Notes: generated by a model from the sequence alone, not told the origin. Positions 1-64,000 are shown, counted from the first letter of the stretch. The stretch is DNA of 64,000 nucleotides from Anthocerotibacter panamensis C109 (GCF_018389385.1 NZ_CP062698.1:3227501-3291500), one strand, 5' to 3'. Numbers and translations are program-made.

Positions 1-72
1 ACGGCAGATAAACCTTCACCCTCAGCAGACGTTCTAACACAATCCTCCCGCAGAATCATGAAAATTTAAAAA

Positions 73-297
73 ATGCAATCTACTTTATCCGACGAGAGCC
101 TATCCTCCGACAAAACGGGGAAGCGCAGTGATTTGCTCGGGAGCATCTCATCTTTATCTCAGGGGGTGACAAGCCGCCAGGAATTAAGCTTAGAGAGAGC
201 TTTAACGATTGTCTCTAAAAATATAAATGAGCCTACAGTGTTATCTCTTGACGATTATCACAGAGATCTTACAGATTTCTACCCCTTTCATAAGTAA
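73..297 (+). CDS. hypothetical small protein, doubtful
   Basis: An open frame of 74 codons rich in Ser, Leu and Asp, with no signal peptide, membrane segment or motif I recognise. There is no convincing Shine-Dalgarno sequence before the ATG; the upstream bases are an A-rich run. It lies next to a degenerate gene remnant on the opposite strand, so it may be a chance frame or the end of something disrupted. I assign no function. Confidence 0.25.
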   Translation: MQSTLSDESLSSDKTGKRSDLLGSISSLSQGVTSRQELSLERALTIVSKNINEPTVLSLDDYHRDLTDFYPFHK

Positions 298-330
298 GTG
301 GAAAGGAGTGTATCTGCGAGGAGGGGTTAT

Positions 331-600
331 GGGCCTTAACACTTGGGTGGCGTTGCCCAGATTGTTACCCGAAATCGTGACATCCGTTCCGACCTGAGCA
401 TTGAAACTGCTCACATTGGTGTCGATGGTACAGTTGGCAAGGGATTCACCACCAGCGTCCCAGTCAAGGTGTCGTCAGACACTCCTGCCGCTTGCAACAG
501 CACTGTGAAGTAGCTGGAATCGGATTGGGATTGAACGGGTAGGAACCCGCAGGCAAACCACTGGTGATGCTCTGAGTATCTAGTCCTGTGTAAGCAGGTG
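331..600 (-). pseudogene. frameshifted remnant of an IPT/TIG-domain surface protein
   Basis: Read leftward, three successive frames give pieces that fit together. One ends around 514 (GLPAGSYPFNPNPIP), the next runs to about 435 (SYFTVLLQAAGVSDDTLTG), and the third covers about 435-331 (VGTDVTISGNNLGNATQV). The last piece has the look of an IPT/TIG immunoglobulin-like fold, in which a VGT-VTI-G-N-GATQV pattern is typical. Two frameshifts are needed, at about 514 and 440, and the sequence after the TIG strand runs into unrelated residues. Proteins with such domains are normally secreted or surface exposed. The domain call rests on pattern recognition only, and the upstream boundary is uncertain. 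Confidence 0.45.
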
Positions 601-1053
601 GGAGGGCAAAACCGTCAACTGGGTTGCAACTCGGGAGGGCGCGACTGACCCAGCAACCGCTACCCAGTTGATCCACATCTGGAGCGAACGCAAGCAAAAA
701 TTTGAGGCAAGGCATATCCAGATCGCTTGGCATGTCCTGCGTGAAAAGGGCTGGCTTTCCGCTGTTGAGGGGTGAGTCGAGGAGGCATGGACCTGCGTCA
801 GTCATGTTCGACGATTTGGGGCGATGGTGCAGAAGCTATCGTAAATATTTTGTGACCTTAAAGCGGGGTCCAGGGTTTTCCAGAGCAAGGGCGCGCACCG
901 GTCATCGGTTCAGAGTGTTACTGCGACAGGGGTGCGACCCAAGTTAGCCCTGCTCAATCCCCCTGCAACCCCGAGTAGAGGGCTCGCGCAGCAAATTCGG
1001 GAAGTGCGTTACAATTTGAAAGGATTAATGTGTTTTTCAGGCAGGAGGCTACT
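601..1053. other. stretch without a supported gene, upstream of fusA
   Basis: Short open frames exist on both strands, but none has a ribosome binding site together with a recognisable product. The left part may be further decay of the TIG-type gene. The right part is presumably the leader and promoter region of fusA, but I see no clear -35/-10 pair. Confidence 0.5.
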
Positions 1054-3171
1054 GTGGCTCGCAAAGTTCCGTTGGAGCGCGTCCGTAATATTGGGATCGC
1101 AGCACATATTGATGCTGGAAAAACGACGACCACGGAGCGCATCCTGTTCTATTCCGGGATTGTCCATAAAATTGGTGAAGTCCACGACGGCAACGCGGTG
1201 ACCGACTGGATGGCCCAAGAGCGTGAGCGCGGAATCACGATCACTGCAGCCGCTATCAGCACCAAGTGGGCCAAGCGCGACCCCGAGAACTTGTCTCAGG
1301 CTCTAGCCGGTGCCCCCGAATATACGATCAACATTATTGACACTCCAGGGCACGTGGATTTCACTATCGAAGTGGAGCGCTCGATGCGCGTCCTGGATGG
1401 GGTTGTGGCCGTTTTTTGCTCCGTGGGCGGGGTGCAGCCTCAGTCCGAGACAGTTTGGCGGCAGGCTAACCGCTATAATGTCCCGCGCATTGCCTTTGTC
1501 AACAAGATGGACCGCTCGGGGGCCAACTTTTATCGCGTCTATGACCAGATTAAGACCCGTCTGCGGGCCAATCCCGTACCTATTCAACTACCCATTGGGG
1601 CCGAAGAGCACTTCAAGGGCGTCGTAGACTTGGTGACGATGCAGGGGCGGATTTATGCGGATGATATCGGCAAAATCATCAATATCGTCCCCATCCCCGA
1701 GGATATGGCGGAAGTGGCGGCGGAATATCGCGAAAAGCTGATCGATGCTGTGGCGGAGAGTGACGACGACCTCCTAGAGAAATACCTGGGCGGCGAAGAG
1801 TTGACCGAGGAAGAAATCATGCTGGGTCTGCGCAAAGGCACGATCTCCGGCAAGATTATGCCCATGATCTGCGGCTCCGCCTTTAAGAATAAGGGCGTGC
1901 AGATGCTCCTGGATGCCGTGGTGGACTACTTGCCCGCTCCGAATGACATTGCAGGGATCAAGGGTACCTTACTCTCCGGCGAAGAAATCGAGCGGCACGC
2001 CGATGACAGCGAGCCCATGTCAGCCCTAGCCTTCAAGCTGATGGCGGACAAGTTTGGGGACTTGACTTTTGTCCGCGTCTACTCGGGCGTCCTTGCCAAA
2101 GGTACCTATGTGCTCAACTCGACTAAGGGGAAAAAAGAGCGCATCTCGCGCCTTGTCATTCTCAAAGCCGATGACCGGCAAGAGGTAGATGAATTGCGAG
2201 CTGGGGATCTGGGAGCCGTATTGGGTCTCAAGGACACGTTTACGGGCGATACCCTCTGCGATGAGAACAGCCCGGTCGTCCTAGAGACGCTCTTCGTCCC
2301 CGAGCCGGTGATCTCGGTGGCGATTGAGCCCAAGACTAAAGTCGATATCGACAAGCTCTCCAAAGCGCTCAACTCCCTCTCCAAAGAAGACCCGACCTTC
2401 CGCGTCTTTATCGACCCGGAGACGAACCAGACGATCATCTCGGGGATGGGCGAGTTGCACCTAGAGATCCTGGTGGACCGCATGTTGCGTGAATTCAACG
2501 TCGAGGCGACCGTGGGCAATCCCCAAGTCGCCTACCGTGAGACCATCCGTAAGCCCGTCCAGGTCGAAGGCAAGTTCATCCGCCAATCTGGGGGCAAGGG
2601 CCAGTACGGTCACGTAGTCCTGACGATTGAGCCCCAGGAAGCAGGTTCAGGCTTTGTCTTCGTCAACAAGACGGTCGGGGGTTCTGTACCCAAAGAATAC
2701 ATCCCGGCGGTCGAGCAGGGCGTCAAAGAAGCCACCGAGGGCGGGGTCATCGCCGGATACCCGGTCATCGACCTGAAGGTGACGATCATCGATGGTTCCT
2801 TCCACGAAGTGGACTCCAACGAAATGGCCTTCAAAATCGCCGGTTCCATGGCGCTCAAGGATGGGGTCCATAAGGCCCAGCCTGTGATCTTAGAGCCGAT
2901 GATGAAGGTCGAGGTCGAAGTGCCCGAGGACTTTATCGGAGACGTAATTGGCGACCTCAACTCCCGCCGCGGCCAGATCGAGAGCATGAATTCCGACGCA
3001 GGGCTCTCCAAGGTCGCAACCAAAGTCCCGCTGTCTGGGATGTTCGGCTACGCCACGGACATCCGCTCCAAGACTCAGGGGCGCGGTCAGTTCACGATGG
3101 AGTTCAGCCACTACGAGGAAGTTCCCCGTAACATCGCCGAACAGATCATCGCCAAGAACAAAGCACACTAA
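1054..3171 (+). CDS. fusA: elongation factor G
   Basis: A 705-residue translational GTPase that catalyses ribosomal translocation and, with RRF, ribosome recycling in the cytoplasm. The G1 loop [13 protein letters not shown], the switch II motif DTPGH and the NKMD motif are intact, and domains II to V follow at normal length. I prefer the GTG at 1054: AGGAGG at 1043-1048 lies 5 bases before it and the product then begins [14 protein letters not shown], the usual cyanobacterial start. An in-frame GTG at 1030 would add 8 residues. A loop of about 17 residues ([17 protein letters not shown]) sits between switch I and DTPGH; this loop varies in EF-G proteins. The gene appears monocistronic, with no rps12/rps7/tuf neighbours and a hairpin terminator behind it. 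Confidence 0.97.
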
Positions 3172-3182
3172 CAGCTTGATAT

Positions 3183-3230
3183 AAAAAAGGCACCTCATGC
3201 TCGAAAGAGGGTGGGGTGCTTTGTTTTATT
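3183..3230 (+). terminator. terminator after fusA
   Basis: GCACCTC and GGGGTGC form a 7-bp stem with one G-T wobble around a 17-base loop, followed by a T-rich tail (TTTGTTTTATT). It lies just past the fusA stop, between fusA and the convergent fabG gene. Confidence 0.65.
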
Positions 3231-3291
3231 CAGGTTGGCTCACAGATTCGCGCGAGCCTGTCTAGGTCTCATGTCTTGATCCAGGCGGGGC

Positions 3292-4032
3292 TTACATAAT
3301 CAACCCACCATCGATCCCCAACACTTGCCCTGTGATAAAGGCTGCCGCTGGGTCCGCTACCAAAAAGCGGACTAGACCCGCCACTTCCTCCGGTGCTCCT
3401 AAGCGACCCAGGGGAACCATCGCCAGAATGGGCTCCAGTTTGAGGTCGTGGGTCATCTCCGTCGCAATGAAGCCCGGAGTCACGGCATTGACGGTAATTC
3501 CGCGGGGGGCGAGTTCGCGGGCAAGGGATTTGGTGAGGCCAAGGACTCCTGCTTTAGCAGCGCTGTAGTTGATCTGTCCGGCATTGCCCATCACGCCGCT
3601 GACTGAGGAGATATTCACAATCCGTCCTGCACGCTGTTTGAGCATGATCTTGCTCGCCTGACGACAACACCAAAACACCCCGCTCAGGTTGAGGTCGAGG
3701 ACCGAGCGCCAATCGTCGTCTTTCATGCGGATGGTGAGTCCGTCGCGGGTGATGCCTGCGTTGTTGACTAGGACGTCCAACCGTCCCCATTGGGCGATGG
3801 TCTGGGTAAACAGCTTCTCCACTTGCGCCGGGTCAGCCACATCTGCCTGAAGTGCGAGCGCATCCCCCTTGCCCTCGGCTTGGATCTGTGCGACAACTTC
3901 CTCGGCTTTTTGCGCGGAGTGGCTGTAGTTGATGACGACTTTTGCCCCGTGGTGGGCTAGTTCCAGGGCAATAGCCCGTCCAATGCCCCGCGAACTACCG
4001 GTGACAAGTGCAACTTTATCGGCCAATAACAT
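3292..4032 (-). CDS. fabG: 3-oxoacyl-ACP reductase (short-chain dehydrogenase)
   Basis: A 246-residue NADPH-dependent reductase that reduces 3-oxoacyl-ACP to (R)-3-hydroxyacyl-ACP in type II fatty acid synthesis. The cofactor loop TGSSRGIG is at residues 11-18, NNAG at 90-93, and the catalytic set is Ser143, Tyr156 and Lys160 within NISSVSG...NYSAAKAG. The C-terminus ends ITGQVLGIDGGLIM, typical of FabG. It starts 17 bp after the FemAB-like gene, so the two are probably co-transcribed. Many SDR proteins resemble FabG, but the full motif set and length favour the housekeeping enzyme. Confidence 0.9.
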   Translation of the reverse strand: MLLADKVALVTGSSRGIGRAIALELAHHGAKVVINYSHSAQKAEEVVAQIQAEGKGDALALQADVADPAQVEKLFTQTIAQWGRLDVLVNNAGITRDGLTIRMKDDDWRSVLDLNLSGVFWCCRQASKIMLKQRAGRIVNISSVSGVMGNAGQINYSAAKAGVLGLTKSLARELAPRGITVNAVTPGFIATEMTHDLKLEPILAMVPLGRLGAPEEVAGLVRFLVADPAAAFITGQVLGIDGGLIM

Positions 4033-4049
4033 AGAACCTCACTTGAAAA

Positions 4050-5234
4050 TCAGCCCTGTTCACCGCCTGCTCCAGATTCTTCCTCGTTGTCCTTGAGGGG
4101 AGCCCGAGTGTTGAGTTCCTCGATTTCCGTCTGGTGGTAGGCATTAGCCTTGGGCAGATGGTCTTCTAGGATGGGTCGGAGCACCGGATGGTAGATGCGG
4201 TGCAGGCTGTAGGTAGGGGTGGCGGGGAAGCCCCGGCGCATTTTGAAGGTCCCCCCGGCTCCTGGATCAAAGCGTTGCACTCCCTGCCCGATGGCATATT
4301 CCACCGGCTCGTAGTAGCAGGCGCTGAAGTGCAGGAACTTGACTTCCTGGGTACACCCCCAATAGCGCCCAAACATGGTATCACCCTTGCGCACGCAGAA
4401 GGACATCCCCAAACTCTGGCCTTCGTACTCGGCACTAATGAAGACTGTGTGCTGTGCAAACCCCTCCTCAATCATCCGAAAGAAGTTGCGGTTCAGGTAT
4501 TTGCTCCAGTTCATGAACTTGGCACAGGTATCTGCATAAAGCTCGTACATAAAGCTGTACATTCCGGGTGGAATGCTACTCCCGGTGTAGACGTTGAAGT
4601 CAATGCCATTTTGGGCGAGGGCTTTGCGCTCTTTGCGGATATTGCGCCGCTGCGAGCTTTTGAAGCGCTCCATAAAACTATCGAAGTCCCGGTAGCCCTC
4701 ATTCTGCCACTGATAGTTGTGCCCCATACGTGGGAGGAAGCCCCGCGCCTCTAAGTGCCTCTGAAAATCAGGAGCGGGGTAGAGAACATTCCAGAGCGCG
4801 ATTTTTTGCTTGTGGCACCATTGGTCAATGGTTTCGAGCATGGCATCCAAAAGCTGCTCGGGGTCTTCCTGCGGGTCCAACAAAAAGCGGTAGCCGGTAG
4901 CGGGGGTGAAGGGGACCATAGCGAGGAGTTTGGGATAGTAGTGCACCCCGAGGCGGTTAGCCAAATCAGCCCAGGATTGGTCAAAGACAAACTCGCCATA
5001 ACTATGGCTCTTGAGATAGAGCGGGGCTGCTCCCACCAATTGTTTCTCCCGCCAAACCAACAGATGCTGCGGTCGCCAACCTTCCCGAGGCACCGCGCAC
5101 TCCGCTTTCTCCAAAGCCGCGAGCCAAGTCCATTCCAGGAAGGGGGAGGTCTCAGGGGTGATTAGGTTCTCCCACTGCGACGGGGAGATACTGGGGAAGT
5201 GGTTATTCCACTCGAAGCGGTAGGACGTTCCCAT
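4050..5234 (-). CDS. FemAB-like / GNAT-fold acyltransferase of the PF04339 type
   Basis: A 394-residue protein with the composition and motifs of the 'peptidogalycan biosynthesis/recognition' family: an N-terminal SPFLEW, a central FKSSQRRNIRKERK stretch and a C-terminal FDPGAGGTFKMRRGF block. Families with two GNAT folds of this kind transfer an acyl or aminoacyl group, but the substrate of this cyanobacterial branch is not known to me. There is no signal peptide or membrane segment, so it is probably cytoplasmic. It sits 71 bp behind the flavodiiron gene and 17 bp before fabG on the same strand. The acidic tail (DNEEESGAGGEQG) is probably disordered. Confidence 0.75.
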   Translation of the reverse strand: MGTSYRFEWNNHFPSISPSQWENLITPETSPFLEWTWLAALEKAECAVPREGWRPQHLLVWREKQLVGAAPLYLKSHSYGEFVFDQSWADLANRLGVHYYPKLLAMVPFTPATGYRFLLDPQEDPEQLLDAMLETIDQWCHKQKIALWNVLYPAPDFQRHLEARGFLPRMGHNYQWQNEGYRDFDSFMERFKSSQRRNIRKERKALAQNGIDFNVYTGSSIPPGMYSFMYELYADTCAKFMNWSKYLNRNFFRMIEEGFAQHTVFISAEYEGQSLGMSFCVRKGDTMFGRYWGCTQEVKFLHFSACYYEPVEYAIGQGVQRFDPGAGGTFKMRRGFPATPTYSLHRIYHPVLRPILEDHLPKANAYHQTEIEELNTRAPLKDNEEESGAGGEQG

Positions 5235-5305
5235 GGGCAGCTTGGTGAAGGTTCTTTCCCAGGATAGGCGCAGTACGCAGCCTCAGCAGCAATCCCCGCA
5301 ACGGC

Positions 5306-7093
5306 CTAATAAAAGGTACCGGATTTGCGGTGGTGAACGGCTGTTTTACCGGCGGGTTGGAGAACTTTTCCAGTTTCACAGAGACAGTAGACCAGCCAAT
5401 GGTCATTGCAGTCCATCCGGCTCTCGACCCGACACTCAAGATAAGCCATCGCGTCCGTAAGAATGGGAGCCCCATTCTCAGCGTCACGGATTCCGACTCC
5501 GGCAAAACGGTCTTCTCCAGGGGCGAAGGGCTGGAGGAAGTGGCGCATCAGAGGGAGTTGTTTGCCTTCTTCCAGGACATTGAGCACAAACGTATCCCCC
5601 CGGCGCAGGAGTGACTCTATAGCCCGGTCTTTGGCGACCGCTACGGTCAAGCCCGGTGGTGAAAAAGTGGCTTGGGAGACCCAGGAAGCGACCATCGCTC
5701 CTTGCACTGCTCCCCGGCGGGCAGTCACCACATAGATCCCCCCGACCAGACGCCCGAGGGCTTGTTCGGTACGGGTGGCGCGCGAACGGGTACGGCGGGG
5801 TTGGCGGGCTTTACGGATGGCTTGGGCGAAGTCGGTACCCGCCTCTTCTCCTTGTTGCAGCGTGGCTTCGGTGGGCTTGAATTTGACGCGGATGGTCGGG
5901 AAGCCAAAACTAAACCCGGCATCGCGCAGTTTCCCTTCAATCAGGTCGATGGCTTCTCCGCTCCAGCCAAAGGAGCCGAATACCCCGCACAGTTGTGTTT
6001 TTTGGGCGGTGGCGAGGATGACGCCGAGGGCAGTCTGGATCGGGGTCGGGGCATGACCGGAGATCGTGGGGGAGCCGATGATAAATCCTGCTGCCTGCTC
6101 GATGGCTTTTTGTACGGCAGTCGGGTCCACCTGTTCTACATCCAGCATTTCGACTGCGACGCCGCTCTTGGTCAGCCCGCGCGCGATAGCCTGAGCAAGG
6201 GCTGTCGTACTTCCGTAAGCGCTGGCATAGATGAGGACGACTTGTTCGCTCAGCTCCAGTTGTTTTTCGGACCAACGGTGGTAAGCATTGAGAACTTCAC
6301 GGCGGTGGTAGCGAAAGAGTGGTCCGTGGCTGGGGGCATAGATTTTGATTTCCAGAGGCTCGATACGCTTGAGGGCGCTCAGGATTTGGCGGGCGTGGGG
6401 GGCGAGGGCACAGTCGTAGTAGTGTGCGATGTCGTCGTGAATGAGGTCCAGATCATCATCAAAGATGCTGTAGCTACAGTAGTGGGTGCTGACGATTTTC
6501 CCGCTATAGAGAATCTTGCGGATCGGCTGGTAGACGAACATATGGTCAAGCCAACGGGCATTGGGGGCCATGATAAAGTGCAGCACAGTCTCGCCCCCGC
6601 CGAGTTCCATCGTGTCGCCGCCCTCTACGATGTCGATGGGAAGCGGGGTATCACAGAGATCCCCCAAAAATTTGGCACCCATTTTAGAGCAGACGATCCG
6701 CGCCTGGGGATAGTGGCTGAGCAGGAGTTGGAGGCTCGTGAGATAGTCGGGTTCGACGTGGGTGAGGACGATATAGTCTAGCTGTTGGGAGGGGTTCTGG
6801 AGGTTGGGGACCATGCCCAACTGGCGCTGGAGGACGGTGATCAGTTCCTGGAGGTATTGCTGTTGATGGGGGGATGCCGTTTCTTCTTCGGGCTGGGGGT
6901 CGGCGGGTAGGTCAATGAGGACGTTTTTCTCGCCTAAGATCAAGTAGGAATTGTAGGTGGTGCCGTGACCTCGACTATATTCAAGGTCAAACTTCGTCTG
7001 GCTCCAGTCTTGCGCTCTGAGGGCGAGGGCGTTGGGGGCGATGCCTGCTACCTGGATGCTTTGTTGTCCGGGCTGCGTGGTGAGCAGTGTCAT
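5306..7093 (-). CDS. class-C flavodiiron protein with flavin reductase domain (Flv1/Flv2-type site)
   Basis: About 595 residues in three parts: a metallo-beta-lactamase-like domain (to about 260), a flavodoxin domain (VLIYASAYGSTTALA, FGSFGWSG) and a C-terminal flavin reductase domain typical of cyanobacteria. Such proteins reduce O2 to water with electrons from photosystem I, often as Flv1/Flv3 or Flv2/Flv4 pairs. The diiron ligands are only partly kept. HVEPDY replaces HxExDH, Arg stands where the LHWPD-type His is expected, Lys replaces the next Asp (LYSGKIVSTH), and the His of PSHGP remains. This points to the non-canonical Flv1/Flv2 class. The start at 7093 follows GGAGGGAGAT; an in-frame ATG at 7363 is unlikely. 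Confidence 0.88.
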   Translation of the reverse strand: MTLLTTQPGQQSIQVAGIAPNALALRAQDWSQTKFDLEYSRGHGTTYNSYLILGEKNVLIDLPADPQPEEETASPHQQQYLQELITVLQRQLGMVPNLQNPSQQLDYIVLTHVEPDYLTSLQLLLSHYPQARIVCSKMGAKFLGDLCDTPLPIDIVEGGDTMELGGGETVLHFIMAPNARWLDHMFVYQPIRKILYSGKIVSTHYCSYSIFDDDLDLIHDDIAHYYDCALAPHARQILSALKRIEPLEIKIYAPSHGPLFRYHRREVLNAYHRWSEKQLELSEQVVLIYASAYGSTTALAQAIARGLTKSGVAVEMLDVEQVDPTAVQKAIEQAAGFIIGSPTISGHAPTPIQTALGVILATAQKTQLCGVFGSFGWSGEAIDLIEGKLRDAGFSFGFPTIRVKFKPTEATLQQGEEAGTDFAQAIRKARQPRRTRSRATRTEQALGRLVGGIYVVTARRGAVQGAMVASWVSQATFSPPGLTVAVAKDRAIESLLRRGDTFVLNVLEEGKQLPLMRHFLQPFAPGEDRFAGVGIRDAENGAPILTDAMAYLECRVESRMDCNDHWLVYCLCETGKVLQPAGKTAVHHRKSGTFY

Positions 7094-7383
7094 ATCTCCC
7101 TCCTGGTGGGAACGGTTACCGGGGGATACTCTCAGCCTACCGCAAATTCTTCTGTGGGATAGAGGTCTTCTACCTATGTTGATCCTCAGTTTTGTTGGGG
7201 TTTGGGGGCGTGTCTGGGGTGAGAAATGGTTGGTGGACAAGCCCCAAAGTGTGCTCTGGGCCTGGAATTTGGGGACACTTGAGGACGGTATTGTGAAGTC
7301 CATGTGCGCTATGTTAGACCCTATAGAGCGAAGGGCATTCTTGAGAGAGATACAGTCCGGCATGAACTTAAGGAGATTGACGA

Positions 7384-7920
7384 ATGTCTCGGATTTCGCA
7401 CATGGGTAAGCGCTCCAATGTGGGCTTTACTCTCATTGAATTGTTGGTCGTCGTGGTCATCATCGGTATCCTCGCGGCAGTCGCTCTGCCTAACCTGATC
7501 GGTCAAACGGACAAAGCTCGCACCACAGAAGCAACGGCTACCCTGTCTGGTATCAACACCGGACAAGAAGCCTACTTCTTTGAGAATAAGAGCTACACAA
7601 CGATTTCTGACATTACTAATCTTCCCAACACATTCAATGCACAGACCGCTACAAGCAGGTCCTTACCCAACGGTCTGACAATAGCAGCAGGGACCACGGT
7701 AACCGATGGCTCGTTCCAACAGGTCTTGGGTGTCCGAACGGATGAGCCCGGTCTAACCAGCCGCTGGGCTTTCGCTACAGTAGCAGCCACTAGTGGGGGA
7801 GCACCAAGTTGGTCAGCAGGAGCTGATGGTTTAACGAATGCTAACACGGCGAACTTGGCTGCTTACATGGTGAAGGGCATCAACGGTGCCTTCATAGACT
7901 CTGACAGCACGGCGAACTAG
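7384..7920 (+). CDS. type IV pilin-like protein (first of a tandem pair)
   Basis: A 178-residue prepilin. A short basic leader ends in Gly, and GFTLIELLVVVVIIGILAAV is the classic class III signal: PilD would cut after Gly and methylate the new Phe, and the Glu at +5 is present. The hydrophobic helix is followed by a globular domain with repeated Thr and Ser. No cysteine pair is seen at the C-terminus, as in the short cyanobacterial pilins. AAGGAG lies 8 bases before the ATG. The neighbour at 8098 is a paralogue with the same ending (VKGINGAFIDSDST). A strong terminator follows. Its role is pilus fibre or minor pilin; which one cannot be told from sequence. Confidence 0.88.
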   Translation: MSRISHMGKRSNVGFTLIELLVVVVIIGILAAVALPNLIGQTDKARTTEATATLSGINTGQEAYFFENKSYTTISDITNLPNTFNAQTATSRSLPNGLTIAAGTTVTDGSFQQVLGVRTDEPGLTSRWAFATVAATSGGAPSWSAGADGLTNANTANLAAYMVKGINGAFIDSDSTAN

Positions 7921-7938
7921 GTTCTACAAAAACAAACG

Positions 7939-7975
7939 AAAAAGCTGTAAGCCATTTAAGGCTTACAGCTTTTTT
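7939..7975 (+). terminator. strong terminator after first pilin gene
   Basis: A 15-bp perfect stem if the flanking A and T runs are counted (AAAAAGCTGTAAGCC / GGCTTACAGCTTTTT) with a 6-base loop, followed by T. It separates the two pilin genes transcriptionally. Confidence 0.9.
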
Positions 7976-7991
7976 GACGCTAAAGAAGAAG

Positions 7992-8022
7992 TGTCATAGT
8001 CATTTTTGTATGACAGTTTTTG
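7992..8022 (+). terminator. second hairpin between the pilin genes
   Basis: TGTCATA at 7992-7998 and TATGACA at 8009-8015 are a perfect inverted repeat, followed by GTTTTT. It could be a back-up terminator or an operator for the second pilin gene, which begins about 80 bases later. Confidence 0.4.
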
Positions 8023-8097
8023 GTAAATGCATGATGACTTAGGGATGCTAGGCGGGAATGATAATTATAGATAATTTGCTTGATGGAGAACCCCCAG

Positions 8098-8604
8098 ATG
8101 AAAGCTCAGAAACTAGCCAAGAGTAACCAAGGCTTTACGCTCATCGAACTGCTCGTAGTTGTTGTGATAATCGGCATTCTAGCTGCTGTCGCTCTACCTA
8201 ATCTGATTGGTCAGACGGACAAAGCTCGCTCCACTGAGGCGACCTCTATTCTATCAGGAGTTAATACGGGGCAAGAAGCTTTTTTTCTAGAAAACAAAAC
8301 CTATACGACAATAGGTGCTATCACCGTACCGCCTGGGTTTGATGCTTCAACGGCTACTAGCCGCTCCTTGCCTAATGGGTTAAATCTTAGCACTATTGGT
8401 CCAGCCACTACATTTCAACAAGTTTTAGGCGTTAAGACTGACGAAGTAGGTGCAGTTTCTCGTTGGGATTTTGCAACAGTGGGCGGCACCGTCTGGACAG
8501 CAGCAGCAGATGGAATCTTAGCCAATAACACAGCTAATTTAGCAGCGTACCTTGTCAAAGGGATCAATGGTGCTTTCATAGATTCAGATAGTACTGTAAA
8601 TTGA
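8098..8604 (+). CDS. type IV pilin-like protein (second of the pair)
   Basis: A 168-residue prepilin with leader MKAQKLAKSNQG and then FTLIELLVVVVIIGILAAV, so the PilD cleavage and methylation site is intact. It is a close paralogue of the preceding pilin through most of its length, including NLIGQTDKAR, the GQEA segment and the C-terminal VKGINGAFIDSDSTVN, with a shorter central loop. I prefer the ATG at 8098, with GGAG 9 bases upstream; ATG 8083 is also in frame. Codon use is more AT-rich than in the first copy, matching the AT-rich DNA that begins here. It is separated from copy one by two hairpins, so it is probably expressed independently. Confidence 0.85.
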   Translation: MKAQKLAKSNQGFTLIELLVVVVIIGILAAVALPNLIGQTDKARSTEATSILSGVNTGQEAFFLENKTYTTIGAITVPPGFDASTATSRSLPNGLNLSTIGPATTFQQVLGVKTDEVGAVSRWDFATVGGTVWTAAADGILANNTANLAAYLVKGINGAFIDSDSTVN

Positions 8605-8639
8605 TCCTGTGCTCTGCAACTAAAATTCCTGTAAATACT

Positions 8640-8675
8640 GGCTCTCTAGAAGTAGAGGGCTTAGGGTTTTATTAG
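8640..8675 (+). terminator. possible terminator after second pilin gene
   Basis: CTCTCTA and TAGAGGG form a 7-bp stem (one G-T pair) with a 4-base loop, followed by a moderately T-rich stretch (GGGTTTTATT). It is weaker than the hairpin behind the first pilin gene. Confidence 0.35.
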
Positions 8676-8767
8676 GTAAATTTATGGAAAAGCCCGTTGT
8701 ACGATTGTGTCAACTGAAATTTTTCCTATGCAATAATTTTTTGCTTGACTGACGCTTGATCAGTATA

Positions 8768-10708
8768 TCAATCAACTTTCTTCACAAATACTAATAGCAT
8801 TGGAATCTGAAGAATTCCAAGTTCTTCAGTGCAAATAATCTCCTCAAAATAAGTCATCCAAAGAACATCCTGAGATGCAACAGTTTTTAATAGACATTCA
8901 AGAGAATCACTGTCATATGCCCTCCTTGGTTTAGGCATGTTAGGTATCCCTGCTCCAGCAAGAACAGCAACAATTAGCCAACCGCCAGACTTCAAAATGC
9001 GATAAGCTTCTTCTACCAGTAAATAATCATCATCTACATACTCTAAAATTTGGCTTGCGATCACACACTGCCAAGAGTTATCATCAAAAGGTAATAAGGC
9101 TTGTATCTCAAGTTGATGCCCTTGTAAATCCCAAAATTTTAGCTGCTGAATAGCTTTATAGCTGACATCCACTCCTAGATAGCTCGCGGAGACATCAGAG
9201 ATAGTTCGAGCCAGGTTTCCTGCTCCACAACCAATTTCTAGTATATGGAGATTGCGATCAATAAGGAATGCCGAAATCCGATCAAAGCAGCCAGTAAAAG
9301 ATGGATATTGACCACCCTTTTCATAAAAAATACTCCAGCTATTTGCTTTTTCTAAATTTTCAATTTGAGCAATGCAATCTTGACATTTATTGAGAGTAAT
9401 AATATCTGGTTTTTCAGTTGCCACGTTTATTCCTTTCAAAAAGATGATTTTAGCATTGGCGAAGTTTCCTATTAAAAAGTTTGCCCAACCTGCATGAAAA
9501 TAGTTATCAATTTCATCAGATGATAATAAAATAGCTTTTTCTAGAGCTATAGCTGCTTCTCTGTAGTTCTCTTGCTTTAAATGCACATGTCCTAGCATGT
9601 TCCAAGCCGCAAAATCACGTGAGGTAATAGTTATTGCTGTATTGATGTGATTAATTGCTCTCGGAAAGTCAGGGGAAGGTACATGTATTAAAGACCAAGC
9701 AAGATATAAGTGCAGAGTATAACTTTCAGGAAAATATGGAAGATAAGTGGTAGCAATAAGAAGTGCAGCATCATAATCATTTTTTTCAATGTAAATCCGC
9801 GTAAGAGGTATAATTGCTTGCAGTTTATAAATATTCTGAATATTTAAATTAATGGCATTACTAAGGTATGTCTGTGCTTCTTCCCATTTCCCAAGCTGTG
9901 CGCTAATAGTCCCACAAGCTACATATGCTTCAAGATGGTATATGAGAGTAGAAGGGGAGAAAGTCATAGCATTGTTAAGCGCTTGTTTAGCATGTGTAAG
10001 AGCTTCTTCAGATTGACCCACATCACGAAGGATAAATGCTAGCTTGCACTGAATATAATAGTCGTTACTGTTTTCGATCAAATATTTTTTCATGATACCT
10101 AAAGCTCTCTCTAGCTTTCGCTTTTCTTTCATGCGATGACGTGTGTAGCCATCGTGGTATACAACCAAATCATTGGCAATCTTGCATTTAGTGTCGCTAA
10201 TATTAAGTTCTTCATGATAGGATCTTTCATAGCGGATCCCTTCAATATTTCGAAATACCCTAAGGATAGTTGCATAAAATACATCTGTGTCCTGATGATC
10301 CTCTAAGATACATACAAGACCTATGCAATCATTGTCTATAATTATTTTTTGAATCGACTTTTGAGATTTTGGAGTTAACATTTCATCTGCATCAAGTACC
10401 AGAATCCATTCACTAGAAGCATGAGAGATTGAGAAATTTCGGGCAGCAGCGAAATCATTACACCAAGTGTAATTAAAAACTTTTGCCCCGAAAGAATGGG
10501 CAATTTGCACTGTGTTGTCTTTAGATCCTGTATCAACTATTATTATTTCATGAACAATGCCTTGAACACTCTTTAAACATCTCGACAGCAATTCCTCTTC
10601 ATCACGGACTATCATGCATAAACTAATAGTGTTGGAAGGAGCCAAGTTTTGTGACCATCCCCGACAGCCATTGGTCTCAGATGAAGAGCTTTGAATTTCT
10701 TCAAGCAT
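8768..10708 (-). CDS. GT2 glycosyltransferase-TPR-SAM methyltransferase fusion
   Basis: A 646-residue protein with three parts. Residues about 27-135 are a family 2 glycosyltransferase core (ISLCMIVRDEE, IIIVDTGSKDNT, VLDADEM). About 200-450 contain TPR-like helical pairs (AAIALEKAI, YFHAGWANFLIG). About 485-640 are a class I methyltransferase with HILEIGCGAGNLA, a YLGVDVS acidic strand and ASQILEYVDDD. The GT2-TPR part resembles tetratricopeptide glycosyltransferases of surface-glycan or peptide-glycan loci. The added methyltransferase suggests sugar transfer and O-methylation by one polypeptide, which is inference. The gene is strongly AT-rich compared with the housekeeping genes around the island. 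A shortened paralogue lies at 12795-13868. Confidence 0.82.
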   Translation of the reverse strand: MLEEIQSSSSETNGCRGWSQNLAPSNTISLCMIVRDEEELLSRCLKSVQGIVHEIIIVDTGSKDNTVQIAHSFGAKVFNYTWCNDFAAARNFSISHASSEWILVLDADEMLTPKSQKSIQKIIIDNDCIGLVCILEDHQDTDVFYATILRVFRNIEGIRYERSYHEELNISDTKCKIANDLVVYHDGYTRHRMKEKRKLERALGIMKKYLIENSNDYYIQCKLAFILRDVGQSEEALTHAKQALNNAMTFSPSTLIYHLEAYVACGTISAQLGKWEEAQTYLSNAINLNIQNIYKLQAIIPLTRIYIEKNDYDAALLIATTYLPYFPESYTLHLYLAWSLIHVPSPDFPRAINHINTAITITSRDFAAWNMLGHVHLKQENYREAAIALEKAILLSSDEIDNYFHAGWANFLIGNFANAKIIFLKGINVATEKPDIITLNKCQDCIAQIENLEKANSWSIFYEKGGQYPSFTGCFDRISAFLIDRNLHILEIGCGAGNLARTISDVSASYLGVDVSYKAIQQLKFWDLQGHQLEIQALLPFDDNSWQCVIASQILEYVDDDYLLVEEAYRILKSGGWLIVAVLAGAGIPNMPKPRRAYDSDSLECLLKTVASQDVLWMTYFEEIICTEELGILQIPMLLVFVKKVD

Positions 10709-11151
10709 AAGGCTCTCACATTTATTGATCTAGCATACCCACCTTTTATAAACCGTCAATACACCTTCAAAAAAAGCACACAGTTCAATAAAAATAAAAT
10801 TATGGCAATATTTGCATTAAGCAATATGCTAAAATGGGGATGCACGGCGTATGTATCTGGTTTCCAATTTAATGCTTATCTATACATCTTTTGTTAACTC
10901 AGGAGGAAGCCTCAAAACTTATTTAACCGCACAAGGAACACGGAACAGGTGGCTTGCAAATATAGTAACCCTAATTGGCTTTGGTTCCCCACTCGTGGGG
11001 CGGGGAGGGGGTGGCTCAAAGGGGGATGCTAGAGTACGGAATGCTGAGAGAGTTAGCTCAGCATACTTCTCCATAAAAAAATTAAATTTGTTTCGTGCAT
11101 TGGGAGAACGAAATGATATGAGCCCATTTAACCGTGGACTCAACGCATGAA
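10709..11151. other. 440-bp intergenic stretch with GC-rich palindromes
   Basis: No supported gene. Within AT-rich DNA there is a patch at about 10910-11070 of clearly higher GC. It contains CCCCAC-tc-GTGGGG (10987-11000) and ATGCTGAG...CTCAGCAT (11041-11064, 8-bp arms). The patch looks inserted and could be the end of a mobile element or a small repeat unit. Open frames on both strands across it lack a ribosome binding site and any recognisable product. Confidence 0.5.
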
Positions 11152-11883
11152 TTATAGCTTGCGAGCGATGATAATATATTGATATGCAAAGAGCCGGAAT
11201 ATTTCTTCTTTAGTAAGGTTACTCATCGTTAGCTTTCCAAAGTTAAAACTGTTATCATTTTCCTGCACTTCAGATATATTTATTGAAGGGTTGAAGTTAA
11301 TATTGATGTGAGCAACTTCAAGTCCCGCGCCTGTAACAAGTTCTTGAATCTCTGTAAGAGTGAAAAATCGGATATGTGTAACATCAAGCAGGCCAGCACT
11401 CTCATACTTCCACTGGCCATGAGCAAGATTAGCGATAACGCTTATATTCTGTGCATTTGGAATTGAGAGGACAACGTATCCACCTGATTTAACAAGTAGA
11501 GACATTGAAACCAATATTTCCCAAGGATCATATAAATGCTCTAGAACGTCAAGCGCAACAAGTAAATCAAAGTCTTCTTCTCTAAAACCTAAATCACTAA
11601 ATGAGGTCTTTTCAATATCTGCTATATGAACTTCATCGAGTACTGCTCGGGCCAACTGTGCAGCCTCCTCAAACATCTCTATCCCGACATAATGCTCTAT
11701 CCCCATTTTTTCTTTAAGATGTTTTCCTGTAGCTCCTGCTGAGCAACCGATCTCAAGAACGCGTTTAGCTTGAATATCAAGTTGGAAAAGAGGATTTATG
11801 ACATCATGTCGGACGAGATGATAGTAGGATTCAACTTTATCCAAGTTTAGAGGACTTTTTGTGTGTTTTGCTCGCTCAGACAT
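11152..11883 (-). CDS. class I SAM-dependent methyltransferase
   Basis: A 243-residue methyltransferase. Motif I is VLEIGCSAGATGKHL, followed by HYVGIEM, DLLVALDVLEHLYDPWE and the strand GGYVVLSIPNAQN, as in the UbiE/Methyltransf_23 type common in surface-glycan clusters. The substrate is probably a sugar or a lipid-linked glycan in view of the neighbours, but nothing in the sequence fixes it. It is AT-rich like the adjacent genes and on the same strand. The 96-base gap to the CgeB-like gene allows co-transcription. Confidence 0.82.
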   Translation of the reverse strand: MSERAKHTKSPLNLDKVESYYHLVRHDVINPLFQLDIQAKRVLEIGCSAGATGKHLKEKMGIEHYVGIEMFEEAAQLARAVLDEVHIADIEKTSFSDLGFREEDFDLLVALDVLEHLYDPWEILVSMSLLVKSGGYVVLSIPNAQNISVIANLAHGQWKYESAGLLDVTHIRFFTLTEIQELVTGAGLEVAHININFNPSINISEVQENDNSFNFGKLTMSNLTKEEIFRLFAYQYIIIARKL

Positions 11884-11979
11884 TATCTTAATTCCTCCCC
11901 TTTGTTTTTTGGACTGTAAGTTAATTATGCTTTATAATTTTTGAATTACGTTTGATGTGAACAGACTATACATCTAAAT

Positions 11980-12798
11980 TTAAAGAACTTTACTAAGATA
12001 GCTAGTCATGGGAAGTTTCTGAAAGAATTTATATCCCTCATCTGCGATTTGGTAACGCTCTTCAGGTTGATCTATATAGTATTGACAGCAATCAACCAGC
12101 ATTTCATAGGGCACGGAAATAATACCTTCAAGATAAGGATTATTAGGGGAGTCTTCAGAAATAACAAAGCAGTGGTTGTTCAATAAGTAAGATATACGAA
12201 CCTGTTCCATAACTTGACTTTCATAGTAGTGAATGTTCATAATAATTCTTGATTTTGCAATAAAAGCATCGCGCTGTTCCCCATAAACACCAAAAATGTG
12301 AACAACATTGTAGTCTTTCGAAAGCTCATGTAAGATAGAGTTCCTTCGGTGATTAGTTGATCCATAAAATAACACATCAACTTCAGGAATAGATGGAACA
12401 ATTGTTTCTAGCTTCTCATGAAAGCCGATAGGCAATAATTTTGTATTTTTTACGCCTTTGCTATGAAGAAACAGTATATTATCTAGTGAATAATCCCAAA
12501 CGAAGATACTATTTTTCATAACACCTAGGGAGGAGAGATTAAACCATCCTTCACGATCGGAAAGTTGCTCAAGCTGATATATTATATACCTATACTCCAA
12601 TGAAAAGCTTATATCATTTATGAGGTGATATCCTAGTACTACATTTATAGAACTGGAGTCAAAAGTATTGAATTGTAAAGTGCATGGAATTTCCAATGAT
12701 AAGAAAGAATAGTAAAGGAGTTTGCCAACGTCAAGCAATGCCATTGAATGCACATATCCTTTGGGTGAAATTATTACGATATTATAAGATTCCATCAA
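11980..12798 (-). CDS. CgeB-like glycosyltransferase-family protein
   Basis: A 272-residue protein with features of the CgeB/GT-B-like family seen in glycan loci. There is a mid-protein PEVDVLFYGSTNHRRNSIL block, then HIFGVYGEQRDAFIAKSRIIMNI, and a C-terminal LNNHCFVISEDSP segment that resembles the sugar-nucleotide side of GT-B folds. The N-terminal Rossmann half is shorter than in full GT-B enzymes. The start codon overlaps the end of the GT2-TPR gene (ATGA at 12795-12798), which argues for translational coupling. The donor and acceptor are unknown. Confidence 0.65.
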   Translation of the reverse strand: MMESYNIVIISPKGYVHSMALLDVGKLLYYSFLSLEIPCTLQFNTFDSSSINVVLGYHLINDISFSLEYRYIIYQLEQLSDREGWFNLSSLGVMKNSIFVWDYSLDNILFLHSKGVKNTKLLPIGFHEKLETIVPSIPEVDVLFYGSTNHRRNSILHELSKDYNVVHIFGVYGEQRDAFIAKSRIIMNIHYYESQVMEQVRISYLLNNHCFVISEDSPNNPYLEGIISVPYEMLVDCCQYYIDQPEERYQIADEGYKFFQKLPMTSYLSKVL

Positions 12799-13868
12799 TG
12801 ATTTACCTCTATTGCAGCTTGAGTTTCAGGTGTAACTTCGTCAGGCTTGAAAACTTTTTTTGCAAAGGTTAATATAACTGGAACCTGAAGGTTTTCATGC
12901 TGCTCTGTTTCGACAAAACTTCGATCTATGAGAAAAGAAGCAATCTGATCAAAACAGCCAATAAATATAGGATAATCAGAATTTATTTTGTAATAGTAAT
13001 CCCAGCCATCTCGCAAATGCCCTTCAATTACTCTAAGACGATCTTGACGACTACCCCGCACAACCTCATTTAGGTTTTTCAGATACAGTTTTATGCTAAT
13101 TTGCATGGCTTGCTTTATTCGCTTGAATTGATTATCTTCAAGAAGAGCACATCCCAAATAAAAGTAATTCTCAGCCTCTTGAGGTGACATAGAAACAGCT
13201 TTTTCTAAGGCTGAAATAGCTGCCTTATAATCCTGATACCCGAAGTAAACGCGCCCTGACATTGTCCAAGCCACAGGATCCGTAGGATTGATAGCCGTCG
13301 CTTTAGTTATATACTCTGTAAATTTTTCATATTCTTTTAAGAAATGGAGTAGCCACCCAAGTAATACATTGAGCGCAAAACTCATTGGGAAATCAGCAAT
13401 GTATTTTTTGCAAATATCAGCACTTTCTTTGAATTTGCCCTGATCAATACCTTGATGGTCTTCAAAGGTACACATATAAGCAGTAAAGTTATTACTGTTT
13501 TTAAGAACCTCCTTTACTGAACTACGAAAACTTTGTGTAAGAGCTTCATCTGCATCTAGAACAAGTATCCATCCAGAAATTGCATAGCTTAGTGAAACAT
13601 TTCGAGCTGCGGCGAAATCGTCAGTCCACTCATAATAAAAAACTTTTGCCCCATAAGAAGAGGCAATTTCTACTATCCTATCTGTAGAGCCTGTATCTAC
13701 TATGATTATTTCGTCAACTATCCCTTGGACACTCTCTAGGCACCTAGGAAGTAACGCTTCTTCGTCTCGCACAATCATGCAAAGACTAATACTACCTGGA
13801 GAAGTTAATTCTGGCCTCCAACCCTGACAAGCATTTTGCAAAATCTTCTCCTCTTGTCCTTTAGTCAT
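12795..13868 (-). CDS. shrunken GT2-TPR protein, paralogue of the three-domain fusion
   Basis: A 357-residue protein whose N-terminal 125 residues match the GT2 core of the fusion at 8768-10708 (ISLCMIVRDEE, IIIVDTGSTDR, FAAARN, LVLDADEAL). After EDHQ, about 160 residues present in the paralogue are missing and the sequence resumes in the last TPR-like units. After FLIDR, about 150 residues, the whole methyltransferase core, are also missing, and only the tail LQVPVILTFAKKVF remains. Both losses keep the frame. It may still bind a nucleotide-sugar, but the GT2 fold beyond the DAD motif is shortened, so activity is doubtful. It is coupled to the CgeB-like gene by a 4-base overlap. Confidence 0.75.
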   Translation of the reverse strand: MTKGQEEKILQNACQGWRPELTSPGSISLCMIVRDEEALLPRCLESVQGIVDEIIIVDTGSTDRIVEIASSYGAKVFYYEWTDDFAAARNVSLSYAISGWILVLDADEALTQSFRSSVKEVLKNSNNFTAYMCTFEDHQGIDQGKFKESADICKKYIADFPMSFALNVLLGWLLHFLKEYEKFTEYITKATAINPTDPVAWTMSGRVYFGYQDYKAAISALEKAVSMSPQEAENYFYLGCALLEDNQFKRIKQAMQISIKLYLKNLNEVVRGSRQDRLRVIEGHLRDGWDYYYKINSDYPIFIGCFDQIASFLIDRSFVETEQHENLQVPVILTFAKKVFKPDEVTPETQAAIEVNH

Positions 13869-14384
13869 TCCCTTTCTCTACTCTCTTTATTATGATACCC
13901 AGATGGTGAGCTGCTCCCTTCAGGCTGGAACTCCTTACCTACGATCAGGGGAAGACAGACCAGCCGCAGACCAGCCAGGGGCTCTAGCTTGGGCTTATCC
14001 CGAACTCATGTTCCTACCCTTTGCCTATCCTTGACAACTTAAGATCAACTTTGATTGGCCCAGCCCTACATATAGCATCTTCATGGATGCACGCTTCTAG
14101 ATGCGGATCCAGGTCTTTTTTCCTTCTGGAGGCTTAAAATTTTGTTAAAGCGCTAAGGTGGCTGCTATGTAATGATCTCAGAAAGTGCTGAAACCCTCTT
14201 GGCGACTGGACTTTTTTCTTAAGTTGTCAGAGATGCCTTTGCCAAGTTTGTCCTCTATTTCTTAAGATCCTACTTATATAGGTATTCAGGTCGTAGTAGA
14301 TTCTTTACAAGTCTTTCCTGGAAAAAGTTTTAGCTTTTTAGGCTAAAGTAACTATTCTCAACTAAGGTTACGCCATGTACAACT
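13869..14384. other. 515-bp stretch without a gene
   Basis: No open frame with supporting signals. It contains a short direct repeat (AGACCAGCC twice, 13957-13965 and 13968-13976) and a hairpin near 14328-14346 (TTTAGC / GCTAAA). Its right end probably includes the downstream terminal region of the IS982-type element, but I cannot recognise the terminal repeat. Confidence 0.4.
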
Positions 14385-15144
14385 TTAGATGGCGAGGAGG
14401 CCATCGAGTTGTAGAGGGTTTACTGCCCCGCAGCGACTATTGAGTAGCACAGCCAAGGTATGAGCTAATATCTTGCGCCCTAGGCGGTTAGTCAGATGCC
14501 ATAAGTCCCGCGCCCAAACTTTTTCGATACTAAATCGAGCGCACAATTGACCATTTACCATCTCTATTAACCGACGAGTAGACATCAGCTCCTTCACAAA
14601 ATCAAGTGTCCAAGTTTCTTTCATGTTTTTGCGTAGAGGAGTTTGAAAATTGATTCCTTCTTGCTGTAGCTCTTCTTGCAATGCACTACTTAAATATCCT
14701 TTGTCTCCAATCACTAAACCAGAGATGTTTTGAGCTAATTCCCATAAGCAATCTCGCTCACTGCTATTGGCTGGAGTTGATGTGAATGCAGTGATTACAC
14801 CTAAGCTACTGATGAGAAGAGGACCATGAAAGCCATAGTAGTACTGCTTTTTAGCTGCACAATAACCATAGCTTGCCTCACCCGCAAAGCTCCGGCAACG
14901 AGGAGCACGCGTAATCACGCATACAGGAATCGGGAATCCATCTACTATATGAATGTTGTCATTAAATCCCTGTAAGGCTTGGGTAAATTTCTGCTGCAGG
15001 TATTGCTTAATCCAGCACAGATTGGCAGCGCGACGTACAAAAGTTTCCCGTGTCGTCAATTTAGGAAACCAACTTTGCCAGTGTTGGCGAAAGTAGCTCC
15101 AGATGTCTTTATCGGTATCGTGACCGAGAAATTCACCTACAGGT
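14385..15144 (-). pseudogene. IS982-family transposase, 5'-truncated
   Basis: The reading frame gives GEFLGHDTDKDIWSYFRQHW, then TTRETFVRRAANLCW, HIVDGFPIPVC, RCRSFAGEASYGYCAAKKQYYYGFHG, VIGDKGYLS and LLNSR. This is the pattern of IS982-type DDE transposases, including the Asp of the IVDGFP block and the Asp of GDKGY. The frame is closed by a TGA just upstream of 15144, and the usual N-terminal helix-turn-helix region (roughly 60 residues ending LSDSEV...) is absent. An internal ATG/TTG near 15059 would give only 224 residues. It is judged a non-functional fragment. Confidence 0.75.
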
Positions 15145-15155
15145 GGGTTTCCACC

Positions 15156-15371
15156 TCACAGTAGACCCGTATGATAAATTCGTCTCATGAAATCACTGTC
15201 CCGCTCCTGCTTCCACTTCTCTATTGGAAGTCTACAGGGTGGGATTTTCTTTTGGGAAAGTTGTACACCGCGTAAGGTTTCCAAATAAGCCTTATCAAGA
15301 ATTTTTTGTTTTGGCGAGATTAGCAAAACGCTATAGATAGCCTTTTCCCCCTTGAATTCCTGCATTAGCAC
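15156..15371 (-). CDS. hypothetical 71-residue fragment
   Basis: An open frame of mixed basic composition (KQKILDKAYLETLRG, PIEKWKQERDSDF) lying directly upstream of the truncated IS982 transposase and on the same strand. There is no clear ribosome binding site and I recognise no family. It could be the remains of a gene cut by the insertion sequence. The rest of 15145-15509 shows nothing else. Confidence 0.25.
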   Translation of the reverse strand: MLMQEFKGEKAIYSVLLISPKQKILDKAYLETLRGVQLSQKKIPPCRLPIEKWKQERDSDFMRRIYHTGLL

Positions 15372-15509
15372 ATGGATGATTACCTGCCAATAGGTCAGTT
15401 TATCTTATCTATGCTGAAAGGAGAATCATCGCATAGAGGGATCAATGTGCCTACTATGAAAATTAAAGCAGTATCTGTTTAAGCAGCATATTTCTGTCTT
15501 TGCATATGT

Positions 15510-17030
15510 CTAATTGAGCAGCCGATGCACTCCCAAGTCAAAAGCAGTGTGAGTGTCTTCTGTCTTAAGCCGGATCCATTGTTGGAGCTGAGCCAGTAAG
15601 ACTTGCCAGTGTAGTGGGCTGAGGTTGCTAGCAAGAGAAATCTCTACTTGTGAAGAAACCTCGAAGCCTTTTTCTAACACTAGATAGCTAACTACACTGG
15701 TCAGCATTGCGCTGATCCTTTCAGCTGGAAAGTCTTTAGCGGCTAGAATAAGAGTCATTTTTGCTCGATTAGGATGATTCGATATCCACAGCACTAATCG
15801 CTCTAGCTGCTTGTAAAGAATTTCATCGGATTGATTCCAGTCAGGAAAAGTAATTAAATTGATTTCTCGCAGTCTAAAAATTTCTTTAATTTGATAGCAA
15901 AGTAGGTTTTCTTCAATCACTGATGTATCAGACTTAAGCGCTTTTAGAGTAGCTTCAAGATAAGAAGATCCCCATCTCTGGCATGGCTCTAGATGGTTTC
16001 CTTCAGCCCATTCATTCCAAGCATTAATAAATACTAATCCTGGTTTTGATGGGTTTTTATTGATCCTTTGTATAACAGTACGTAGCCAAAACTCATAGAG
16101 TTCTGGTCTTGAACCAGTGAAAATAAGAGCTTGCTTATTACGCCGTGCTGAATTATCCCAGGCAGGCATTACACAAGGAAAATATGTGTATGATGGCTCA
16201 GGTTTAGAAAGCGCTATCTGAATTAACGATGAATAGTCATAGATAGAATTTTGGACATAGGCAGGATTGACTAAATCAAGGCTCGGTCCAAAACGCCAGA
16301 GTTTACTTTGATGGATCGGAGCAAGAGGGGGACCAAGGTAGAGAAGATCAGGTTGAAATTCCATAGCTGCGTCAAATCCGATCTCAACCGGATCACTGCG
16401 ATCCATCAAAGTTCTCTGTACACAGCAAAGGAAGAGATCACCGATACCCAATTTCTGTGCCTCTTCTCTCCAAACCAATGTTGTTTTAAAGGGATTAGGT
16501 AGTTTTGAAGCCCGATATATAATGAATAGTGGCTTACCATCAACTCTGATATATCTTTTATCAGCAAATGCCTTAGCCAACCAATGAATATGTGCCCTGT
16601 CATCCTCTTCAGAATATTTTTGTTCAATAAGAATTTCACGATCAAGACCATCCCAAGTTCTAGTCCAATTTTCATTAGGCCAACAAAGGCAAAATGGAAA
16701 ATCTGGCTGCCCCGATAATAAAACCTCGTCAAAAGGTTTTTCAAGAAGCTGATTTCCATGAAACCAATAATGATAATAGCAAAATCCGTATATACCATGT
16801 GCCTTAGCTAAATCAGCCTGTGCTTGTCGTACCTCAGGTAAGCGTAGATCATAAAATCCAAGATCACTTGGTAGATGAGGCTGATAATGACCTGGAAATA
16901 AAGGTTTGGCTTTAGTAACGTTAGTCCACTCTGTAAATCCCTTGCCCCACCAGTTGTCATTTTCAGGAATAGGATGATATTGAGGGAGGTAAAAAGCAAT
17001 TAAGCGTACCTCGTGACTAAGATTAGACAT
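15510..17030 (-). CDS. WbsX-type glycosyltransferase-family protein
   Basis: A 506-residue protein. Residues 7 to about 360 carry the hallmarks of the Glyco_tran_WbsX family: IAFYLPQYHPIPENDNWWG, GFTEWTNV, GFCYYHYWFHG, LCWPNENWTRTWDG and FINAWNEWAEGNHLEP. Proteins of this type occur in O-antigen and rhamnan loci and resemble a glycoside-hydrolase-like barrel (GH99-like). The last 130 residues form an extra domain that I do not recognise. Base composition is more AT-rich than the housekeeping genes. It probably acts in synthesis or trimming of a surface glycan together with the other island genes. Confidence 0.85.
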   Translation of the reverse strand: MSNLSHEVRLIAFYLPQYHPIPENDNWWGKGFTEWTNVTKAKPLFPGHYQPHLPSDLGFYDLRLPEVRQAQADLAKAHGIYGFCYYHYWFHGNQLLEKPFDEVLLSGQPDFPFCLCWPNENWTRTWDGLDREILIEQKYSEEDDRAHIHWLAKAFADKRYIRVDGKPLFIIYRASKLPNPFKTTLVWREEAQKLGIGDLFLCCVQRTLMDRSDPVEIGFDAAMEFQPDLLYLGPPLAPIHQSKLWRFGPSLDLVNPAYVQNSIYDYSSLIQIALSKPEPSYTYFPCVMPAWDNSARRNKQALIFTGSRPELYEFWLRTVIQRINKNPSKPGLVFINAWNEWAEGNHLEPCQRWGSSYLEATLKALKSDTSVIEENLLCYQIKEIFRLREINLITFPDWNQSDEILYKQLERLVLWISNHPNRAKMTLILAAKDFPAERISAMLTSVVSYLVLEKGFEVSSQVEISLASNLSPLHWQVLLAQLQQWIRLKTEDTHTAFDLGVHRLLN

Positions 17031-17130
17031 TTAGGCTCGCCTTCCTTTCTGGAGATGCATCAACGTTGCACATCTGGTTTAGAACTGACTAGACACTTCC
17101 TGAATAGCATACCTCAAATGCATTTTATAT

Positions 17131-18304
17131 GGGAGCATCCCAGTTTTGCAAACGAGCATTTATACTTAGTCAATCTTAGCTTTGGTAAAAAGTCCCAAGC
17201 GCCCATCCAGGTATGCACAGCGCTGGCGTAGTACCTGATTGATATTCTCTGCCTTCCACTGCGCTCCCGATATCTGGATGCGCCGCCCTAGCTGCTTCAC
17301 CGTGGACTCTACCGAGCCGGAGCCTATCGAACTATCTTGCTGCTGCTGCTGGTAATCGACAATCCACTCCCGGTGCTTGCGGATATACCCACAGCAATTT
17401 TGGGCTCCCAAACGCTTCCACTCATCGATTAACCCCAACCCCCGCTGCGTCTGGCCCCGCCACAGCAAGGCTTCCAACTGCTTGAGCCGTCGAGGGGACT
17501 CCTGGACTTTGTAGAGGTTCTCCTTCAAGTGATACCAGTCCAGGATCTCCCTACGCTGCGACGGCAGAGCAATCTGGCTCATCAGGTTCCAGCTCCCATC
17601 ATGCCCATCGCCTAGACAAATGACAGGGGTTGCCAGAGGTTGATGGTTTACCCACTGCACCAACGCTGCGTTGTCGCTCCACCAAGCCGCGCGGGCGACC
17701 CCATGCAAGCTGACGGCTTGGTAGTCCTGCCAGATACTCGGTTCGCCGGTCGGGGTGCGTAGCCGAACTTTTCCGCCGTCGATACTTAACTGCGACACCG
17801 CGTCTGGGGCTTGTACCTCGGGGGAATTGCTGTCGGTGCACCAACCGCTACTGGGTACTACGCGCGACTGCCGGTCAGGGCCTGGAGGTCGCGCTGGGCG
17901 TTTGCATAGGAGCCATTGGCACTCAAGCGTACACAGCATGGCTCCAGCCAGGGGCTCAGTTGGGTGGAGGACTTGACCTTCAGTTTCTGCGCTTGGGCCT
18001 CCGTCAAGGTTAGGGTGCCAAGACAGCTTTTGAGCTTTCGTTCGCGCCCACGGGTGGTCTGAGTGCTGGTGCGGATAAAAAAAGGGCGCCTTGCGGGCTG
18101 ATGTGCTCGATTACCTGCTGGCGTACGGTCAGTTCCAGGGATTCCAGGGACGCAAGGTGCTCACTGGGCGTGTCTTTATAGAGAATGGCTGCGATTTCTT
18201 GAACACAGGCATCCAGGCGCTTGGCGTCTTCGGGTGTCATCGATAGGTTCCCCGGCTAGCTTTACCCTTTTACTGTGCCCTATTTACAAAACTGGGATGC
18301 TCCC
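17131..18304 (-). mobile_element. ISKra4-like insertion sequence, copy 1, both ends present
   Basis: The left end GGGAGCATCCCAGTTTTG (17131) is matched inverted at the right end (CAAAACTGGGATGCTCCC, ending 18304), giving terminal inverted repeats of about 22 bp with one mismatch. The element is 1,174 bp. Flanks TTTTATAT (left) and TTTCATAT (right) are a near-perfect 8-bp repeat that could be a decayed target duplication. The single transposase gene inside is broken by frameshifts. A 503-bp near-identical piece of the same end lies at 22062-22564 in the same orientation. Confidence 0.75.
17166..18240 (-). pseudogene. ISKra4-like transposase with frameshifts
   Basis: The N-terminal part (18240 to about 18080; MTPEDAKRLDACVQEIAAIL) runs into a shift after EHISPQ. 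The second frame continues as FFIRTSTQTTRGRERKLK and LTEAQAQKLKVKSSTQLSP. Near 17860, further shifts and a TAG inside TQ*RLVHRQQFP break it again. From about 17840 the third frame gives QLSIDGGKVRL, ICLGDGHDGSWNL, EILDWYHLKEN, SIGSGSVESTVKQLGRR and the C-terminus. The order of blocks and the DGG/GDGHDG acidic motifs fit ISKra4-type transposases. No intact protein can be made. Confidence 0.75.
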
Positions 18305-18654
18305 TTTCATATAGCAATCTTTGCATAGCTCGCTTACTTTAACTAGAGCTTATAGATTCTTGTTGGTCCTCTCCCACTAGCGGTTTAAGCTGTATTGTGC
18401 GAGACTATTTGCCAAAAGTTGTATATCTACACTCTTATCCAGCGAACCTTTCAATGCAAGTATGTCTGACTTGCCACCCTGAGAGTAGGAGAGCCCAAAT
18501 CTATAAAGGCTGTGACACATCACTCACCAAGAGAACGAAACGATGCTTCGTAACCAATCGGTCATTGATCCAAGGACGAATCCTCTAAAATAAGAACCTT
18601 CGACTTTAGGATAGTATCCAGTTCGATAATAAAACTCTGTCGCTCTTAAAAACT
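18305..18654. other. 350-bp stretch without a supported gene
   Basis: Lies between the right end of the insertion sequence and the OGT-like gene. One 63-codon open frame (18397-18588) lacks a ribosome binding site and any recognisable feature. I see no clear hairpin or repeat. Confidence 0.4.
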
Positions 18655-20838
18655 TCAACGATAGTTCCCATGCTGTTCCTCCTCTAAGTAAGTTTGACCC
18701 TGGACTGCTGCTTTATAAAAGTGCTCCAGTGCCCGTACACAAGTTGTATCTTCGTACAGACGTTCATGACCTGCTTGAATAGCCTGCCCCACCGCCTGTC
18801 GCCATACCGGGTCCAGACCCAGGCGCACAGCAAGCTGTACATAGTGTTCCTCATCGCGGGCGATAGTCTCGACAACCCCTAACGCTTGTAGCATGCCATA
18901 GGTGTGGCGTCCGCGCATAAAAGCTCCCGGACAAGTCACTATCGGCAGCCCGCAGGACAGGGCTTCTAGGGCAGTATTCCCTGCTGACCAAGCTAAGGTA
19001 TCCAGAAAAATATCCGCAACCCAATAATCAGCTTTGTTCTGACGCGGTATCAGGACACAAAACTCCTCCGCCTGAAGCTCCACCTGACCAAAAGCCCGTT
19101 GCAAGCGTTCCCAGAACTGTAGCGTCACTTGCGGGCTAGAGTGCGGCAAAAAAGCAAACTGCGCCTGAGGAATACCTAGCGCGATAGCCGGGAACAGGTA
19201 ATCGTATTGGGGCAGGTATTTATAAAAAGACTGACAAGATAAATAGACCACCGCTCCTTCCCGAAAACCAAAAGCCCGTCGCACGGCCTCTCGCGGGGCA
19301 CTCAAGGGCGGAATAACGGGTCGGGGGTAGCACACGCCAATCTTGGGGAGGCAAATGAGTCGTTCGGTGTAGTGCTCCTGAGCTTCTAGGGGCTCCTGCA
19401 ATGTACTGGAGAGGAAGTAGTCGATGTTTGGAGAACCTGTCGTGATGGGGTGCCCCCAAGCGGCGCATTGAATTGGCGCTAACCGTAACCCACATAGCTG
19501 AGTGATGCGCGGAGTCATGCCAACATCCGTGAAGACCAGCACATGGAGTTGGTCAGCGCAAATTTGCTGACAGACTGTTGCTAAAGGTCCAGGTAGGTGG
19601 CGAAAGACATCGCTATATTGCTGGAAAATTTGCGTTTTGCCGTCAGACCAGTCGCCCACATGATAACAATAGACCTCAAACTGTTCCCGGTTGTGGTGCT
19701 TTAGCCAGCCGATGGCCCACCAAACTCCAGCATGCCCCCCGATACGCTCAGATAGATAGCCGACGCGTATCTTCGCCCCAGGGCTCAGCGCCTTTAAGGG
19801 CAGGGGTCCACGCCACTGAGGGAAGTTGGCAGCCATAATTCGCTGAACCAGATGGGCATACTGCTGTTGCAGTCCCTTATCATTCTGGCCCTGGTATTGG
19901 AGGTAGAAAGTGGTGAGGGCTCCTACCCCAGCTAGAGCCTGCTGTTTTTTCTCAAGAGTAGTCGTAGTATCGCTCAGTTCTTGGAGTCCTTGGCGGAAGC
20001 GCTTGCGCCAAGTCTGTATTTCTTCTGGTGTGTCATAAAGGATGGGCAGAAATAATAGCTCATGCCAGCGAGCCTCCACGGACGTGGAACGGAGCTTTTG
20101 GAAGATCTGGAGCGCTGCTTCGGTACAGCCCTGTTCTTGAAAGACGACACCTAAATTGAAATAGGCATCGGGGTAGTTCGGTTGCAGGGTAATAGCTTGC
20201 TGATAACAGGCAATAGCAGCCTCGATTTGCTGGCGCTCGTGGTAGAGACGCCCCAGATTGTAGTGAGCCTGAGGGAGCTCAGGGCGCAGGGCAAGGGCCT
20301 TTTCGTAGCAAGCTTGGGCTTCAAGGAGACGCCGCTCCTGGTAGAGGAGTGTGCCTAGATTGTTGTGGACTTGGGCTAGTTCTGGGTTGAGCTCCAGGGC
20401 TTTGTGGTAGCAGGCTTGGGCCTCTTCACGGCGTCCCAATTCCTGAAGGACTAGCCCCAAATTACTGTAAAGTCCCGAGTCCACTTCCAGGGCAAGCGCT
20501 TGTTGATAGTGAAGGACCGCCTCCGCCCGTTGACCTTGCTGAGCCAAAATATTCCCGAGGTTGGTATGGGCGCAAGCCAGTGTAGGGTCGAGGTCAAGGG
20601 CTTTCTGGTAAGCGTCACAGGCTGCCTCCAGATGGCCCAGGGCTTTGTGGATGAGCCCCAGGCGATAGCAGGCTTCAGCCCAATTAGGTTGGATCTGGAG
20701 CACTTCTTGGTAAGCATTTAGGGCTCCAGCGAGTTCGCCCTGTTGCTGGAGCGCCTTAGCTTGGGTGAAAAGATCCAGCGTGGAGTCCGTTGGGGCGGTG
20801 GCTTTGGGGTGGGAGCAGATATCTTGCTTACGGGTCAT
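18655..20838 (-). CDS. TPR plus OGT/SPINDLY-type glycosyltransferase (GT41-like)
   Basis: A 727-residue protein. Residues about 20-270 are seven to eight canonical TPR units (for example AHTNLGNILAQQGQRAEAVLHYQQAL and AQVHNNLGTLLYQERRLLEAQACYEKAL, broken here at unit borders). From about 330 on is a GT-B fold of the O-GlcNAc-transferase type: KIRVGYLSER, then APIQCAAWGHPITTGSPNIDY, FLPHSS, DIFLDTLAWSAGNTALEAL and GLPIVTCPG. Bacterial relatives glycosylate proteins such as adhesins or pilins, or act in capsule loci; the acceptor here is not known. It is divergent from the ACP gene at 21017. GC content is near the genome norm, unlike the left part of the island. Confidence 0.87.
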   Translation of the reverse strand: MTRKQDICSHPKATAPTDSTLDLFTQAKALQQQGELAGALNAYQEVLQIQPNWAEACYRLGLIHKALGHLEAACDAYQKALDLDPTLACAHTNLGNILAQQGQRAEAVLHYQQALALEVDSGLYSNLGLVLQELGRREEAQACYHKALELNPELAQVHNNLGTLLYQERRLLEAQACYEKALALRPELPQAHYNLGRLYHERQQIEAAIACYQQAITLQPNYPDAYFNLGVVFQEQGCTEAALQIFQKLRSTSVEARWHELLFLPILYDTPEEIQTWRKRFRQGLQELSDTTTTLEKKQQALAGVGALTTFYLQYQGQNDKGLQQQYAHLVQRIMAANFPQWRGPLPLKALSPGAKIRVGYLSERIGGHAGVWWAIGWLKHHNREQFEVYCYHVGDWSDGKTQIFQQYSDVFRHLPGPLATVCQQICADQLHVLVFTDVGMTPRITQLCGLRLAPIQCAAWGHPITTGSPNIDYFLSSTLQEPLEAQEHYTERLICLPKIGVCYPRPVIPPLSAPREAVRRAFGFREGAVVYLSCQSFYKYLPQYDYLFPAIALGIPQAQFAFLPHSSPQVTLQFWERLQRAFGQVELQAEEFCVLIPRQNKADYWVADIFLDTLAWSAGNTALEALSCGLPIVTCPGAFMRGRHTYGMLQALGVVETIARDEEHYVQLAVRLGLDPVWRQAVGQAIQAGHERLYEDTTCVRALEHFYKAAVQGQTYLEEEQHGNYR

Positions 20839-21016
20839 GCGCTCTCATTTGCTTGCTCATATTGGTATTGTGCCCAAGGACTGTGTTCTGTCCAAGTCAT
20901 GTTAAATAATGCAATTAAAGAGTATGCTAATAAGCAAAAAACCAGACTTGTTACGTACACCCCCGGTATTTGTATACAGTGCGTAACAGCTTTAGCAAGA
21001 TTTGAGGAATCTACAG

Positions 21017-21250
21017 GTGAAGAAAAAAGACTTTCTACTGTCTTTAGAGGAAATTGTTGAAGTTGACCCTAACACCCTCACGGGTTCTGAGGATCTTGAA
21101 GAACTTGAGGGGTGGGACTCACTGGGTGTGGTCGGCTTTATTGCTATGATTGACGAGAATTTTGAAATTACACTCCCTGCCAGAAAAATCAGCAATTGTA
21201 GAACAGTGGATGACTTAGTTGCGCTGCTGGGTACAAAGGTTTCAACTTGA
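21017..21250 (+). CDS. acyl carrier protein
   Basis: A 77-residue ACP-like protein. The phosphopantetheine attachment site is in LEGWDSLGVVGFIAMIDE, and helices two and three follow at normal spacing. I take the GTG at 21017, preceded by GAGGAA 7 bases upstream; a TTG at 21002 would add five residues but has no ribosome binding site. It lies 27 bp before a ketosynthase III-like gene and differs from the housekeeping AcpP pattern (DSLDTVELV). It was therefore probably dedicated to a small acyl pathway, for example making an acyl group for a glycan. That role is inference. Confidence 0.85.
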   Translation: MKKKDFLLSLEEIVEVDPNTLTGSEDLEELEGWDSLGVVGFIAMIDENFEITLPARKISNCRTVDDLVALLGTKVST

Positions 21251-21277
21251 TACAGCCCAAATACTAAGGAGCTTGCT

Positions 21278-21886
21278 GTGGTTTTAAATCGTATTTCTGG
21301 GGTTCGAATTGCTGGTATTGCCAGTGCTGTTCCTAAGGAATTTCTCACGATTGAAGACGATGGGAAAGTCTTTGGCAAAATAGAAATGCTCAAAGTTAGT
21401 GAGAATACAGGTGTAAAAAAACGCCATGTGGCGACAGGAGGTATGTGTACTTCAGACCTCTTTTTTGTGGATGCTCAACGCTTGCTCAAGGATTTGGATT
21501 GGGATCCTGCTACAGTAGACGCCTTGATTTTTGTGTCTCAGACTCCTGATTACCAATTACCTGCTACTGCCTGTGTCTTACAAATGCGGTTAGGTTTATC
21601 TAAAAACTGTGCTGCTTTTGATGTTGGTCTCGGATGTTCGGGGTACACTTATGGTCTGTGGCTTGCGGCGAGCTTAATTGTCAGTGGTTCTGCCAAACGG
21701 TTAATCCTAATGGCTGGAGATGTCAGTGCTGGAGGCATTCCAGTCAAGGACCGTCATGTAGCGGGGCTCTTTGGTGATGGAGGGTCTGCAACAGCCATGG
21801 AGCGGGATGAACAGGCTTATCCGATTACATTTCAAATGGGAACGGATGGCAGTGGATGCAGGGCTATTTCATTCTGCTTGCTATAA
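21278..21886 (+). pseudogene. 3-oxoacyl-ACP synthase III-like gene, truncated by an insertion sequence
   Basis: The N-terminal 194 residues of a FabH-like ketosynthase are intact: ISGVRIAGIASAVP, ENTGVKKRH, DALIFVSQTPDY and the active-site Cys in FDVGLGCSGYTYGLW, followed by GLFGDGGSAT and FQMGTDGSG. Homology stops at about 21858. The remaining third, which should carry the catalytic His and Asn, is absent, and the frame ends in CRAISFCLL encoded by the insertion sequence. GTG 21278 follows AAGGA with good spacing. Together with the upstream ACP it was a two-gene acyl cassette that is now broken. Confidence 0.85.
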
Positions 21887-22061
21887 TAAGGGGGCAGCGT
21901 TCTGAGGCAGTCTCATGAACCACCTTGCCATGCTGGATGCCTTCGCCGATTTCGATGACGTGCGCCGCAAGCAAGGAACCAGACATTCTCTCTCTGTATG
22001 CTTAGCTCTATTTACTCTTGCGGTTGCTGCGGGCAATAAAGGATTCAATGCGATGGGAGAT
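21859..22061 (+). mobile_element. left end of an ISAs1-like insertion sequence, cut by an ISKra4 fragment
   Basis: Starts at CAGGGC, where the ketosynthase homology ends. From 21915 it encodes the first residues of an ISAs1/H-repeat-type transposase (HLAMLDAFADFDDVRRKQG, RHSLSVCLALFTLAVAAG, NKGFNAMG). The frame is then interrupted at 22062 by the terminal repeat of the second ISKra4-like copy. Only about 50 of some 370 transposase residues are present. Confidence 0.7.
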
Positions 22062-22564
22062 GGGAGCATCCCAGTTTTGCAAATGAGCATTTATACTTAG
22101 TCAATCTTAGCTTTGGTAAAAAGTCCCAAGCGCCCATCCAGGTACGCACAGCGCTGGCGTAGTACCTGCTTGATATTCTCTGCCTTCCACTGCGCTCCCG
22201 ATATCTGGATGCGCCGCCCTAGCTGCTTCACCGTGGACTCTACCGAGCCGGAGCCTATCGAACTATCTTGCTGCTGCTGCTGGTAATCGACAATCCGCTC
22301 CCGGTGCTTGCGGATATACCCACAGCAATTTTGGGCTCCCAAACGCTTCCACTCATCGATTAACCCCAACCCCCGCTGCGTCTGGCCCCGCCACAGCAAG
22401 GCTTCCAACTGCTTGAGCCGTCGAGGGGACTCCTGGACTTTGTAGAGGTTCTCCTTCAAGTGATACCAGTCCAGGATCTCCCTACGCTGCGACGGCAGAG
22501 CAATCTGGCTCATCAGGTTCCAGCTCCCATCATGCCCATCGCCTAGACAAATGACAGGGGTTGC
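22062..22564 (-). mobile_element. ISKra4-like insertion sequence, copy 2, partial
   Basis: Begins with the same terminal repeat as copy 1 (GGGAGCATCCCAGTTTTG) and matches it with only about four differences over 503 bp, ending abruptly after GACAGGGGTTGC. It encodes the last 138 or so residues of the transposase (EILDWYHLKEN to the C-terminus). The other end of the element and the rest of the interrupted ISAs1-like element are missing, so a deletion followed the insertion. Confidence 0.8.
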
Positions 22565-22677
22565 ATTCTAGCTAACGAAGGAGCACCTTTGGGCCATGCC
22601 CGACAGGACCGACTGTTGTAGATACTGGACATCTAAGCCTCCGGTAATCATCCCTCATTCTAGAGTTCCCCCAATTT

Positions 22678-24297
22678 TCATACGCCCTGGTCTGCTACCC
22701 ACTGACGTAAGGAACAAGCTACCCGGCTGAGAACCTCAGGCCAATCCCCACGTCGGATTGGACGAAACAGACGGGCTGTAGGGTACCAGGGACTGTCCTC
22801 CCGCTCCAAAAGCCAACGCCAATCCGGTACAAAGGGAAGGAGGATCCAGACAGGTCGCCCCAAAGCTCCGGCGACGTGTACTACTGAAGTGTCAACAGAA
22901 ATAATCAGGTCCAAATGGTCAGTAGCATAGGCTGTGTCAGCAAAATCTTGAAAATAGCTCCCTAAGTCGGTAATGAGATGTTGATAAGGACCAAGCTCCA
23001 CTATACGGTCGCCCTTGTATAACGAGAAGAATTGCACATGCTCCATCTGGAGTAGCGGTTCAAAGTACCTCAAAGGACAGTAACGCTTGCGGTCCATAGC
23101 AACCTTAAGTTTAGGAGACCAGACCAGACCAATCTTGAGGTTTGGGGTGGTCAGTAGTTTTTGGAGGGCTGGTTCAAGAGAACAAGCCTTAGGAGGAAAG
23201 AGATAGGGAATTTGAGCCGGGATGTTGTTGAGGTTGGTCTTGAGAAGGCTAGGGAGACTCATCATTGGAGCCCAAACATCAAACTCAGGTAATCCCTGAC
23301 CGCGCGTAAAAATTTCATCAACGCCTGGACAAGTTGCAAACAACGCTCTAAGGGGAGCGTAGGTCTCGACTAGGACGCGAGCACCCAGGTTTTTGACTAG
23401 CATGGCGTACCGTATGAACTGAATATTATCTCCAAGTCCCTGTTCTGAGACGAGCAGGATCGTTTTGTCCTCTAGCGAGGAGCCGTCCCACTGGGGCTTA
23501 TATAGCTCCCCCACACCAGTGCTCATTTTTTTGAAACGCCATTCGTACTCTTTCCACCCCTGGATCAAGTCTCCCGCCAAGAGCAGTACTGAGGCATAGT
23601 TGCAGTGTGCTTCAAGAGAGTCTGGTTGTAAGGCTAGAGCCTGCTCATAGGCGGTAATCGCTTCTGCCGTCCGGCCCAAACCATGAAGAGCGTTACCACG
23701 GTTATTATGGGCAGCAGCAAAATGAGGGTTAAGAGCAAGGGCACGGTCCAGAAACTCCAAAGCTTCTTCAAACCATCCCTGCTCAGCTAAACTTTGTGGG
23801 GTTTCCCTGTTATCCAGATCGAAGTCTAACTTGAGGTCAACTGCTTTTTCAACCAAGGCATTCCCCAGGTTGTTGAGCGCTTCAGCATAGTCGGGTTTGA
23901 ACTGGATTGCTTTACGATAGTGTTCTACTGCTGCATCTAACTGTTGCTGCTCCTCTAGGATTCCCCCCAGGTAGTACCAAGCTGTCGCATGCCCAGGATC
24001 AATTTGGAGCACACGTTGAAAACACGAAATTGATTCTTGATGTTGCCCTCTCTCCTTATAAATATGGCCTAGGTTGTAAGAATAGATTGAGATAGAGGGG
24101 GCCAGTACGATGGCTCGTTCAAGATGAATGAAAGCTAGCGCGGTATCTCCAATTCGGTAGAGGGCTAGTCCGAGGAAATGTAAAACATCTGAGTTATGGG
24201 GCTCCCGTTGTAGAAGCTCTTGGTAAAGCGTAACCGCCTGTTGGGGGTATCCAGCTTGGTGGAGCGCTATGGCTTGGTGGAGCGAGTCTGTATTCAC
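22678..24297 (-). CDS. TPR protein with GT9/heptosyltransferase-like C-terminal domain
   Basis: A 539-residue protein. Residues 1 to about 265 contain TPR units, with one acidic interruption (DLKLDFDLDNRETPQ) between units. From about 285 to 535 is a GT-B-like region: TILLVSEQGLGDNIQFIRY, VDEIFTRGQGLPEFDVW, LKIGLVWSPKLK, LDLIISVDTSVVHVAGALGRPVWILLPF (read in parts) and WPEVL. This pattern is that of TPR-GT9 proteins such as those found near flagellin or pilin glycosylation genes. The substrate is unknown. Its left neighbour is the insertion-sequence remnant. Confidence 0.83.
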   Translation of the reverse strand: MNTDSLHQAIALHQAGYPQQAVTLYQELLQREPHNSDVLHFLGLALYRIGDTALAFIHLERAIVLAPSISIYSYNLGHIYKERGQHQESISCFQRVLQIDPGHATAWYYLGGILEEQQQLDAAVEHYRKAIQFKPDYAEALNNLGNALVEKAVDLKLDFDLDNRETPQSLAEQGWFEEALEFLDRALALNPHFAAAHNNRGNALHGLGRTAEAITAYEQALALQPDSLEAHCNYASVLLLAGDLIQGWKEYEWRFKKMSTGVGELYKPQWDGSSLEDKTILLVSEQGLGDNIQFIRYAMLVKNLGARVLVETYAPLRALFATCPGVDEIFTRGQGLPEFDVWAPMMSLPSLLKTNLNNIPAQIPYLFPPKACSLEPALQKLLTTPNLKIGLVWSPKLKVAMDRKRYCPLRYFEPLLQMEHVQFFSLYKGDRIVELGPYQHLITDLGSYFQDFADTAYATDHLDLIISVDTSVVHVAGALGRPVWILLPFVPDWRWLLEREDSPWYPTARLFRPIRRGDWPEVLSRVACSLRQWVADQGV

Positions 24298-24381
24298 AGG
24301 TGCCTTTGTAGTCTAAAAATCCCTAGTTTCCTATGCCAAGAATGCCCCAGATACGCATGAGAAATTACGCTTTTAAAACAT

Positions 24382-24846
24382 TCAAGCCAAAGCTGGCGAC
24401 ACGGCTAATTCCTCAGCCAAAAACTGCCGGTTATCATCCAAAACCCAACTGGTCAAGTCCTCAGCCTCTCCCTGACGCACCGCCACAATCATATAGGAGT
24501 ACCAAGGCCATGCATATTCCCGGTCAAACTCCGAAGGGCGCGCGGGGTGGTCGGGGTGGGAATGATAGTAACCCACAATTTCGAGGCCCTGTGCGCGGGC
24601 ATATTGCTGAGCGGCAAGGACTGCATCGGGAGGGATGAGATACCGCCGCCGCGCTGATTCGCCATCAGCAAGAGCGCTACTTTCGGAGGATTCCCAAACG
24701 TTTTGGACCGGCCAAACTTCGACGAGGTGCTTGTCATCTCCAGCTAAAGGCTTGCCCAATAATAGACCACAGCATTCGTAGGGGTAGCTGACCTTGCCGT
24801 GGTCACGGATGGCGCTGAGATGGCTTGGAGTGAGATGGAGGGTCAT
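24382..24846 (-). CDS. JAMM/MPN+ (Mov34/PAD-1 type) metallopeptidase
   Basis: A 154-residue zinc isopeptidase-like protein. The early Glu is in YPYECCGLLLG, and HSHPDHPARPSEFD supplies the His-x-His...Ser-x-x-Asp zinc-binding set. Bacterial single-domain JAMM proteins of this length cleave C-terminal extensions from ubiquitin-like sulfur carriers (MoaD/ThiS/CysO-like) or process related proteins. moaC lies 50 bp upstream on the same strand, which would fit a molybdopterin or sulfur-carrier link, but that is inference. Confidence 0.85.
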   Translation of the reverse strand: MTLHLTPSHLSAIRDHGKVSYPYECCGLLLGKPLAGDDKHLVEVWPVQNVWESSESSALADGESARRRYLIPPDAVLAAQQYARAQGLEIVGYYHSHPDHPARPSEFDREYAWPWYSYMIVAVRQGEAEDLTSWVLDDNRQFLAEELAVSPALA

Positions 24847-24896
24847 GGACGTCAGGTCTAGGGCTCTGTCTACCAGCTTTGCATATCCTGAGGCAC

Positions 24897-25403
24897 TTAT
24901 TCAGCGCGATAGTCCCCCGAACGCCCGCCCTCTTTGGCGACAAGGTGAATCTCCCCGAGGGTCATGGTTTTGTCGAGGGCTTTTGCCATGTCATAGAGGG
25001 TGAGGAGTCCTATGGAAACAGCCGTCAGGGCTTCCATTTCGACCCCGGTCTGGGAGGTGGTTTTTACGGTGACTCGGAGGATAAAGCCGGGGAGTTCAGG
25101 TTCTGGGGTAACCACGACATCAATGCCTCCCAAGGGCAAGGGATGACAGAGTGGGATGAGGTCACTGGTTTTCTTCGCAGCCATGATCGCAGCTAGGCGG
25201 GCAGTGCCCAAGACATCGCCTTTGGGCGCGTTTCCTACGCGTACTGCCTGAAAAGCTTCTGGGCTCATGCGAATCTGGCCTTGAGCGGTGGCGCGGCGGG
25301 GGGTGACGGCTTTAGCGGTGACGTCCACCATATGAGCTTGTCCCGTGTTATCGAGATGCGTGAGGTTTGCCATGGTGGTCGGGTCGTCAGGGGTGTTTAG
25401 CAT
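24897..25403 (-). CDS. moaC: cyclic pyranopterin monophosphate synthase
   Basis: A 168-residue MoaC. With MoaA it turns GTP into cyclic pyranopterin monophosphate, the first step of molybdenum cofactor synthesis. Recognisable blocks are [43 protein letters not shown] (read in parts; the active-site His is in LCHPL), [12 protein letters not shown] and [10 protein letters not shown]. The first Met at 25403 gives ten extra residues before MANLTHLD; the Met at 25373 is the more usual start, and neither has a clear ribosome binding site. The ending [12 protein letters not shown] is typical. Confidence 0.95.
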
Positions 25404-26100
25404 TTTGTTTTAAGTGCAGCAACCCAAAAGGGCGATGGAGATCTCCAGGTTATCGTCTTTGGGGCGCACACCTGATTGCAGGGAGGGAAGTTGGAAATTT
25501 TGTATCTGTACGTTACAAGCCTCGTCGCAATAGCTGGGTGTAACGGACTTGGATCCAATGGCTCCCACTGCGGCGGAGCACCGGGGCCCCACGATAGAGT
25601 ATCGGACCTAATGGGAGGACTACAGGTATGGGCTGGGAGTGCAGGGAGACCGGCAAGCCACGGTATAAAATCTTCTGAGGAGCGCGCCTTTCTCGATGAA
25701 TCCAGCGTGACAGAAAGAATACCCAGTCTTTTAGGTTGGTCATGCAGCGTTTTTTCAAGGGCATCGCGAACACCATAGAGTCCAACGTATGCTGTAGCGG
25801 GTCTTATTATTCTGCCTGCTGTGCAGCGGTAGGGGACTCACGCTTAAGGATGAGACCGCATACATCGATTGGCATAGGTAGACCAAGGTACGTTAGCTTG
25901 GTTTTGGAGCCGGTACCGTTTGGGGGAGAAAAAGGTGGTAAGTTCTTTCTAGAGGTACCCCCAGTTTAAGGTTTTACGTTAGGGTGTGTCCTGTCAGGTC
26001 TTTGCCATCGGCAACATGGGGGCTTTTTTCCTTAGCCTAGGTGTTTCCGCACCCAGGCTACACTTTATGTCCAGGGAAATTTCATGGAGGCGGATAGCTT
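25404..26100. other. 700-bp intergenic stretch between moaC and glgB
   Basis: Apart from the candidate RNA I see no gene. Close to glgB, AGCCTaGGTG and CACCcAGGCT (26035-26060) form a hairpin with one mismatch in the leader or promoter region. Just before it, GCC-atc-GGC is followed by CTTTTTT (26003-26035), which could end a transcript coming from the left. GGAGG at 26084-26088 is the likely glgB ribosome binding site. Confidence 0.4.
25495..25674 (+). ncRNA. candidate structured RNA of about 180 nt
   Basis: The ends can pair: AAATTTTGTATC (25495-25506) with GGTATAAAATCTT (25662-25674), about ten pairs including two G-U pairs that exist only if the plus strand is transcribed. Inside are further stems: CGTTACA/TGTAACG (25511-25517 with 25539-25545), CTCCCA/TGGGAG (25562-25567 with 25612-25617) enclosing CGATA/TATCG (25592-25596 with 25600-25604), and GGCT/AGCC near 25631 and 25656. 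The length and the closed long-hairpin form recall 6S RNA, but I do not recognise its sequence. There is no coding alternative with support. Confidence 0.35.
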
Positions 26101-28320
26101 ATGCAGGATACGGTCCCAGAGTCTTTACGGACGCCCAGCGAAGACATTGAGCGCCTGATCCGCAATCAATACTCAGATCCCGCGCAACTCCTCGGGCCTC
26201 ATCTGCTCACGGACAGTGGGCGTTGGGCGGTACGCACCGTACAGCCCGGTGCGCAGGAGGTTTACCTTGTGGACTCCGAGCATGGCAAGGAATATCCGCT
26301 CATCAATGACACTCATCCCGATTTTTTTGAGACAGTCCTGAATCAGATCCCCTTTACCTACTACTTGCGGGTGGTGAATCGAGAGGGCCAAAGCCAAACT
26401 TTTCATGACCCTTACGCCTTTGAGCAACAGGTCATCAGCGACTTTGACCTGCATTTATTTGGCGAGGGGAACCACCACTATATTTATGAAAAACTAGGGG
26501 CGCACCCGCTGACCATGGGGGGGGTCCAAGGGGTCTATTTCGCGGTGTGGGCTCCCAACGCCCGCAATGTGAGCGTCATCGGTGACTTCAATCACTGGGA
26601 CGGACGGGCGCACCAGATGGTTGCGCTAAGTAATTCCGGGGTCTGGTCGCTCTTCATCCCCGGCATGGAGGTCGGGGCGATCTACAAGTTTGAGGTCAAA
26701 AATAGCCTCGGTCATATTTACGAAAAAGCCGATCCCTACGGCTTTCACCATGAAGTCCGCCCCCGCACGGGCTCGATTGTGGTGGACTTGGAGGGCTTCC
26801 CTTGGCGCGATGAGACGTGGCTTGCTCAACGGCAGAGCGGACAACCTCATCAGCAACCCATTGCTATCTACGAAGTCCATGTGGGCTCTTGGCGCAGGGT
26901 GGTAGAGCAGGCGAACCGCCCGCTGACCTACCGCGAACTGGCAAAATACCTGATTCCCTACGTCAAGGACATGGGGTTCACGCATATCGAGTTGATGCCC
27001 CTCACGGAATATCCCTTTGATGGCTCCTGGGGCTATCAGGTCACGGGCTACTTCGCGCCCACCTCCCGCTACGGCACCCCTCAAGACTTTATGTACTTTG
27101 TGGACCAATGTCATCTGGCGGGGATTGGGGTGATTCTCGACTGGGTGCCTGCTCACTTTCCTAAAGACGGTCATGGCCTCGCCTGCTTTGATGGAACGGC
27201 CCTCTACGAGTACGAAGACCCGCGTATCGGGGAACACCTGGGCTGGGGGACGTTGGTCTTTAATGTAGGGCGCAATCAGGTCCGCAACTTCCTCCTTGCA
27301 AGTGCCCTCTTCTGGTTTGATAAATTTCACCTTGATGGTATCCGGGTGGATGCAGTCGCCTCCATGCTCTACCGCAACTATGACCGCCCGGATGGCGCTT
27401 GGTTCACCAATCAGTACGGCGGTCGTGAGCACCTAGAAGCGATCGAGTTTCTCAAGCAGCTCAATACCGTTGTCTTTAATTACTATCCTGGAGCGCTCTC
27501 CATTGCGGAGGAGTCCACGGCTTGGCCGATGGTCTCTTGGCCGGTCTATACTGGGGGGCTGGGCTTCAACCTCAAGTGGAACATGGGCTGGATGCACGAC
27601 ACGCTGGCCTATTTCGCCACCGAGCCCGCCCTCAGGACTTATCACCACAACTTGATGACCTTCTCGATTACCTATGTGGCGTCGGAGAATTATGTGCTCG
27701 CCCTTTCCCACGACGAAGTAGTGCATCTGAAGGGCTCGCTCATCAACAAGATGCCGGGAGACCTGTGGCAAAAACTCGCCAATGTGCGCACCCTGCTTGG
27801 CTACATGTACGGTCATCCGGGGAAAAAGAGCCTCTTTATGGGGATGGAGCTGGGCCAATGGCGCGAATGGGACTTTGAGAATAGCCTGGACTGGCATGTC
27901 CTGGAGCAGCCCGGTCACCAACCGCTCCAACGCTATGTGGCGGACCTCAATGACCTCTATCGGGAGGAGCCCGCCCTGTGGGAGATGGATTACACCACGG
28001 GGGGCTTTCAGTGGATCGACTGCCACGACATCAGCAATAGCGTGGTCGCCTTTATCCGCACCGGCAAAAATGAACGGTTGATTTTTGTTTGTAATTTCAC
28101 GCCAAACTTCCACAGCAATTATCGTATTGGCGTACCGGAGCGGGGGTTTTATCAGGAATTGCTCAACAGCGACGCTGGAGAATATTGGGGCAGTGGGAAG
28201 GGCAACTTGGGGGGTAAGTGGAGCCAAGACATCTGCTGTCATCAATTGCCCTATTCTTTGGATTTAGCCATTCCTCCTTTGTCGGTGCTCATCCTCAAAA
28301 AGGCACCCGAAAGACCTTGA
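26101..28320 (+). CDS. glgB: 1,4-alpha-glucan branching enzyme
   Basis: A 739-residue GH13 enzyme that makes alpha-1,6 branches in glycogen. An N-terminal N1/CBM48 pair (about 1-240, with VWAPNARNVSVIGDFNHWDG) precedes the catalytic barrel. IDWVPAHFPKD appears here as LDWVPAHFPKDGHGL; DGIRVDAVASMLY carries the nucleophile Asp, SIAEESTAWP the acid Glu and LALSHDEVVH the transition-state His-Asp. The C-terminal beta domain ends VLILKKAP. The length is normal for type-1 branching enzymes. No other glg gene is adjacent. Confidence 0.97.
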   Translation: MQDTVPESLRTPSEDIERLIRNQYSDPAQLLGPHLLTDSGRWAVRTVQPGAQEVYLVDSEHGKEYPLINDTHPDFFETVLNQIPFTYYLRVVNREGQSQTFHDPYAFEQQVISDFDLHLFGEGNHHYIYEKLGAHPLTMGGVQGVYFAVWAPNARNVSVIGDFNHWDGRAHQMVALSNSGVWSLFIPGMEVGAIYKFEVKNSLGHIYEKADPYGFHHEVRPRTGSIVVDLEGFPWRDETWLAQRQSGQPHQQPIAIYEVHVGSWRRVVEQANRPLTYRELAKYLIPYVKDMGFTHIELMPLTEYPFDGSWGYQVTGYFAPTSRYGTPQDFMYFVDQCHLAGIGVILDWVPAHFPKDGHGLACFDGTALYEYEDPRIGEHLGWGTLVFNVGRNQVRNFLLASALFWFDKFHLDGIRVDAVASMLYRNYDRPDGAWFTNQYGGREHLEAIEFLKQLNTVVFNYYPGALSIAEESTAWPMVSWPVYTGGLGFNLKWNMGWMHDTLAYFATEPALRTYHHNLMTFSITYVASENYVLALSHDEVVHLKGSLINKMPGDLWQKLANVRTLLGYMYGHPGKKSLFMGMELGQWREWDFENSLDWHVLEQPGHQPLQRYVADLNDLYREEPALWEMDYTTGGFQWIDCHDISNSVVAFIRTGKNERLIFVCNFTPNFHSNYRIGVPERGFYQELLNSDAGEYWGSGKGNLGGKWSQDICCHQLPYSLDLAIPPLSVLILKKAPERP

Positions 28321-28487
28321 TTTCTTGTGCACGCTGACAATTCAGACCCAAGGAGGGTATAGACTACATACTACATAGAGCAAGCCCTGGACTCCCTGAG
28401 TAGCCTAGACGTCTTTTGAATCAAAAAGGAGAAGGGTGGCTGCGCTACCCGTTGAACGGATTCATACCCATGTCTCAGGAGCCATCC

Positions 28488-29174
28488 ATGACCCTCCAAC
28501 AACGTGCATCGCACAAATACAACTTGGAGATCTTCCAAAAGCTCTCCGCCGATGCGACCGAGAAAGTCACCAACACGATGACAGAACGCGCCTATGAGAC
28601 AGGTCATACCGTGCTGTTTCAAAATGATTGGGGACAGTCGGTCTATTTCATCCTCGAGGGCTGGGTGAAGATCCGCATGTTTCGCAGCGACGGTCATGAG
28701 GTTACGCTCAACATCCTAGGCCCTGACGAAATTGTAGGGGAGATGGCAGCTTTGGATCAGTCGCCGCGCTCGACGGACGTGATTGCGCTGACTGCGATCC
28801 GCCTGGGCATCCTCCCCCGTGAAGTCTATATACACCTGTTGAACCACGAGCCGCAGTTCAGCCAAAACCTGCTCATCGTCATGTCGCGCCGCCTGCGTCA
28901 GGCCAATCAGCGTTTGATGGTCCGCGAATCCAACAGTGAGTGCCGTCTGGTCGATGCCCTGCTCTTTATTGCCGAGGGGCAGGGGCGCACAAGCCGCGAC
29001 GGGGTAACCATCCCTGCCTTCCCTCACCGCGAACTGGCCGCCCTCAGCGGTTTGGCCCGTGAGACCGTGACGCGCATCCTCTCAGGGCTGGAGAGCCGGG
29101 GTCTGATCGAGAAGGCGGGTAAACAGTTGCGCTTCCCGAGCCTGGATAATTTGGAAAAGCTGTTGGGGCTATAG
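28488..29174 (+). CDS. CRP/FNR-family transcription regulator
   Basis: A 228-residue regulator with an N-terminal cyclic-nucleotide-binding barrel (about 15-130) and a C-terminal winged helix (about 160-225; FPHRELAALSGLARETVTRIL). The phosphate-binding cassette reads GEMAALDQSPRSTDV, keeping the Glu and the Arg-Ser pair needed for cAMP, so a cAMP-responsive SyCRP1-like role is possible. There is no N-terminal Cys set for an iron-sulfur cluster. ATG 28488 has AGGAG 7 bases upstream; longer in-frame starts at 28470 and 28416 look worse. The leader holds a small GGTGGC/GCTACC hairpin (28435-28449). Confidence 0.88.
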   Translation: MTLQQRASHKYNLEIFQKLSADATEKVTNTMTERAYETGHTVLFQNDWGQSVYFILEGWVKIRMFRSDGHEVTLNILGPDEIVGEMAALDQSPRSTDVIALTAIRLGILPREVYIHLLNHEPQFSQNLLIVMSRRLRQANQRLMVRESNSECRLVDALLFIAEGQGRTSRDGVTIPAFPHRELAALSGLARETVTRILSGLESRGLIEKAGKQLRFPSLDNLEKLLGL

Positions 29175-29351
29175 TTCTTATCAAAACTGCCGTCTGGTTA
29201 GGAGCCAGGACACGGATGGGTAAGCTAACGGGAAGTCCAGCCTGCGCGCATAAAAAAACTTGAACCAGTAAAGACTGTTCGTATCAGTACAATGATGTGC
29301 TATCAATGGAGCAATAGCTGATGCAGGTCCGATATTGATCGAGGTTTTGCC

Positions 29352-30122
29352 ATGAACAGGTTCCCGAGTGTATTCCTGAGTCACGGTTCACCGATGCTGG
29401 CGGTGACGCCCGGTCCCGCCCACACTTTTTTAAGGCAGTGGAGCGCTACGTGGAGCCAGCCGCGTGCTATTCTCTGCATTTCCGCCCACTGGGAAACTTT
29501 GCACCCCACGGTCACAACCAGCCCGCAACCAGCGACCATTCATGATTTTGGGGGGTTTGCGCGGCTGCTCTACGAGATCCAGTACCTAGCTCCTGGAGAC
29601 CCTGGACTCGCCCAAGAAGTAGTAGCGTTACTCCAGATGAGTGGTTTTGCCGGTTTTACCCATAGTCAGCGGGGGCTTGACCATGGAGCCTGGGTTCCGC
29701 TGCGGTTGATGTATCCCGAGGCTCAGGTGCCGGTGGTCCAACTTTCGATCCAGACCGCCCTCGGCCCCCAGCACCATCTAGCGCTTGGGCAGGCACTCGC
29801 CCCCTTACGCGAAACGGGCGTCTTGCTCTTGGCGAGTGGGAGTCTCACCCACAACTTGGCCCATATCCATCCCGATCCCCTGGCTGTGCCCCAGGATTGG
29901 GTCCTGGAATTTGATCACTGGCTGGCTAAAGCTCTGGTCGAGGGCAGAACCGAGGACTTGTTGGACTATCGCCGCCGTGCTCCTTTTGCTGCGGTCAACC
30001 ATCCGACCGAAGAGCATCTGCTGCCGCTGTTTGTCGCTTTGGGCGCGGGGGGATCGCCTGTCCTCCTCCACAGCAGCTATTCCCACAGTAGTCTCAGCAT
30101 GGGGGCATGGGCTTTTTCGTGA
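29352..30122 (+). CDS. class III extradiol dioxygenase of the DODA/LigB type
   Basis: A 256-residue non-haem metal dioxygenase. Candidate metal ligands are His11 (LSHGSPM), His46 (SAHWET) and the LDHGAWVPL block (His111); a further conserved His is in SGSLTHNL. Enzymes of this family open catechol rings, and plant and bacterial members convert DOPA to betalamic acid or muscaflavin. The natural substrate in bacteria is mostly unknown, so 4,5-DOPA dioxygenase is a family name, not a proven role. The next gene starts 28 bp downstream on the same strand. Confidence 0.88.
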   Translation: MNRFPSVFLSHGSPMLAVTPGPAHTFLRQWSATWSQPRAILCISAHWETLHPTVTTSPQPATIHDFGGFARLLYEIQYLAPGDPGLAQEVVALLQMSGFAGFTHSQRGLDHGAWVPLRLMYPEAQVPVVQLSIQTALGPQHHLALGQALAPLRETGVLLLASGSLTHNLAHIHPDPLAVPQDWVLEFDHWLAKALVEGRTEDLLDYRRRAPFAAVNHPTEEHLLPLFVALGAGGSPVLLHSSYSHSSLSMGAWAFS

Positions 30123-30150
30123 GCGTCGTTAAGATCGAGGCAGTGTTTGG

Positions 30151-30861
30151 GTGTACGTGCCGGTGACTGGGATCGCCATTGTCATCCCTACCTATCAGGA
30201 GTGCCGCTCTATCGTGCCTTGTCTACGAGCACTGGCGGAGCAGGAGGGGGCGTTTGAAGTCTTTATTGCGGACGGGGGCTCGACGGATGGCACCCTAGAA
30301 CAGGTCGTGGGGGTGCGTGTTTCCTATCCGCTCGCCTGGGGGGTGGCCCCTGAACGGGGGCGTAGCGCTCAGATGAACTGGGGCGCCCAACAGACTACAG
30401 CAGATATCTTGCTGTTTTTGCACGCTGATACCCGTCTGGCTCCCGGTGCCCTGGCTCTGCTCCAGACTACGCTTCAGCAGGATGGGTGGGTGGGTGGGCG
30501 CTTTGATGTGCGGTTGGATAGCGAGCAGTGGCCGTATCTCTTTATTGCCTGGGCCATCAATCAGCGCTCCCGATTGGCCCGACGCTTCACGGGTGACATG
30601 GGCATTTTTGTGCGCAGGACCCTCTTCGAGAAATTGGGCGGCTTCCCTCCACAGCCCTTGATGGAGGACCTAGAATTCTCGGCACAGCTCTATCGTATGG
30701 GGGCGGTGGCTTGCCTTGCGCTCCCGGTCACCACGAGCGCCCGCCGTTGGCACAAGGGGGGACTCCTGCGGACGTTTCTGCTGATGCAAGTCCTGCGCAC
30801 CGCCTATGCTTTGGGCGTGGACCCGGAAACCCTCCACCGCTGGTACCATGATATTCGCTAA
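30151..30861 (+). CDS. family 2 glycosyltransferase, TIGR04283-like
   Basis: A 236-residue GT2 enzyme with IAIVIPTYQECRSI, VFIADGGSTDGTL, LLFLHADTRL (DXD-like) and a C-terminal GDMGIFVRR...GGFPPQPLMEDLEF block. This is the subfamily called 'transferase 2, rSAM/selenodomain-associated', common in cyanobacteria. The acceptor is unknown. There are no membrane segments. The start is GTG; I see no better one. It probably forms a small operon with the dioxygenase gene before it and perhaps with fmt behind it. Confidence 0.82.
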   Translation: MYVPVTGIAIVIPTYQECRSIVPCLRALAEQEGAFEVFIADGGSTDGTLEQVVGVRVSYPLAWGVAPERGRSAQMNWGAQQTTADILLFLHADTRLAPGALALLQTTLQQDGWVGGRFDVRLDSEQWPYLFIAWAINQRSRLARRFTGDMGIFVRRTLFEKLGGFPPQPLMEDLEFSAQLYRMGAVACLALPVTTSARRWHKGGLLRTFLLMQVLRTAYALGVDPETLHRWYHDIR

Positions 30862-30931
30862 GGGTACGGGCTGGTTTGGGGAATGGATCGGGGAATAGAT
30901 AAAAGTTGGGGTTCGTGGCAAGGTAGAGAAC

Positions 30932-31852
30932 ATGAATGTCGTCTTTTTTGGTACCCCAGAATTTGCGGTCCCCACGCTCCAAAAACTCCTCACGGCTACT
31001 ACGGTGCAGGCGGTCGTCACGCAACCTGACCGCCCCGCCGGACGGGGCGGTAAGCTCACCTCGCCCCCGGTAAAAGTTTTGGCCCAACAGCATGGGCTGC
31101 CTGTCTACCAACCGGAACGCCTGCGGCGCGACGAGACCGTACTTGCGGCTTTGGAAGCTTTGGGCGCGGACTTTTTTGTCGTTGTGGCCTATGGACAGAT
31201 TTTGAGTAAGCGGGTTTTGGCGATGCCCCGCAAGGGTTGTATCAATGTCCACGGCTCGCTCTTGCCCCAATACCGAGGAGCCGCCCCCGTCCAATGGGCC
31301 ATCTACCACGGCGAAACGGTCACCGGCATCACGACGATGCTCATGGATGCCGGTTTAGACACCGGACCGATGCTCCTCAAAAAAACGCTACCTATTCCAG
31401 ACTCCGCTACCAGTGACGACTTGCTGGAAGAACTCGCCATCCTCGGCGCAGACCTACTCCTCGAAACCCTACGCAGCTTCGAGCGCATCACCCCCGAACC
31501 CCAAGACGACCGCCAAAGTACCTACGCCCCGCTCATCCTGCCCGAGCATGTGAAGATTGACTGGAGTCGGCCCGCTCCTGCCCTCCACAATCAAATACGC
31601 GCCTTTTATCCGCAAGTCTGGACCGGGCACCGGGGTCAACGCCTGAAGATCCTCGCCACTCAGGTTTTGTCGACGACCTGCGGGCAACCGCCGGGGACTA
31701 TTACCGGACTCCTCCGCCAGCAAGGTTTGCAGGTGAGCACCGGGGCGGGCGAACTGCTCATCACCCAAGTCCAACCTCCAGGGAAACGGGTGCAATCAGC
31801 TTGGGACTACGTGAATGGGGCGCGCGTACAGATTGCAGAGCAGTTGGAATAG
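30932..31852 (+). CDS. fmt: methionyl-tRNA formyltransferase
   Basis: A 306-residue enzyme that formylates initiator Met-tRNA with 10-formyl-THF. The N-terminal formyltransferase domain shows [47 protein letters not shown] (Asn, His) and [17 protein letters not shown]. The C-terminal OB-like domain follows from about 205. The gene for peptide deformylase is not nearby. It is convergent with the GT4 gene. Confidence 0.96.
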
Positions 31853-31863
31853 CAGTAGCAGAT

Positions 31864-31882
31864 CTGAGCTACTTGTGCTCAG
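31864..31882. terminator. hairpin between fmt and the convergent GT4 gene
   Basis: CTGAGC and GCTCAG form a perfect 6-bp stem with a 7-base loop between two convergent genes. It lacks a long T run on either side, so it would be a weak terminator at best. Confidence 0.35.
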
Positions 31883-33006
31883 AAATCATAGGCCGCTGTC
31901 GCCATGGTGGGATGCAGCATATGCTCATAGGTTTTGATCAGATGGGCGATGTTGTCCTTGAGGGTATAGGACTGGAGCACCCGTTGCCGCGCTTTCTGAC
32001 CGAGCATGGCCCCGAATTCGGGATGCTCTACAAGGACCGGGAGGATGGTACGCAATTGCGCCGTCACCTGATGGGGCTCCAGCAAGACGCCTGCCCCTTT
32101 GAGCACTTCTCCGTCCGCCCCGACATCTGTCGCCACACAGGCCATCCCACAGGCCATACTCTCTAGGAGCGCCAGGGAGAGCCCTTCTACCCGCGAAGGC
32201 AGGATAAACGCGTCCGCCCCCCGCAGGATCTCGATGCGCCGCTCTTCGCTAGACACAAAGCCCTGCCAGAGAATCCCCATCTCTCGGGTGTAGAGGCTCT
32301 GGAGGGTCGGGCGCAAGGTGCCATCGCCCAAAATGACAAGCTTGACTTGAGGACCGAAGTCCAGTTGTTGCCAAGCTTTGAGCAGGGCTTCTACGTTCTT
32401 TTCGGGGGCAAGGCGACCCATGTAGACGAAGAGGCGCTCAGCGCGCAACTGTTTCTTGATATCCGAGAAGCCGGGGGAGTATTTCTCGGTGTCCACTCCA
32501 TTGGGGATGACGACGGTCCGGGTGCGCGGTACATTGAGGCGGGCTAGGATCTCGCGCTGTAGCTCTGAGAAGACGATGACCCGGTTGTAGAGGGCGAGGC
32601 AGGGCGCATAAAACTGATACATAAAGTACTGGGTATTGGCCGTGATATTGCGCCGTCTGCGGTCAAAAGCTGGGTGGAAGGTCGCCACCAAGGGCAGCCC
32701 CAACTCCTGACAGATCTCCGGCAGAACAAAATCCAATGGCGAGAGGGTCAAAGAGGCGTGTACGACATCCGGGCGCAGTTCCCTGAGCGAGTCTGTCAGG
32801 GATTTACGGGCTGAGAGCGAGGGAATGGTATAGACCTGAGAGCGGTAAAGATAGGGGAGGACGACTTCGGTCTCGGACTCTTCTTCCTGAGCAAAATGCA
32901 AGAGCGTGACCCGATGCCCTAAAGCAATCAGGCTGTTGGTGACTTCCCTGGTATAGGTGACATTACCGCAGAAGGGTGCTTTTTTACCAAGCCACGCAAT
33001 ATGCAT
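31879..33006 (-). CDS. GT4 glycosyltransferase, cyanobacterial MHIAWLGKK type
   Basis: A 375-residue GT-B enzyme. It begins MHIAWLGKKAPFCGNVTY, with GGAG four bases upstream of ATG 33006; an earlier ATG at 33030 is in frame but less likely. The N-half contains DVVHASLTLSPLDF and VATFHPAFDRRRR. The C-half has FVYMGRLAPEKNVEALL, LVILGDGTL and EGLSLALLESMACGM, the EX7E signature of GT4. The overall pattern matches, from memory, the cyanobacterial digalactosyldiacylglycerol synthase DgdA (a GT4 enzyme), which would make it a thylakoid-lipid enzyme. That identification is tentative, so no symbol is given. Confidence 0.82.
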   Translation of the reverse strand: MHIAWLGKKAPFCGNVTYTREVTNSLIALGHRVTLLHFAQEEESETEVVLPYLYRSQVYTIPSLSARKSLTDSLRELRPDVVHASLTLSPLDFVLPEICQELGLPLVATFHPAFDRRRRNITANTQYFMYQFYAPCLALYNRVIVFSELQREILARLNVPRTRTVVIPNGVDTEKYSPGFSDIKKQLRAERLFVYMGRLAPEKNVEALLKAWQQLDFGPQVKLVILGDGTLRPTLQSLYTREMGILWQGFVSSEERRIEILRGADAFILPSRVEGLSLALLESMACGMACVATDVGADGEVLKGAGVLLEPHQVTAQLRTILPVLVEHPEFGAMLGQKARQRVLQSYTLKDNIAHLIKTYEHMLHPTMATAAYDF

Positions 33007-33075
33007 GCTACTCCACAGTGTACTTTTCATAACTTTACAATAACCTTTTACCCGACGCTATTGGCGCAGCCAGAT

Positions 33076-33720
33076 CTAGCCCTGCTCTAGGATATCGTGG
33101 GGTGGCAACCGCAGCACGAGCTGTGCACACAAGTCCTCAAACACCGCCGGTATGGTCTGATTGGCATCTATGCGCACCACGCGCTGAGGTTCGGTGCGCC
33201 ACAGGTGCTCAAAGCCCGCGCGTACCCGCTCATGAAACGCCAAGCTGTCCTGCTCCATCCGGTCAAGGGCTCTGAGCCGCCCCGCCCGTTCTCGTCCTAG
33301 CGCCGGGTCTACGTCTAGCCAAAGGGTCAAATCGGGCATCAGCCCCCCTGTAGCAAGAGCATTGATAGTCTGCAATTCATCCAAGTCCAAGCCCCGCCCC
33401 CATCCCTGATAGGCGACCGTCGAGTCTACATAGCGGTCACATAGCGCAATATCGCCACGCTCCAAAGCTGGTTTGAGCACCTGTGCCACATGTTGTGCCC
33501 GGTCCGCAGCAAAAAGTAACAGCTCTGCGGTAGGTGCCATCGGCTCTTCAGCCCTTGCTAGCAAGAACTGCCGGACCTGCTTGCCCAAGGCTGTCCCTCC
33601 CGGCTCCCGTGTCAGCACTACTGAAAAACCCTGTTCTTTTAGCCAGTGGTGCACTTGCTGGATCTGTGTGGACTTGCCTGCCCCTTCCCCGCCCTCAAAG
33701 GTAATGAACATCGATACCAC
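33076..33720 (-). CDS. tmk: thymidylate kinase
   Basis: A dTMP kinase of 214 residues (GTG start) or 219 (ATG 33735). The P-loop is FEGGEGAGKSTQ, the DR motif is in LCDRYVDSTVAYQG, and LTREPGG is the substrate-binding block; the lid carries several Arg (LGRERAGRLRALDR). It makes dTDP for DNA synthesis. I prefer GTG 33720 because GGAG lies exactly six bases upstream; ATG 33711 (MFITFEGG) is the other reasonable start. It is on the same strand as the GT4 gene 69 bp downstream. Confidence 0.95.
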   Translation of the reverse strand: MVSMFITFEGGEGAGKSTQIQQVHHWLKEQGFSVVLTREPGGTALGKQVRQFLLARAEEPMAPTAELLLFAADRAQHVAQVLKPALERGDIALCDRYVDSTVAYQGWGRGLDLDELQTINALATGGLMPDLTLWLDVDPALGRERAGRLRALDRMEQDSLAFHERVRAGFEHLWRTEPQRVVRIDANQTIPAVFEDLCAQLVLRLPPHDILEQG

Positions 33721-33858
33721 ATGATTCTCCATCATGCCTCAAGGCCCCTGCGCGAAACAGCTTTACTGGCTGCGTTGTGCAGTTCCCTAGTATACAGAGG
33801 TACAGGCTTTAAATTTCAGACCAAGCAACGCTTTCAGCGTCAAGCTTGCACCCGCTTT

Positions 33859-35916
33859 CTACCCAAGAGATGGCTCTGCGGGCTCCTGCCCCAAGAGGCG
33901 CTGGCGCAGTTTTTTGATCTCGTCGCGGTACTGGGCGGCTTTTTCGAAGTTGAGCTTTTTGGCCTCTTCTTTCATCTGGGATTCTAACTGCGCAATCAAC
34001 TCAGGCAGGTTGTCGAGTGGGACTTCTGTGCTCTGGGCAACGGCAGTTTCCAATTCCTGTTGATTTAATTTGCGCGAAATGGCGAGGAATTCCAGGATGC
34101 TGTTGTCCACTTTTTGGGCGACATTGCGCGGGGTGATGCCGTGCAGGGTGTTGTACTCGATCTGTTTTTGGCGGCGGCGGTTGGTTTCGCTGATTGCCCG
34201 CTCCATCGAGTCGGTCATGCGTTCTGCGTACATGATCACCTGCCCGCGGACGTTTCGGGCAGCCCGTCCAATCGTCTGGATCAAAGAGCGCTCCGCCCTG
34301 AGAAAACCTTCTTTGTCCGCATCGAGGATGGCGACTAGCGACACTTCGGGCAGGTCTAGCCCTTCGCGCAATAGGTTTACCCCAATCAGCACATCAAAGG
34401 CTCCTTGGCGCAAGGCCTGGAGGATCTCAATGCGTTCGATAGCCTGGATATCCGAGTGTAGGTACCGGACCTGAATGGCTCGCTCCTGGAAATATTCGGT
34501 CAGGTCTTCAGCCATGCGTTTGGTGAGCGTGGTGATGAGGACGCGCTCATGGCGGTTGACCCGGTCTTTGATCTCGTGGAGGAGGTCATCCACTTGCCCC
34601 TCGACCGGACGGACCATCACTTCGGGGTCGAGGACACCTGTAGGACGGATCACCTGTTCCGCCACATGCCCCCCGATGACGCGCTTCTCATCGTTGTAGA
34701 TGACTTGAGAGAGGTCTAACTCCCAAGCTCCGGGAGTAGCCGAGACAAAGACCGCCTGACGTGCTTTTTCCCAAAACTCAACAGCTTTGAGGGGGCGGTT
34801 ATCGGCGGCGGAGGGCAGCCGGAAACCATGGTCGATGAGGACTTTTTTGCGGGCTTGGTCTCCGTTGTACATCCCCCGGATCTGCGGGACCGTGACGTGG
34901 GATTCATCGACGAGCAACAGCCAATCCTCCGGGAAATAATCAATGAGGCAGGAGGGTGGAGAGCCGGCTTCACGCCCGACCAAGTGCCTGGAGTAGTTCT
35001 CCACGCCGTTGCAGTAGCCCACTTCGCGCAGCATCTCCAGATCGTAGCGGGTGCGTTGGGCGATGCGCTGGGCTTCTAGGAGTTTCCCCTGTTGCTCAAA
35101 ATAGAGGACTTGTTCTCTCAGTTCGGCCTCAATGGCGTTGCAGGCGCGTTCTAACTGGTCTTTGGGGGTGACGAAGTGTTTGGCGGGATAGATATTTAGG
35201 CTCCCGACACTGGTGAGGCTCTGCCCTGTGACCGGGTCGCACCAACGGATGGCTTCGATCTCGTCTCCAAACAGTTCGATGCGAATAAAGCGGTCTTCGT
35301 AGGCCGGACCCACCTCGATCACATCTCCACGCACCCGAAATTTGCCCCGGCTCAGTTCGGTATCATTGCGGTCATATTGGATATTGACCAAGGCCCGCAG
35401 CAGGTCACGCTGGTCGAGGCTCTGACCGACGTGTAGGCCAATGGCTGCTTCCAAATATTCCTCCGGCATCCCCAAACCATAGATACAGGAGATCGAGGCC
35501 ACCACGATCACATCGCGCCGCTCAAAAAGAGAACGGGTGGCAGAGTGGCGCAGCATATCGATTTCTTCGTTGATGGCGGCGGATTTTTCGATATAGGTGT
35601 CGGTGCGCGGAATATAGGCTTCAGGCTGGTAGTAGTCGTAGTAGCTCACAAAATATTCGACAGCATTCTCAGGGAAAAACCGCCGGAATTCATTGCATAA
35701 CTGGGCCGCGAGGGTCTTGTTGTGGGCGAGGACAAGCGTGGGCCTACCCGCATTGGCGATGACATGGGACATCGTGAAGGTTTTGCCGGTGCCGGTGGCC
35801 CCCAACAGGGTCTGGTAAGGAGTGCCCGCCTGGATGCCATGGGTCAGTTGGGCAATGGCTTGGGGCTGATCGCCTTGGGGGGTGAAGGGAGAAACAACTT
35901 TATAGGGTGCGCCCAT
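33859..35916 (-). CDS. uvrB: excinuclease ABC subunit B
   Basis: A 685-residue DNA-damage-verifying helicase of nucleotide excision repair. Walker A is [12 protein letters not shown] near residue 40, and the beta-hairpin region with [12 protein letters not shown] follows. LLVDESHVT is the Walker B block, [13 protein letters not shown] and QTIGRAARN are motifs V and VI, and a UVR domain closes the C-terminus ([22 protein letters not shown] in parts). The length is typical. The gene stands alone; uvrA and uvrC are not in view. Confidence 0.97.
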
Positions 35917-36007
35917 AGAAGTTTGTGTTTCGAGATGGAGCCTTCTATTGTAACCCTCCGCTCTGGGAGCCCTGGTTTTTAGACGGACGCTACATGACCT
36001 GCTCGGG

Positions 36008-37300
36008 CTATGCTCCTGTGACCAAGGGCTCTTTGGATCCGGGTTGTTTGCCGTCTAGCACAGCAGCCACGGTCATATCGCCCATGACGTTGATCGTCGT
36101 CCGGCAGCGGTCTAGGAACCAGTCCACGGTGACCAGCAAGACAATATATTCGACAGGCAAGCCCACGGCGGTAAAAACCAGCGTCATGGTGACCAAACCC
36201 GCCTCAGGAATCCCCGCTGCGCCCACCGAGGCGACAATCGAGGTGAGGACGACCAGCAGTTGTTGTTCTAAATGGAGGTTTTGGTTGAGCAGTTGGGCGA
36301 TGAAGAGGGCGGACATCGCCTCGTAGAGCGCGGTCCCGTCGTTGTTGAAGTTACTGCCAACCAGCGCTCCCAAGGAAGCCGAGGACTCCCTGAGCCGGAT
36401 CTTATCGGTCAAGGCCCGAAACGTAACCGGCATGGTAATCGTGGAGGAAGCGGTCGAAAAGGCGGTCGAGAACGCATCGCTCCCGCCCTTGAGAAAGTCG
36501 AGGGGCTTGACCCAACTCTGGAGCCCCACCCGCGTCAGATAAAAACACCCTTGCAGAAAAAGTGCGAGCAAGACTGCCACCACAAAAAAGCCAAGCGCCT
36601 TAAAGGGCGCAAAGCCCTGGAGCCCAACGACCCGAGCGACGACCCCAAACACGGCGAAGGGCACCAGCGTGACCACCCAGCCCAAAACACGGATCACCAG
36701 TTCAAAAAGGGTAGAAATCGCCTGCTCCAAAGGCAGATAGTCCCGCTTGCCCTGCTGTTGCTGTTGGGTCTTGACCGCCCTGAGCGCAAGGCCGAACGTA
36801 ATGGCAACGACGACCACCTGAAGGACGTTGTTTTCAGCTAAAGGCTGCACAATGGTCGCCGGGATGCTGCTCTCAATCAGCCCTAGGGGATCAAAGACTT
36901 TATCGGTGGCACGGACTCCAGACAGAGGCGCGGTCAGTTGTGAATGTAGCCCCGGCTGAACCGTGTTAGCCACCAACAGCCCAATCACGATAGCCGCTAC
37001 CGTGTTGCTCAAGAGCAAAAAGAGCAAGCGAGGCGCTGTCCGCGCCGGGATCTCAGCAGTGAGGAAAGCGTGGAGGACCGCAACCAGAATCAAGGGCGGA
37101 GCCAAAGCCTTGAGCACCTTGAGGATCAAATTCGGAAAGATCGCAAGCCCATTGAGTAGATCTTTATACTGCGGGTCATTGAAGAGAACGCCGACAGTCA
37201 CCCCCAAAATCAGGGCAATGAAAATCTGAATATAGAGCGGAGTTGCCTTGAGACGCTCTAGTAGGGACGCGGCGGTGGTAGTCGGCGGGGTCTTTTTCAT
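36008..37300 (-). CDS. dicarboxylate/amino acid:cation symporter (DAACS family)
   Basis: A 430-residue inner-membrane transporter with about eight to ten hydrophobic segments. Family blocks include [11 protein letters not shown] near the N-half, the serine-rich [16 protein letters not shown] re-entrant loop, [14 protein letters not shown] (the NMDGT-like substrate motif, here NNDGT) and [13 protein letters not shown]. It takes up glutamate, aspartate or C4-dicarboxylates with Na+ or H+; which one cannot be told. The gene is divergent from the TPR gene at 37387 with an 86-bp gap that must hold both promoters. Confidence 0.92.
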
Positions 37301-37386
37301 AGGGTTAGAATACCTTTTCTTTTTAGAGGATAGCTACTCAAGATGAACCGATGCGAAAATGAGGACGGAATCACTATAGTCTGATC

Positions 37387-37815
37387 ATGCCTACCCAAGA
37401 AATCAACGACCTCTTCCAACAGGGCCTCAAACACTACGAAAGTCATGCTCCCCTCAGCGAGGTTGTGCCTATTTTCAAAGAGATCACCACCCGCGAGCCC
37501 AAAAATGGAGCCGCCTGGACCTGCCTAAGCTGGCTCTATCTGCTGAATAACCAGCCCAAACTGGCTCTGGAGTGCGCTAAAAAAGGCTTAAAACTCGGCC
37601 CAACAGACGCCCAAGCCCGCATCAACCTCGTCCTAGCGATGCTGGAGACCCAACAAAAAGGTGTGCGCGAATATATGGAGCAAGCAGTACAGATCCTCAC
37701 TCTGGACAAAGAGCAAAGTGAGCAGGTCGCTGAGAATATCTTTCAGGGTCTAGAGCGCAAACCGGGCTGGCCCGCGCTCCTCAAAATCCAAAACTGGCTC
37801 GATGAGGCCATCTAA
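37387..37815 (+). CDS. small TPR protein
   Basis: A 142-residue soluble protein with three TPR-like helical pairs (PIFKEITTREPKNGAAWTCL, LNNQPKLALECAKKGLKLG and the following unit) and a C-terminal ERKPGWPALLKIQNWL tail. It has the feel of a conserved cyanobacterial protein, but I do not know its partner. It is convergent with the dockerin gene; GCAGCG/CGCTGC (37821-37843) forms a hairpin between them. Confidence 0.8.
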   Translation: MPTQEINDLFQQGLKHYESHAPLSEVVPIFKEITTREPKNGAAWTCLSWLYLLNNQPKLALECAKKGLKLGPTDAQARINLVLAMLETQQKGVREYMEQAVQILTLDKEQSEQVAENIFQGLERKPGWPALLKIQNWLDEAI

Positions 37816-37847
37816 GAGCAGCAGCGCTGTCGCTAGACGCTGCCCAT

Positions 37848-38756
37848 TTATCGGCAGCGCAGTTTGTTGAGGTCGATGTCCTGAAGACGTTTCTGTTCGC
37901 TCCCCGGTTGGCGGAGCATCAAGCCGGTGCGGACATTGTAGTAGCCGACCCGCAGGGAGTCTTCGGACGGGAAGGAGCGCGCGGGCGACCCAAAGAGCAG
38001 ACCAAACAGCCCCCCGAGCCCGCCGCGTCGCTCATTGCCAAAACTGGTGAACGGACGACCAGCATCCAGAATTTCCGTACGGATCGTGATCTGGGCTTGC
38101 CCCGCCCCCCGATTCTCAATGACGGAGGTCGAGCTGTAGATAGCTCCTTGACGGTCGCGGACCTGCTCGGTAAAGCTAAAACGGTCATCGCTGTATTGAT
38201 TGACCTGCCAGCAGACGCGGTCAAGGCGCTCACCCGTAGAGGTTTTGACGGTGACGTAGAGACCGGATAGGTCTCCTGGTAAGGTGATTTGCTCTGGTTG
38301 GACTCTATTCAAGCTGTCAAAACCAAAATCGTCTACCACCCGCGATCTAAAACTCCAAGCTCCACGGACCCATTCCGGCACCACATCAGCCACATTCAAG
38401 TCAAAGGAAGGCTTCCCCCGTCCACGCTGGGATTGACTGGCGAGCTTTTGGTCGGCCTTCGCGTCAAAAGTGCGGCTCGGTGGGGCGGGTTCCGGGACTA
38501 GCGCGAGACCTAGGCGCTGGCGCAGGACGTTGATGTCACGGACATCCACCTGCCCGTCGCCATTGAGGTCCGCCTGAGCCGTCTGGCTGTCGGAGAAGAG
38601 TTCTGCGCCCTTGAGATAGTTCTCAAGGACCGTGAGGTCGGTTTGGTCAACGCGACTGTCGCCATTGATATCCCCCGCCGCCTTCGCTGCAAGGGGCAGG
38701 CTGTATAACAAAAGGGTCCCGGCAACAACGAGGTGGAATTTCATGGGGGTAATCAT
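37848..38756 (-). CDS. secreted protein with dockerin-type EF-hand pair
   Basis: A 302-residue protein. Residues 5-27 are a signal peptide (FHLVVAGTLLLYSLPLAAKA). Residues 28-88 hold two calcium-loop repeats, GDINGDSRVDQTDLTVLENYL and a matching ADLNGDGQVDVRDINVLRQRL (one residue of each omitted from the count), the dockerin type I pattern. The remaining 200 residues contain no catalytic domain I recognise and include a low-complexity GGLGGLFGLLFG patch. ATG 38756 has GGAG four bases upstream. It is probably periplasmic or extracellular and calcium binding. No cohesin or scaffoldin is in view. Confidence 0.8.
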   Translation of the reverse strand: MITPMKFHLVVAGTLLLYSLPLAAKAAGDINGDSRVDQTDLTVLENYLKGAELFSDSQTAQADLNGDGQVDVRDINVLRQRLGLALVPEPAPPSRTFDAKADQKLASQSQRGRGKPSFDLNVADVVPEWVRGAWSFRSRVVDDFGFDSLNRVQPEQITLPGDLSGLYVTVKTSTGERLDRVCWQVNQYSDDRFSFTEQVRDRQGAIYSSTSVIENRGAGQAQITIRTEILDAGRPFTSFGNERRGGLGGLFGLLFGSPARSFPSEDSLRVGYYNVRTGLMLRQPGSEQKRLQDIDLNKLRCR

Positions 38757-38929
38757 TTAACTCCAGCTATAGAGACCTTTTTAAGCACTACGGAGTTCCT
38801 GCGGGAGGCGGTACGGCATCCAAGCGGACGTTTTGCGCCCTTATTTCTATATTATGCATCGACCAGGAGTTCTAACATTGCAGGTCAAACAGCACACGCC
38901 GCATGGGCAACGGTTGCTTGCGACCAGAT

Positions 38930-39607
38930 TCACGAGGCGGCTTGGCGGGCTTGCTGGTGGAGGAGTTCGACGCTGCGGGAGGTTCCGAGGCGGGTAGCCC
39001 CGGCTAGGAGCAGTTCGAGGGCGTGGTCGAGCGTCTTAATGCCCCCCGCCGCTTTGATCTCGATACGCCCTCGGGTCAGTCCGGCGACCTGCTGGACCTG
39101 TTCGCGGGTCACATCCCCGCCCCAACCCGAGCCAGTTTTAACGCCCCGCACGCCCGCATCACCACAGATTTGCAGGGCGGTCTTCAGTTCGGTGGGTTGT
39201 AGGAGGCTGATCTCCAGAACCGCCCGGATGGGAATACGCGTAGCCTGAACGATCTGCGCGAGTTCCCGATAGACCCGATTGGGGTCGCCCTCTTTAAACC
39301 ATGTGAGTTGGGGCACCACTTCCAGCCCCTGAGCACCGAGATCGGTCAGTTGTTGCGCGGCATAGAGCTTGGCTTGGTCCGTGCTGGTTCCCAAGGGAAA
39401 GCCTACGACCGACCAAACTTCTACAGGCTTCTTGTGCAGGGTGTTGACGGCGCTAGCCAGATGTAGTGGCGGAACGCATACCGCCGCGAAGCGATAGCGG
39501 TCAGCCTCCCAGCAAAATTGCTCTACGGTCGTCACGGTCGTTATCGGTCCCAAGCAGGTATGCTCGATAAATTGGGCCAGTTGCAGTTCAGGATGAATCT
39601 CAGCCAT
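38930..39607 (-). CDS. deoC: deoxyribose-phosphate aldolase
   Basis: A 225-residue class I aldolase that splits 2-deoxyribose-5-phosphate into glyceraldehyde-3-phosphate and acetaldehyde. Blocks are IEHTCLGP (usually DHT-LxP), FAAVCVPP, WSVVGFPLGTS, AVLEISLL and GVKTGSGWGGDVT, whose Lys is the expected Schiff-base residue. ATG 39607 is preceded by AAGGAG at four bases, so the longer frame to 39679 is not the start. The Asp-to-Glu change in the first block is mild. It is monocistronic as far as I can see. Confidence 0.93.
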   Translation of the reverse strand: MAEIHPELQLAQFIEHTCLGPITTVTTVEQFCWEADRYRFAAVCVPPLHLASAVNTLHKKPVEVWSVVGFPLGTSTDQAKLYAAQQLTDLGAQGLEVVPQLTWFKEGDPNRVYRELAQIVQATRIPIRAVLEISLLQPTELKTALQICGDAGVRGVKTGSGWGGDVTREQVQQVAGLTRGRIEIKAAGGIKTLDHALELLLAGATRLGTSRSVELLHQQARQAAS

Positions 39608-39752
39608 AGTGCTCCTTGTGTGGGGGTCACCGATAGAGGGCAGTAGGACTGCGTGCCCTTGTTCTGAGATTTTACCCATAATTTTTCATAGATGGACCCG
39701 ATGAGGCAGACAGGGCCGTGGGAAAATGGGGGTACGCCTTTGATCCGCCACC

Positions 39753-40088
39753 ATGAATTCTTTCTTGAACCTCCATCTAGCTGAAGTATCCGTCCGGGTA
39801 CGCCTCAGCGTCCTTGAGGCTGAACAACTCGAAGCCCTCCTCGCCCAGTTAATCGAGCGCATCAAAGCAGCCCAAGCTAACCGCAAACAGCCCCAAGCTC
39901 CCGTGGAGTATCGGCAGAAAGAGCCCCTCTACCTCGAAGTCTACGGCAATCCCAACCTCTGGCCTAGCCCTTTTGCCGCCCGTGTTCTGGTCACCCTCAA
40001 AGGAAGTGAGATCCATGTGAGTGGCGAAGCTGAACTCACCCGCGTCCTCGAAGACGTGCAGCAATTCCTGGAAGCCAATCGGGTTTAG
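39753..40088 (+). CDS. conserved-looking 111-residue protein of unknown function
   Basis: A small acidic-basic protein with an N-terminal beta-rich stretch (LAEVSVRVRLSVLEAEQLEALL), a helical middle and a C-terminal half with PLYLEVYGNPNLWPSP and ARVLVTLKGSEIHVSG. Codon use matches the highly coding neighbours, and it lies between two good genes with a normal start, so it is probably real. I do not recognise a family. It is divergent from deoC and convergent with ctpA. Confidence 0.7.
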   Translation: MNSFLNLHLAEVSVRVRLSVLEAEQLEALLAQLIERIKAAQANRKQPQAPVEYRQKEPLYLEVYGNPNLWPSPFAARVLVTLKGSEIHVSGEAELTRVLEDVQQFLEANRV

Positions 40089-40104
40089 CCCCCTGCTGTC
40101 AGCC

Positions 40105-40132
40105 ATAAAAAAGACCCGCTCCGGGGCGGGTC
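40105..40132 (-). terminator. terminator of ctpA
   Basis: GACCCGC and GCGGGTC form a perfect 7-bp GC-rich stem around a short loop, and in the leftward direction the stem is followed by seven T. It lies 20 bp past the ctpA stop and may serve the convergent small gene only weakly. Confidence 0.85.
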
Positions 40133-40151
40133 CACAACACGCAATCTAAAC

Positions 40152-41447
40152 TTAGAGTTTGCTCTGCCGTTGGGGCGCGGTTGCTGTTGGAGCCGGTTTA
40201 CCCGCATGGGCAATCTGTTGGACTAAGACTGCGGTCGCTTGGGTGTATTGGGGGTCTTTGGCGCTAGCAAAATCGCCGGGGGCAAAAGTTTTTAGCACTT
40301 TGTCGGGGATATCCACAAAGTAGTCAGGCTTGATGCCTTTTTTGTGGATGTCCTTGCCCGAGGGGGTCTTGTAGTGTTGGATGGTCACGGCGAGACCAGA
40401 GTTATCCGACAGTTCGTGGACGACTTGGACCAAGCCTTTGCCAAAGGTGGTGGTCCCGACCAATACAGCCCGACCATTGTCCTGGAGCGCCCCCGAGAGA
40501 ATCTCGCTCGCGCTGGCGGAACCTTTGTTGACGATGAGCACTACGGGTTTGGTCGTCAGCCGAGAGCCATCGGCATTGGTTTCATCCACCTCCCCGTCGC
40601 GGTTGACCGTGGAGACGATCTTCTCGTGGTCCAGGAAGATGCTGGCGATGTTGGTGCTTGCCCCCAACAGCCCACCTGGGTTGTAGCGCAGGTCGAGCAC
40701 GAAGCCATCCACTTTCTTAGCAAGGAGGTCTTGTACGGCTTTGCGCATCTCCTGAGGCGCGTTGCCAGTAAACTCGCGCAGGACGATGTAGCCGATATTC
40801 TTCCCCCGTTCTTTGCGGATCGAGGCACGGACGGAGGGGACGACGATGATTTCGCGGGTCAGGGTGACATCGAAGACTTTATCCTTGCGCCGGATCGTGA
40901 GCACAACGTCCGTGCCCGGTTTGCCCTTGATGCGCTTGACGGACTCTTCGGAGGGCACATCCTTGGTCACAAAGCCGTCCACAGCCTGCACGATGTCTTG
41001 GGGTCTTAAGCCTGCGCGTGAAGCGGGGCTGTTCTCCATGGGCAGGACAATGAGCAGTTCTTTGGTGGTTTTGTCTGTTTCAATGGTAAACCCGACTCCT
41101 GCGTACTCCCCGGAGGTCTGCTCTTGCATCCGGGCGTACTGTTTGGGGTCCATGAAGCGGGTGTAGGGGTCGTTTAGTTCCTTGAGCATGGTTCGGATCG
41201 CTGTGTACGCTTCCTCATCGGAGGCATAGTCCTTAGAGAGGAATTCGCGGCGCGTCTCCAACCAGTCGTGTTTGTTATAGCCCGTGTCTACGTAGTCTCG
41301 GTTAATCACCTGCCATACTTCATCGACAAGGTGCTTGGGGGTGTTCTCAAAGTTGGCCCAGCTTGGTGCTATCGGTTGGGCAATAAAAGCAACACAGGTC
41401 GTCAAGAGGGATACAAGGGCGCTGGTGACCAAGCGACGTTTATTCAT
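40152..41447 (-). CDS. ctpA: C-terminal processing peptidase (S41 family)
   Basis: A 431-residue lumenal or periplasmic protease. Residues 1-31 are a signal peptide ending PSWA. A PDZ domain spans about 113-190 (GVGFTIETD, ENSPASRAGLRPQDIV). The catalytic Ser-Lys pair is Ser312 (NKGSASASE) and Lys337 (TTFGKGL), 25 residues apart as in D1-processing CtpA. The role is to trim the D1 precursor of photosystem II, or other exported proteins; cyanobacteria usually have three paralogues (CtpA, B, C), and the exact one is not certain. It ends in a strong terminator. Confidence 0.9.
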   Translation of the reverse strand: MNKRRLVTSALVSLLTTCVAFIAQPIAPSWANFENTPKHLVDEVWQVINRDYVDTGYNKHDWLETRREFLSKDYASDEEAYTAIRTMLKELNDPYTRFMDPKQYARMQEQTSGEYAGVGFTIETDKTTKELLIVLPMENSPASRAGLRPQDIVQAVDGFVTKDVPSEESVKRIKGKPGTDVVLTIRRKDKVFDVTLTREIIVVPSVRASIRKERGKNIGYIVLREFTGNAPQEMRKAVQDLLAKKVDGFVLDLRYNPGGLLGASTNIASIFLDHEKIVSTVNRDGEVDETNADGSRLTTKPVVLIVNKGSASASEILSGALQDNGRAVLVGTTTFGKGLVQVVHELSDNSGLAVTIQHYKTPSGKDIHKKGIKPDYFVDIPDKVLKTFAPGDFASAKDPQYTQATAVLVQQIAHAGKPAPTATAPQRQSKL

Positions 41448-41911
41448 GCCTACAGGGTGTCCTAAACGGTACAGCTAATGTAGCACAGGGGCCGGACTTG
41501 GACCGTAGCGGTTTCTACGGCCTTGTAAGGGATGGCGAACCGGGGTCCGGTCATAAGCTGACGCTGCGACCCGGATTTGTTTGGTCGATAGCTCGATAAG
41601 TTGTCTGGGCGGCGAGCTTCTCTGGAAGGGCGCAATCTATCCTAGCTACAGAAAATTACTTCATAGCCAACCGATCCAGCGCAATATTTATGGATTAGTA
41701 GCAAGTATATAAATCCAAAGATCTAGACAAATAAAAAGTCAATATTCTAGGGCGCTTGTCAACCCACTTGGATCTTTAAAGCGAGGACTGAAATCGGCTG
41801 ATTTTGAGGGCTTTATACTTAGATATACGTAGTTGTTGCGTAAAAATACTGACATTAAATAACTGCTGAAATATTTGATAGACAAGGGTTTCAGGAATTT
41901 AACCTCATACA

Positions 41912-41926
41912 TTAAGGAATCCTTAA
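41912..41926. promoter_or_regulatory. 15-bp palindrome, possible operator
   Basis: TTAAGGAATCCTTAA is a perfect 7-bp inverted repeat around one base, about 320 bp before the first PKS codon. Its symmetry would suit a dimeric regulator, but there is no second copy in view and no family match. Confidence 0.3.
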
Positions 41927-42029
41927 CATGGTAAGGGAAATACACTCCTGGGAATACTCTAGGGAAAGGCCACACGCGTACTTGTCGGAGGAACGACGGT
42001 GACCTAAAGTGAATAGACTACAAACATTC

Positions 42030-42094
42030 TCTCGCTATACGTTCTTTTGCAGAGCTTCTCTGTGCAGTATGTATTTTAGCGAGAAGCACATACT
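42030..42094 (+). promoter_or_regulatory. overlapping inverted repeats in the PKS leader
   Basis: TCTCGCTA (42030-42037) pairs with TAGCGAGA (42077-42084), enclosing GCAGAG-ctt-CTCTGtGC (42049-42065). AGTATGT (42066-42072) pairs with ACATACT (42088-42094). The first and third stems overlap and cannot both form, so two alternative folds are possible. It lies about 150 bases before the start of the operon. Confidence 0.4.
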
Positions 42095-42243
42095 TTATCA
42101 GGCCCCCCTACTGAATGAAGCGATGATACTATACTTTGGAAACAAATCCAAAGTATTCATTTCTGACGCGGCTTAGACACTGTAATCGCTCAGGAATTCT
42201 ATGTTTTTAGACAGTGGCATAGATGCTGCTGGGGGGGAGCACC

Positions 42244-45200
42244 ATGATAGACATCTCCAGGCAGGAGCCAGGGAATTTTCAGCATTGGGTTGAGTTACTG
42301 CGCTACCGCGCTCTTGAGCAAGGGGAGCAACCCGCTTATATCTTTTTGCATAACGGACAGGAAGAGTGTCTCACCTACGGGGCTTTAGACCGTCAGAGTC
42401 GGGCTATCGCAGCCCGGTTGCAGCAGCTCAAGGCGCAGGGGAAGACTGCTTTGCTGCTGTATCCTCCTGGTCTCGACTATATTGCCGCTTTTTTGGGGTG
42501 CCTTTATGCCGGGGTGATTGCTGTCCCAGCCTATCCTTTGCTCAAGCAGCGCGGTCTACCCCGCATCCAGAATATGGTGGCGGACTGCCGCCCCCATGTG
42601 GCGTTGACCGCCGCCCAAAGCCTTGGCAAAATGCGGGTGCTCCTGGCAGAGGGAGCGGATTTGGGGATTCCTGATTGGGTGCTTACGGATGAACTGGCTG
42701 TAGGCAGTGAAGCCGCGTGGCGGATGCCGGTCCTGGACAAGGAGGCGCTGGCTTTTTTGCAGTACACCTCGGGCTCGACGGGGAGGCCGAAGGGGGTCAT
42801 GGTCAGCCACCGCCATCTGCTGGAGAATTCGGCGCTGATCGCGGCGAATTTTGGGCATACCCCTGAGGCGGTGGGCGTGAGTTGGCTACCGCTCTACCAC
42901 GATATGGGGCTGGTCGGTGCAACCCTCCAAGTCCTCTATGTTGGATTTCCGCTGGTGCTCCTGTCGCCGGCTGAATTTCTCCAGCGTCCGCGCGTCTGGC
43001 TGGAGGCGATTTCGCGCTATCGCGGGACGACGAGTGGGGGGCCGAATTTTGCCTATGACCTATGCGTGACCAAGATTTCCCCCGAGCAGCGCGTGGGCCT
43101 CGATTTGAGCCGTTGGGAGGTCGCGTTCAGTGGTGCGGAGCCCGTCCGGGCAGCGACCCTGGAGCGCTTTGGGCGGGCCTTTGCCCCGCAGGGTTTCCGG
43201 CAGGAGGCGTTCCATCCTTGCTATGGGATGGCGGAGGCGACGCTGTTCATCAGTGGTGCCCGCAAAGGGGTGCTGCCCCAACAGACCCCCGTGCAAAAAG
43301 AGGCCCTGGCTCAAGGTCGTTGGGTGGCAGGCGGTGAGCCGGCTCAAGTGCTGGTGGGCTGTGGTCAGCCGGGGGAGCGGGTGGTCATTGTCCATCCTGA
43401 GACTATGCACCGCTGTGGTCCTGGAGAGCTGGGCGAAATCTGGGTCGGCGGGTCGGTGGCTGGGGGCTACTGGCAAAATCAGGAAGAAACTACCCGTACT
43501 TTTCAGGCTCATTTGGCGACAGGGGAAGGGCCATTTCTGCGCACGGGTGACCTGGGCTATCGGGATGCCGGAGAACTTTTCATCACCGGCAGGCGCAAGG
43601 ATCTCATCATTCTTCAGGGGCGCAATCTCTATCCTCAGGATATCGAAGGGAGCGTAGAGCGCAGCCATCTGGCGCTAAAACCGGGATGCGGGGCAGCTTT
43701 TGCGGTGACGGTGGCAGACTGCGAGCGGCTGGTTGTTGTCCAAGAGGTGAAGTCTGCGCGTCAGATCGATGCCCCGGCTGTGCTGGGCGCGGTCCGTCAG
43801 GCGGTGGCGGAGGAACATGCAGTGGGCCTATATGCCATCGTTTTGCTCCGCCCCGGCAGTCTCGCCAAAACTTCCAGCGGAAAAATCCAACGGTTTGCCA
43901 ACCGTGAGCATTTCCTGGCGGGCACGCTAGAAGTGGTCGCGCAATGGTGCCTTGAAGCAGATGCTAGCCAGAGTGTCTCTGTTCTGGCTAGCGCCCCCTC
44001 TGCCCGCGCGATAGAAGACTGGCTGAGCGAGCGTCTTGCCCGTCATCTGGGGATCGCAAGCACCGCCATCGAGGTACAGCAATCCTTTGCCTACTATGGC
44101 TTGGGTTCCACCGAGGCGGTCAGCTTGATCGGGGACTTGGAGCGGTGGTTGGGCCGGACTCTTTTGCCTACTCTGGCCTGGGACTACCCGACTATTGCTG
44201 CGCTCGCTCACTTTCTGGCGGGCTCAGACCGGGCTAGTGCTACAGATAAGACGGACCTCGAGCCCTCCGAGCCCATCGCTATTGTCGGGCTGGGCTGCCG
44301 CTTTCCGGGGGCCAAGGACCCTGAGGCATTTTGGCAGTTGTTGCGGACGGGACAGGGTGCGATTGGGGTGGTCCCGGCAGCACGCTGGTCTGGAGCGCGG
44401 GTGGGTCCGCTCGCTCAAGGCGGTTTTGTGGAGGGTGTGGATCGGTTTGATGCGCCCTTTTTCAAGATTTCACCCCGCGAAGCTCGGGCGATGGACCCCC
44501 AACAACGGCTACTCCTGGAGGTAGCCTGGGAGACTTTGGAGCACGGTGGCTTGGCACCGCTGGCGCAGGGCCGCTCGGGGGTCTTTATCGGGGTCAGCAG
44601 CCATGATTACGCCCAATTGTTGGCCGGTGCAGCCGAAGATCTGGACCTCTATACTGGCACCGGCTGTGCCCATAGCCTTGCAGCCAATCGCCTTTCCTAC
44701 TACTTGGACTGGCATGGACCTAGTTTAGCTGTAGACACCGCCTGTTCCTCATCGCTGGTGGCGGTGCATCTCGCGTGTCAGCATCTGCGCACCAAGGAGT
44801 GTGACTTTGCCCTAGCGGGGGGGGTGAATGTGCTGTTGACCCCTGACCTGAGCGCCATCTTTGCGCGGGCGGGGATGCTGGCGGCGGACGGGCGCTGCAA
44901 AACTTTTGACGCCGCAGCCGATGGCTATGTCCGCTCTGAAGGCTGCGGACTGGTTGCCCTCAAGCGCCTCAAAGACGCCGAGCGCGATGGGGATCAGATT
45001 TGGGCGGTCCTCCGGGGCTCGGCGGTCAATCAGGACGGCAGGAGTAATGGGCTCACCGCCCCCAATGGAGCCGCGCAACAGGCTGTAATCCGCGAAGCCC
45101 TCGCCCACGCTGGGGTTTTACCCCAACAAATCGGCTATGTGGAAACCCATGGCACAGGTACCCCCCTGGGCGATCCGATTGAAGTGCAGGCGCTCAAGGC

Positions 45201-48200
45201 TGTTCTAGAAGCAGGACGGCGAGCGGATGAGCGCTGTGTCCTCGGCTCGGTCAAGACGAATATCGGACATCTGGAAGCAGCGGCAGGGATTGCGGGGCTG
45301 ATCAAAACGGTGCTTGCCCTGCGCCACGGGCTGGTTCCGCCCCACCTACACCTCAAGCAGCTCAATCCCCATCTGGAATTGGAGGGGACGCCTTTCAGCG
45401 TCGCCACGTCGGCTTGCTTTTGGCCGCAGGCTAGGCGGCTGGCGGGGGTGAGTTCGTTTGGTTTGGGGGGGACCAATGCCCATGTGGTCCTGGAGGCAGC
45501 CCCGGCGGTAGCCCCGGCGGAGCAGCAGGAGCCTTGCTTGCAGCTACTCACGCTCTCAGCCCGGACTGAGCCCGCTTTGCGGGATTTGGCCCGCCGCTAT
45601 GCCCATTATTTAAGTACCCATCCCGAAACAGTGCTAAGGGATGTTTGCGCCACTGCGAATATAGGGCGGGCGCACTTGCCGGAGCGGTTGGCGGTCCTGA
45701 CGCAATCTACGACCCAACTTCAGGCACAGTTGACCGCTTTTGGGGACCAAGAACAGCGAGCCGGTCTGGTCACCGGGCCAATCCGGGGGCGGCAACGGGT
45801 GGCGTTTTTGTTTACCGGGCAAGGAGCGCAATACGCGGGGATGGGCCGCGAACTCTATGCCCGTCAGCCTGTGTTCCGGGCGAGCCTCGACCGGGCGGCG
45901 CAGATCCTGGAGCCTTGGCTGGAGCAGCCACTCCTTACGGTCCTCTTCGCCCCTGAGCTGATCCATCAGACTGCCTATGCGCAACCGGCCTTGTTTGCCC
46001 TGGAGTATGCTCTGGTGGAGTTGTGGCGCTCCTGGGGGATCGAGCCTGATTTCCTGCTTGGGCATAGCTTCGGGGAGTATGTCGCCGCCTGTGTCGCCGG
46101 GGTCTTCAGCCTGGAAGATGGCCTGAGGCTGGTGGCAGCGCGCGCCCGCTTGATGCAGGCGCTACCGGAGCAGGGGCAGATGGCGGTGGTCTTTGCCGCT
46201 GCGGTCATCGTCCGGGAGGTCCTCCAACCCTTTGGGGGATCGGTCGTCATCGCGGCTTTTAATGCCCCTGAGCATACGGTCATCGCGGGCAAGACGCCGG
46301 AGGTGACTGCGGTACTGGCTGCTTTTGCGCAGCGGGGGATCAAGACGCGCCCCTTAAAAATGGCCCACGCTTGCCATTCTCCCCTGATGGCCCCAATGTT
46401 GCCCGAATTGTATCGCGTGGCGCAGACAGTGACCTACCATCCCCCTCATCCGGGCTGGATCGCGACCTGCTTGGGGGCAGGGCCTAACACAACCCCGGAA
46501 TACTGGTGTGCTCATTTGCTCGAGCCGGTGCAGTTCGCGCGGGGCTTGGAACAGTTGCCGGAGGATGTGGTGCTGCTCGAAGTCGGGCCAAAGCCAACCT
46601 TGCTTGGGCTTGCGGGTCAAAACTTTGGGAAACGCGTGGGTTTAGCCAGCCTACGCCCCGGTCAGCCGGAGGAAGCCGTGCTGCTGGAGAGCCTGAGTGT
46701 GCTCTATACCCAAGGTGCAACTGTGAATTGGGCGGCGATGGCTACCCGGTACCAAAGATTGGCCCTGCCGACCTATCCTTTTCAGCGGGAGCGCTATTGG
46801 CTCAGTCCTGCCCCCAAGCCCAATCCGAGCCATCCGCTACTCGGTCAGCGTCTGGTCTCGCCACTCCCGCAAGTACAGTTTAGCGGGGAGCTTCAGTCGG
46901 ACGCTCCTGCTTTTTTGGGAGATCATCGGGTGTTTCAGACCGTGGTGCTCCCGGCGGCAGCTTTTCTGGAAATGGTGCTAGCGGCGGGGGCTCATGTGCT
47001 CAAGACCGAGTGCCTGACCCTGGAGCAGGTGGTCATTGAACGGGCGCTGGTGCTCACGCAGGAACCCAAGACGGTACAGGTGGTTCTACGGGCGGAGTCG
47101 CAGCGGGGTTATCACGTTCAGGTCCTGAGTCTGGAGGGGGAGACGCAATGGACCTGTCATGCCACGGGCTGGATACTTCCTGGCGCTGAAGCACCGGAGT
47201 CTAGGGATCTGGCAGGGATACAGGAGCGCTGCGCTGAAACGGTGCCGATAGCGCAGTACTACGAGCGCTATCAAGCGCGGGATATCGACTATGGACCGGG
47301 CTTTAGGGTGCTGCGTCACCTCTTGCGGCAGCCGGGGGAGAGTCTGGCATGGGTGGATCTGGCTCAGTCAGATGGGCGCTATCTGCTCCATCCGGCCTTG
47401 TTGGACGGGTGCTTTCAGGGGGTGGCTGCGGCGCTCTCGGGGTGGCCTGCTGGCTGCTGGGTGCCGGTTTCCTGCGCCAAGCTACATCTTTATGGGCGCG
47501 TGGGAAGCGGGCTGTGGAGCCATGCTCGCGTGCAGCAGCACGCTGATTTCCTGCGTGCTGACCTAGGTCTGATGGCCCCTGACGGGCAAATCCTCGCCAC
47601 GGTGGAGGGGCTTCAGGTTCAGCCGGTCCGCCCGGAAGCCTTGCTCGGGACAACGTGGTGCTACGAAGTAGTCTGGCGTGAAATGCCCGCTGTGCTGCCC
47701 ACCCCCGCCGCCCTTGAGGCACAGCTAGATCCGGTCCTCGAACCCGATACCGCCGCCTTAGACCACCTCGAAGCCCTGAGTCTGGAGTATGGCTGGAGGG
47801 CGCTTCAGGATCTCGGAGGGAAGCTCGATCCGGGTCAGCGCTTCACCCTGGAGGAAATAGCCGCAACGGTCGTGAAACCACAGCAGTCCTTGCTCAAGCG
47901 CCTGCTCGCCATGTTCGTAGAAGCGCGGCTGCTTCGGTCTCTCAACACAGGCTGGGAAGTCCTCAAAGCTCCTACCAACACCGCTTTTCAGTCCGGGGCT
48001 TCCGCTGAATGGACCTTGCTGGAGCGCTGTGGGACGCACTTAGCTGCGGTCCTGACGGGGCGTTGTGACCCACTAGAGCTACTCTTCCCGCAGGGGGACC
48101 TGACGACCTTGACGCAGGTCTATCAAGAGTCGCCCACCGCCCGGAGGATGAATACTTGGCTAGGCCAAGTCCTCTGTGCTGTGCTCGAGCAGCGGTGCCG

Positions 48201-50451
48201 TCCCCTGCGGGTGCTCGAAATCGGGGCGGGGACCGGCGCAACGACTGCTTATTTGCTGCCGCATCTACCTCCTGATGCTGAATATGTCTTCACCGACCTC
48301 AGCCCCCTCTTTTTGAAAAAGGGCCGGGACAAGTTCCAAGACTATCCCTATGTCCGCTATAAGACCCTTGACATCGAGCAAGACCCGCTCGCCCAAGGCT
48401 TTTTGGCCCATCACTACGACATCGTGGTGGCCGCGAATGTCCTCCATGCCACCCGCGACCTGCGTCAAACGCTCGCCCATGTGCAGCAGTTGTTGACAGC
48501 GGGCGGTCTGTTGTTGTTGTTGGAGGTGGCGGGTGAGCGCCCGGTGCGCTGGCTGGATCTGACGTTTGGCCTGACGGAGGGTTGGTGGCGCTTCGCGGAC
48601 CACGACCTGCGACCGGACTATCCGTTGCTGCCGGTTCAGCGCTGGTGTACTTTGCTGGAGGCGTGTGGGTTCTCCTCGACGAAGCCGCTGCGGGCTGCTC
48701 ATCAGGCGGTCGTGATCGCTCAGGCTCCGCTCGCTCCCGCTCGCTCAGACCGCAACTGGCTCATTCTGGCGGACCGTCAGGGCGTGGGACAGCAATTGGC
48801 GGACCAATTGGCGCTGCGGGGCGAAGCTGCGACCCTGGTTTTTGCGCAGGACCTGGACCTGACGCTTCCCGAAGACTTCCACCGCCTGATCCAAGACGCG
48901 GCTCGGCCTTGGCAGGGTGTGGTGCATCTGTGGAGTCTGGATGCGGGCACGGAGGATTTGGACCGGGCTTTAGAAAAGAGTTGCGCCAGTACATTACATC
49001 TGGTTCAAGCGCTGCTGCGAGCCCATCTAGCCCCCCGCCTCTGGCTTGTGACGCGCGGGGCTCAGGCGGTAGGAACGGCTGCTCCGACGGGCGTAGCTCA
49101 GGCGACTTTGTGGGGCATGGGCCGGGTCATCGCCCGTGAACACCCGGAACTAGGCGGTGTTCTGATAGACCTCGACCCCGAGTCCTCCGCCCACGAAATC
49201 CAGCATCTGCTCACAGAAATTACCCATACACCCGCCGAAGAGCAGGTGGCCTTCCGGGGAACTACGCGCCTGGGGGCGCGGCTGGTGCGGGCTCCTCTGG
49301 AATCGGGAAATCTTCCTTCCTCTGCTTTAAGTCGTATCCCGCTCACGGGAGGGCTAGAAGGCACCTACTTGATTACGGGAGGCTTGGGGGGGTTGGGGCT
49401 GTTGGTCAGCGACTGGCTGGTAGCTCAAGGGGCACGAAATCTCGTGCTGGTAGGCCGCAGTCATCCTGATAGAGAAGCGCAGGCACGGGTGCGGGCCCTG
49501 GAGCACGCGGGCGCGCGCGTGCTGGTGCTACAGGCGGACATAGCGCAAGCGCAAGAAGTTGTCCGGGTTTTGGCTACTATCGAGCGGACGCTGCCTCCTT
49601 TGCGCGGGGTCATCCACGGGGCCGGAGTCCTGGCGGATGGAGCCCTGAGCAGCCAAAACTGGGAGCGCTTCACGGAGGTCATGGGGGCCAAAGTGCAAGG
49701 AGCCTGGAACCTCCACACGCTGACCCAAGACCATCCGCTGGACTTTTTTGTCCTGTTCTCCTCCGTAGCAGCGCTCCTCGGGAGTCCCGGACAGGCCAAC
49801 CACGCGGCGGCCAATGCTTTTTTGGATACGCTGGCCTGGGAGCGCCGCGCTCAGGGGCTCCCTGCCCTCAGTATCAATTGGGGACCTTGGGCTGAGGTGG
49901 GGAAAGCTGCGCATCTGGAGCGCGACCCGCTGCGGCGCTTGGGGATGATCCCCCCGGAGCAGGGTATACGGCTGTTGGGGGAGTTGCTGGGTCAGGATGC
50001 GACTCAGGTGGGGGTCTTCGTCGCAGATTGGGCGCAGCTTTTGCCTGCTTCTGCTGAGGGGTGGCCTGGTTTTCTTGCAGAACTTGCCTCTGGAGGACAA
50101 GCCGCCTGGGAGCCTTTGCCCACGCACGGGCAGACGAGGGAGGAGCGCCCGCCGGTGCTGGCGGATTATCTGCGTGCGCAGGTCGCCGGGGCTCTGGGGG
50201 CGGAGGAGTTTCATTTAGACCCCGAAGCGCCGCTCTTAAACAGCGGTCTGGATTCCCTAACGGCGCTGGAGTTGCGCAATCGGGTCAACCGTGACCTAGG
50301 TGTGGATGTGCCGGTGGTGAAGTTTCTGGAGGGCCTCAGCCTTGCAGACTTGACGAATTTTATAGCCGTGCACTTAGAGGAATCCCCCGCCGCAGCCACA
50401 CAGCAAGTAAGCGCTGACGCAAACGAAGACTGGGAAGAGGGCGCACTGTGA
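42244..50451 (+). CDS. FAAL-ACP-KS-AT-DH-cMT-KR-ACP hybrid loading/PKS protein
   Basis: A 2,735-residue megasynthase. Residues 10-575 are a fatty acyl-AMP ligase (LQYTSGSTGRPKGVM, SWLPLYHDMGLVG) that would load a free fatty acid on the ACP at Ser622. The KS (675-1090) has Cys834 in DTACSSS plus VETHGTGT and KTNIGH. The AT (1186-1466) has GHSFGEY and HACHS, suggesting malonyl-CoA. The DH (1529-1800) has His1561 and Asp1721. The C-methyltransferase (1840-2160) has VLEIGAGTGATTAYL. The KR (2370-2552) has ITGGLGGLG, but His2520 stands where the catalytic Tyr is expected. The second ACP has Ser2671. ATG 42244 follows GGGGGGAG; an upstream frame start at 42223 is unlikely. The end overlaps the next start (GTGA). 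There is no ER domain, so an alpha-methyl enoyl or beta-keto unit is expected. Confidence 0.93.
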   Translation: MIDISRQEPGNFQHWVELLRYRALEQGEQPAYIFLHNGQEECLTYGALDRQSRAIAARLQQLKAQGKTALLLYPPGLDYIAAFLGCLYAGVIAVPAYPLLKQRGLPRIQNMVADCRPHVALTAAQSLGKMRVLLAEGADLGIPDWVLTDELAVGSEAAWRMPVLDKEALAFLQYTSGSTGRPKGVMVSHRHLLENSALIAANFGHTPEAVGVSWLPLYHDMGLVGATLQVLYVGFPLVLLSPAEFLQRPRVWLEAISRYRGTTSGGPNFAYDLCVTKISPEQRVGLDLSRWEVAFSGAEPVRAATLERFGRAFAPQGFRQEAFHPCYGMAEATLFISGARKGVLPQQTPVQKEALAQGRWVAGGEPAQVLVGCGQPGERVVIVHPETMHRCGPGELGEIWVGGSVAGGYWQNQEETTRTFQAHLATGEGPFLRTGDLGYRDAGELFITGRRKDLIILQGRNLYPQDIEGSVERSHLALKPGCGAAFAVTVADCERLVVVQEVKSARQIDAPAVLGAVRQAVAEEHAVGLYAIVLLRPGSLAKTSSGKIQRFANREHFLAGTLEVVAQWCLEADASQSVSVLASAPSARAIEDWLSERLARHLGIASTAIEVQQSFAYYGLGSTEAVSLIGDLERWLGRTLLPTLAWDYPTIAALAHFLAGSDRASATDKTDLEPSEPIAIVGLGCRFPGAKDPEAFWQLLRTGQGAIGVVPAARWSGARVGPLAQGGFVEGVDRFDAPFFKISPREARAMDPQQRLLLEVAWETLEHGGLAPLAQGRSGVFIGVSSHDYAQLLAGAAEDLDLYTGTGCAHSLAANRLSYYLDWHGPSLAVDTACSSSLVAVHLACQHLRTKECDFALAGGVNVLLTPDLSAIFARAGMLAADGRCKTFDAAADGYVRSEGCGLVALKRLKDAERDGDQIWAVLRGSAVNQDGRSNGLTAPNGAAQQAVIREALAHAGVLPQQIGYVETHGTGTPLGDPIEVQALKAVLEAGRRADERCVLGSVKTNIGHLEAAAGIAGLIKTVLALRHGLVPPHLHLKQLNPHLELEGTPFSVATSACFWPQARRLAGVSSFGLGGTNAHVVLEAAPAVAPAEQQEPCLQLLTLSARTEPALRDLARRYAHYLSTHPETVLRDVCATANIGRAHLPERLAVLTQSTTQLQAQLTAFGDQEQRAGLVTGPIRGRQRVAFLFTGQGAQYAGMGRELYARQPVFRASLDRAAQILEPWLEQPLLTVLFAPELIHQTAYAQPALFALEYALVELWRSWGIEPDFLLGHSFGEYVAACVAGVFSLEDGLRLVAARARLMQALPEQGQMAVVFAAAVIVREVLQPFGGSVVIAAFNAPEHTVIAGKTPEVTAVLAAFAQRGIKTRPLKMAHACHSPLMAPMLPELYRVAQTVTYHPPHPGWIATCLGAGPNTTPEYWCAHLLEPVQFARGLEQLPEDVVLLEVGPKPTLLGLAGQNFGKRVGLASLRPGQPEEAVLLESLSVLYTQGATVNWAAMATRYQRLALPTYPFQRERYWLSPAPKPNPSHPLLGQRLVSPLPQVQFSGELQSDAPAFLGDHRVFQTVVLPAAAFLEMVLAAGAHVLKTECLTLEQVVIERALVLTQEPKTVQVVLRAESQRGYHVQVLSLEGETQWTCHATGWILPGAEAPESRDLAGIQERCAETVPIAQYYERYQARDIDYGPGFRVLRHLLRQPGESLAWVDLAQSDGRYLLHPALLDGCFQGVAAALSGWPAGCWVPVSCAKLHLYGRVGSGLWSHARVQQHADFLRADLGLMAPDGQILATVEGLQVQPVRPEALLGTTWCYEVVWREMPAVLPTPAALEAQLDPVLEPDTAALDHLEALSLEYGWRALQDLGGKLDPGQRFTLEEIAATVVKPQQSLLKRLLAMFVEARLLRSLNTGWEVLKAPTNTAFQSGASAEWTLLERCGTHLAAVLTGRCDPLELLFPQGDLTTLTQVYQESPTARRMNTWLGQVLCAVLEQRCRPLRVLEIGAGTGATTAYLLPHLPPDAEYVFTDLSPLFLKKGRDKFQDYPYVRYKTLDIEQDPLAQGFLAHHYDIVVAANVLHATRDLRQTLAHVQQLLTAGGLLLLLEVAGERPVRWLDLTFGLTEGWWRFADHDLRPDYPLLPVQRWCTLLEACGFSSTKPLRAAHQAVVIAQAPLAPARSDRNWLILADRQGVGQQLADQLALRGEAATLVFAQDLDLTLPEDFHRLIQDAARPWQGVVHLWSLDAGTEDLDRALEKSCASTLHLVQALLRAHLAPRLWLVTRGAQAVGTAAPTGVAQATLWGMGRVIAREHPELGGVLIDLDPESSAHEIQHLLTEITHTPAEEQVAFRGTTRLGARLVRAPLESGNLPSSALSRIPLTGGLEGTYLITGGLGGLGLLVSDWLVAQGARNLVLVGRSHPDREAQARVRALEHAGARVLVLQADIAQAQEVVRVLATIERTLPPLRGVIHGAGVLADGALSSQNWERFTEVMGAKVQGAWNLHTLTQDHPLDFFVLFSSVAALLGSPGQANHAAANAFLDTLAWERRAQGLPALSINWGPWAEVGKAAHLERDPLRRLGMIPPEQGIRLLGELLGQDATQVGVFVADWAQLLPASAEGWPGFLAELASGGQAAWEPLPTHGQTREERPPVLADYLRAQVAGALGAEEFHLDPEAPLLNSGLDSLTALELRNRVNRDLGVDVPVVKFLEGLSLADLTNFIAVHLEESPAAATQQVSADANEDWEEGAL

Positions 50452-53400
50452 ATCTATCGCAACTGTTGAGCACGCTGGCGGCCCTGCGGGTCGAACTGTG
50501 GATGGAGGGCGAGCATCTGCGCTACCGCGCTCCCAAGGCTACCCTCACCCCGGGTCTGCTAGCCGCCCTGCGTCACCACAAAGCCGAGATCTGCGACGTT
50601 CTACAGGCTCCTACGATCCATCCGCTCACCTATGGTCAGCGGGCGCTGTGGTTTTTGCATCAGCTCAATCCCACGAGTGCGTCTTATAACGTCGCCTTGA
50701 GTGTCCGTATCTGCTCTGGGGTAGAGCCTCAGGCCTTGCGTCAGGTATTTCAAGATTTGGTCACCCGCCATGCAGCCCTGCGCACGGTTTTTCCGGTACA
50801 GGACGGGGAGCCGGTGCAGCGGGTGCAGCCGGTGCAGGAACTCTCCTGGCGAACGGTGGACGCCCACCCGACAGCGCTGTACGAGCAGGTGATGGCTGCC
50901 TACAGCCAACCTTTTGACCTAGAGGCGGGGCCTCTGCTGCGGGTGGACCTGTTTACACAGTCACAGGAAGAGCATGTCCTATTGGTGACCCTCCACCATA
51001 TCGTGAGCGATGCTTGGTCGCTGTGGCTGCTCCTGGAGGAGGTGCGCCATTTATATCCCGCCCGCGTATCGGGGCAGGATGTGACGTTGACCCCGCCCGC
51101 TACTCCATACAGCGCTTTTGGGCACTGGCAGACTCAGCTACTCGCAAACCCGGACACAGAGCGGCTCTGGGACTACTGGCGTACACACCTGGCTGGGGAT
51201 CTGCCCCAACTCTGGCCCCCCCGACACGGGGCTGTACCGGAGCTAGGGGGCCAAACCGAGGGCTTCCGGCTGACGGAAGCACTGACCTTACAGCTCAACG
51301 CGTTGGCCCGCAAAGAAGGCGCGACGCTCTATATGACGCTGCTGGCTGCATTTCAGGTCTTACTCGCCCGCTACAGTGGTCAGGAAGATATCCTGGTCGG
51401 TTCTCCGACGACGGGCCGCAATCAAGAAGCCTTCGCTCGGGTCATCGGCTACTTCGTAAATCCGGTGGTCCTCCGGGCACAGGTCCGAGGGGATGAGCCT
51501 TTCACAGCGTTTTTAGGACAGGTCCGCGCCACGGTCTTAGCTGCGCTGGCCCATCAGGACTACCCCTTCGCACTCTTGGTACAACGCCTCCAAAAGGACC
51601 ACGACCGGACCGCGCTCTTCCAGGCTTCTTTTAACCTCCAAAAGCCAATGGGCGAGATGGCGATGCTCTTCTTGCCGGACGGGAATCGTCTGGAATGGGG
51701 GGGACTTGCCCTGGAGCCCTATCCCATTCCCCAACAAGAAGGTCAGTTTGATCTGACCCTGGAAATGGTCGAGGCGCGTGGCACTTTGTATGGCGTCTTC
51801 AAGTACAATGCGGACCTCTTTGACCGCGAGCAGATTATTCAGCTCACCCAACATTTCCAAAATCTGCTCGCGGCCATCGTGCACGCTCCTAACCGCCCCC
51901 TTGCCCATCACGACGTGCTCAGCCCCACCGAGCGCCATCAGCTCCTGGTCTGCTACAACGACACCCACACCCCCTTCCCCGAAACTCTGGGTCTGCATCA
52001 GTTGGTGGAAAGGCAAGTGGCACGCACCCCCGAGCGCATCGCAGTCAGCTTTGAGCAACAAACCCTCACCTACCACCACCTCAACGGCCACGCCAACCAA
52101 CTGGCTCACCACCTGCAAGCCCTGGGGGTCGGACCGGGCACCCGTGTCGGCATCTGTCTGGAGCGCTCCTTGGAATTGGTGATTGCTCTGTTGGGGGTGC
52201 TCAAAGCTGGGGGGGCTTATGTTCCCTTGGACCCGAGCTATCCGACCGAGCGTTTGGCGTTTATGGCTGCCGATAGTCAAATCGCGGTGCTGGTGACTGC
52301 TCCTGGCTCCGTGCCCTGGGTTGCAGACAAGCCCATCCTGACGGTTTCGGTGCAGGGGCTCGAGGGGCCAACGGAGAATCTGACCGGCACGGTCACCCCG
52401 ATGGATTTGGCCTATGTCATGTACACTTCTGGGTCCACCGGCAAGCCCAAGGGGGTGATGACCACCCACCGCGCCCTGGTCAACCGGCTGTGGTGGATGC
52501 AGCAGCAGTATCCGCTCACCGCCGAGGACCGGGTACTCCAGAAGACGCCCTTTAGTTTTGATGTTTCGGTGTGGGAGTTCTTTTGGCCGTTGCTCAGTGG
52601 AGCCAGACTGGTCATGGCGCGTCCTGGAGGGCACAAGGAGCCTGGGTATCTGCGCCATGTGCTTGAGGAGCAGGCGATTAGTGTGGTGCACTTCGTCCCA
52701 TCCCTGTTGCAGGTGTTTTTGGAGCAGACGGGGTTGGAGCGGTGCCATCGGCTCAGGCATGTGTTTTGTAGTGGGGAGGCGCTTACGGTATCGGTGCAGG
52801 AGCGGTTTTTTGAGCGGCTTGCTGCCCAACTCCACAACCTGTATGGTCCGACGGAGGCTGCTATTGATGTCAGTGCCTGGACCTGTGTACCCGGTGCAAG
52901 GGTAGTCATCGGACGCCCAATCGCCAACACAGAGCTCTATATTCTGGATGCGCACCTACAACCTGTACCCATCGGGGTCGCGGGGGAGTTGCACATCGGC
53001 GGCACACCCTTAGCACAGGGGTACTGGAATCAGCCCCAACTCACGGCGCAGAAGTTCATCCCCCATCCCTTTCGCCCCCAAGAACGGCTGTACAAAACCG
53101 GCGACCGGGCGCGGTTTCTCCGAGACGGGACGATTGCGTATTTGGGGCGCATCGACCACCAAGTAAAACTGCGTGGCTTGCGTATTGAGTTGGGCGAAAT
53201 CGAAGCGCTCTTGCGCGAGTATGTGCGCGAAGCGGTAGTGCTCCTGCGCGAAGATGCGCCTGGGGATAAGCGGCTGGTCGCCTATGTCGTCGGAGCCTCG
53301 GACAGCGCCCAACTGCGTGGCTTGCTCCAGCAGAAAGTGCCTGAATACATGGTGCCTGGAGCGTTTGTTTTCCTGGAGGCGATGCCCTTGACCCCCAACG

Positions 53401-56400
53401 GCAAAGTGGACCGCCGTGCGCTACCTGCCCCTGCCTATGCCGGGGACATGGCGGAAGATGGCGCACCCCGGACGCCGGTTGAGGAATTGTTAGTGCGGCT
53501 GTGGGCGCAGGTTTTGGGGCTCCCGCAGGTGGGCATCCACGACAACTTTTTTGCGCTGGGTGGACACTCGCTCCTGGCGACTCAAGTCATCGCTCGGGTG
53601 CGGGAGACCTTTGGGGTCGAGGTGCCCTTGCGCGGGTTGTTTGAGGCTCCGACGATTGCTGCGTTTGCTGCCTATCTGCCCGCAGGCGCGGGGGTTGCCT
53701 GCTTGCCCCTCGATCCGATTGCTCGGGAGGGCGCTTTGCCGCTGTCTTTTGCCCAACAGCGTCTGTGGTTTTTGGAGCAGCTCGAGGGACCGAGCAGTAC
53801 CTATAACATCCCGGCTATGGTGCGCCTCAGCGGTTCTCTGGACCGGGGTGCCCTCCACAAGAGCCTCCAGGAAGTGGTACAGCGCCATGAGGTGCTGCGG
53901 ACCACATTTGCTCAAGGAGCAGAGGCTCCGGTGCAGGTCATCGCCCCCGCCCTAAAGCTGGATCTCCCCGAAGTAGAAGCTATAGAGCAGACTGTCGAGC
54001 AGCTAGCCACCGCAGAAGCCCAACGCCCCTTTGATCTCGAGCAAGGCCCTTTGCTGCGCTGCACTTTACTCAAGTTGGGCGCGACTGAACACGTTTTGCT
54101 CCTGACCGTCCACCACATTGCCGCCGATGGCTGGTCTTTGGGTGTCCTCATCCGCGAGCTTGCCTGCCTCTACCCCGCCTTCTTGCAGGACAGACCCCAT
54201 TCCCTTCAGCCCTTACCGATTCAGTACGCCGACTTCGCCCACTGGCAGCGCCACTATCTCACGGGCGAACGGCTGGAGCGGCACCTGACCTATTGGCAGG
54301 AACATCTGACCGGCGCTCCTCCCCTATTGGCGCTCCCCACCGACCATCCGCGCCCCACCCGCCCCACCTTTCGGGGTAGTACCGTCCCCATGACGCTTTC
54401 CCGTGAAGAGACAGAGCAGCTCAAGCACTTGAGCCAAGAACACGGGGTGACGCTGTTCATGACGCTACTTGCAGCTTATGCAATACTGCTGGCGCGCTAT
54501 AGCGCTCAAGACGACCTCGTAGTGGGCTGCCCAATCGCCAACCGCACGCGGGGCGAGACCGAAGGGCTGCTGGGATTTTTTGTGAATACGCTGCCCTTAC
54601 GTATTAATTTGGCGGGGGAACCTAGCTTTGAGCAGGCCCTAGCGCGGGTCCGGGAAGTGACGTTGGGAGGATATGCCCATCAAGATTTACCGTTGGAACA
54701 TTTGGTCGAGGTGCTACAGCCGGAGCGCAATCTTAACTACAACCCGCTTTTTCAGGTGGCGCTGGTGCTCAATCCCCCGCTTCCCGCGCTAGAACTGCCG
54801 GGGCTCCATCTGACTACGCTTGCAGTACCGTCCACCACAGCCAAATTTGACCTCACGCTAGCGCTAGAGGAGACCGCCCAAGGCTTGACAGGAGTCTGGG
54901 AATATAACCGGGACCTGTTCGAGGCTGAGACCATAATTCAGCTCACCCAACATTTCCAAAATCTGCTCGCGGCCATTGTGCACGCTCCTAACCGCCCCCT
55001 TGCCCATCACGACGTGCTCAGCCCCACCGAGCGCCATCAGCTCCTGGTCTGCTACAACGACACCCACACCCCCTTCCCCGAAACTCTGGGTCTGCATCAG
55101 TTGGTGGAAAGGCAAGTGGCACGCACCCCCGAGCGCATCGCAGTCAGCTTTGAGCAACAAACCCTCACCTACCACCACCTCAACGGCCACGCCAACCGAC
55201 TGGCTCACCACCTGCAAGCCCTGGGGGTCGGACCGGGCACCCGTGTCGGCATCTGTCTGGAGCGCTCCTTGGAATTGGTGATTGCTCTGTTGGGGGTGCT
55301 CAAAGCTGGGGGGGCTTATGTTCCCTTGGACCCGAGCTATCCGACCGAGCGTTTGGCGTTTATGGCTGCCGATAGTCAAATCGCGGTGCTGGTGACTGCT
55401 CCTGGCTCCGTGCCCTGGGTTGCAGACAAGCCCATCCTGACGGTTTCGGTGCAGGGGCTCGAGGGGCCAACGGAGAATCTGACCGGCACGGTCACCCCGA
55501 TGGATTTGGCCTATGTCATGTACACTTCTGGGTCCACCGGCAAGCCCAAGGGGGTGATGACCACCCACCGCGCCCTGGTCAACCGGCTGTGGTGGATGCA
55601 GCAGCAGTATCCGCTCACCGCCGAGGACCGGGTACTCCAGAAGACGCCCTTTAGTTTTGATGTTTCGGTGTGGGAGTTCTTTTGGCCGTTGCTCAGTGGA
55701 GCCAGACTGGTCATGGCGCGTCCTGGAGGGCACAAGGAGCCTGGGTATCTGCGCCATGTGCTTGAGGAGCAGGCGATTAGTGTGGTGCACTTCGTCCCAT
55801 CCTTGTTGCAGGTGTTTTTGGAGCAGACGGGGTTGGAGCGGTGCCATCGGCTCAGGCATGTGTTTTGTAGTGGGGAGGCGCTTACGGTATCGGTGCAGGA
55901 GCGGTTTTTTGAGCGGCTTGCTGCCCAACTCCACAACCTGTATGGTCCGACGGAGGCTGCTATTGAGGTGAGTGCCTGGACCTGTGTACCGGGATCGAAC
56001 GTAATCCCCATCGGACGCCCAATCGCCAACACAGAGCTCTATATTCTGGATGCGCACCTACAACCTGTACCCATCGGGGTCGCGGGGGAGTTGCACATCG
56101 GCGGCACACCCTTAGCACAGGGGTACTGGAATCAGCCCCAACTCACGGCGCAGAAGTTCATCCCCCATCCCTTTCGCCCCCAAGAACGGCTGTACAAAAC
56201 CGGCGACCGGGCGCGGTTTCTCCGAGACGGGACGATTGCGTATTTGGGGCGCATCGACCACCAAGTAAAACTGCGTGGCTTGCGTATTGAGTTGGGCGAA
56301 ATCGAAGCGCTCTTGCGCGAGTATGTGCGCGAAGCGGTAGTGCTCCTGCGCGAAGATGCGCCTGGGGATAAGCGGCTGGTCGCCTATGTCGTCGGAGCCT

Positions 56401-58253
56401 CGGACAGCGCCCAACTGCGTGGCTTGCTCCAGCAGAAAGTGCCTGAATACATGGTGCCTGCGGCGTTTGTTTTCCTGGAGGCGATGCCCTTGACCCCCAA
56501 CGGCAAAGTGGACCGCCGTGCGCTACCTGCCCCTGCCTATGCCGGGGACATGGCGGAAGATGGCGCACCCCGGACGCCGGTTGAGGAATTGTTAGTACGG
56601 CTGTGGGCGCAGGTTTTGGGGCTCCCGCAGGTGGGCATCCACGACAACTTTTTTGCGCTGGGTGGACACTCGCTCCTGGCGACTCAAGTCATCGCTCGGG
56701 TGCGGGAGACCTTTGGGGTCGAGGTGCCCTTGCGCGGGTTGTTTGAGGCTCCGACGATTGCTGCGTTTGCTGCCTATCTGCCCGCAGGCGCGGGGGTTGC
56801 CTGCTTGCCCCTCGATCCGATTGCTCGGGAGGGCGCTTTGCCGCTGTCTTTTGCCCAACAGCGTCTGTGGTTTTTGGAGCAGCTCGAGGGACCGAGCAGC
56901 ACCTATAACCTGCCTATGCCCGTGCGGTTGACGGGTCCGCTCCATCGGCAAGCCCTCCAGCAGAGCCTCAGTGAAGTCGTGCGACGCCATGAGGCGCTAC
57001 GGACCCGCTTTCTAGCCGTCGGGGGCCATCCGGTGCAGGTCATCGCCCCCCCGACTGCCCTAGACCTGCCGATGATAGACCTAAGCGAGATAGCAGAACG
57101 GGACCACGCCGTACACCGCTACGCTCAGGTAGAAGCCCAACGCCCCTTTGATCTCGAGCAAGGCCCTTTGCTGCGCTGCACTTTACTCAAGTTGGGCGCG
57201 ACTGAACACGTTTTGCTCCTGACCGTCCACCACATTGCCGCCGATGGCTGGTCTTTGGGTGTCCTCATCCGCGAGCTTGCCTGCCTCTACCCCGCCTTCT
57301 TGCAGGACAGACCCCATTCCCTTCAGCCCTTACCGATTCAGTACGCCGACTTCGCCCACTGGCAGCGCCACTATCTCACGGGCGAACGGCTAGAGCGGCA
57401 CCTGACCTATTGGCAGGAACATCTGACCGGCGCTCCTCCCCTATTGGCGCTCCCCACCGACCATCCGCGCCCCCCGGTGCAACGCTTTGAGGGCGCTATC
57501 CTGCCCGTGGTCCTCCCTGCCGACCACGCGGCAGCCCTCCAAGCCCTGAGCCGCCGCCGGGGTGTGACGCTGTTCATGACCTTGCTTGCGGTCTTTCAGG
57601 TGCTGCTATACCACGCCACCAGCCAGGAAGACCTGGTCGTGGGTACGGCGGTCGCCAATCGTGACCCGGCAGCCGTCGAGGACTTGATTGGTTTTTTTGT
57701 AAATCAACTTGTCCTGCGTACCGACCTCAGCGGTAATCCTGAATTTCAAGAGCTTTTGCAGCGGGTGCGCCAAGTGACCCTCGCAGCCTACAGCCATCAG
57801 GAACTGCCCTTCGAGGCCCTAGTCGAGCACCTCAATCCCCCCCGTGACCCAAGCCACACGCCCCTCTTCCAGGTCCAATTTGTCCTCCAAAATACTCCCC
57901 TGCCCGCCTTGGAAGGGACCGACCTCACCCTAAGTCCCCTAAAAGTCGATAATGGCACCGCCAAATTTGATCTGCTCCTGATGCTCCAGGAGGATGAGGC
58001 AGGCATCCATGGCTTTTTCCAGTACAACACCGGACTCTTCGAGCGGGCCACGGTCTTGCGCCTGACCCAACACCTAGGGCTCCTCCTACAGGCAGTCATC
58101 CAAAATCCATCCGTCCATCTCGAAGAGCTAGACCAGCTTTTGGACACTGCCGAAGACCAGCAGCAGACCGACCAAGAGCAGTCCTTGCACGTCCGGGGGC
58201 ACGCTACCCTGCGCCAGACCCGACGCCAAACCATCCAACGACCTATTTGTTGA
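50448..58253 (+). CDS. NRPS: TubC-C-A-PCP-C-A-PCP-C
   Basis: A 2,601-residue synthetase. Residues 1-52 resemble a TubC N-terminal docking domain, fitting a partner PKS upstream. C1 (about 59-490) has HHIVSDAWS. A1 (510-990) has specificity residues D-V-W-H-F-S-L-I-D-K, close to the serine code. PCP1 has Ser1041 in GGHSLL. C2 (1097-1515) has HHIAADGWS. A2 (1543-2026) reads D-V-W-H-F-S-L-I-E-K, serine-like with one change. PCP2 has Ser2075. A terminal C3 (2131-2550) has HHIAADGWS and no A domain behind it, so it must act on an amino acid held by the next protein. A1-PCP1 and A2-PCP2 are almost identical in DNA. The start GTG overlaps the PKS stop. Confidence 0.93.
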   Translation: MNLSQLLSTLAALRVELWMEGEHLRYRAPKATLTPGLLAALRHHKAEICDVLQAPTIHPLTYGQRALWFLHQLNPTSASYNVALSVRICSGVEPQALRQVFQDLVTRHAALRTVFPVQDGEPVQRVQPVQELSWRTVDAHPTALYEQVMAAYSQPFDLEAGPLLRVDLFTQSQEEHVLLVTLHHIVSDAWSLWLLLEEVRHLYPARVSGQDVTLTPPATPYSAFGHWQTQLLANPDTERLWDYWRTHLAGDLPQLWPPRHGAVPELGGQTEGFRLTEALTLQLNALARKEGATLYMTLLAAFQVLLARYSGQEDILVGSPTTGRNQEAFARVIGYFVNPVVLRAQVRGDEPFTAFLGQVRATVLAALAHQDYPFALLVQRLQKDHDRTALFQASFNLQKPMGEMAMLFLPDGNRLEWGGLALEPYPIPQQEGQFDLTLEMVEARGTLYGVFKYNADLFDREQIIQLTQHFQNLLAAIVHAPNRPLAHHDVLSPTERHQLLVCYNDTHTPFPETLGLHQLVERQVARTPERIAVSFEQQTLTYHHLNGHANQLAHHLQALGVGPGTRVGICLERSLELVIALLGVLKAGGAYVPLDPSYPTERLAFMAADSQIAVLVTAPGSVPWVADKPILTVSVQGLEGPTENLTGTVTPMDLAYVMYTSGSTGKPKGVMTTHRALVNRLWWMQQQYPLTAEDRVLQKTPFSFDVSVWEFFWPLLSGARLVMARPGGHKEPGYLRHVLEEQAISVVHFVPSLLQVFLEQTGLERCHRLRHVFCSGEALTVSVQERFFERLAAQLHNLYGPTEAAIDVSAWTCVPGARVVIGRPIANTELYILDAHLQPVPIGVAGELHIGGTPLAQGYWNQPQLTAQKFIPHPFRPQERLYKTGDRARFLRDGTIAYLGRIDHQVKLRGLRIELGEIEALLREYVREAVVLLREDAPGDKRLVAYVVGASDSAQLRGLLQQKVPEYMVPGAFVFLEAMPLTPNGKVDRRALPAPAYAGDMAEDGAPRTPVEELLVRLWAQVLGLPQVGIHDNFFALGGHSLLATQVIARVRETFGVEVPLRGLFEAPTIAAFAAYLPAGAGVACLPLDPIAREGALPLSFAQQRLWFLEQLEGPSSTYNIPAMVRLSGSLDRGALHKSLQEVVQRHEVLRTTFAQGAEAPVQVIAPALKLDLPEVEAIEQTVEQLATAEAQRPFDLEQGPLLRCTLLKLGATEHVLLLTVHHIAADGWSLGVLIRELACLYPAFLQDRPHSLQPLPIQYADFAHWQRHYLTGERLERHLTYWQEHLTGAPPLLALPTDHPRPTRPTFRGSTVPMTLSREETEQLKHLSQEHGVTLFMTLLAAYAILLARYSAQDDLVVGCPIANRTRGETEGLLGFFVNTLPLRINLAGEPSFEQALARVREVTLGGYAHQDLPLEHLVEVLQPERNLNYNPLFQVALVLNPPLPALELPGLHLTTLAVPSTTAKFDLTLALEETAQGLTGVWEYNRDLFEAETIIQLTQHFQNLLAAIVHAPNRPLAHHDVLSPTERHQLLVCYNDTHTPFPETLGLHQLVERQVARTPERIAVSFEQQTLTYHHLNGHANRLAHHLQALGVGPGTRVGICLERSLELVIALLGVLKAGGAYVPLDPSYPTERLAFMAADSQIAVLVTAPGSVPWVADKPILTVSVQGLEGPTENLTGTVTPMDLAYVMYTSGSTGKPKGVMTTHRALVNRLWWMQQQYPLTAEDRVLQKTPFSFDVSVWEFFWPLLSGARLVMARPGGHKEPGYLRHVLEEQAISVVHFVPSLLQVFLEQTGLERCHRLRHVFCSGEALTVSVQERFFERLAAQLHNLYGPTEAAIEVSAWTCVPGSNVIPIGRPIANTELYILDAHLQPVPIGVAGELHIGGTPLAQGYWNQPQLTAQKFIPHPFRPQERLYKTGDRARFLRDGTIAYLGRIDHQVKLRGLRIELGEIEALLREYVREAVVLLREDAPGDKRLVAYVVGASDSAQLRGLLQQKVPEYMVPAAFVFLEAMPLTPNGKVDRRALPAPAYAGDMAEDGAPRTPVEELLVRLWAQVLGLPQVGIHDNFFALGGHSLLATQVIARVRETFGVEVPLRGLFEAPTIAAFAAYLPAGAGVACLPLDPIAREGALPLSFAQQRLWFLEQLEGPSSTYNLPMPVRLTGPLHRQALQQSLSEVVRRHEALRTRFLAVGGHPVQVIAPPTALDLPMIDLSEIAERDHAVHRYAQVEAQRPFDLEQGPLLRCTLLKLGATEHVLLLTVHHIAADGWSLGVLIRELACLYPAFLQDRPHSLQPLPIQYADFAHWQRHYLTGERLERHLTYWQEHLTGAPPLLALPTDHPRPPVQRFEGAILPVVLPADHAAALQALSRRRGVTLFMTLLAVFQVLLYHATSQEDLVVGTAVANRDPAAVEDLIGFFVNQLVLRTDLSGNPEFQELLQRVRQVTLAAYSHQELPFEALVEHLNPPRDPSHTPLFQVQFVLQNTPLPALEGTDLTLSPLKVDNGTAKFDLLLMLQEDEAGIHGFFQYNTGLFERATVLRLTQHLGLLLQAVIQNPSVHLEELDQLLDTAEDQQQTDQEQSLHVRGHATLRQTRRQTIQRPIC
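51837..53807 (+). repeat. A-PCP module repeat, copy 1
   Basis: About 1.97 kb running from the end of C1 through A1 and PCP1 into the start of C2. It is matched at 54936-56909 with roughly a dozen single-base differences plus one divergent patch of about 40 bases around the A5 motif (52865-52910) that includes a 3-base length change. The offset is 3,099 before that patch and 3,102 after it. Confidence 0.9.
54014..54356 (+). repeat. C-domain core repeat, copy in C2
   Basis: 343 bp covering the catalytic HHIAADGWS motif of C2, essentially identical to 57131-57473 in C3 (offset 3,117), although the flanking parts of C2 and C3 differ clearly. Confidence 0.85.
54936..56909 (+). repeat. A-PCP module repeat, copy 2
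   Basis: Second copy of the 1.97-kb module repeat, spanning the end of C2, A2, PCP2 and the start of C3. The main difference from copy 1 is the patch after the A5 motif, where IDVSAW becomes IEVSAW and the following loop changes. Confidence 0.9.
57131..57473 (+). repeat. C-domain core repeat, copy in C3
   Basis: The C3 counterpart of 54014-54356. The flanks on both sides, covering the acceptor and donor lobes, have diverged, so only the centre of the domain has been homogenised. Confidence 0.85.
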
Positions 58254-58292
58254 GAAGACCAGACGTTGCCCTATTGCCAGGAGAAAACTTTA

Positions 58293-61200
58293 ATGTCTCA
58301 GACAACCTTTGAAGGATTTCGCCTCTCGCCTCAGCAGCAGCGTATCTGGCAGCTCCAGGCAAACGGTAGCTCTGCCTATTATATTCAGGGTCAGATTGCC
58401 CTTGTCGGCCCCCTCGCGCGCGAAACGCTCCAGGCAGCTCTGGCGACGGTGGTGGCACGCCATGAGATTTTGCGGACCCGATTTGTCTGTGAACCAGCAG
58501 AGACCCTTGCGCTCCAAGTGATCCGACTGCCCCGCCGTCCGGTGGTCCCTGAATACAACTGGCAGCGTCTGGATGCCCAAGCCCAACAGGAGCGCATTCA
58601 GGCACTCCTCCGGGAATGGCGGGAGTATCCCCTGGGGACAGGTCCGCTCCTGCGTACTGTGCTAGTCCGGTTGTCTGCGACCCAGAGAATGCTGCTCGTC
58701 AGCCTTCCTGCACTCTTGGCGGATCTGATGACGCTGGGCCACTTCGTCCGCGAACTGAGCCACGCCTACGCCTACCACCGCTATGCAGAACCCCTCGCCC
58801 ATGCCGATATCATGCAGTACGCTGATGTGGCTGAATGGCTCAACGGGCTTTTGGAGTCTGAGGAAACCGCTCCAGGGCGAGCCTACTGGAGCCGCCGCGC
58901 GAGCGCTCCGCCTATGCAAGCGCTCCCCTGCGAACAACCCGCCGCGCTCGGGCAGCCCTTGCGCACGCAGTCCGTGACCATAGACCTGCCGCAGGTAGCC
59001 GAGATCCAGACCTTTGTGCAGGAGCAGAGGACCTCGTTAAAAGTCCTGCTACTTGCCTGCTGGCAGCTATTGCTGTGGCGGCGCACCGACCAAGGGGCAC
59101 TCACGCTTGGCTATGCCTGCGACGGTCGCAACTATCCCGAACTGTGCACCCATCTGGGTCCTTTGACCCGCTATCTCCCGCTCCAAGGAAACCTAGAAGC
59201 AAAGCTCCCCTTCACGCGTTTCCTGCAACAGACCCACCAAGCTATCCATAACGCCTGCGCTTGGCAGGAATATTTTGAGGCAACCGACCCGCCGTTGGCC
59301 TTTGGTTTCGATATGGTTGAAGTGCCGGCGAGCGAAGTCGTAGGTGAGGTACAGTTCTCCCTCCAGTGGCAATATGCGTGCCTGGAACCCTTCAAAGTCC
59401 GCCTCAGTGGGCTTCTCGGACCCGAAGAGCTGCGCCTCGAACTCCATTACGACGCCCGCTGCTTCCAGCAGAGCGATATCGAAATCTTGGCCCGACAATT
59501 TCAAGCCCTCCTCGACCATGCCCTCCGGCAGCCCGACACCCCCCTCGCTCGCCTCGCTCTGCTGAGCCCGACGGAGCGCCAACGCCTGCTGGTAGCGTTC
59601 AACCACACCGAGCAGCCCTTCCCTGACCGCCCCTTGCATCAACTCTTTGCAGAACAGGTGCAGCGCACCCCCGCCCACACCGCCGTGCGCTGCCCCCGAG
59701 AGCGGCTCACCTATCACCAACTCAACTGCCGCGCCAACCAACTAGCTCACTACCTCCAGACGAGAGGCTGTGCCCCTGGTACCCGTGTGGCGGTCTTGCT
59801 GGAGCGCTCCTGTACTTTGTTGGTCGCACTGCTTGCGGTCCTCAAGACCGGAGCCGCCTACGTCCCCCTTGATCCGCGCTATCCTTCCCAGCGTCTCGAC
59901 TACATGCTCACAGACGCCCAACCCTTGCTCCTGTTGAGCGCAGGGGAGATCGCCCCACCCGACGCCCCTGTACCGCTGCTGCGGCTGGACGATTTTGATT
60001 TCAGCGCCTATAGCCCCCAGGACCCTCCCCCCGCTGTCCACCCCGAAGATTTGGCCTACCTCATCTATACCAGTGGTTCCACCGGCAGACCCAAAGGGAC
60101 GATGATTCCTCACCGCGCGCTGGTCAACTACCTCTGGTGGGCGTGCCACTACTACCGCGTCGTGGAAGGGACCGGCGCTCCGGTCGCCTCTTCCATTGCC
60201 TTTGACGCCACCCTGACTGCGCTGTTTACCCCGCTGTTGGTAGGGCGGATGGTCGCCATGCTCCCCGATGCCGTGGAGACCTTGGTGACCGACTTGAGTT
60301 CCGGGGCGGGCTACAGCTTGGTCAAGCTCACCCCGGCGCATCTAGACGCGCTCACCCCTTTGATCCAAGAAGAAGAAATCGCTTCCGGGACACAGACGCT
60401 GGTCTTGGGCGGGGAGGCACTTTTAGCCCAAAGCCTTACCTTTTGGCGGACCCGGACCCCTTGGACGCGCCTCATCAACGAATACGGACCGACCGAAGCG
60501 ACCGTGGGCTGCTGTGTCTACACCATAGGCGCAGGGGAGGAGCTACGGACGCAAGTCCCCATCGGACGCCCAATCGCCAACACAGAGCTCTATATCCTGG
60601 ATGAAGACCTGGAGCCCGTACCCATAGGCATCCCCGGAGAACTATACATCGGCGGGGCGGGGCTCGCTCTGGGCTATTGGAATCAGCCCCAACTCACGGC
60701 GCAGAAGTTCATCCCCCATCCCTTTCGCGCTCAAGAACGGCTGTACAAAACCGGGGACCGGGCGCGGTTCCTTGCAGATGGGACGATTGAGTATCTGGGG
60801 CGCATCGACCACCAAGTAAAACTGCGTGGCTTGCGTATTGAGTTGGGCGAAATCGAAGCGCTCTTGCGTGAGTATGTGCGCGAAGCGGTAGTGCTCCTGC
60901 GCGAAGATGCGCCTGGGGATAAGCGGCTGGTCGCCTATGTCGTCGGAGCCTCGGACAGCGCCCAACTGCGTGGCTTGCTCCAGCAGAAAGTGCCCGAATA
61001 CATGGTGCCTGGAGCGTTTGTTTTCCTGGAGGCGATGCCCTTGACCCCCAACGGCAAAGTGGACCGCTGTGCGCTACCTGCCCCTGTCCCTCAGACTGCG
61101 GCCTATCAAGCCCCCCGGACGCCGGTCGAGGAACTGTTAGTGCGGCTGTGGGCGCAGGTTTTGGGGCTCCCGCAGGTGGGTATCCACGACAATTTTTTTG

Positions 61201-62717
61201 CGCTGGGCGGGGACTCCATCCTCAGCCTCCAGATTGTCGCCAGAGCGCGGCAGTTGGGGCTGAATTTCGAACCCCGGCAGGTCTTTCAGTACCAGACCAT
61301 CGCTGAATTAGCCGCTGTCACCCCTCTGGGCACTCCCCCATCTGCCCAACAGGGTCCGGTCACCGGGCTGGTACCGCTGACCCCCATTCAGCACTGGTTC
61401 TTTGAACAAAACCTAGCCCAGCCTCACCACTTCAACCAATCCCTCTGCCTAGAACTGCCCACCACCCCGCAGCCAGAACTGTTGCAGCAAGCCCTCCACC
61501 ATTTGCTCGTCCATCATGACGCGCTGCGCCTGCGCTTCACCCCATTGTCCACCGGCTGGCAGCAGAGCAATGACCCCATTCCCGTCCCCCTGCCCTTCAG
61601 CGTAGTAGACCTCGCAGGATACCCCGCCCCAGAGCAAGCAAAAGCTTGGGCTGAAGCTACCACCAGCCTCCAGAGCAGCTTGGACCTCACCACAGGGCCG
61701 CTTTTGAGCGCAGGACTCTTCACTTTTGGACCTGAGCAACCCAGCCGTCTGCTCTTGGTGGTCCATCATCTGGTCGTAGATGGCGTCTCCTGGCGGATTT
61801 TGCTCGAAGACCTCGCCACGCTCTGCCGCCAGTCCGAGCAGGGCAAACCCTTGGCACTGCCGCCTAAGACGACTTCCTTTAAAGCTTGGGCTGAGCACTT
61901 AGCCACCTACGCCCCGTCCGAGGAATTAGTGATGGAGCAGGACTACTGGCAAGATCTCAAGCGCTTGCGGGTCACCCCTCTGCCGCTCGATTATCCGGCG
62001 GACCCGACAGCCAATACCGTAGCTGACGTAGCCAGAGTCGCCGTCACCCTCGACTGCGACCAGACGCGAGTCCTCCTCCAAGAGCTTCCTGCTCGCCACG
62101 AAACGCAAGTCAATGACGTGCTGTTGACCGCGCTGGTTCAGGCGTTTGGAGCCTGGACAGGGGAGCCCGCCCTGCTCATCGACTTGGAGCGCCACGGGCG
62201 AGAGGAACAAGGCGCGGTAGACCTGTCGCGCACGGTGGGCTGGTTCACTACCCTCACGCCCCTATGCTTGGAGCAAACAGCTACCACGCTCCAGACAGTC
62301 AAGGCCCAACTGCGTCGCCTACCTCGGCTGGGCTATGGCCTCCTGCGCTACCATCCGGCTTTCCAGGATGGTTTTCGTGCCCTCCTTCAGCCTGAAGTAC
62401 GGTTTAACTATCTGGGGCAATGGGACCAGGGTCTACCCTCGCTGGCGCTATCCCGAGAGCCCAGTGGACCGGAGCAGAGCACCTTAAATCAGCGCCCGTA
62501 CCTGTTGGAGGTGGATGCCCTAGTGCTCGAAGGCGTACTGCACATCCGCTGGACCTACAGCACCCGCCTCCATCGCCCAGCAACCATAGAGAGACTGGCC
62601 CAGGACTATCTACAGGCGTTGCAGGAACTCATCCACAGCCCGTCAATCCCCCCGGATTTTGTCAGCCCAGAGCAATTCGACCGGCTCCTCGCCGAAATCG
62701 CCCTAGCGGAGGAATGA
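58293..62717 (+). CDS. NRPS: degenerate C-A-PCP-epimerase
   Basis: A 1,474-residue synthetase. Residues 13-417 have the length and ends of a condensation domain, but the HHxxxDG motif is replaced by SLPALLAD (137-144), so it should not condense. The A domain (447-930) has specificity residues D-A-T-K-V-G-E-V-G-K, nearest to asparagine codes. The PCP carries Ser975 in GGDSI, the form usual before an E domain. The E domain (1026-1463) has HHLVVDG (1158) and RTVGWFTTL. The product unit is thus probably D-Asn. ATG 58293 has AGGAG nine bases upstream; TTG 58266 is unlikely. There is a 39-bp gap to the gene before and an ATGA overlap with the next. Confidence 0.92.
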   Translation: MSQTTFEGFRLSPQQQRIWQLQANGSSAYYIQGQIALVGPLARETLQAALATVVARHEILRTRFVCEPAETLALQVIRLPRRPVVPEYNWQRLDAQAQQERIQALLREWREYPLGTGPLLRTVLVRLSATQRMLLVSLPALLADLMTLGHFVRELSHAYAYHRYAEPLAHADIMQYADVAEWLNGLLESEETAPGRAYWSRRASAPPMQALPCEQPAALGQPLRTQSVTIDLPQVAEIQTFVQEQRTSLKVLLLACWQLLLWRRTDQGALTLGYACDGRNYPELCTHLGPLTRYLPLQGNLEAKLPFTRFLQQTHQAIHNACAWQEYFEATDPPLAFGFDMVEVPASEVVGEVQFSLQWQYACLEPFKVRLSGLLGPEELRLELHYDARCFQQSDIEILARQFQALLDHALRQPDTPLARLALLSPTERQRLLVAFNHTEQPFPDRPLHQLFAEQVQRTPAHTAVRCPRERLTYHQLNCRANQLAHYLQTRGCAPGTRVAVLLERSCTLLVALLAVLKTGAAYVPLDPRYPSQRLDYMLTDAQPLLLLSAGEIAPPDAPVPLLRLDDFDFSAYSPQDPPPAVHPEDLAYLIYTSGSTGRPKGTMIPHRALVNYLWWACHYYRVVEGTGAPVASSIAFDATLTALFTPLLVGRMVAMLPDAVETLVTDLSSGAGYSLVKLTPAHLDALTPLIQEEEIASGTQTLVLGGEALLAQSLTFWRTRTPWTRLINEYGPTEATVGCCVYTIGAGEELRTQVPIGRPIANTELYILDEDLEPVPIGIPGELYIGGAGLALGYWNQPQLTAQKFIPHPFRAQERLYKTGDRARFLADGTIEYLGRIDHQVKLRGLRIELGEIEALLREYVREAVVLLREDAPGDKRLVAYVVGASDSAQLRGLLQQKVPEYMVPGAFVFLEAMPLTPNGKVDRCALPAPVPQTAAYQAPRTPVEELLVRLWAQVLGLPQVGIHDNFFALGGDSILSLQIVARARQLGLNFEPRQVFQYQTIAELAAVTPLGTPPSAQQGPVTGLVPLTPIQHWFFEQNLAQPHHFNQSLCLELPTTPQPELLQQALHHLLVHHDALRLRFTPLSTGWQQSNDPIPVPLPFSVVDLAGYPAPEQAKAWAEATTSLQSSLDLTTGPLLSAGLFTFGPEQPSRLLLVVHHLVVDGVSWRILLEDLATLCRQSEQGKPLALPPKTTSFKAWAEHLATYAPSEELVMEQDYWQDLKRLRVTPLPLDYPADPTANTVADVARVAVTLDCDQTRVLLQELPARHETQVNDVLLTALVQAFGAWTGEPALLIDLERHGREEQGAVDLSRTVGWFTTLTPLCLEQTATTLQTVKAQLRRLPRLGYGLLRYHPAFQDGFRALLQPEVRFNYLGQWDQGLPSLALSREPSGPEQSTLNQRPYLLEVDALVLEGVLHIRWTYSTRLHRPATIERLAQDYLQALQELIHSPSIPPDFVSPEQFDRLLAEIALAEE
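60678..61086 (+). repeat. third copy of the A-domain C-terminal block
   Basis: 409 bp of the A8-A10 part of the Asn-type A domain match 53025-53433 (A1) and 56127-56535 (A2) with very few differences, although the substrate-binding cores of these domains are unrelated in sequence detail. Confidence 0.85.
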
Positions 62718-64000
62718 TGCAACCCAAAGATATCGCGGGGGTTTATACCCTGTCGCCCGTACAGCAAGGCATGTTCTTTGAGACGCTTTTCACCGAGGGA
62801 CTCCATCTCGAACAGTCGCTCTGGCGGATTAGCGGGGACTTGGACCCCAAGGCTTTTGCCGGGGCATGGCAGCGTGTCCTGGACCGACATCCGGCCCTGC
62901 GGACAGTCTTTGTCTGGAAGGGACAACAGCAACCCCTCCAGGTCGTCCTCCACCACGTGAAGCTACCCCTAGAGCAGCAGGACTGGCGGAGCTTGGGTGC
63001 CAGCGAGCAGCAGGAGCGCCTCAGAGCCTATCTCGCCGTGGACCGTCAGCAGGGGTTTATCCTGTCCCACGCCCCGCTCCTGCGTCTAGCCCTCTTGCGT
63101 CTAGCCGAGGATGCCTACCAGATCGTCTGGACCTATCACCATCTCCTACTCGATGGCTGGTCTGTCGCCCTCGTAGTGCGTGAGGTCATGGCCTATTACC
63201 TGGACCCCCAGCAGCCAAATGTCCCGTCCGGAGCATCCCACCAGACCTATAGAACCTGGTTGCAGCAACAAGACCTATCTCAAGCAGAAAACTTTTGGCG
63301 GCAAGAACTGCGGGGCTTCACCCGACCCACCCCCCTCGGAAAACGTGCTCCCGTCCGCCTCGGGACCGAGGGGTACGGCGAAGCCGAGCTTCGCTTTCAA
63401 GCTCCGCTTACCGCCCGCCTCCAAGCGCTGGCCCGCCGCGAGCACCTGACCCTAAACACGCTACTGCAAGGGGTCTGGGCCTTACTTCTAAGCCGCTACA
63501 GTGGGATGACGGACGTGGTCTTTGGGACGACCGTCGCAGGCCGCCCGCCGCAGTTGCCGGGAGTCGAGACGATGGTGGGTCTATGGATCAACACGCTCCC
63601 CGTTCGCCTTTCGGTCGTGCCCGAGGCAGCCTGCTGGGCATGGCTACGAGCCCTACAGGAGCACAACCTAGCGCGCGAACCCTATACCTACTGCTCGAGC
63701 GGACAGGTCCATCAATGGAGCGATAGCCCTATGGCGCTCTATGACAGCCTGCTGGTCTTCGAGAACTATCCTGTAGATCTGGCGCATCTGGCGCGCCTCC
63801 CGGTGAAGATCCAGAGCACCGCCCACCGGGGAGCCCAGACAAAATTCCCGCTGACGCTGTTGGCGCATATAGACCAGCAACTCCATATCCAGGCAATCTA
63901 TCAGGCAGCCTGCTTTGACGCCCCAGATATCGCCCAGGTCCTAAACCATCTTCAGGGGCTCCTGACCCACCTCACTACTGATTCCAGCTTGGACCTTGCC
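62717..64000 (+). CDS. NRPS, N-terminal C domain (continues past the window)
   Basis: 428 codons to the edge of the window, open at the 3' end. It starts with a condensation domain (VYTLSPVQQGMFFETL, YHHLLLDGWS at His141-His142, TTVAGRPPQLPGVE). Following an epimerase-ending protein, this C domain should be of the DCL class, joining a D-residue donor to the next L-residue. GGAGG at 62708-62712 fits ATG 62717; ATG 62714 overlaps the previous stop and is also possible. The A domain, later modules and any thioesterase lie beyond the window. Confidence 0.92.
   Translation, partial: MQPKDIAGVYTLSPVQQGMFFETLFTEGLHLEQSLWRISGDLDPKAFAGAWQRVLDRHPALRTVFVWKGQQQPLQVVLHHVKLPLEQQDWRSLGASEQQERLRAYLAVDRQQGFILSHAPLLRLALLRLAEDAYQIVWTYHHLLLDGWSVALVVREVMAYYLDPQQPNVPSGASHQTYRTWLQQQDLSQAENFWRQELRGFTRPTPLGKRAPVRLGTEGYGEAELRFQAPLTARLQALARREHLTLNTLLQGVWALLLSRYSGMTDVVFGTTVAGRPPQLPGVETMVGLWINTLPVRLSVVPEAACWAWLRALQEHNLAREPYTYCSSGQVHQWSDSPMALYDSLLVFENYPVDLAHLARLPVKIQSTAHRGAQTKFPLTLLAHIDQQLHIQAIYQAACFDAPDIAQVLNHLQGLLTHLTTDSSLDLA

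Follow-up and report, generated by a model that had tools for sequence, protein, structure and literature searches.

What does a cyanobacterial assembly line make when it retains a condensation-like domain that in its relatives usually stands directly behind a hydroxylase, with no such hydroxylase encoded at its own locus? This question is raised by a stretch of 64,000 nucleotides of Anthocerotibacter panamensis C109 (the window hereafter), which corresponds to C1:3,227,501-3,291,500 of a single-contig genome of 4,187,797 bp. The whole assembly line consists of four plus-strand genes at 42,244-65,167 (22.9 kb, counted from the first letter of the window, whose edge cuts gene 4), with the full domain order, according to Pfam, of FAAL-ACP-KS-AT-DH-cMT-KR-ACP, TubC-C-A(Ser)-PCP-C-A(Ser-like)-PCP-C, C*-A(Asn/Asp-type)-PCP-E and C-PCP-TE, where C* denotes the condensation-like domain in question. 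We consider it probable that this is a complete chromosomal lipopeptide line related to that of cyanochelin, from which the hydroxylase has been lost or in which it was never present, and which would deliver an unhydroxylated, probably non-siderophore product of three to four residues.

42131..42156, no strand assigned: perfect 10-bp inverted repeat, ATACTTTGGA-N6-TCCAAAGTAT, 87 bp before the start of gene 1
42244..50451, plus strand: gene 1, FAAL-ACP-KS-AT-DH-cMT-KR-ACP, no ER (Pfam, catalytic motifs)
50448..58253, plus strand: gene 2, TubC docking-C-A(Ser)-PCP-C-A(Ser-like)-PCP-C (Pfam, A codes)
58293..62717, plus strand: gene 3, C*-A(DATKVGEVG)-PCP-E (Pfam; 42% identity over 100% to the cyanochelin B locus)
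62717..65167, plus strand: gene 4, C-PCP-TE without an A domain, PCP and TE beyond the window (Pfam, motifs)

The open reading frames called in the window, all on the plus strand, span 42223..50451, 50448..58253, 58266..62717 and 62420..>64000. For gene 1 the in-frame ATG at 42,244, which follows a G-rich Shine-Dalgarno-like stretch and had already been chosen in the first-pass annotation, is preferable to 42,223 and was kept, while the ATG of gene 3 at 58,293 is preceded by AGGAG and agrees with the starts of its relatives. The reading frames share 4 nt at the junction of genes 1 and 2 and 1 nt at that of genes 3 and 4, with 39 nt between genes 2 and 3; the tightly packed rightward operon described at first pass stands with regard to packing and direction, but its extent had to be revised, as gene 4 runs to 65,167. 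Equally, the description as a FAAL-PKS-NRPS lipopeptide line and the domain order given for it are borne out by Pfam, and as the E-values of the main domains range from 1e-11 to 0, chance domain matches are excluded. The inverted repeat upstream of gene 1 occurs as a single copy in the window, with a chance expectation of none, and is possibly an operator or a stem-loop in the 5' untranslated region. The upstream neighbour of the cluster is a divergent S41 peptidase, and downstream minus-strand reading frames resemble, as judged by reading the translations by eye, an alpha/beta hydrolase, a glutathione-S-transferase-like protein and an MGMT-type methyltransferase. Further downstream, a plus-strand reading frame of 2,109 aa (67374-73703 in window numbering) is RHS/YD-repeat-like by appearance. 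Upstream of the cluster, at 8001-16000, the GC content drops to 38-40% compared to 50-57% in the surroundings, possibly an acquired island. Elsewhere in the same genome, a second PKS-NRPS cluster is located at C1:about 871-905 kb, with a TonB-receptor match at 929 kb; a frameshift in it is suggested by the final genes, which overlap out of frame inside a single A domain (C1:872,168-875,282).

In gene 1, Pfam recognizes AMP-binding together with a FAAL C-terminal-type domain, ACP, KS, AT, DH, methyltransferase, KR and ACP; FAAL-type matches come from both Pfam and NCBIfam, with the ACP in the same protein. Throughout the line, the motifs of KS, AT (HACH), DH (His and Asp), cMT, the PCPs and TE are intact, and the AT motif is one that we take to be malonyl-type. 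Two features within the PKS module need to be singled out:

48211..48513, plus strand: cMT core of the PKS module with SAM motif VLEIGAGTG (Pfam Methyltransf_12, residues 1998-2097)
49786-49830, plus strand: KR motif GQANHAAANAF, in which His replaces the usual catalytic Tyr (about residues 2522-2536 of gene 1; motif comparison)

While other KR domains in related loci possess Tyr where the gene 1 KR has His, the same His is shared with six other KR sequences, four of which derive from loci found in the class-wide search for gene 1 relatives that used its cMT-KR-ACP part as the query. As this His recurs, the KR is predicted to be possibly functional, although the replacement of the catalytic Tyr makes the oxidation state of the acyl chain uncertain. 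The acidic C-terminus of the protein, ANEDWEEGAL, may be the motif to which the gene 2 TubC domain docks.

Gene 2 comprises, according to Pfam, TubC_N, three Condensation, two AMP-binding and two PP-binding domains. The A codes of the line, DVWHFSLID (A1), DVWHFSLIE (A2) and DATKVGEVG (A domain of gene 3), presumably specify Ser, a Ser-like residue and an Asn/Asp-type residue, respectively, as judged from general knowledge of the code, in line with the first-pass hint at serine and asparagine. Self-comparison of the DNA identified a near-identical block of about 2 kb that occurs twice, and the gene ends in a canonical condensation domain:

51837..53797, plus strand: near-identical block, copy 1 (end of C1, A1, PCP1, start of C2)
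54936..56899, plus strand: near-identical block, copy 2 (end of C2, A2, PCP2, start of C3)
56829..58163, plus strand: terminal C of gene 2, HHIAADG intact (PF00668, 3.4e-117)

Across sliding windows the DNA of the two copies agrees at 95-100% of positions, and uninterrupted identical stretches reach 604 bp. The A domain of gene 3 is 90-99% identical to its gene 2 counterpart in its C-terminal part, yet not in its substrate-binding core. This pattern reflects module duplication with recent gene conversion, a known route of NRPS change. The terminal C of gene 2, the C-terminal half of which has its nearest relatives in the C domains adjoining C* in two genomes of one cyanobacterial genus (G046 and G059), is predicted to be the condensing domain for the gene 3 module. 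A scar of a TauD deletion was considered in the basic tail of the protein, TLRQTRRQTIQ, which resembles a TauD N-terminus; shuffled sequences matched its score in 198/5000 and 897/5000 cases under two models, and the candidate was discarded.

Pfam resolves gene 3 into Condensation fragments, AMP-binding, PP-binding and a Condensation-family E domain. The Condensation fragments correspond to C*, a condensation-like domain without HHxxxDG placed right before the Asn/Asp-type A domain:

58293..59603, plus strand: C*, interface-type C-like domain, predicted catalytically dead, with VSLPALLAD for HHxxxDG and no hydroxylase partner at the locus

Aligning along its whole length with its relatives, C* is 40% identical to the Gloeobacter-type C* and at most 29% identical to any canonical C or E domain compared. 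All C* domains form one clade in the tree, apart from three canonical C domains used as outgroup (support 100/100), in which PALxAD or near variants are typical in place of HHxxxDG. A profile search of 390 cyanobacterial genomes identified C* domains in 41, often two per locus; 40 regions were fetched and 58 C* sites scored overall. At 49 of these 58 sites, which include same-genome pairs and close relatives and are therefore not independent, a TauD/SyrP-type dioxygenase is found directly upstream of C*, either as a standalone gene or fused to the preceding C, and the A codes that follow C* are mostly for Asp, DLTK[IV]GHVG. As the clade carries the dead motif and is preceded by TauD so frequently, including in the cyanochelin B cluster, C* is, on its position, its sequence class and secondary sources, predicted to be an interface-type domain for hydroxylase recruitment; antiSMASH 8 equally lists interface domains alongside siderophore beta-hydroxylases. 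The split between C and C* then appears as an ordinary interface-type junction within a single module, C-[hydroxylase]-C*-A-PCP-E. On the grounds of motif and clade, the reading of C* as a heterocyclisation or a second active condensation domain was rejected.

At this junction, however, the hydroxylase partner is missing. Gene 2 ends in C and gene 3 opens with C* 39 nt further on, with no TauD gene at the locus and no beta-hydroxylase of the kind that cyanochelin-type siderophore clusters contain. The sole TauD protein of the genome is encoded at C1:3069559-3070419, at a distance of about 200 kb. Against the family HMM it reaches 139 bits, compared to 512 and 538 for the cyanochelin members, and the genes next to it, read by eye, are not NRPS genes; it could nevertheless act in trans on the gene 3 residue. 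A PF05118-type Asp/Asn beta-hydroxylase, present in one copy about 257 kb away and without similarity to the TauD family, was dismissed as a partner. Nor is a transport system at hand: of 13 TonB-receptor matches in the genome, the PF00593 match nearest to the cluster lies about 167 kb off and none was found among the upstream neighbour proteins scanned, so that a siderophore assignment by proximity was dropped.

The window case is not unique, as six C* sites are without TauD despite available upstream sequence (G000, G046, G059, G126, G246 and G379). Since the last five are scattered over several parts of the C* tree, the absence of TauD at the junction probably arose repeatedly. Within the G046 and G059 clusters a further TauD is present, whereas the window line has none. 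The code DATKVGEVG is also found in G196, there behind an intact TauD, and the gene 3 residue could therefore still be a substrate of hydroxylation. A link between a code with Glu at position 322 and the missing TauD, seen in 3 of 6 TauD-less sites compared to 4 of the 37 sites that have TauD and a DxTKxG[HE] code that could be read, is suggestive, with two of the three from one genus, and was not adopted.

The second peculiarity lies beyond the window edge. Gene 4 possesses Condensation, PP-binding and Thioesterase matches in Pfam with the motifs HHLLLDG, GGHSLL and GWSFGG all present, and lacks an A domain. It resembles in this respect the C-T-TE end of the syringomycin synthetase SyrE, to which the residue is supplied from SyrB1 (PMC8949500). 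In the syringomycin case the partner A-T protein is encoded within the cluster, whereas no partner A or A-T protein was found within the operon of the window line, where cross-loading of the terminal PCP by A1-A3 is a possible route. A protein of 3,507 aa encoded on a plasmid of Nostoc sp. UHCC 0926 (49% identity) ends likewise in E-C-PCP-TE, as does one of 3,164 aa from Burkholderia arboris (NZ_CP101526.1), whose 9,495-bp gene has the same length as ocfD. From this equal gene size and from the gene order, we infer that the Burkholderia arboris cluster is ocf. This occidiofungin-type synthetase shares with the window line the FAAL-KS start, Ser and Asn A codes and the A(Ser)-PCP-E-C-PCP-TE end (OcfD), but is an eight-residue line without a member of the C* clade. 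Occidiofungin has eight residues, one of them polyketide-derived, and as the cluster encodes six amino-acid A domains plus the FAAL, one residue has no A domain of its own; by this count it is probably Asn1. In the occidiofungin papers, OcfJ is predicted to add Asn1, yet the Burkholderia arboris reading frame that matches OcfJ in size is a FAAL-KS and not an Asn module. This occidiofungin-like cluster is located on the Burkholderia arboris plasmid pla_2 (L150:2743-49372), the record of which gives no annotation for it. Other cyanobacteria (G155, G351, G216, G366 and G340) encode proteins of about 840-890 aa that are similar to gene 4, in which more domains come after C, and in G224 (L069:9899-13996) an A-less module occupies an internal position, as C-PCP-C-TauD ahead of C*-A.

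How does the line compare to known systems as a whole? With the cyanochelin B cluster (ccs, Leptolyngbya sp. NIES-3755 plasmid 2, AP017310.1) it shares a core of FAAL, cMT-PKS, Ser NRPS module and C / C*-A-PCP-E. In cyanochelin B, FAAL-CP-KS-AT followed by cMT-KR is distributed over two genes, the Ser A code is likewise DVWHFSLID, and the order is C / TauD (BAU16062) / C*-A-PCP-E (BAU16061), with the BAU16061 region being the relative of gene 3 given above. On the other hand, the characterised cyanochelin B cluster comprises nine core genes spread over about 45 kb, with two TauD enzymes, two C* modules and thiazoline formation, and is adjoined by receptor and ABC-transporter genes. The window line ends in C-PCP-TE and has a single C* and neither a TauD nor a receptor at the locus. 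In the cyanochelin B paper (PMC12628792), one beta-hydroxy-aspartate is assigned to CcsK, a hydroxylase that stands alone, and CcsL, an Asp module with an E domain; the compound has two hydroxy-acid ligands. Order-level relatives are the uncharacterised Gloeobacter-type clusters (G004, G006), whose C*-A-PCP-E gene is 45-46% identical over its length; they differ by a standalone TauD between C and C*, the Asp code DLTKVGHVG and large flanking receptor-like reading frames (read by eye). The second C* module of the uncharacterised G046 and G059 has the same arrangement without a junction TauD, C-A-PCP-C-A-PCP-C followed by C*-A(Glu at position 322)-PCP-E; it differs in that the first C* module of that cluster is served by a TauD, that the gene which follows encodes C-A-PCP and that a large receptor-like reading frame is nearby.

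The four-gene order was not found in a scan of genome contigs, in a sample of 390 class members or in plasmid records, and the first-pass statement that the line matches no named product holds insofar as these collections yielded no full-length match. What that annotation had singled out as novel does, however, have precedents: a methylating PKS module directly after FAAL-ACP is encoded on a plasmid of Nostoc sp. ATCC 53789, where one tblastn piece spans gene 1 residues 38-2718, as well as in cyanochelin B, and the split between C and C* is the usual place of an interface-type domain in cyanochelin-type clusters. The actual oddities, the dioxygenase absent between C and C* and the A-less last module past the window edge, lay beyond what could be seen at first pass.

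From domains, motifs and homologies the following pathway can be proposed. The FAAL would adenylate a fatty acid and load it onto the first ACP, whereupon the PKS module would add one malonyl unit and a C-methyl group, leading, if KR and DH work, to a 2-methyl-2-enoyl (or 2-methyl-3-hydroxy) acyl chain. Gene 2 would take over the chain via its TubC docking domain and add Ser and the Ser-like residue, and its last C would condense the chain with the Asn/Asp-type residue on the gene 3 PCP, which E would convert to the D form. C* would stay outside condensation; in relatives it would dock the TauD/SyrP-type beta-hydroxylase on the PCP-bound residue. Next, the C of gene 4 would link the chain with a residue that the A-less PCP has received from another module or in trans, and TE would release the product as an acid, lactone or macrocycle. 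As hydroxylase and nearby receptor are absent, the product is expected to be unhydroxylated and probably not a siderophore.

Alternative readings of the locus need to be weighed against this account. A working beta-hydroxyasparagine/aspartate siderophore line, with C* recruiting the lone TauD in trans and the receptor encoded elsewhere, would be in agreement with a C* retained and alignable at full length, with the gene 3 code being found behind TauD in G196 and with a genome that holds both a TauD and TonB receptors. We nevertheless regard it as unlikely, considering the low score of this TauD, its neighbours other than NRPS genes, the distance to the nearest receptor and the single potential hydroxy-acid ligand compared to the two in cyanochelin B. 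Slightly less credit still is given to a line that is decaying or silent and makes no product: although the missing TauD, the A-less last module and the exchange of Tyr for His in the KR could be seen in this light, all four reading frames are open and the other catalytic motifs intact, the His recurs in other KR domains, A-less E-C-PCP-TE ends occur in other lines, one of which matches the occidiofungin cluster in gene sizes, and the near-identical module copies point to recent gene conversion and thus to a line that still evolves. That C* is a catalytic second condensation domain, the tandem C-C* performing an extra acylation or esterification, is suggested by two C-like domains in series with no carrier between them, but is very improbable given PALLADL for HHxxxDG, a motif of the type common in the clade, and the association of this clade with TauD genes rather than with extra residues.

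Within the preferred account of an unhydroxylated cyanochelin-related line, a loss of TauD, rather than an assembly of the line from parts, is suggested by the near-universal presence of TauD in relatives. Only tentatively do we propose that a former beta-hydroxy-amino-acid siderophore line has been repurposed, whereby the hydroxylase was dropped, the interface domain kept in a structural role or for another partner, and the last module came to be loaded by an A domain of the line itself.

The locus provides a natural example of an interface domain that persists without its hydroxylase. With it one can ask whether dead condensation domains have roles besides TauD recruitment, and by what route a siderophore line is turned into a different lipopeptide line. 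With four genes over 22.9 kb from an early-branching cyanobacterium, the line is of a practical size for expression, and cross-module loading can be put to the test on its A-less end, which an antifungal-type line has as well. If the repurposing were true, the product would represent a new lipopeptide class in thylakoid-less cyanobacteria.
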